A stretch of DNA of 20,038 bases from a virus (IMGVR_UViG_3300035698_013734:1-20038); one strand, 5' to 3'; shown: positions 1 through 20,038, counted from the stretch's first letter. Translations and numbers: made by a program. The notes: generated from the sequence alone by a model not told the origin.

Positions 1-14
1 AAAGGAGAAATAAC

Positions 15-542
15 ATGATTAATTTAGATAGTATTCAATGTGATAAGAAATGGGGCCTGTATGAGATAGCCCTTGTAGGCAAGAAAATGATTGAGAACGG
101 CAAAACTCAATACTTCATTAACTTAATGTCCAGATGGCAAGGTCAGAAAGCCTTTGTAGCTCTAGATGGAGAATTTAGAGCAGAGCAGATGATTACCCCA
201 GGAATGAATGTATTATTCTTAGTAAACAACATGAGTGAAGAATGCTCTGTTGTTTCTTGGGCATTTGAACATGGCTTTGGTGCTCGACAAGGTTGGGAAT
301 TAAGTGGAGAAATAATAGCGGACGAGATCATAAATGATCCAAGAGGAATCCCAGAATTACAAATTCTGGGTCATGACGCAGCAGATGGAGCAATTAAATC
401 TCTTCTTGAACAAGGCATTGAGCAAGTTGCCCAATGTGGATATTATTCTGACCAGAGAAAAATAATAAAGAGGATAGGGGAAGGAATAGAATTTATACTA
501 ATTGAGTATAAATTCAAAGGGAGAAAGATAATTCGCTTCTAG
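15..542 (+). CDS. Hypothetical protein, 175 aa
   Basis: I do not recognise this protein. The frame is open from an ATG with AAAGGAG placed 8 bases upstream, and it closes with TAG. The sequence is soluble-looking, with mixed charge, no signal peptide and no membrane segment. A beta-rich N-terminal half (residues 12-75 alternate hydrophobic and polar) is followed by a more helical part and a basic C-terminus ending in KFKGRKIIRF. Only 10 bases separate its stop from the tRNA-like element at 553. Being first in the window, it may belong to an operon that begins upstream. The strong ribosome site and long open frame make the gene itself fairly secure; the function is unknown. Confidence 0.8.
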   Translation: MINLDSIQCDKKWGLYEIALVGKKMIENGKTQYFINLMSRWQGQKAFVALDGEFRAEQMITPGMNVLFLVNNMSEECSVVSWAFEHGFGARQGWELSGEIIADEIINDPRGIPELQILGHDAADGAIKSLLEQGIEQVAQCGYYSDQRKIIKRIGEGIEFILIEYKFKGRKIIRF

Positions 543-552
543 ACAATAATTT

Positions 553-604
553 AGGGCAGATAATGTTGGATTATCTTGGTTGAGTTCGATTCTCAACTGC
601 CCTT
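553..604 (+). ncRNA. tRNA-like RNA element lacking an anticodon arm (or branched terminator)
   Basis: Seen in the sequence: a 7-bp acceptor-like stem AGGGCAG/CTGCCCT (553-559 with 597-603), a hairpin ATAAT/ATTAT (560-564 with 570-574) with loop GTTGG, and a T-arm TTGAG/CTCAA (580-584 with 592-596) enclosing the canonical seven-base T-loop TTCGATT. The middle hairpin carries the GG that a D-loop would need to contact the T-loop. There is no room for a separate anticodon arm and no encoded CCA; the acceptor is followed by TTTT. It could be a degenerate tRNA, a tRNA mimic read by tRNA enzymes, or a branched terminator. The pairings are exact; the role is inferred. Confidence 0.5.
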
Positions 605-618
605 TTATGAGTTATTTA

Positions 619-641
619 AAATAGACAAGGTATGTCTATTT
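619..641 (+). promoter_or_regulatory. 9-bp hairpin or operator upstream of the 39-aa zinc protein gene
   Basis: AAATAGACA (619-627) and TGTCTATTT (633-641) form a perfect inverted repeat around AGGTA. It lies 10 bases before the AAAAGGAGAA ribosome site of the gene at 665. As DNA it could be an operator; as RNA it would be a stem-loop at the 5' side of the message. The A/T-rich stem without a T-run makes a terminator less likely. Confidence 0.4.
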
Positions 642-664
642 ATTTAATAGAAAAGGAGAAAAAG

Positions 665-784
665 ATGGAAAGCAATTTTGAAGAAGTTTTTGGGATTTAC
701 TATTGCTTAGAGTGTGGACAAGAAGCGTGTCTAATAGGACATACTTTGGTATGCGAAAGATGTGATATAGAGGAGGAATATTAA
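665..784 (+). CDS. Small CxxC/CxxC zinc-ribbon-like protein, 39 aa
   Basis: This short gene starts at an ATG preceded by AAAAGGAG with good spacing. Its TAA stop shares one base with the ATG of the next gene (TAATG), a typical phage coupling. The protein has two cysteine pairs, C14-x2-C17 and C30-x2-C33, separated by 12 residues, with an acidic tail. That is the arrangement of a minimal zinc ribbon or rubredoxin-like knuckle. It is too short for a catalytic function, so a nucleic-acid or protein-binding adaptor is plausible but unproven. The conserved metal-ligand spacing, ribosome site and overlap support its being real. Confidence 0.7.
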   Translation: MESNFEEVFGIYYCLECGQEACLIGHTLVCERCDIEEEY

Positions 785-1272
785 TGAAAACCTATTTAGT
801 CAATGAGAATTGTGGTGTTGAGATTTTCTCAAAAGTCTCCCAAGTTAAGGCTGCATACAAAGGAGTATACAAGGCATCAGATACATTAAGAGCCGGAGAA
901 GTGGTTGAATGCTTCTCAACAAATAATCCTGATCTGAGCGTAATCATTCGCAACAGATCGTCCAAGCCCTCCAAGATAGTTGTGGACAAGATGATACGAA
1001 TTTCCAGATTCTCGTTCATGATTAAGACCTATAGGAATGAATGGGTCAAGTTCGTGCAAAAGTATGGTAACAGTGATCTTGTACGAATCACTGTAAAAGA
1101 AGGATACAAATTAGAAGCTAAAGATATGATAGTTCATTATGACTATCAGAAAAAGGAATATAGCCTTTACTCTGTATTAGAAGATTTTGATGTCCAAGAA
1201 ATATCTTGGAATCAATTAAACCTCCTTATTCAACAAGGAGTAGCAACAGACATCCCAAGAAAAAGATATTAA
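784..1272 (+). CDS. Hypothetical protein, 162 aa
   Basis: Unrecognised protein. AGGAGG lies 7 bases before the ATG, which overlaps the stop of the 39-aa gene by one base. It is basic overall (many Lys and Arg, ending PRKRY), rich in predicted beta strands, and has no membrane segment. The central part (about residues 55-75, RNRSSKPSKIVVDK) is strongly basic and could contact nucleic acid, but that is only an inference from charge. It appears to be co-transcribed with its neighbours at 665 and 1286. Confidence 0.8.
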   Translation: MKTYLVNENCGVEIFSKVSQVKAAYKGVYKASDTLRAGEVVECFSTNNPDLSVIIRNRSSKPSKIVVDKMIRISRFSFMIKTYRNEWVKFVQKYGNSDLVRITVKEGYKLEAKDMIVHYDYQKKEYSLYSVLEDFDVQEISWNQLNLLIQQGVATDIPRKRY

Positions 1273-1285
1273 AAGGAGAAATAAA

Positions 1286-1594
1286 ATGATTGTAGATGAA
1301 AGAGCTTTGAGTATCATGAAGGCAGAAGTAATGCTCTCCAAACTTGACAAGGTAGGCCCGATGAGAATGACAAAAATGTTACCTTCGGGGAACATTGCTA
1401 TTCTTCAAGTTGCTGATCCAGAAGCCGTGCCGGAAAGAACAAAAATAATCCGCCAGATTCCAGGAAAAATAGGGAAGTGGCTCCGTTCAGTTGAAGCTGC
1501 TATGAGAGTTGGAAAAATCGTATATCTTAATTCCATGAGAGGTGGAGATAAAATCCGCCAAGGTAATAGCCGTGCAGATAGAAAGGGGGCGTAA
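1286..1594 (+). CDS. Hypothetical basic protein, 102 aa
   Basis: Unrecognised protein starting 13 bases after the previous stop behind AAAAGGAGAA. The N-terminal half is mixed, whereas the C-terminal 40 residues are rich in Arg, Lys and Gly (ending RADRKGA), which suggests a flexible nucleic-acid-binding tail. There is no signal peptide or membrane helix. The bases around its ribosome site closely resemble those at the start of the first gene in the window (positions 2-19 against 1272-1289), suggesting a copied or constrained translation start. Confidence 0.75.
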   Translation: MIVDERALSIMKAEVMLSKLDKVGPMRMTKMLPSGNIAILQVADPEAVPERTKIIRQIPGKIGKWLRSVEAAMRVGKIVYLNSMRGGDKIRQGNSRADRKGA

Positions 1595-1597
1595 ATA

Positions 1598-2110
1598 ATG
1601 TATGAAGAATATTTAGATAGATGGAAATCACCAATTAGTTATTTCGGATTTAATCCTGTTGGGGATTTCTTCGTTATGGCTAGAACAAGAGATAGCCGAT
1701 TGCTTCAGAACATGAACTATGATTCTATGTTAGGGAAATTGGAGAAATTCAATCCAAAAAAAATAGTAGTAAATGAAGAGTTAACTTCTGGAGAAAATAA
1801 CTATGTCTATGATTTTAGATGTAGTCATTGGGCTGAAGGTTGGGTGGAGTATATCTGCATTAGAGCGGATGCTCCTGAAGAGATATTAAAAGAAGCCTTT
1901 GAGCTTCTTGAACATATTTCATATCCAGGAACTGCAATCGACCAAGAAAAATTTGAAGAAGAATTTCTCTGGGAACAAGAAAAAGAATGGTTAAATGCAG
2001 GTATAGACGAAAGAATAGATTGGTGTAAAAAAGCCAAAATTTCTATATTTGCAAGTAGAGGAGATGATTTACCAGAAGAGGTAAAACCATTAATCGGTAC
2101 AGATATATGA
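1598..2110 (+). CDS. Hypothetical acidic protein, 170 aa
   Basis: Unrecognised protein. The start is an ATG 10 bases after AAGGGGG and 3 bases after the preceding stop. It is acidic and Trp-rich (about seven Trp), with an alpha/beta-looking N-terminal half and a helical, Glu-rich segment around residues 105-145 (EEFLWEQEKEWLNAG). No membrane segment or metal motif is seen. Its TGA overlaps the ATG of the next small gene as ATGA. The high Trp and acidic content may suit a protein-binding role, possibly toward a host factor, but nothing in the sequence fixes this. Confidence 0.8.
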   Translation: MYEEYLDRWKSPISYFGFNPVGDFFVMARTRDSRLLQNMNYDSMLGKLEKFNPKKIVVNEELTSGENNYVYDFRCSHWAEGWVEYICIRADAPEEILKEAFELLEHISYPGTAIDQEKFEEEFLWEQEKEWLNAGIDERIDWCKKAKISIFASRGDDLPEEVKPLIGTDI

Positions 2111-2247
2111 ACGATATCTATACATGGCTGGACGAGATAATAAAAAATCAGAAAGGACAAGTGGATATCTTAGATAGTATCACTTCTCCTTTCTCCGCTG
2201 CTGATATATGCGATATGGTGAGGGAAATAGATGAACCAAATAATTAA
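2107..2247 (+). CDS. Small hypothetical protein, 46 aa
   Basis: A short frame whose ATG overlaps the previous stop (ATGA) and whose end overlaps the sigma-like gene by 17 bases. The predicted protein is acidic (many Asp, Glu and Ile) and would fold as one or two helices. No ribosome site is obvious, so translation would depend on coupling to the upstream gene. Its presence in the gap between two well-supported genes and the overlaps at both ends favour a real gene, but the length keeps confidence modest. Confidence 0.5.
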   Translation: MNDIYTWLDEIIKNQKGQVDILDSITSPFSAADICDMVREIDEPNN

Positions 2248-2743
2248 AGATAATTTAAATATTATCAGAAAGGTCGCTTGGCAGTTTGTCCCGAAAAAAG
2301 ATCACAATCAAGATTTAGATATGGTTGATGATCTTGTCCAAGAAGGGTGCTTGTGCCTTTTGAAGAAGTATAAACACTTCAATAAGGAAAAAGCGAAGAT
2401 TTCAACATATATATATCATATATGTTTAAATCGCTTTAAGGATATTAAAAAAAGAGAAAGGGAAAAAGCATATAATGATATGCGGGTTATGTTAGATGAA
2501 AGTGGCAAGAATGATATAGACCCTTTCTATTCCGCCGCTTTTAAAGATGCGGTAACAAAACTTTCTAAAGAGTCGCAAGAAATAATAAAAGTGATTATAG
2601 AAAATCCTTCTATATTTCTCAAAATTCCAGAAAATAAAAGCTCTAGATATGCAATTAAAAAATATCTAGAGCTTCAAGGATGGTCGTATCGCAAGATACA
2701 CAAAAAATTTAGAGAAATCAATATGTTTATGGATGAGTATTAA
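2231..2743 (+). CDS. Sigma-70 region-2-like RNA polymerase sigma factor
   Basis: Residues about 10-78 match the sigma-70 region 2 pattern: a helix, then DDLVQEGCLCLLKKYKHF, a KEKAKISTY segment in place of the family's D-x-x-x-G-x-x-FSTYA, and a helix with ICLNRFKDIKKRER. In this family the region binds the beta' coiled coil of RNA polymerase and melts the -10 element. The C-terminal half (about 110-168) ends in a helix-turn-helix-like stretch, LELQGWSYRKIHKKFREI, where region 4 would lie, though it matches only loosely. At 170 aa the size fits a small phage or ECF-like sigma. The start has AGGG 8 bases upstream. It may drive the promoter family described below, by inference only. A strong inverted repeat lies inside the gene at 2638-2674. 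Confidence 0.65.
   Translation: MNQIIKDNLNIIRKVAWQFVPKKDHNQDLDMVDDLVQEGCLCLLKKYKHFNKEKAKISTYIYHICLNRFKDIKKREREKAYNDMRVMLDESGKNDIDPFYSAAFKDAVTKLSKESQEIIKVIIENPSIFLKIPENKSSRYAIKKYLELQGWSYRKIHKKFREINMFMDEY
2638..2674 (+). repeat. 13-bp perfect inverted repeat inside the sigma-like gene
   Basis: AAGCTCTAGATAT (2638-2650) and ATATCTAGAGCTT (2662-2674) are exact reverse complements around an 11-base loop. The stem lies in the 3' part of the sigma-like gene, coding for about residues 136-148. In mRNA it would be the most stable local fold nearby; in DNA it is operator-like. There is no T-run, so it is not an intrinsic terminator. Confidence 0.6.
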
Positions 2744-2865
2744 TGAATACAGAAGAAATTGATCTTGGTCGAGATCACAATCTTATTTGCAAAAAAGGCA
2801 GTAAAGAATTTCATATATACTATAACATACATATAGTAGATATCGAAACAGAAAGGATAATATGA
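2743..2865 (+). CDS. Small hypothetical protein, 40 aa
   Basis: A short frame starting at the TAATG overlap with the sigma-like gene and ending at the ATGA overlap with the ligase gene, so it exactly fills the gap between the two. The sequence mixes charged residues with a short beta-like segment (EFHIYYNIHIVDIE). There is no recognisable domain. Overlaps at both ends and the absence of other content in this interval favour a real gene that links translation of the sigma-like protein to the ligase. Confidence 0.55.
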   Translation: MNTEEIDLGRDHNLICKKGSKEFHIYYNIHIVDIETERII

Positions 2866-4094
2866 ACAGATATATAGAAATACCAGAAAATGCAGTCAAA
2901 CTTCCCCAACTTTACGGAATAGATAAAAAGAAAAAAGTTAGAATTTGGAATATACTGAGTTATGATAATATAATTCAGATGTCTTCCGGTCTAATAGATG
3001 GAGAACAAGTAGTAACACAAAATTCTTGTAAGCCAAAAAATACAGGACGAGCAAATGCTACTACTCCAGTACAACAGGCAAGAAAAGAAGCCAAGTCCAG
3101 ATGGCTTCACCAAATCAAGAAAAATGGATACAGAAGGACGATTGAAGAGGCAAAGAAACCTCAAATTCGTCCTATGAAAGCAAAGAGAACTTGGGATGAT
3201 GTTGATATAGAACAATTCATGCCCATGATTGCACAACCTAAATTAGATGGATTGCGGTGTCTTAACGAGATGGACAGGAATTTGAGTAAACTTACTCAGC
3301 ACTCTAAGGGTGGTGGAGAATACGATGTTACTCATATAAAAGACCAATTAGAATGGATAATGGGGCAGATTCAAGGGTATGGAGATCAGATGTTAGATAT
3401 TATTCTTGATGGGGAATTATATGTGCATGGTGTGCCTTTAGAAACACTTAACTCCTGGGTTAGAAATTACAGACCTGAATCAAGAGCCCTTGAACTTCAT
3501 GTATATGATTTCGTCCTAATTGGACATGAGGAACAGTCATGCCGAGTAAGGTTAGATATGCTAAAAAGAACAGCAGCAGAAAACTTTGGAACTGAAATGA
3601 CTCCTGATATCAAATATGTAGAAAGGAGGATTGTAAATAGTAAAGCCGAAGCCAAGAAGTACCACGATGAAAAAGTAGCAGAAGGATATGAAGGTATAAT
3701 GCTCAGGAAACAAGATAAAGGGTATCTATATGGGCACAAATGCGACAATCTCATCAAAGGGAAAGTCCCTCAAGACGATGAATTCTTAATCGTTGATTAT
3801 AGAGAAGGTTCGGGAACTACAAAAGGATGTATTGAGTTTGAGTGTCTAATGAGATCGGGAAATACTTTCTTCTGTGCCCCCAAAATGTCATATAAAGTTA
3901 GAAAACAAATGTTTGAAGAAGGAGAAAAATATATAGGACAATACTTAAAAGTTAGGTATAACGGCTTTACTGAGAAAAATAAAATACCTTGTTTCGCAAG
4001 GGGAATCTCATTAAGGCTTGAGAAAGACATGGACAATCTTTTTCCAGAAAATTTAGTAGCAAGAGCCATAGCAAGAAAAAAACAAGGGAGATAA
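2862..4094 (+). CDS. ATP-dependent DNA ligase
   Basis: Seals nicks by transferring AMP from ATP to an active-site lysine, then to the 5' phosphate. The nucleotidyltransferase motifs are in order: motif I PKLDGLRC with the adenylated lysine at K127, motif III DGELY (183-187), motif IIIa VYDFV (214-218), motif IV EGIMLR (277-282) and motif V LIKGK (297-301). An OB-fold C-terminal domain follows (about 305-400). Residues 1-105 form an N-terminal module with GLIDGEQV and a run of Lys/Arg/Gln helices (TTPVQQARKEAKSRW), as seen in several phage ligases, probably for DNA engagement. Length of 410 aa is normal for this group. AAAGGA precedes the ATG, which overlaps the previous stop. It likely joins Okazaki fragments or repair nicks alongside the phage polymerase. 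Confidence 0.95.
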   Translation: MNRYIEIPENAVKLPQLYGIDKKKKVRIWNILSYDNIIQMSSGLIDGEQVVTQNSCKPKNTGRANATTPVQQARKEAKSRWLHQIKKNGYRRTIEEAKKPQIRPMKAKRTWDDVDIEQFMPMIAQPKLDGLRCLNEMDRNLSKLTQHSKGGGEYDVTHIKDQLEWIMGQIQGYGDQMLDIILDGELYVHGVPLETLNSWVRNYRPESRALELHVYDFVLIGHEEQSCRVRLDMLKRTAAENFGTEMTPDIKYVERRIVNSKAEAKKYHDEKVAEGYEGIMLRKQDKGYLYGHKCDNLIKGKVPQDDEFLIVDYREGSGTTKGCIEFECLMRSGNTFFCAPKMSYKVRKQMFEEGEKYIGQYLKVRYNGFTEKNKIPCFARGISLRLEKDMDNLFPENLVARAIARKKQGR

Positions 4095-4101
4095 GTAAAA
4101 A

Positions 4102-4998
4102 ATGACAAAAACAAAAAAGGCAAACAAGAACTGGATGTACGAAAAGATAGTTAACAAAATATTAGAGGCTATGGAACAAGGAAAGTTACCTTGGGAGAAA
4201 CCTTGGTATTCTCGTTACAATGGCCCAAAGAGTTTGAGTACAAAAAAAGAGTACAGGGGAATCAACAATATCATGCTTGGATGGGAGAACGATCAAAAAG
4301 GTTATGATTGTGAATGGTGGTGTACCTTTGCACAGGCTATCAAATTAGGAGGCCGTGTTAGAAAAGGGGAAAAATCTATGCCAGTTATGTTCTTCAAACC
4401 ATTTGTTACAACTGTAGAAGAGGAAGACAAAGAAACCGGTAAAATTGTAGAAAAAGATAAAATGAGATGGACATCAAGGCTTTTCTATGTTTTTAATGCT
4501 CAACAATGCGAGGGAATAGATATTCCAGCAAAAGAAGTAAGAGAAAAAATAGATCCACTAGATGAAGCTGAATCTATAATAGGAAACTATACAGATTGTC
4601 CCACAATCAAGATGGGCGAGTCAAGTGCTTACTATAGTCCGAAACTTGATTACATCGGAATTCCATCAAGAAATGATTTTAAAACTGCTGATGGATTCTA
4701 CAAAACTTTGTTCCATGAGATGACCCATTCTACTGGAGCAGAATCCAGATTGAAAAGAAAAGGGGTCATGAACTTTGACACATTCGGTTCTGAACAATAC
4801 GGAAGAGAAGAGTTGATAGCCGAGTTCGGGGCATCGTTCTTATGTGCGGAGGCCGGTATAGATAATACTGAAAAACATTCTGCGGCTTATATACAAGGTT
4901 GGATGAAGTCTATTAAAGATGATCCAAAGATGATTGTAACAGCTGCTTCTCAAGCACAAAAAGCAAGTGAGTATATCCTCGGAAGTAAAGATGAATAG
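4102..4998 (+). CDS. ArdC-type antirestriction protein with zincin-like peptidase motif
   Basis: The N-terminal 130 residues match the ArdC N-terminal domain, which binds single-stranded DNA: KIVNKILEAMEQGKLPWEKPW (11-31), then a YRGINNIML segment (51-59), an EWWCTFAQA segment (71-79), GGRVRKGEK (83-91) and FYVFNAQQCEGI (128-139). The C-terminal part carries HEMTH at 205-209, the zinc motif of zincin metallopeptidases, with a probable third ligand in EELIAEFGASF (236-246). In the family the protein enters or protects incoming DNA against host restriction; the peptidase activity is less certain. GGGAG sits 11 bases before the start. It follows the ligase by 7 bases and precedes a pair of hairpins at its stop codon. 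Together with the methyltransferase at 12850 it suggests a defence-evasion role. Confidence 0.9.
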   Translation: MTKTKKANKNWMYEKIVNKILEAMEQGKLPWEKPWYSRYNGPKSLSTKKEYRGINNIMLGWENDQKGYDCEWWCTFAQAIKLGGRVRKGEKSMPVMFFKPFVTTVEEEDKETGKIVEKDKMRWTSRLFYVFNAQQCEGIDIPAKEVREKIDPLDEAESIIGNYTDCPTIKMGESSAYYSPKLDYIGIPSRNDFKTADGFYKTLFHEMTHSTGAESRLKRKGVMNFDTFGSEQYGREELIAEFGASFLCAEAGIDNTEKHSAAYIQGWMKSIKDDPKMIVTAASQAQKASEYILGSKDE

Positions 4999-5176
4999 AG
5001 TTTTTGCTCTAAAGGAAATTAAGATCGACTTTTTAAAAGTTCCAGGAGTCGATCTTAATTTCTTGCACAAGTTTTTAGATGGGGCATTTCATTCTACAAA
5101 TATGCAAGAATATAAGAAGATAAAAATTGCCCAGAAATTAGGGATAATAAAAAGAATAGTATTAAAAATAGTATAA
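4991..5176 (+). CDS. Small basic hypothetical protein, 61 aa
   Basis: The ATG at 4991 overlaps the end of the ArdC-type gene by 8 bases, with GGAAG just upstream; an in-frame start at 4967 is possible but lacks a ribosome site. The protein is basic, ends in a hydrophobic/basic stretch (KKIKIAQKLGIIKRIVLKIV) and has no known domain. Its first third is encoded by a remarkable 16-bp perfect inverted repeat (5015-5062), so the interval may serve as structured RNA as well as, or instead of, coding. Phage-like codons and clean spacing to the next gene keep the coding call. Confidence 0.5.
   Translation: MNRVFALKEIKIDFLKVPGVDLNFLHKFLDGAFHSTNMQEYKKIKIAQKLGIIKRIVLKIV
5013..5064 (+). repeat. 16-bp perfect inverted repeat, RNA stem-loop
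   Basis: GAAATTAAGATCGACT (5015-5030) and AGTCGATCTTAATTTC (5047-5062) are exact reverse complements; G14/U63 and A13/U64 pairing would extend the RNA stem to 18 bp. The loop is 16 bases, including TTTTAAAA. A second small hairpin, TAGAG/CTCTA (4996-5000 with 5007-5011), abuts it on the 5' side, starting at the TAG of the ArdC-type gene. No T-run follows, so this is not an ordinary terminator. An RNase III-type processing site or message stabiliser is possible. Confidence 0.65.
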
Positions 5177-5370
5177 GGAGAAAATTATGAATAGTATAAC
5201 AGTAATCTACACAGCAGAATATAGAAAAGGCACATTTAAGACAGAAGGGGATTGGCAGTTTGATGAATTACTTAAAAAGATGAAGAAAATGAAAGAAAAT
5301 ATTTACTCTTCTGATAAAGCAACAAGAACAATAATAATAGCAGATTAATATAAGGAGAAAATTATGAATA
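5172..5370 (+). repeat. Direct repeat of a translation start region (22 bp at 5172-5193 and 5349-5370)
   Basis: The 22 bases at 5172-5193 and 5349-5370 are identical. Each copy holds the TAAGGAG ribosome site, the ATG and the first bases of a gene. The copies are 177 bp apart, a multiple of three, and bracket the 53-aa gene exactly. Recombination between them would delete that gene and leave the next one with an intact start. Confidence 0.7.
5187..5348 (+). CDS. Small hypothetical protein, 53 aa
   Basis: A short gene starting at an ATG behind TAAGGAG and ending with TAA. The protein has a beta-like start (NSITVIYTAEYRKGTF), a Lys-rich helix (FDELLKKMKKMKENIY) and a short hydrophobic end. The pattern resembles a small beta-alpha-beta fold but no family is recognised. 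Its ribosome-site region is duplicated exactly before the next gene, which supports active translation and suggests a duplication of the start region. Confidence 0.7.
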   Translation: MNSITVIYTAEYRKGTFKTEGDWQFDELLKKMKKMKENIYSSDKATRTIIIAD

Positions 5371-5696
5371 CAGAAGGAATTAAAAAAGGTATAAAAGAAC
5401 TAGAAAAAAAAATAAAACAAGAAAAAAAAATAACTAAAGCCTGTATAAAAGAATACAATTTATATATAAATGAACAGATACATATCTTAATGGATTTGTT
5501 AATATCAGATAAAAATATTTCTATTTTAGGTCTAAAAGAAAAGTTTAACATAATAAGATCTCTTTTTAAAATTCCGTATAGATTAAAAAAATTAAACAAG
5601 GAAATTTATAATTCTTATACATTAGCAAATGAGTTAAAATGTGAAAGAAATATATTAGTAGCCTATCTTTATGAATATAATGATTCAGATGTATAA
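5364..5696 (+). CDS. Hypothetical coiled-coil protein, 110 aa
   Basis: Unrecognised protein starting behind TAAGGAG. Residues 5-35 are a highly charged Lys/Glu helix (GIKELEKKIKQEKKITKAC) that should form a coiled coil, followed by a second helical part rich in Leu, Ile and Asn. The gene is even more A/T-rich than its neighbours, with long A-runs. The last codons (GTA TAA) form the upstream box of a candidate promoter at 5691-5721, so the transcript may be renewed right after this gene. Confidence 0.75.
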   Translation: MNTEGIKKGIKELEKKIKQEKKITKACIKEYNLYINEQIHILMDLLISDKNISILGLKEKFNIIRSLFKIPYRLKKLNKEIYNSYTLANELKCERNILVAYLYEYNDSDV

Positions 5697-5721
5697 AAAT
5701 TAGTATTATAATCGTATTATA
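5691..5721 (+). promoter_or_regulatory. Candidate phage promoter, degenerate copy of the shared family
   Basis: GTATAA (5691-5696), exactly 15 bases, then TCGTATTATA (5712-5721). This keeps the spacing of the three better copies in the window (GTATTA, N15, TCGTATAATA) with one change in the upstream box and one in the -10-like part. It lies before the gene at 5739 and would drive that gene and the primase. The upstream box overlaps the end of the preceding coding frame. Confidence 0.5.
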
Positions 5722-5738
5722 TGTAAGGAGTAAAAAAT

Positions 5739-6011
5739 ATGAAAAAAGTATATAGGTTTTATTCAGACCCAGGTCATGGGTGGCTAAGAGTAGACTTTAT
5801 CGAACTCATCCATTTAAATATCTATTCAAAGATATCAACTTGTTCTTATCGAAAGGGAAAGTATGTATATCTTGAAGAAGATAGAGATGCCGGTATATTT
5901 ATAGAAGCAAAAAAAGCATCTGGACAACAAGTTAAGATAAATTTTTTAAAACAAGCAGAGGTATATTCTAATATTAGAAGATACCCAAGTTATAGCGTAT
6001 CGGAGAACTAA
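5739..6011 (+). CDS. Conserved phage hypothetical protein, 90 aa
   Basis: The pattern YSDPGHGWLRV near the N-terminus, then LIHLNIYSKISTCSYRKG, YLEEDRDAG and a closing FIEA segment, is one I recall from a widespread small phage protein of unknown function in bacteriophage replication regions; I have no better name for it. It is soluble and beta-rich. TAAGGAG lies 10 bases before the ATG. The stop is directly followed by the ATG of the primase gene, so the two are probably translated together. A role next to replication is suggested only by position. Confidence 0.8.
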   Translation: MKKVYRFYSDPGHGWLRVDFIELIHLNIYSKISTCSYRKGKYVYLEEDRDAGIFIEAKKASGQQVKINFLKQAEVYSNIRRYPSYSVSEN

Positions 6012-6920
6012 ATGGATTTCTTATCATTATGCCAAGATTATGGAATTGAATATGCAGGAGAAGAAGACAAACATCAAAGAGAAGGTTGGGTTAATATAGC
6101 TTGTCCTTTCTGTTCTGGGCATGATGGATTTCATCTGGGATATAATACATATAGTAATATATTTTCTTGTTGGAGATGTGGAAGAAAAGGAGAAAAATAT
6201 GTTTTAAAAAGGATTCTAGGTTCGGCGTATTCAGAAGAAGTATTAGAAATCTATGGGGGTTATGTTCCTGTAAAAGAGGAAAATATAAAGAAGGTAGGGC
6301 AAAAGAAGTTTATGCCCCCTTCTCCCCTGTATGATTTACAAGAAGAACATATTGCGTATCTAAAAAATAGGGGAATGAATGTAGAAAAAATAAAAAACCT
6401 TTGGAACATCAAAGCCACAGGACCTACATCTAAAATAGATAAAATGGATTACTCCAATAGGATATATATTCCTATTGTTTGGAATGGAAAGGAGGTATCG
6501 TACCAATGTAGATCTATATACAAGGCCAGGATTAAGTACAAGGCCTGTCCTAAAGAAAGAGAAAGAATTGAACATCAAACTATATTATACGGAAAGCAAG
6601 AAGCATGGAATGGTATAGGAATATGTGTTGAAGGAGTTGTTGATGTTTGGAACTTTGGAGTTAAAGCCTTCTGCACATTCGGAATAGGATTTACTCAAGC
6701 CCAAGTAATAGAAATATCCAAACACTTTAAGAAAGTATGTATAGTATTTGATAATGAAGTTCAAGCACAAGAAAAAGCAAAGCAACTCGCTTCCGAACTA
6801 AACTTTAGAGGAGTCAAATCTATAATATATACAATAGAAGGAGGTGATCCAGGAGAACAAAGCAAAGAGAATATAAAAATAATCAGAAAACTTATTATTA
6901 ATAAATTAAAAAGTATTTGA
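6012..6920 (+). CDS. DnaG-like primase with zinc ribbon and TOPRIM domain
   Basis: Makes RNA primers for DNA synthesis. The N-terminal zinc ribbon shows C31-x2-C34 (CPFC) with nearby H37, then C53-x2-C56 (CWRC), matching the CHC2-type DNA-binding zinc module. Residues about 100-200 form the N-terminal part of the catalytic core, with LKNRGMNVEKIKNLWNI (117-133) and YIPIVWNGKEVSYQCR (152-167). The TOPRIM fold starts at ICVEGVVD (catalytic E207) and has VFDNE (D247, E249; the family more often shows DxD). At 302 aa it lacks the C-terminal helicase-binding domain of bacterial DnaG (about 600 aa), as usual for phage primases. The start has CGGAG 7 bases upstream and follows the previous stop immediately. 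It would work with the helicase at 9600. Confidence 0.92.
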   Translation: MDFLSLCQDYGIEYAGEEDKHQREGWVNIACPFCSGHDGFHLGYNTYSNIFSCWRCGRKGEKYVLKRILGSAYSEEVLEIYGGYVPVKEENIKKVGQKKFMPPSPLYDLQEEHIAYLKNRGMNVEKIKNLWNIKATGPTSKIDKMDYSNRIYIPIVWNGKEVSYQCRSIYKARIKYKACPKERERIEHQTILYGKQEAWNGIGICVEGVVDVWNFGVKAFCTFGIGFTQAQVIEISKHFKKVCIVFDNEVQAQEKAKQLASELNFRGVKSIIYTIEGGDPGEQSKENIKIIRKLIINKLKSI

Positions 6921-6934
6921 AAGGAAAGCAAAAA

Positions 6935-7378
6935 ATGAAAAAGAATATTTTAGAAGTAGAAATAAATGAAAAATCCAAGAATGAAATTCATATACATTTT
7001 ACAGAAAAAGAAGGAAAAAGGACAAAAGAAGTAGTTGATGTATATAATGATTCATTAAAAAGAGAAGGATCAAAAATAGGATATGAAGCATCTGGAGATC
7101 AGCATATCAGAGATATAATGAAAATAGTAAATTTAGATGTGTTAAAAAAAATGCAGGAACTTAATATTACTTCAAAAGAGTTATTTATCTTATTTTCCAG
7201 TATCTTGGAAAGATTAACTATCGTATCAAGTAAATTCCAAAGATCTATTGCTCTTTTAGCAGATATGGAACCGATAATAGAAGCCATAAGAAATAGAATG
7301 GAAATGGGAGCAGATGAAGAATCAAACAATATTTTAGAGGAAACAATAAAAAACATTGATAAAAAATTAGGAATATAA
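6935..7378 (+). CDS. Hypothetical protein, 147 aa
   Basis: Unrecognised protein. I place the start at the ATG at 6935 because AAGGAAAG sits 7 bases upstream; a longer reading from TTG at 6917 overlaps the primase stop and has no ribosome site. The N-terminal half is strongly charged and beta-like, and residues about 60-145 are predicted helices, with a possible coiled coil at the end (ILEETIKNIDKKL). There is no metal or nucleotide motif. It closes the primase transcription unit before the gene-free stretch 7379-7696. Confidence 0.8.
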   Translation: MKKNILEVEINEKSKNEIHIHFTEKEGKRTKEVVDVYNDSLKREGSKIGYEASGDQHIRDIMKIVNLDVLKKMQELNITSKELFILFSSILERLTIVSSKFQRSIALLADMEPIIEAIRNRMEMGADEESNNILEETIKNIDKKLGI

Positions 7379-7397
7379 AAAGTAAATCTCAACAATA

Positions 7398-7415
7398 AAA
7401 ATCGGTTCCGATTTT
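7398..7415 (+). terminator. Possible intrinsic terminator
   Basis: AAAATCGG (7398-7405) and CCGATTTT (7408-7415) are reverse complements almost without a spacer, so the RNA stem would be about 7 bp with a GUUC loop and end in a run of U. It lies 20 bases after the stop of the 147-aa gene, where the primase unit would be expected to end. The short U-run makes it weak, and it could instead be a palindromic operator. Confidence 0.4.
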
Positions 7416-7544
7416 AGGCCGTTGTAAGGCCCTTTTAAGCGACTTATTATTTCAAGCGACCGATAGCATTAAAATACAATATAAAAGCAGGGACGGCGGC
7501 TTAAAAGCTCATATTTAGCTATATAAAAATAAAAATAAATAATT

Positions 7545-7575
7545 GTATTAAATATCGGGCAATAATCGTATAATA
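7545..7575 (+). promoter_or_regulatory. Phage promoter, shared family (copy 1)
   Basis: GTATTA (7545-7550), 15 bases, TCGTATAATA (7566-7575), containing a consensus -10 TATAAT at 7569-7574. The same boxes with identical spacing occur at 12766-12796 and 19650-19680. An A/T-rich tract of about 30 bases lies upstream. The transcript would start near 7581 and read toward 7697. Confidence 0.75.
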
Positions 7576-7580
7576 AAGTA

Positions 7581-7675
7581 GTAATAATTTATGAATTATA
7601 GTTCATTCATAAATTTTCTCATCTTATATTTTTTTTACTCGGGTGAAGTCTTTCTTGGCTTCACCCTCTTTTTCT
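7581..7675 (+). ncRNA. Short leader RNA or attenuator between promoter and gene 7697
   Basis: From the presumed start near 7581 the RNA would first meet a perfect inverted repeat AATTTATGAA/TTCATAAATT (7586-7595 with 7606-7615) and then the intrinsic terminator at 7641-7675, so a free RNA of about 95 bases would form. Either this is a small RNA in its own right or transcription into 7697 is conditional. No open frame of useful length lies inside it. The other two strong copies of the promoter have no terminator before their genes. Confidence 0.5.
7641..7675 (+). terminator. Intrinsic terminator upstream of gene 7697
   Basis: GGGTGAAGTC pairs with GGCTTCACCC (7641-7650 with 7657-7666; ten pairs including one G-U) around TTTCTT, followed by TCTTTTTC. 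This is a textbook Rho-independent terminator, placed about 60 bases after the presumed start of the promoter 7545-7575 and 22 bases before the next gene. Confidence 0.8.
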
Positions 7676-7696
7676 TATTTTACGGAGGAATTTTAA

Positions 7697-7984
7697 ATGG
7701 AAATAATACTAAACATTGGCGAAGAAAAGTACAAAATAAGAAGGTTTGATAATCTCAATATGGTTATAGAGAAAGAATATTATAGTGAAAAGAAAGATAT
7801 TTACTTGTGGAAGACTGAGGCATTTGCAAATAATTTTAAATCTTTAAGTGCTTGTCTTTCTAATCTAATATGTTTGGAAGAGGTAGCAATGGATAAAGAG
7901 ATAACCACGCTTGATCTTATCTCGGAAAAAATTGAAGAATCAACAAATTCAATTCTCAAGCAAATGGAAAAAACTTGTCTCTAA
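7697..7984 (+). CDS. Conserved small phage hypothetical protein, 95 aa
   Basis: Starts at an ATG behind ACGGAGG. The layout, with KYKIRRFDNLNMVIEKEY near the N-terminus, a WKTEAFANNFKSLSACLSNL segment and a helical end, resembles a small phage protein of unknown function often found beside replication genes. It is soluble, with a beta-rich N-terminal half and helical C-terminus. It is the first gene after the leader and terminator at 7581-7675, so its expression may depend on terminator read-through. A self-complementary element at 7987-8004 follows the stop directly. Confidence 0.8.
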   Translation: MEIILNIGEEKYKIRRFDNLNMVIEKEYYSEKKDIYLWKTEAFANNFKSLSACLSNLICLEEVAMDKEITTLDLISEKIEESTNSILKQMEKTCL

Positions 7985-7986
7985 AT

Positions 7987-8004
7987 ACCTCCTTATAAGG
8001 AGGT
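7987..8004. promoter_or_regulatory. 18-bp perfect palindrome of anti-Shine-Dalgarno and Shine-Dalgarno
   Basis: ACCTCCTTATAAGGAGGT is perfectly self-complementary. The left half equals the ACCUCCUU core at the 3' end of bacterial 16S rRNA and the right half is its perfect complement, yet no usable start codon follows the AAGGAGG. It lies 2 bases after the stop of the gene at 7697. It could be an operator bound by a dimer, or an RNA hairpin. Confidence 0.6.
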
Positions 8005-8059
8005 CTCGAATCTGAAAATTTAAAAATTATATTACTTAAAAAAAAGAAAATCACATTAC

Positions 8060-8088
8060 TTGACAATATAAAATTGCAAGTATAAAAT
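8060..8088 (+). promoter_or_regulatory. Sigma-A-type promoter for the winged-helix and initiator genes
   Basis: TTGACA (8060-8065), 17 bases, TAAAAT (8083-8088). The -35 box is a perfect consensus and the -10 differs by one base, so host polymerase could use it without phage factors. It lies 25 bases before the start of the gene at 8114 and suggests early expression of the replication initiation genes. Confidence 0.75.
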
Positions 8089-8113
8089 AATAATTTATGG
8101 AGGAATATCACAC

Positions 8114-8383
8114 ATGGCAAAACTTTACAAAGAATTAATGGCAATCGCAATTCCTGAAAAAGCATTTAGAAATGAATATATTTCAGATGGGGCATTTAGA
8201 CTGTTAGCCCTGATGATAAGATTTGGCAGCGAACCTGAATATAGTATGCTCGATCTCCAAAAAGATTTACAAGTTTCAGATGATATATTGAATAAGTACA
8301 TTAATGAGTTGCTTAAATCTGAATTTTTAACCGCCGGTACAGAAGATGATGGAACAATATTCTATAATTTAGATTATATGTAA
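8114..8383 (+). CDS. Stand-alone winged-helix protein related to the next gene's N-terminus
   Basis: The 89-aa protein looks like a single winged-helix DNA-binding domain: IPEKAFRNEYISDGAFRLLALM, then LQKDLQVSDDILNKYINELL as the helix-turn-helix, and a wing at GTEDDGTIFYNL. Aligned by eye it parallels residues 15-75 of the following protein (VPNKLISDNTLNKTSKLIYI and LQQQLNIKS-like helices), so the two appear paralogous. Expression is likely from the promoter at 8060-8088; TGGAGGA precedes the ATG. A role as initiator accessory or regulator of the adjacent origin is an inference. Length and fold exclude a complete initiator. Confidence 0.75.
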   Translation: MAKLYKELMAIAIPEKAFRNEYISDGAFRLLALMIRFGSEPEYSMLDLQKDLQVSDDILNKYINELLKSEFLTAGTEDDGTIFYNLDYM

Positions 8384-8402
8384 TCGTAAGGAGTATTTCA
8401 AT

Positions 8403-9587
8403 ATGGCAGTTGTAAAAGAAAAAATAGATGGTGATTTTACTATCGTACCTAATAAATTAATATCTGATAATACTTTAAACAAAACAAGTAAATTAATATA
8501 CATATATATAGCAAGTAAACCTGATGGGTGGGAAGTTAACAATCTTGATATTCAACAACAATTAAATATTAAGTCCAGAACAACAGTAGCAAATAGTTGG
8601 AAGGAACTTATGTTTGAAGGATGGATATCCAGAATACATTCTAAAACAGTGAAAGGAGGGTTTGATTATCTCCTTCATGCTAAAAAGAGAATAAATGTGA
8701 GTAAATTTGATATTGTAATGGACGGATTTACAGATCAACAACAAAAGATATTTGCAACAAATGAAATAAATAAAAACATCAAGAAAAATAGGGAAAAATT
8801 CGTCATGTCCAAAAAATGGACACCTATTAATACTAAAGGGTTTATTTTAATATCTAACGATATTAAAAAAACACCTATGTCCATTTCAAAAAATGGACAA
8901 TTTGAGTTTTTAATTAAAAATATTAAAGGATCTCATTCTCCCAAAAATAAAAGTAAAATCTCTCCATCTAGTTTTGATAGTTTCTGGCAACTCTATCCAA
9001 AAAAGAAAAAGAAACATACTGCTAAAAAGGAATTCGGATATTTATGTTGTAAAACAGATGCCCCGACCATAGAAAAATTATTAGAATATTTAGAATCCCA
9101 TAAAAATTCAGAACTTTGGCAGAATCGTCCAGATCTTATCCCTTTCCCATCCAATTATATTAAAAAGCAGATTTTCTTAGAGTCCGCCGAGGATATGATA
9201 GTATACGGGGCCAAGAAAAAGAATTTAGAAAACAATAAAATATTTTCAGCAGAGTCCGCCAAAAGTTTATTGTTACAGAAATATTGGCAAATGGGAATTA
9301 AATCAATGGAGAGAACATATAAAAAATATTTGGAAGATGATATTCCAGATAAAGTATGGATAAACATTGCTTTCTTATCAGAATATTATAAAGCTCCATC
9401 AAATCCTGATGCTCCCAGTGTAATAGGAATTGTAAATAACCTATGCAAATATGCTCAAAATAATCAGCATTGGTTAAGAGATGTGCATGAAGTATTTAAT
9501 ATAGACTCTTCTGTTTTTAAAATGGCAGTTAAAGAAATTAATGAATACTTTGGATATACAGTAATAGATGTTGATAAATTAGCATAG
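8403..9587 (+). CDS. Phage replication initiator / helicase-loader-like protein (lambda O type layout)
   Basis: Residues 10-90 form a winged-helix domain typical of phage replication initiators (VPNKLISDNTLNKTSKLIYI, LDIQQQLNIKSRTTVANSW). A low-complexity linker rich in Lys, Asn and Ser (about 105-188) follows. From residue 191 the sequence FDSFWQLYPKKKKKHTAKKEF and later PFPSNYIKKQIF match the helicase-recruiting region of phage replication proteins. The remainder (about 280-394) is helical and unrecognised. The probable task is to bind the origin and deliver the helicase encoded next. Three perfect inverted repeats lie in the linker-coding part (8806-8899), as origins do in lambda O genes. 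TAAGGAG is 10 bases before the ATG; the stop is 12 bases from the helicase gene. Confidence 0.8.
   Translation: MAVVKEKIDGDFTIVPNKLISDNTLNKTSKLIYIYIASKPDGWEVNNLDIQQQLNIKSRTTVANSWKELMFEGWISRIHSKTVKGGFDYLLHAKKRINVSKFDIVMDGFTDQQQKIFATNEINKNIKKNREKFVMSKKWTPINTKGFILISNDIKKTPMSISKNGQFEFLIKNIKGSHSPKNKSKISPSSFDSFWQLYPKKKKKHTAKKEFGYLCCKTDAPTIEKLLEYLESHKNSELWQNRPDLIPFPSNYIKKQIFLESAEDMIVYGAKKKNLENNKIFSAESAKSLLLQKYWQMGIKSMERTYKKYLEDDIPDKVWINIAFLSEYYKAPSNPDAPSVIGIVNNLCKYAQNNQHWLRDVHEVFNIDSSVFKMAVKEINEYFGYTVIDVDKLA
8806..8899. repeat. Cluster of three inverted repeats, candidate replication origin
   Basis: TGTCCA/TGGACA (8806-8811 with 8817-8822), TTTTAATATC/GATATTAAAA (8845-8854 with 8859-8868) and TGTCCATTT/AAATGGACA (8878-8886 with 8891-8899) are all perfect. 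The outer two share the TGTCCA/TGGACA core and the middle one is pure A/T apart from the C-G closing pair. The spacing of their centres is about 43 and 32 bases. They lie in the linker-coding part of the initiator gene, followed by A/T-rich DNA at 8900-8935. Confidence 0.55.
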
Positions 9588-9599
9588 GACGGGAATAAT

Positions 9600-11150
9600 A
9601 TGTTTGATACAAGTTTTACAGATAATTTTATAGAAAGAAAAATAGTAATAAATTTAATTACAGACACAGATTATATAAAAAAAATAAGAGAAAATTTTAA
9701 TATTAAATATCTTCAATCTTCAAGTGCTCGGATACTCGCCAAGTGGTGTTTATCTTATTATGATAAATATAAAGAAGCTCCAGGAAATACCATTGAAAGT
9801 ATATTTTTAGAAAAAGTTAAAAATGGATTAACTGCTTCCAAAGCAGATGATATCGCTTCTATATTAGACGGCCTATCTGAAGAGCAAGATCAATCCCATG
9901 ATAATATTGAATTCTTAAAAAAGCAAACAGAATCATATTTCCTTGAAAGAGGATTGCAAATGCACTTGGAGAAAATTAAATCTAAAATAGCGGAAGGAGA
10001 TTTGGCGGGTGCAGAAATATCTGCTAAATCTTTTATATCTCCCAAAGCAGAATTAATACATTGTATAGATCCTTTGAATTTATCTGCTGACAAATGGGAG
10101 CAAGTATTTGAGGCATCCTTGGAACAGATGATTGAACTCCCAGGTGCTATGAATGATTTTATAGGAGAACATTTTACCAAAACAGGATTTATAGTTCTTC
10201 AGGGAATTGCAAAATCTGGTAAAACTTTTATGCTTTTAGAATTACTTATTAAATCCGCTCTTGCAGGAAAGAATGTTTTATTTGTGCAATGCGGGGATAT
10301 GTCTGAGAACGAACAATTAATGAGATTGGCAGTATATCTTTCTAAAAGAAGTAATAAAGAAAAGTATTGCAAGAAGATGTATGTCCCCTGTTTAGATTGT
10401 TTACATAATCAAAGGGGAACTTGTAATAAAGCAGTACGGAATAATACAACTTCTATAGTTCCTGCTTCATTCAAGCGTGATGAATGGAACCATGGCGATA
10501 TGGTTGAACTATACCATACTTTTCCAGAATATGAGCCGTGTACCGCTTGTAAAAACATTCTCGGTAGTCCTTGGATTTATGAAAGACCTGAAGTTGATCC
10601 TTTAACTTTTGACGAGGCCAGAAAATATGTTGAAAAATTTAGAAAAATTGTAAAAAAGAGGGGAGGGCAATTTAAGTTAGCAACATATCCTAATAATACA
10701 TTAACAACAGCTATGTTGAATGATTTAGTAAGAAGTCTTGCAGAACAAGGATATGGTGTAGAAGTACTTGGTTTAGATTATGCAGATATCATGGGAATAG
10801 AACCGGAGTTTGTAAATGCCGGACCTAGACAAACTCCTGAAAATATTAGATTTCAAAATCTACGAAGATTAACACAGGAATTAGAACTATTATTGATTTC
10901 AGGTACTCAAGCCGCCGCTTCTGCATACAAAAAGAAAAGGCAGGATATGACTGATTTCTCGAACGAGAGAAGAAAATGGGATCATGTAACTGCTGGAATT
11001 GGACTTAATCAAACGAATTGTGAAGAAGAATTAGGAATTATAAGAATGAATAATATTCTTGCAAGAGAAGGGAAGAAGAATAGTTGGCAAGACCTATATA
11101 TACTCAGATGTTTAGAAATGGGTCGTCCTCACCTAGCTTCTTACTTATAA
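9600..11150 (+). CDS. DnaB-like replicative helicase with zinc-binding insertion
   Basis: Hexameric helicase of the RecA-fold DnaB family. Residues 1-150 are a helical N-terminal domain (SARILAKWCLSYYDKYKEAP, YFLERGLQMHLEKI). The ATPase core starts near 190, with Walker A GIAKSGKT (202-209), a beta strand ending CGDMSENEQ (231-239) and Walker B LGLDYADIM (390-398). An insertion of about 70 residues carries C264-x2-C267, C275 and C314-x2-C317 and probably binds zinc. Arginine-finger candidates lie in the last hundred residues. Length 516 aa is near the family norm once the insertion is counted. It directly follows the initiator gene and would unwind at the nearby origin, with the primase at 6012 as partner. 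The start has only GACGGGA upstream and may be translationally linked. Confidence 0.88.
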   Translation: MFDTSFTDNFIERKIVINLITDTDYIKKIRENFNIKYLQSSSARILAKWCLSYYDKYKEAPGNTIESIFLEKVKNGLTASKADDIASILDGLSEEQDQSHDNIEFLKKQTESYFLERGLQMHLEKIKSKIAEGDLAGAEISAKSFISPKAELIHCIDPLNLSADKWEQVFEASLEQMIELPGAMNDFIGEHFTKTGFIVLQGIAKSGKTFMLLELLIKSALAGKNVLFVQCGDMSENEQLMRLAVYLSKRSNKEKYCKKMYVPCLDCLHNQRGTCNKAVRNNTTSIVPASFKRDEWNHGDMVELYHTFPEYEPCTACKNILGSPWIYERPEVDPLTFDEARKYVEKFRKIVKKRGGQFKLATYPNNTLTTAMLNDLVRSLAEQGYGVEVLGLDYADIMGIEPEFVNAGPRQTPENIRFQNLRRLTQELELLLISGTQAAASAYKKKRQDMTDFSNERRKWDHVTAGIGLNQTNCEEELGIIRMNNILAREGKKNSWQDLYILRCLEMGRPHLASYL

Positions 11151-11153
11151 GAC

Positions 11154-11182
11154 TTGCTCGATCTGAAATTTTGTTATATTAT
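11154..11182 (+). promoter_or_regulatory. Sigma-A-type promoter upstream of the thymidine-kinase group
   Basis: TTGCTC (11154-11159), 17 bases, TATTAT (11177-11182), just after the helicase stop and 30 bases before the gene at 11212. Two mismatches in the -35 box and one in the -10 make it moderate in strength. It would give the nucleotide-metabolism genes a transcript of their own. Confidence 0.5.
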
Positions 11183-11211
11183 AAAAATATCAAAATGATA
11201 GTGAGGAAATT

Positions 11212-11316
11212 ATGTCACCTGTTTGTAGTAATTGTTTAAAACCTATGATTGAAATGAAAGATGGATGGATCTGTAATATATGTGGATCCTGGAGGAGTAA
11301 AGATGAGCAGAAATAA
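11212..11316 (+). CDS. Tiny CxxC/CxxC zinc-ribbon protein, 34 aa
   Basis: The ATG follows GTGAGGAAATT with suitable spacing. The protein has C5-x2-C8 and C21-x2-C24, with 12 residues between the pairs, close to the design of the 39-aa protein at 665. It is basic at the end and carries two Trp. The last 14 bases overlap the start of the thymidine-kinase-like gene in another frame, whose ribosome site GGAGG lies inside it. The function is unknown; a metal-binding adaptor is likely from the cysteine pattern. Confidence 0.65.
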   Translation: MSPVCSNCLKPMIEMKDGWICNICGSWRSKDEQK

Positions 11317-11950
11317 AAGAGTAAATGGATGCGTATTTATAGGCTGTCCTGGATCTGGAAAAACATATCAGATGGAGGAAAGGTATAAAGAGATCAATAA
11401 TGTTTTTTCAGAAGAACAAATGTTTAGATTTGAATGTCATGAAAAATCTACAATACATACAATATTCTCAATGATTAAGGATAGACCTTCATTAAAATTT
11501 GTATTCATTGATGAAGCTCATTTTCTTGATACTGATATCAATACATGGAATTTATTTATAGATTATTTGATAGACAAAAAAATTGAAATGTATTTATCTT
11601 CCCTCGATCTGTGGCATGATTGCTCGGAAACCTTAATTGAAAGTAGTATAAAATATAGAGTTAAATACACTCAATATCTTTCTTGTAAATGTGTTTTCTG
11701 TAATAAAGAAAAAGCAAGAAGAGCAGTCAAAGCCGGAGATTTAAAAATAAAGAAGGATTTAAATAAGGATATATACCTTCCTTCTTGTTCTGGGTGCTAT
11801 GATGATGTATGTAAAGGCGTTATTTCAAAACAAAAAGTAGCAGATATACAAAAAGTAATATACAGAGAAGATAACAGAGTAAGTACAAGAAATTACTCTC
11901 ATGGAGAATGGCTGGATTTCTTAAAAACATCTAAAGGATGGAATATATAA
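11303..11950 (+). CDS. Thymidine-kinase-like protein (type II TK family)
   Basis: Would phosphorylate thymidine to dTMP with ATP. Walker A GCPGSGKT (14-21) is followed by FIDEAHF (68-74), the counterpart of the TK DEAQF motif carrying the catalytic glutamate. SSLDLWHD (99-106) aligns with the TK GLDxDF segment. The lasso-type zinc module is present as C130-x2-C133 and C162-x2-C165, with KARRAV between them. These elements and their order are those of type II TKs, but the intermediate residues diverge, so altered substrate use is possible. The start at 11303 is chosen because TGGAGGAG lies 8 bases upstream; the earlier ATG at 11261 is out of step with any ribosome site. At 215 aa the length is normal. 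The stop overlaps the next ATG. Confidence 0.68.
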   Translation: MSRNKRVNGCVFIGCPGSGKTYQMEERYKEINNVFSEEQMFRFECHEKSTIHTIFSMIKDRPSLKFVFIDEAHFLDTDINTWNLFIDYLIDKKIEMYLSSLDLWHDCSETLIESSIKYRVKYTQYLSCKCVFCNKEKARRAVKAGDLKIKKDLNKDIYLPSCSGCYDDVCKGVISKQKVADIQKVIYREDNRVSTRNYSHGEWLDFLKTSKGWNI

Positions 11951-12153
11951 TGTTTAATACGATATGCCCAAAATGTAATGAAGAAAACCAAAAAGGAAAA
12001 TCATGTACTAAATGCGATACTTGTTTAGGGAAAACACAAGTATTTTCTAGAATTACAGGATTTTATCAACCTATACAAAACTGGAATAAAGGAAAGAAAG
12101 CTGAATATGATGATAGAAAAGTATTTAGTTCTTCTCTTGCATTAGGAATTTAA
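11950..12153 (+). CDS. Detached NrdD-like zinc and glycyl-radical tail, 67 aa
   Basis: The short protein has C6-x2-C9 and C19-x2-C22 (plus C25), then RITGF at 34-38 and NWNKGKKAEYDDR downstream. In anaerobic (class III) ribonucleotide reductase the C-terminal end carries two CxxC pairs that bind zinc and, about 16 residues after the last Cys, a glycyl-radical loop of type RVxGY followed by a basic GKxxE segment. Here G37 is 15 residues after C22, so the whole tail is present without the catalytic barrel. Similar short proteins occur in other phages, often annotated as NrdD fragments; this statement is from memory. The start at 11950 (TAATG overlap with the TK-like gene) is preferred to 11938. 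Radical formation is not shown by the sequence alone. Confidence 0.6.
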   Translation: MFNTICPKCNEENQKGKSCTKCDTCLGKTQVFSRITGFYQPIQNWNKGKKAEYDDRKVFSSSLALGI

Positions 12154-12173
12154 CTATTATGAAAGGAATAGCA

Positions 12174-12587
12174 ATGGAATGTATAAATACATTAGGTCAT
12201 AAATACTATGGGAATAAAATAAAAAAAGAAACATTAGATGGAACATTTAATAATTGTATAGAAAATGGCTCCAATCCTGAATATATAGTTTTCCGTGCAA
12301 AAGACGAAGAGGTTGGAAGAATATATATAAAAAATGGAAGAATAGGATTTAAAGGAGATCTTTCTGTAAGCGGAGAATTATTTATAGCTTTCTTTTTACA
12401 ACATTTCGGGCCAGGTTTAAATATTGGAAATGAGAAGGTCCCTTTAATAAGAAAAAGGGATGTTTTCAATATAAATTATAATACTTATACATATATAACA
12501 GACCATTTTTGTCCGTCATGTAAAAATACTTTATTTAAAGAACAAAAATATTGCCATAATTGTGGTCAAGTGTTATTATGGAAATAA
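12174..12587 (+). CDS. Hypothetical protein with C-terminal zinc ribbon, 137 aa
   Basis: I choose the ATG at 12174 because AAAGGA stands 7 bases upstream; the ATG at 12159 would add five residues and has no ribosome site. The N-terminal 105 residues are unrecognised and mix strands and helices (RAKDEEVGRIYIKNGRIGF). The C-terminal 25 residues form a zinc ribbon, CPSCKNTLFKEQKYCHNC, followed by a short basic tail. The protein ends the nucleotide-metabolism group and its stop codon sits inside a perfect inverted repeat (12581-12606). Such C-terminal ribbons usually mediate nucleic-acid or protein contacts. Confidence 0.7.
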   Translation: MECINTLGHKYYGNKIKKETLDGTFNNCIENGSNPEYIVFRAKDEEVGRIYIKNGRIGFKGDLSVSGELFIAFFLQHFGPGLNIGNEKVPLIRKRDVFNINYNTYTYITDHFCPSCKNTLFKEQKYCHNCGQVLLWK

Positions 12588-12629
12588 CAACTGCCATTGT
12601 TATTTCATTGTTGACCTCTATCAACAATG
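12581..12629 (+). repeat. Two back-to-back perfect hairpins at a gene end
   Basis: GAAATAACAA/TTGTTATTTC (12581-12590 with 12597-12606) and CATTGTTGA/TCAACAATG (12606-12614 with 12621-12629) share base 12606. The first spans the TAA of the gene at 12174. Neither is followed by a T-run, so they are more likely message-end protection or processing sites than terminators. Both have 6-base loops, CTGCCA and CCTCTA. Confidence 0.6.
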
Positions 12630-12720
12630 CCCATCATGCTTCACACAAGGCAATTTAACAGCTTTTTTACGCCTTTATAGGGTATTTGTATTCAATATAA
12701 ATTAAAAGCCGTTATGTGCC

Positions 12721-12754
12721 AATATAGACCGTTTAAAAGCGGTCTATATTTTTT
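12721..12754 (+). terminator. Intrinsic terminator
   Basis: AATATAGACCG (12721-12731) and CGGTCTATATT (12740-12750) form an 11-bp perfect stem with loop TTTAAAAG, followed by TTTT. It ends the transcript that carries the helicase-to-zinc-ribbon genes and insulates the promoter that starts 12 bases further on. Confidence 0.78.
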
Positions 12755-12765
12755 ATAAAAAATAT

Positions 12766-12796
12766 GTATTAAATTTATCCATAAAATCGTATAATA
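12766..12796 (+). promoter_or_regulatory. Phage promoter, shared family (copy 2)
   Basis: GTATTA (12766-12771), 15 bases, TCGTATAATA (12787-12796) with -10 TATAAT at 12790-12795. It lies directly after the terminator and would start the methyltransferase-to-clamp-loader transcript near 12802. Confidence 0.78.
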
Positions 12797-12849
12797 TGGT
12801 ATAAAAAATAATTATTTATATTATATTATAAAAATGGAGATATAAAAAT

Positions 12850-14013
12850 ATGGTTTCTTATATTATTATAATTGGCGAAGCAATCGCAGAATTAAAAAAA
12901 CTTCCTGCTAAGTCTGTTGATTGTATAGTAACATCCCCTCCTTATTTCGGTTTACGAGATTACGGACACGAAGATCAAATAGGATTAGAAAAAACTCCTT
13001 TTCAATATATCAGAATGATTTTAGCTTTGTTCAAAGAGATGCATAAAGCATTAAAAGATCAAGGCACAATATGGTGGAATATAGGAGATTCTTATATGTT
13101 TGATTCGGCATACAAGAATATGAAATACAAGATGTCCACACAAAATCTTTTGGGAATACCTTGGATGACCGCTTTTGCAGTGCAAGGAAGGATTTTAACT
13201 CCTTTTGAAATGTTTGGAGATATATCGGAGGATATGAAAGTAGCAATCAAATCCAAAGATTGGAAAGCAATGAAGAGTATTCGTAACCGTATAAGAGAAT
13301 ATGATTTATTAAGTAAAGAAATAAAGGCCGGAAATAGATTTGTATTGAGGCAAGATATAATATGGCATAAACATAAAGTCATGCCAGAATCTGTTAGAAA
13401 CAGATGTACGAAATCTCATGAGTACATATTCATGTTTTCCAAAGATAATAAAGCTCCTGTAATTTATAATTCAAATGATACAAATGAATGGAGTTTATCT
13501 CCTAACATGGAAGAAACAATTGAGAAACCATGCGAAGAAGGAATGAAAGATGTAAAGAGATGGCGTGGGTGTATGTATTACTTTGATTATCTTGCAATAA
13601 GGGAAAAATCAAAGTTGAAATGGAATTCTGCCATAAATTTCGGTCTTGGAGATAGAAGTAAATATAATGGTTCCGCTTTTTCAGAAACAAAAGGATTAGA
13701 TTCTTTTCACGAAGACAAAGTAAGGAACTATAGAAATAAAAGAGATGTATGGACTGTCAATACTTGTGCAAGTGCAAAAGATTCCCACCTTGCTCCTTAC
13801 CCTAAGAAATTAATAAGACCTTGTATATTAGCGGGGTGCCCAAAAGGAGGAACTGTATTAGATCCTTTTTCTGGGTCGGGTACTACAGGAGAAGTAGCCA
13901 TGAGTCTTGATAGAAATTATATAGGGATAGAATTAAATCCTGAATTTGCAGAGCATTCTATAAAGAAATTGGATGTAATTCTTTCCCAAACTAAACAAAC
14001 TGGATTGATGTAG
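12850..14013 (+). CDS. Beta-class DNA methyltransferase (N4-cytosine or N6-adenine)
   Basis: Transfers a methyl group from S-adenosylmethionine to a base in DNA. The catalytic motif IV TSPPY occurs at 28-32, followed by FGLRDYG, and the SAM-binding motif I is DPFSGSGTT (338-346) near the C-terminus, then NYIGIELNPEF. Catalytic motif first and SAM motif last is the beta-class order; TSPPY occurs in both N4-cytosine and N6-adenine enzymes, so the target base cannot be decided. The middle 200 residues should contain the target-recognition region. TGGAGAT precedes the ATG. It is the first gene after promoter 12766-12796, and no restriction endonuclease is nearby, so self-protection of phage DNA or regulation is more likely than a restriction system. 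Confidence 0.92.
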   Translation: MVSYIIIIGEAIAELKKLPAKSVDCIVTSPPYFGLRDYGHEDQIGLEKTPFQYIRMILALFKEMHKALKDQGTIWWNIGDSYMFDSAYKNMKYKMSTQNLLGIPWMTAFAVQGRILTPFEMFGDISEDMKVAIKSKDWKAMKSIRNRIREYDLLSKEIKAGNRFVLRQDIIWHKHKVMPESVRNRCTKSHEYIFMFSKDNKAPVIYNSNDTNEWSLSPNMEETIEKPCEEGMKDVKRWRGCMYYFDYLAIREKSKLKWNSAINFGLGDRSKYNGSAFSETKGLDSFHEDKVRNYRNKRDVWTVNTCASAKDSHLAPYPKKLIRPCILAGCPKGGTVLDPFSGSGTTGEVAMSLDRNYIGIELNPEFAEHSIKKLDVILSQTKQTGLM

Positions 14014-14027
14014 AAAGGAGGGTGATA

Positions 14028-14186
14028 ATGTCAAAAAAATTGAAAAATACTGTATCCAAATTATGTAATTTTATGGATAAAGAAGTAGAGTGGGTAGATA
14101 GAAGAAGAATTCCATTAGGATTAACATTTATTGGATATATAAGAAAATTATTATTAGAAGATATTATTAAGCATAGAGATAAATAA
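14028..14186 (+). CDS. Small basic hypothetical protein, 52 aa
   Basis: Starts behind AAAGGAGGGTG with ideal spacing. The protein is strongly basic, with a Lys-rich N-terminus and RRR at 25-27, then a hydrophobic/basic helix (FIGYIRKLLLEDIIKHRDK). It may bind nucleic acid, or fold as a short ribbon-helix-helix-type dimer, but no motif proves either. It sits between methyltransferase and 202-aa genes in the same orientation with short spacers. Confidence 0.7.
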   Translation: MSKKLKNTVSKLCNFMDKEVEWVDRRRIPLGLTFIGYIRKLLLEDIIKHRDK

Positions 14187-14203
14187 TACAGGAGGAAAGT
14201 GTA

Positions 14204-14812
14204 ATGTACGAAAGAAAGCATTTTGTTAAAGTAGCCAAGAAGTTAAATGAAGTAATGGAAATTGATCCACCTATTGATGTTAAGTTAGATGATGAAAAAC
14301 TTAAAATAGCAATAATAGAGGCATCAGATTATATCTCTCCTGAGGATAATTTTAGTAATGTTGTTCTCGGATTGATAGATTATTTGAAAAAAGGCGGTTC
14401 GGAAACTGAGAAAAAGGCAAAGAAGAAAATTACAAACATCAAGAAACCATCGGTATTAGGTCAAGCAAAGAAGAAAACGATTGCTTCAGAAGCAAAACCT
14501 GTTGTAGATAAAAAGAAAATTGCAAAAGCAATACAGCCAGGTAAAGGAAAAATAAAAACTATCTCCAATACTATAATGCAAGTGTTAATACTTGCGGGAG
14601 AATCAGGATTAAATAAGACTGAGATTTTTTTGAAAACTTTGAAGGAACACATGGATGAGTTTGGAGCTGAACCTCGTAAACATCCTAGTAAACTTTGGAA
14701 ATACATTCAATCTTATGTGCCTAACAAATTTACAACTTTTAAAGAAATAGAAGTGCTTGTTTCAGAAGACAAAAGAGATGGGGAAACGGTTTATTTCATT
14801 CCAAATATTTAA
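14204..14812 (+). CDS. Hypothetical protein with Lys-rich linker and winged-helix-like end, 202 aa
   Basis: Unrecognised protein with three parts: a helical N-terminal domain (1-65), a Lys/Ala-rich flexible linker (about 66-115, KKAKKKITNIKKPSVLGQAK and similar), and a C-terminal domain (120-200) containing IMQVLILAGESGLNKTEIF, which looks like the start of a winged-helix fold, and a beta hairpin near the end (EVLVSEDK, GETVYFIP). The strong ribosome site AGGAGG lies 9 bases before the ATG. Directly upstream of the clamp gene, a DNA-binding accessory role in replication or transcription is plausible, but inferred from charge and position. Confidence 0.7.
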   Translation: MYERKHFVKVAKKLNEVMEIDPPIDVKLDDEKLKIAIIEASDYISPEDNFSNVVLGLIDYLKKGGSETEKKAKKKITNIKKPSVLGQAKKKTIASEAKPVVDKKKIAKAIQPGKGKIKTISNTIMQVLILAGESGLNKTEIFLKTLKEHMDEFGAEPRKHPSKLWKYIQSYVPNKFTTFKEIEVLVSEDKRDGETVYFIPNI

Positions 14813-14833
14813 TTCAAAAGAGAGGTAAATCTA

Positions 14834-15883
14834 ATGAATAAGAATGAACTACTTAAAGCAATGGAGATAGTCAGACCGGCTATTGGAACTCCCGAAACAG
14901 ATCAAGGAGATTGCTTTGCATTTACTAAAGAGGGATACATTGCAACTTACAATGATTCCATTTCTATAAAACATCCTTTTGATATAGGTTTTGTAGGAGC
15001 ATGTAATGCTTCTAATTTACATAAGCTGATATCTAAAACAAAGAGGGATGAAATAACAATAAAAGAAGAAGAAAATTATTTACATATCAAAGCCGGTTCT
15101 GCAAAAGGTAAAATGGTTTTTGATAAAGAAATTACTATGCCTATTGATGATATTTCTCATATCGAAGGAGATTGGCAAAGGGTACCTGATAATTTTATAA
15201 CTGGACTTGAAACTTGCATTTTTTCTTGTTCCAAAGATCCAGATAAGGCTTTATTATCTTGTATTAAAGTCTGTAAAGATGGATATATGGTGGGTGGTTG
15301 TCATTCAAGAATTACAAAATATGATCTTTCTTCTAAATTCAAAATGGATGATTTTCTAGTTCCTTCAGATGCGGCAAAGTTTCTAATTAAATTTGCAGTT
15401 ACCCATGTTGCAGAAGGTTTAGGGTGGTTGCATTTTAAAGCCGAAGATAATTCTATATTCTCTTGCCGTACTTATGAAGAAGAATATGAAAATTGGTATT
15501 CTCAAATATTTGATGATTTTTATTCAGATGCAGTAAAAACAAAGTTTCCAGATAGAATTCATAATATCCTTGATAAAGCTGAGATATTTACTGATTCAGA
15601 TACTAAAGCGGCGTTAATAGATAAAGATGCTACCAATTCTGTTCTTATTAAAATTATAAAAAATAAGATGGTGTTCTCTGCTGAAGGTTCTAGTGGTAAT
15701 TTCAAAGAAGTTGTTAAGATAGATAGTGAAGATGCCGATGGTTTAGTATTTAAATGTAATATCAAATATTTAAAAGATATTATGGGTATGAGTCAAGATG
15801 TTGTAATTGATCTCAATTGCATGATGTTGAAGTTTGAAGAAGACAACTGGAAACATATAATAGCATTAGTAAATATGAAGTAA
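14834..15883 (+). CDS. Sliding-clamp-like protein (DnaN/beta family, divergent)
   Basis: Likely forms the ring that tethers polymerase to DNA. The length (349 aa) and alternation of strands and helices fit the three-domain bacterial beta clamp (about 366 aa). The N-terminus resembles a clamp start (LLKAMEIVRPAIGT), with AFTKEGYIATYNDSISIKHP following. The C-terminal segment, FKCNIKYLKDIMG followed by VIDLNCMMLKFEEDNWKHII, matches the beta-clamp end, where a YLxDhL helix is followed by strands. Family motifs are weak, so identification leans on fold pattern and context: the polymerase and clamp loader ATPase follow in the same operon. AGAGAGG precedes the ATG. No catalytic residues are expected. 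Confidence 0.65.
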   Translation: MNKNELLKAMEIVRPAIGTPETDQGDCFAFTKEGYIATYNDSISIKHPFDIGFVGACNASNLHKLISKTKRDEITIKEEENYLHIKAGSAKGKMVFDKEITMPIDDISHIEGDWQRVPDNFITGLETCIFSCSKDPDKALLSCIKVCKDGYMVGGCHSRITKYDLSSKFKMDDFLVPSDAAKFLIKFAVTHVAEGLGWLHFKAEDNSIFSCRTYEEEYENWYSQIFDDFYSDAVKTKFPDRIHNILDKAEIFTDSDTKAALIDKDATNSVLIKIIKNKMVFSAEGSSGNFKEVVKIDSEDADGLVFKCNIKYLKDIMGMSQDVVIDLNCMMLKFEEDNWKHIIALVNMK

Positions 15884-15892
15884 GGAGATATA

Positions 15893-17188
15893 ATGGGATT
15901 CTTTATAAAAGGGAATTTCGATTCTGTTTCTAGACCAAAAGGAAAAGTGCTATCTTGTTATAAATGTGGGTATTATAGGACCTCGCAAAATCCAAAAATT
16001 GAACCTCAGGGAAATTACAATTCTGATATTTTAAATATTGCAGTTGCCCCTTCAAGAGATTCAGATTTATCGGGTAGTATTTATAGCAAAGACTTTAACA
16101 ATCTTCTTGAAAAGTATTTTAGAAAATTTAATCTCGATCTGTATGAAGATGCTTTAAATTCATGTTCTGTCAGATGTTTACCTCTTGACAAGGAGGGGCT
16201 TATTACTGCCCCTCCTGGTCTTAATATAGAATGTTGTAGATCTAAATTAATAAATACTATAAAAAAGCAAAAGCCTAAAGTAATTATTGCTTATGGGCTC
16301 GAAGCATTAAAAGGACTTGTTGGGCATCTATTTTCTGGTAGTAGAGCAGATATTGGAAAAAGTATTGATAAATGGAGAGGTTTCTGTATTCCAGATCGTA
16401 CTCATAACGCATGGATATGTCCGGTTTATCCTCCTAAGTTTTTATTAGATAAAAATGGAAAAGATAAACAGATGAAAGTAAAAAGATTGCTTTTTCGTCA
16501 AGATTTGAAACAGGCAATTGGTTTAGTCAATGTTCCTATAGAACATATAGACGAGAAACAAATCGTAAAATGTATTAGTTCTGAAACGGCAATTCGTGTA
16601 ATGCTTAAATTATTAAGAAGGACTGATAATTTTCTTTTATCTTTTGATTATGAGACAACAGGCCTCAAACCTTATGATGATGGGCATAATATAATTTGTG
16701 TTTCTTTTACATATCGAAATAAACAAGGATGTATTAAATGTTATAGTTTTCCAGTAGATATGGAGAATAAGATTTTTTGCAAAACATATAAGAAAGTTAT
16801 GTTAGCAAAAAATATAGAAAAAACCGCACACAATATAAAATATGAGGACAAATGGACTTACAAGTTTTTTAGGATTCGTCCTCAAAGTTGGAAAATAGAT
16901 ACAATGTTAGCTTCTCATATTTCAGACAATAGATCTGCTATTACAAGCCTTAAAATTCAAGTATACATTAACTTTGGTGTATTGGGATACGATAAAGGCG
17001 TACACTCATACATTAAAGGCACAAAAGGAGCAGATAATAAAAAGAGTACAAATGATAAAAATACTTTATTAGACTATTTTAATCAGGGCGGAAAAGAAGA
17101 AGTATTATTGTATTGCGGTTTAGATTCTCTTTTTGGATACCTTCTTGCAGAAATGTATATAAAAGAATTGGGGTTATCTGAATGTTAA
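15893..17188 (+). CDS. UDG-like domain fused to DnaQ/PolA-type 3'-5' exonuclease
   Basis: Two domains. Residues 15-205 resemble family 4 uracil-DNA glycosylase: C22-x2-C25, C95 and C115 are placed as the four iron-sulfur ligands, VRCLP (93-97) matches the family VKCRP, KVIIAYGLEAL (129-139) is a core strand, and VYPPKFLL (178-185) replaces the terminal HPS motif. The usual GEAPG is replaced by VAPSRDSD, so glycosylase activity is doubtful. Residues 245-425 are a proofreading exonuclease: FDYETTG (D252, E254), HNIKYED (313-319) and a YCGLDSLFG motif with D411. It overlaps the polymerase gene by 7 bases, so together they equal one UDG-Exo-Pol protein split in two. TAAGGAG precedes the ATG. Confidence 0.85.
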   Translation: MGFFIKGNFDSVSRPKGKVLSCYKCGYYRTSQNPKIEPQGNYNSDILNIAVAPSRDSDLSGSIYSKDFNNLLEKYFRKFNLDLYEDALNSCSVRCLPLDKEGLITAPPGLNIECCRSKLINTIKKQKPKVIIAYGLEALKGLVGHLFSGSRADIGKSIDKWRGFCIPDRTHNAWICPVYPPKFLLDKNGKDKQMKVKRLLFRQDLKQAIGLVNVPIEHIDEKQIVKCISSETAIRVMLKLLRRTDNFLLSFDYETTGLKPYDDGHNIICVSFTYRNKQGCIKCYSFPVDMENKIFCKTYKKVMLAKNIEKTAHNIKYEDKWTYKFFRIRPQSWKIDTMLASHISDNRSAITSLKIQVYINFGVLGYDKGVHSYIKGTKGADNKKSTNDKNTLLDYFNQGGKEEVLLYCGLDSLFGYLLAEMYIKELGLSEC

Positions 17189-18591
17189 ATACATCTGGGA
17201 ATATTAAATTAAAAACTAAAGATGCTTACGATCTATTTCATCAAGGGTTCTTGGCAATGTCGAGAGCAGAAGATTACGGGTTTAAATTAGATTTAGAATA
17301 TTATATCCGTACATTAGAAGATTTAGATAAAAAATATAATCGGTATTATAGTAAATTCTATGATAGTCAGATTTCTTGTATTATGAGAGACCGTTACAAA
17401 AAGAAGTTTAATGCTACATCTGATGACCAGTTAGCGTATGCTCTTTTTGTAAAACTCAAGATTCCAATATATAAATATACTGATAAACACAAACCTTCTG
17501 TGGATACAGATACAATATCCCATTTGGATGTTCCTGGGCTTGGTCACCTCATTAAAATGAGGAAGATATATAAAGTTAGGGGATTTATACAAAACTATAT
17601 GAGGGAGGCTAATGGGAGTATAGTAAGACCTAATTTTATGCTGAATATAATAACATACAGGTCTTCTTGCCTTGATCCAAATATGCAGAATGTACCAAAG
17701 AGAGATATGTATGCTAATAAGTTAATCAGGACCGGATTTATTGCAAGAGAAAATTGTAGAATGGGAGAGTCAGATTTTTCAGGTATGGAAGTATCTGTCG
17801 CTTATTGTTATCATAAAGATCCCCAAATGTATACTTACTTGACTGCTCCTGGTGCTGATATGCACTCAGATATAGCAAAACAAATATTCTTAATATCAGA
17901 TTCAGATTTTAATAAAAAAATCAAAGATTATAAGAATTTAAGACAAGAAGCAAAAAGTTCTTTTACATTTGCCCAGTTTTATGGTGATTATTATGCCAAT
18001 TGTGCAAGATATATAAGCAATAATATGGGATTACCTTTAACAGGCACATGGACTAAAGATGATGGTTTACCTTTTATGGGGACTACTATCGGAGAACATT
18101 TTATAAATGAAGGTATCCATAATCATGAAGAATTTGAAAAGCATGTAAGAGATATCGAAAAAGACCTTTGGTATAATAGATTTCCTGTATATAGAGAATG
18201 GAAAGAATCATTATTAAAGCAATATCATAAAGATGGATTTATTGATACTTTAACAGGTTTTAGAGTACAGGGAAGAATGGATAAAAATGCAGTTATAAAT
18301 TATCCAGTTCAAGGGTCAGCATTTCATATTCTTCTTTGGACTTTTATTCATACAGATAAATTTATAACTGCAAATAAAATGGAGAGTAGATTACTGGGTC
18401 AGATTCATGACGCATTAGTATCTAATTATGCTGATGGAGAGGAGGAGACAGTTATCAAACAAATCCATAAATTAGGTACTCAAGATGTAAGGCAAGTTTG
18501 GGATTGGATTTCTATACCTTTGGATATAGAACATGATATATCTGAATTAAACGGCAATTGGGCAAACTTAAAAGAATATAATATAAATTAA
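17182..18591 (+). CDS. Family A DNA polymerase, polymerase domain only
   Basis: Template-directed DNA synthesis. Motifs in order: DPNMQNVPKR (165-174), motif A ESDFSGMEVS with catalytic D198, O-helix RQEAKSSFTFAQFYGDY (from R254, K258), NYPVQGSA (373-380) and motif C GQIHDALV with D410. In most Pol I enzymes motif C reads HDE; here the glutamate is alanine. In the O-helix one extra residue lies between Lys and the aromatic residue compared with E. coli Pol I. The 3'-5' exonuclease is on the preceding gene (overlap ATGTTAA), and no 5'-nuclease is present, so 469 aa equals the palm, fingers and thumb. No clear ribosome site precedes the ATG apart from GGGG at 17171, so translation is probably coupled. 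Confidence 0.93.
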   Translation: MLNTSGNIKLKTKDAYDLFHQGFLAMSRAEDYGFKLDLEYYIRTLEDLDKKYNRYYSKFYDSQISCIMRDRYKKKFNATSDDQLAYALFVKLKIPIYKYTDKHKPSVDTDTISHLDVPGLGHLIKMRKIYKVRGFIQNYMREANGSIVRPNFMLNIITYRSSCLDPNMQNVPKRDMYANKLIRTGFIARENCRMGESDFSGMEVSVAYCYHKDPQMYTYLTAPGADMHSDIAKQIFLISDSDFNKKIKDYKNLRQEAKSSFTFAQFYGDYYANCARYISNNMGLPLTGTWTKDDGLPFMGTTIGEHFINEGIHNHEEFEKHVRDIEKDLWYNRFPVYREWKESLLKQYHKDGFIDTLTGFRVQGRMDKNAVINYPVQGSAFHILLWTFIHTDKFITANKMESRLLGQIHDALVSNYADGEEETVIKQIHKLGTQDVRQVWDWISIPLDIEHDISELNGNWANLKEYNIN

Positions 18592-18604
18592 TAGGAGGAA
18601 AGAA

Positions 18605-19519
18605 ATGGCATTGTATCATAGAATAAGACCTAAAACATTGGACGATATATATGGGAATGAAACATTAATAACAGTTGTAAAAAGTATTCTGGAAAGATCA
18701 GAAAGACCTCATGCTTATTTTATTACTGGTCCTTATGGTTCTGGTAAGACAACAACTGCGAGAATAATTGCTAATATGTTCGGAGCAACGGAAAAGAATA
18801 AATGTTTACAAGAGATAAATTGTTCCGACTTTAATGGTATAGGGACAATCAGAAAAATTAGAACAGATTCTGGGTTTAAATCTTTAACAGGAAATACAAA
18901 AGTATTCTTGATTGATGAGATGCATGAACTTTCTAAAGCAGCTCAAGATGGAATATTAAAACAGTTAGAAGACCCTCAACCTAATACAGTATTTATATTA
19001 TGCACAACTGAACCTACTAAGATATTACCCACAATCAAAAGTAGATGTATGTTGTTGAAAACTGAAATACTTTCAGATAAAGATATGAGAAGTTTAATAT
19101 TATCAACTTGTATGCACGAAGATATTGATATTCCTGAAACTTGTTTGCATAAGATAATAGAAGTCGCAGAAGGCCATTCTAGAGATGCAATTAATCTTTT
19201 AGAGTCTATAATGACTTTAAATGATGAGAAAATGATGATGAATGTTTTAGATATGCCGGAAAAGAAAAAAGAGGAAATAATTAATCTTTGCAGAATAATG
19301 ATGAAGAAATCATCATGGAAACAAGTCGCTGAAGTACTAAATGGTTTAAAATATGAAGATCCAGAAGCAATTAGAAGAGTGGTTCTCGGGTATTGTACCA
19401 CCTGTTTGTTGCGGGGAAATCCTAAAGCGGCTGTGATAATGGAAGAATTTAAAGCCCCTTTCTTCTATAATGGTTTTCCAATTGTAGTCTATGCTTGTTA
19501 TTCCGCTTTACATGGGTAA
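18605..19519 (+). CDS. DnaX-like clamp loader ATPase
   Basis: AAA+ ATPase that opens and loads the sliding clamp. ALYHRIRPKTLDDIYGNE at the start is the gamma/tau signature (normally YRPxxFxDVVGQ). Walker A is GPYGSGKT (42-49), Walker B FLIDEMHELS (D104, E105), sensor 1 FILCTTEP (130-137) and the arginine finger SRC (146-148). The four-cysteine zinc module of bacterial DnaX is missing, and at 304 aa the protein ends after a short helical collar, without the polymerase-binding tail of tau. AGGAGG precedes the ATG. Placed after clamp and polymerase genes in one operon, it completes the loading apparatus; no second loader subunit is seen in the window. Confidence 0.92.
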   Translation: MALYHRIRPKTLDDIYGNETLITVVKSILERSERPHAYFITGPYGSGKTTTARIIANMFGATEKNKCLQEINCSDFNGIGTIRKIRTDSGFKSLTGNTKVFLIDEMHELSKAAQDGILKQLEDPQPNTVFILCTTEPTKILPTIKSRCMLLKTEILSDKDMRSLILSTCMHEDIDIPETCLHKIIEVAEGHSRDAINLLESIMTLNDEKMMMNVLDMPEKKKEEIINLCRIMMKKSSWKQVAEVLNGLKYEDPEAIRRVVLGYCTTCLLRGNPKAAVIMEEFKAPFFYNGFPIVVYACYSALHG

Positions 19520-19601
19520 AATAAGCCTTTAAATACGCCTTTACAGGGTTATTTTTATTTTTACGGTATAATCATCGTTTAAATTTAAAAGCCCTGTAAA
19601 G
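19518..19601 (+). promoter_or_regulatory. Mutually exclusive stem-loops after the clamp loader gene
   Basis: Pairing 1: AAAATAAGCC (19518-19527) with GGGTTATTTT (19546-19555), one mismatch, followed by TATTTTT, a possible terminator starting on the stop codon. Pairing 2: CTTTACAGGG (19539-19548) with CCCTGTAAAG (19592-19601), perfect. The two use the same GGG and cannot coexist. The interval also has a lone TATAAT (19567-19572). Confidence 0.4.
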
Positions 19602-19649
19602 AGCCGTTTAAGACTTGCAAAAAATAATTAAATAATTTGCAAAGTATTT

Positions 19650-19680
19650 GTATTATATATCGGTTTACAATCGTATAATA
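19650..19680 (+). promoter_or_regulatory. Phage promoter, shared family (copy 3)
   Basis: GTATTA (19650-19655), 15 bases, TCGTATAATA (19671-19680) with -10 TATAAT at 19674-19679. An inverted repeat TTGCAAA/TTTGCAA (19615-19621 with 19636-19642) lies just upstream and could hold a regulator. It would start the transcript of the gene at 19713. Confidence 0.78.
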
Positions 19681-19712
19681 CAATATACAAAAAAAAATTG
19701 AAAGGAATAATA

Positions 19713-20038
19713 ATGGAAATTAATTATGAAAAAGATATGGAGATAGACCCGAACGCTTTAGATGTTGAAATTCTAAATCAAACTGAATTAGGATTTGCAT
19801 ATTGCAAACAGTTAGCAACCGCAAGATATACATTACAACTTGCAGAGGAAAAGGTCAAAACTGTAAGGTCTGAATTAATTAAGAAAGCAAATGAAACTCC
19901 TGCAATAATGGGTACAGGCATAAAACCTACTGCTCCTAATATTGAAGCATTTTACAGAACAAATTCTGCTTACAAACTTGTAAAAACAGAATGGATTGAT
20001 GCAAAGTATGAATGTGATATGGCAGAAATGGCACAACA
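19713..20038 (+). CDS. Conserved phage coiled-coil protein, 5' part only
   Basis: The frame is open from an ATG behind AAAGGAAT to the end of the window (108 codons), so the gene is cut by the window edge. It begins EINYEKDMEIDPNALDVEIL, continues with a long helix (LATARYTLQLAEEKVKTVRS, LIKKANETP) and a second helical part (FYRTNSAYKLVKTEWIDAKY), an arrangement I recall from phage proteins of unknown function adjacent to recombination or single-strand-binding genes. It is highly charged, with no metal or nucleotide motif. Expression is likely from the promoter at 19650-19680. Confidence 0.8.
   Translation, partial: MEINYEKDMEIDPNALDVEILNQTELGFAYCKQLATARYTLQLAEEKVKTVRSELIKKANETPAIMGTGIKPTAPNIEAFYRTNSAYKLVKTEWIDAKYECDMAEMAQ

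Follow-up and report, generated by a model that had tools for sequence, protein, structure and literature searches.

The window, an entire viral contig of 20,038 nucleotides (IMGVR_UViG_3300035698_013734:1-20038), carries copies of a two-box element, GTATTA-N15-TCGTATAATA, that are likely to serve the replication arm of the phage as middle promoters, recognised by host core RNA polymerase in complex with a sigma-like protein that the phage itself encodes. Computation shows the repeats together with where and on which strand they lie, a -10 box common to the lineage and confined after the sigma gene, and a -35 box that co-varies with the sigma protein. What is new is a sigma/promoter lineage with a fixed -10 and a switching -35, in which the C-terminal domain of the sigma protein is not recognisable as region 4.

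A two-box element repeated between gene blocks

We scanned the whole window for the 31-base pattern (gene calls were made with a simple script) and found three exact matches, all on the plus (coding) strand and each preceding a block of replication or repair genes (Table 1). The exact scan and the gene map confirmed the three identical copies that the initial annotation had placed between gene blocks, as well as its fourth, degenerate copy, which differs at two positions. The annotation had further described a -35 box other than TTGACA, lying 18 bases away from the -10; the non-TTGACA box held, and the spacer to TATAAT is 17-19 bases, depending on which six bases are counted as the -35. The conserved block is slightly longer than first described (TGTATTA on the left, AATCGTATAATA on the right), and a search of the window and the adjoining contigs found no TCGTATAAT elsewhere.

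Table 1 Promoter copies and neighbouring features in the window
Feature	Position	Strand	Description
Sigma-like gene, 170 aa	2231..2743	+	Sigma70 region 2 and helical C-terminal domain; predicted promoter reader
Promoter copy 4	5691..5721	+	Two mismatches (GTATAA / TCGTATTATA); between the sigma-like gene and primase
Primase	6012..6920	+	Conserved neighbour downstream of the sigma-like gene; anchor for finding the lineage
Promoter copy 1	7545..7575	+	Exact match; precedes the replication-initiation and DnaB-like helicase block (7697 on)
Hairpin, predicted leader of copy 1	7586..7615	+	z -5.45 for 7582-7700
Intrinsic terminator-like hairpin	7641..7666	+	Downstream of copy 1, ahead of its first gene (7697)
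Canonical TTGACA-17-TAAAAT site	8060..8088	+	11/12 matches; host-type promoter-like, contrasts with the copies
Intrinsic terminator-like hairpin	12721..12750	+	13 pairs, T-run; just 5' of copy 2
Promoter copy 2	12766..12796	+	Exact match; precedes the methyltransferase, clamp, DNA polymerase and clamp loader block (12850 on)
Long inverted repeat (CTTTACAGGG/CCCTGTAAAG)	19537..19604	+	Upstream of copy 3; z -4.72
Promoter copy 3	19650..19680	+	Exact match; precedes the block running into UvsX-like recombinase/SbcCD-like genes on adjoining contig L054

The exact pattern had no match in 60 dinucleotide shuffles, and matches with two mismatches averaged 0.03 per shuffle. A 16-base two-box word (6-mer, gap, 10-mer) present three times was found in 0 of 30 shuffles versus one in the window, and this family ranked first in the window in an unbiased search of all gapped words. 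The exact copies are all intergenic and in sense orientation, intergenic sequence making up 8% of the window, and of the four longest intergenic regions, three (318, 262 and 193 nt) hold an exact copy and the other (241 nt, at 543-783) holds none. Copy 4 runs over the stop codon of the gene before it, and its -10 lies directly 5' of the Shine-Dalgarno sequence of gene 5739. Its predicted transcript start falls inside that Shine-Dalgarno sequence, for which reason we first considered it a chance match. We reversed this view since the promoter family of the relative G021, described below, has exactly the same geometry, one G021 copy agreeing with copy 4 in both place and geometry; copy 4 is therefore probably a genuine, weak member of the family.

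Copy 2 is preceded by a terminator-like hairpin that marks a clean operon boundary. The copy 1 leader (7582-7680) contains two predicted hairpins, the second of them terminator-like, ahead of the first gene, so the copy 1 transcript may be attenuated or may yield a short RNA; the leader is a candidate attenuator or small RNA. Strong hairpins were predicted upstream of the promoter in the intergenic regions 12588-12766 and 19520-19650, which have GCCTTTAYAGGG and GCCGTTTAA in common, and TTAAAAGC is common to these two regions and 7379-7545. The inverted repeat upstream of copy 3 holds an extra plus-strand GTATAAT (19566-19572), followed by C and without a -35 box. TTGACA-type sites in the window were not enriched over shuffles, and Rfam and ARAGORN returned nothing on the window. 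At 553-606 we observed a tRNA-like minihelix, consisting of a GGGCAG acceptor-like stem, a small hairpin, a perfect T-arm (GTTGAG-TTCGATT-CTCAAC), TGCCC and then TTTT, with no anticodon arm and no ARAGORN or Rfam call; a similar T-arm/acceptor element lies near 500-600 in the relative L058. Among the coding sequences, the Family A DNA polymerase is split in two genes (N-terminal part 15893-17188, polymerase domain 17182-18591), as it also is in relatives such as G007, and the DnaB-like helicase (9600-11150) has an apparent four-cysteine insertion (CLDC..TCNK..PCTACK) between two matched stretches.

Two further contigs, L054 and L055, overlap the window at 99.9% identity and represent the same phage. 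The right end is extended by 9.3 kb of L054, which holds recombinase and SbcCD-like genes. L055 contributes 7.2 kb past window position 771, and its terminase and portal genes run on the opposite strand. No further copies were found in these 16.5 kb. The window and L055, otherwise 99.9% identical, diverge abruptly at 771 (window 1-770), reflecting strain variation or an assembly branch. L055 (reverse complement) also has 1.7 kb of non-coding sequence among late genes (619-2302), with a six-copy repeat of period 28 at ~894-1070. A search for a leftward extension with protein 15-542 found nothing, and no host or provirus came up when genome contigs were scanned with the ligase. Across all IMG/VR, the exact pattern occurred in 29 contigs: 2 self contigs, with the pattern between genes in sense orientation, and 27 non-self contigs, whose matches we rejected as the same element, 26 being inside ORFs (mostly one antisense coding family/context), the 27th having no sense gene start downstream, and none of the 27 lying upstream in sense.

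A fixed -10 box across the lineage

Dozens of relatives were gathered by terminase and primase searches. No close cultured relative of the lineage was found: the best primase matches among cultured phage records were ~28% identical, and the lineage sigma protein (G021 copy as query) had no match in 50,697 phage records. The window's own consensus was not above chance in the relatives, and conservation therefore had to be sought as analogous families. In G021 (58 kb), blind motif discovery revealed CCTTAAATGAAA..GTATAATA six times on the replication strand, and in G033 (82.5 kb, first 80 kb searched) it revealed five copies of CATTAAGGAAATGG..GTATAATA, one of the five having a slightly altered -35 and lying on the other strand. 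The window and these relatives share one register, a 7-mer, 17 bases and then GTATAATA, the 7-mers aligned on the -10 being TGTATTA in the window and CCTTAAA and CATTAAG in G021 and G033, respectively. The -35 thus varies by phage (GTATTA in the window; CCTTAAATGAAA and CATTAAGGAAATGG in the others), and that of the window is common to no relative found, including its nearest sigma neighbour, G058. At most copies in G021 and G033 the predicted transcript begins just before or within the Shine-Dalgarno sequence, the same layout as window copy 4. In most relatives, exact copies were too scarce for motifs to be discovered blindly, and the shared -10 emerged only from anchored analysis.

In the upstream regions of 60 lineage contigs, GTATAAT occurred 90 times in sense and 16 times in antisense, versus 4 and 6 in control contigs. 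It is among the most strand-biased 7-mers, and the sole top one that is neither purine-rich nor a start-region word. The following base is A at 80% of sites, the sites lie most often 22-31 nt from the start codon, and ATATAAT, CTATAAT and TTATAAT showed no comparable enrichment in the lineage contigs.

A small sigma-like gene lies upstream of the primase gene, on the same strand, in 49 lineage contigs. Sense and antisense occurrences of GTATAATA in these contigs numbered 62 and 0 after the sigma gene, 1 and 3 before it, and 5 and 1 on the other strand (Fisher p 2e-11); counting sites by position alone, not timing, 70 lie after the sigma gene, 5 before it and 6 on the other strand. GTATAAT was present at the sigma stop codon in 25 of the 49 contigs, versus 29 of 807 later genes (3.6%; p 5e-20), and relatives without the sigma-primase pair had 0 sense and 1 antisense GTATAATA in 17 kb of upstream sequence. 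Approximately 11 of the 49 sigma-bearing contigs have no GTATAAT site, some of them perhaps owing to a varied -10, e.g., GTATAACA/GGATAACA in G034. No enrichment of canonical TTGACA promoters was detectable before the sigma gene in the lineage contigs.

Other repeated elements were observed in individual relatives. Upstream of successive genes in L153 (17400-20350, minus strand) lie six cores resembling those of hammerhead ribozymes (CTGATGA..GAAAC), three of them with sub-threshold matches to the Rfam RAGATH-1 hammerhead. L177 (7828-9670) has six copies of a structured-looking element of ~45 nt, GGGCC-N11-GAAACCC..ATGCC, near gene starts and with no Rfam match. Three ~55-bp elements ending in ATCGAGGGG lie upstream of genes in L145 (G016; 2218, 5516 and 6570, minus strand), and CCTAAATAA / GACGAATACCG repeats ~32 bp apart lie before genes in both arms of L131/L132 (G018; ~3031, 10885 and 35543).

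The sigma-like protein and co-variation with the -35 box

The protein encoded at 2231-2743 is a sigma factor as judged by sequence and predicted fold. It matched Pfam PF04542 (Sigma70 region 2; E 8.6e-11), a family matched by 47 of 47 aligned lineage members, and the lineage proteins are mostly 150-190 aa. Its AlphaFold model (pLDDT 89) had sigma factors as the top Foldseek matches, with a region 2 fold match to 8b3z at a probability of 1.00 and a TM of 0.76 by target. When modelled on its own from 47 sequences, the C-terminal domain gave a confident five-helix fold (pLDDT 91), for which Pfam, profile and fold searches returned no confident match to sigma region 4; its best Foldseek match was 3hug, a -35-binding sigma domain, at E 2. 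The domain would be either a very divergent region 4 or else another kind of domain. The lineage might also represent a new kind of sigma factor, in which region 2 is joined to a DNA-binding domain that is not region 4, with -35 specificity changed repeatedly and the -10 (G-TATAATA) fixed; we hold this only tentatively and consider it rather doubtful. If it were true, each phage would have its own private promoter code.

When the promoter sites were listed in the order of the sigma tree, the -35 changed with the sigma clade. The similarity of the -35 box (-26..-13) was compared with each half of the sigma protein, giving a Mantel r of -0.48 for the C-terminal half and -0.14 for the N-terminal half. 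Once base composition, the distance between primases and the remaining half of the protein were controlled for, the partial r of the C-terminal half was -0.45 with all sequences and -0.27 to -0.31 with near-duplicates removed at three cut points, a value reached in 0 of 2000 permutations in every case, whereas the N-terminal half was at zero. Shared descent can inflate such permutation tests, and the primase control should remove much of this, not necessarily all. A correlation between the N-terminal half and the -12..-1 region weakened or vanished after controls and was not retained. These results indicate that among the lineage phages the -35 varies in step with its expected reader, a pattern predicted if the C-terminal domain reads the -35 and not predicted if host sigma reads the sites.

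Known systems, rival readings and a proposed middle programme

The initial annotation had compared the class in principle with T4 middle promoters, which are read by host sigma70 with MotA/AsiA. The TATAAT -10, the non-TTGACA upstream box and the replication genes are alike, but the present copies lack a MotA box and a true sigma-like gene is linked to them. The MotA box wwTGCTTTA was found 3 times in the window, where 2.5 matches would be expected; every one was on the minus strand and away from the copies, so we dropped the MotA reading; we also dropped a T4 late reading (TATAAATA as a -10 without a -35; 9 matches versus 5.9 expected, none at the copies). Promoters dependent on a phage sigma factor appear to be the better model, and by analogy the class resembles those of phiEco32 (gp36) and 7-11 (gp47) rather than T4 MotA promoters. 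The phage encodes a region-2 sigma, a repeated sense element lies upstream of phage genes, and the promoters are confined, by position alone, after the sigma gene. Bacillus phage SPO1, with its sigma cascade of gp28 (middle) and gp33/34 (late), offers a further likeness in that an early sigma gene product turns on middle genes, as is proposed here; it differs in its promoter boxes, which are not known to be related to those of the present class.

The small sigma factor gp36 of phiEco32, with the host core polymerase, reads tAATGTAtA without a -35, at promoters of middle and late genes whose starts lie 6-8 nt downstream (PMC8948821, PMC4331800, PMC4281155). In both phages a small phage sigma would take the host core polymerase to promoters before middle genes (here predicted), the -10 elements have the core GTATA in common, and a 6-8 nt start would fit the short leaders of the window; the phiEco32 promoter, however, is a single element that also serves late genes, whereas the window copies read TCGTATAATA with a conserved -35 that varies by phage, and the class is nearly confined to the replication arm. 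Salmonella phage 7-11 also has a small sigma factor, gp47, that uses the host core polymerase, with late promoters GTAAtg-16-aCTA (PMC8948821). These are bipartite, with -35 and -10 elements and a small phage sigma (the reader being predicted here), but both boxes differ in sequence from the window copies, the genes are late and 7-11 lacks a middle class. ECF-type sigma factors (SigE and SigL structures) share the region 2 fold, and differ in that the C-terminal domain of the window protein has no confident match to region 4. Text searches found no published description of this promoter class, an absence that incomplete literature coverage makes weak evidence.

The copies could instead be host sigma-A promoters served by a phage activator or appropriator similar to MotA/AsiA, the -35 region being the activator site and the sigma-like protein a co-factor only. 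TATAAT is indeed the housekeeping -10, canonical spacing is possible and the -35 is non-canonical; however, TATAAT is enriched only with a preceding G, a requirement not expected of host sigma, the -35 similarity tracks the C-terminal half of the sigma protein, MotA-box words are at chance, and no MotA/AsiA-like protein was found among 20 scanned proteins of the window (the genome being incomplete). We consider this explanation unlikely. Plain strong host promoters, duplicated within the phage and in need of no phage factor, are a still less probable explanation despite the good TATAAT and AT-rich upstream sequence, given that the sites are confined after the sigma gene, that the -10 is common to diverse relatives while the -35 varies, and that control contigs are unenriched. 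There is also no TTGACA; no copy was among the 60 best sites for the canonical sigma-70/sigma-A arrangement (TTGACA, 16-18 from TATAAT).

An operator or replication element, such as a repressor site or iteron, was tested and dropped as highly improbable: the sites of the lineage are almost all in sense orientation (62:0 after the sigma gene), the start-codon distance has a distinct peak, and copies 1 and 2 are not palindromic, although copy 3 is nearly so (GTATTAT..ATAATAC, found on both strands by the pattern scan) and structured DNA lies upstream of the copies. The shuffles refute chance AT-rich repeats, for which only the 32% GC of the window speaks; the lineage statistics are also against them, leaving this reading a negligible probability.

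For middle promoters read by a phage sigma factor, we infer that a holoenzyme forms, as well as where and when transcription starts and what each of the two protein domains does, as follows. The sigma gene would belong to an early block, presumably transcribed by the host polymerase with host sigma, and its product would redirect the core polymerase to G-TATAATA promoters. Region 2 would read the constant -10 and the C-terminal domain the -35 box (TGTATTA in the window phage), turning on the later replication blocks for initiator/helicase, polymerase/clamp and recombination. In half of the lineage, the first such promoter is predicted right where the sigma gene ends. In the window, the sigma gene precedes all four copies. 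The proposal of a phage-specific class with a non-TTGACA -35, tied to this gene, is well supported by the confinement of the -10 after orthologous sigma genes in 49 relatives and by the co-variation of the -35 with the C-terminal half of the protein. The class had been left as middle or late. Of the two, "middle" fits better, because the copies lie ahead of replication genes and the terminase/portal arm has none in front of it; the late genes, from which the class is absent, need another mechanism.

For a large phage lineage seen here in metagenomes alone, these findings predict how transcription is organised: the end of the early phase, the onset of the middle phase and the protein responsible for the changeover. 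In practice, operon starts in the lineage genomes can be recognised by the eight-letter -10 word when strand and position relative to genes are taken into account. Furthermore, the lineage offers a set of naturally occurring pairs of sigma factor and -35 box with a constant -10, which makes the evolution of promoter specificity directly testable by domain swaps and could provide orthogonal sigma/promoter pairs.
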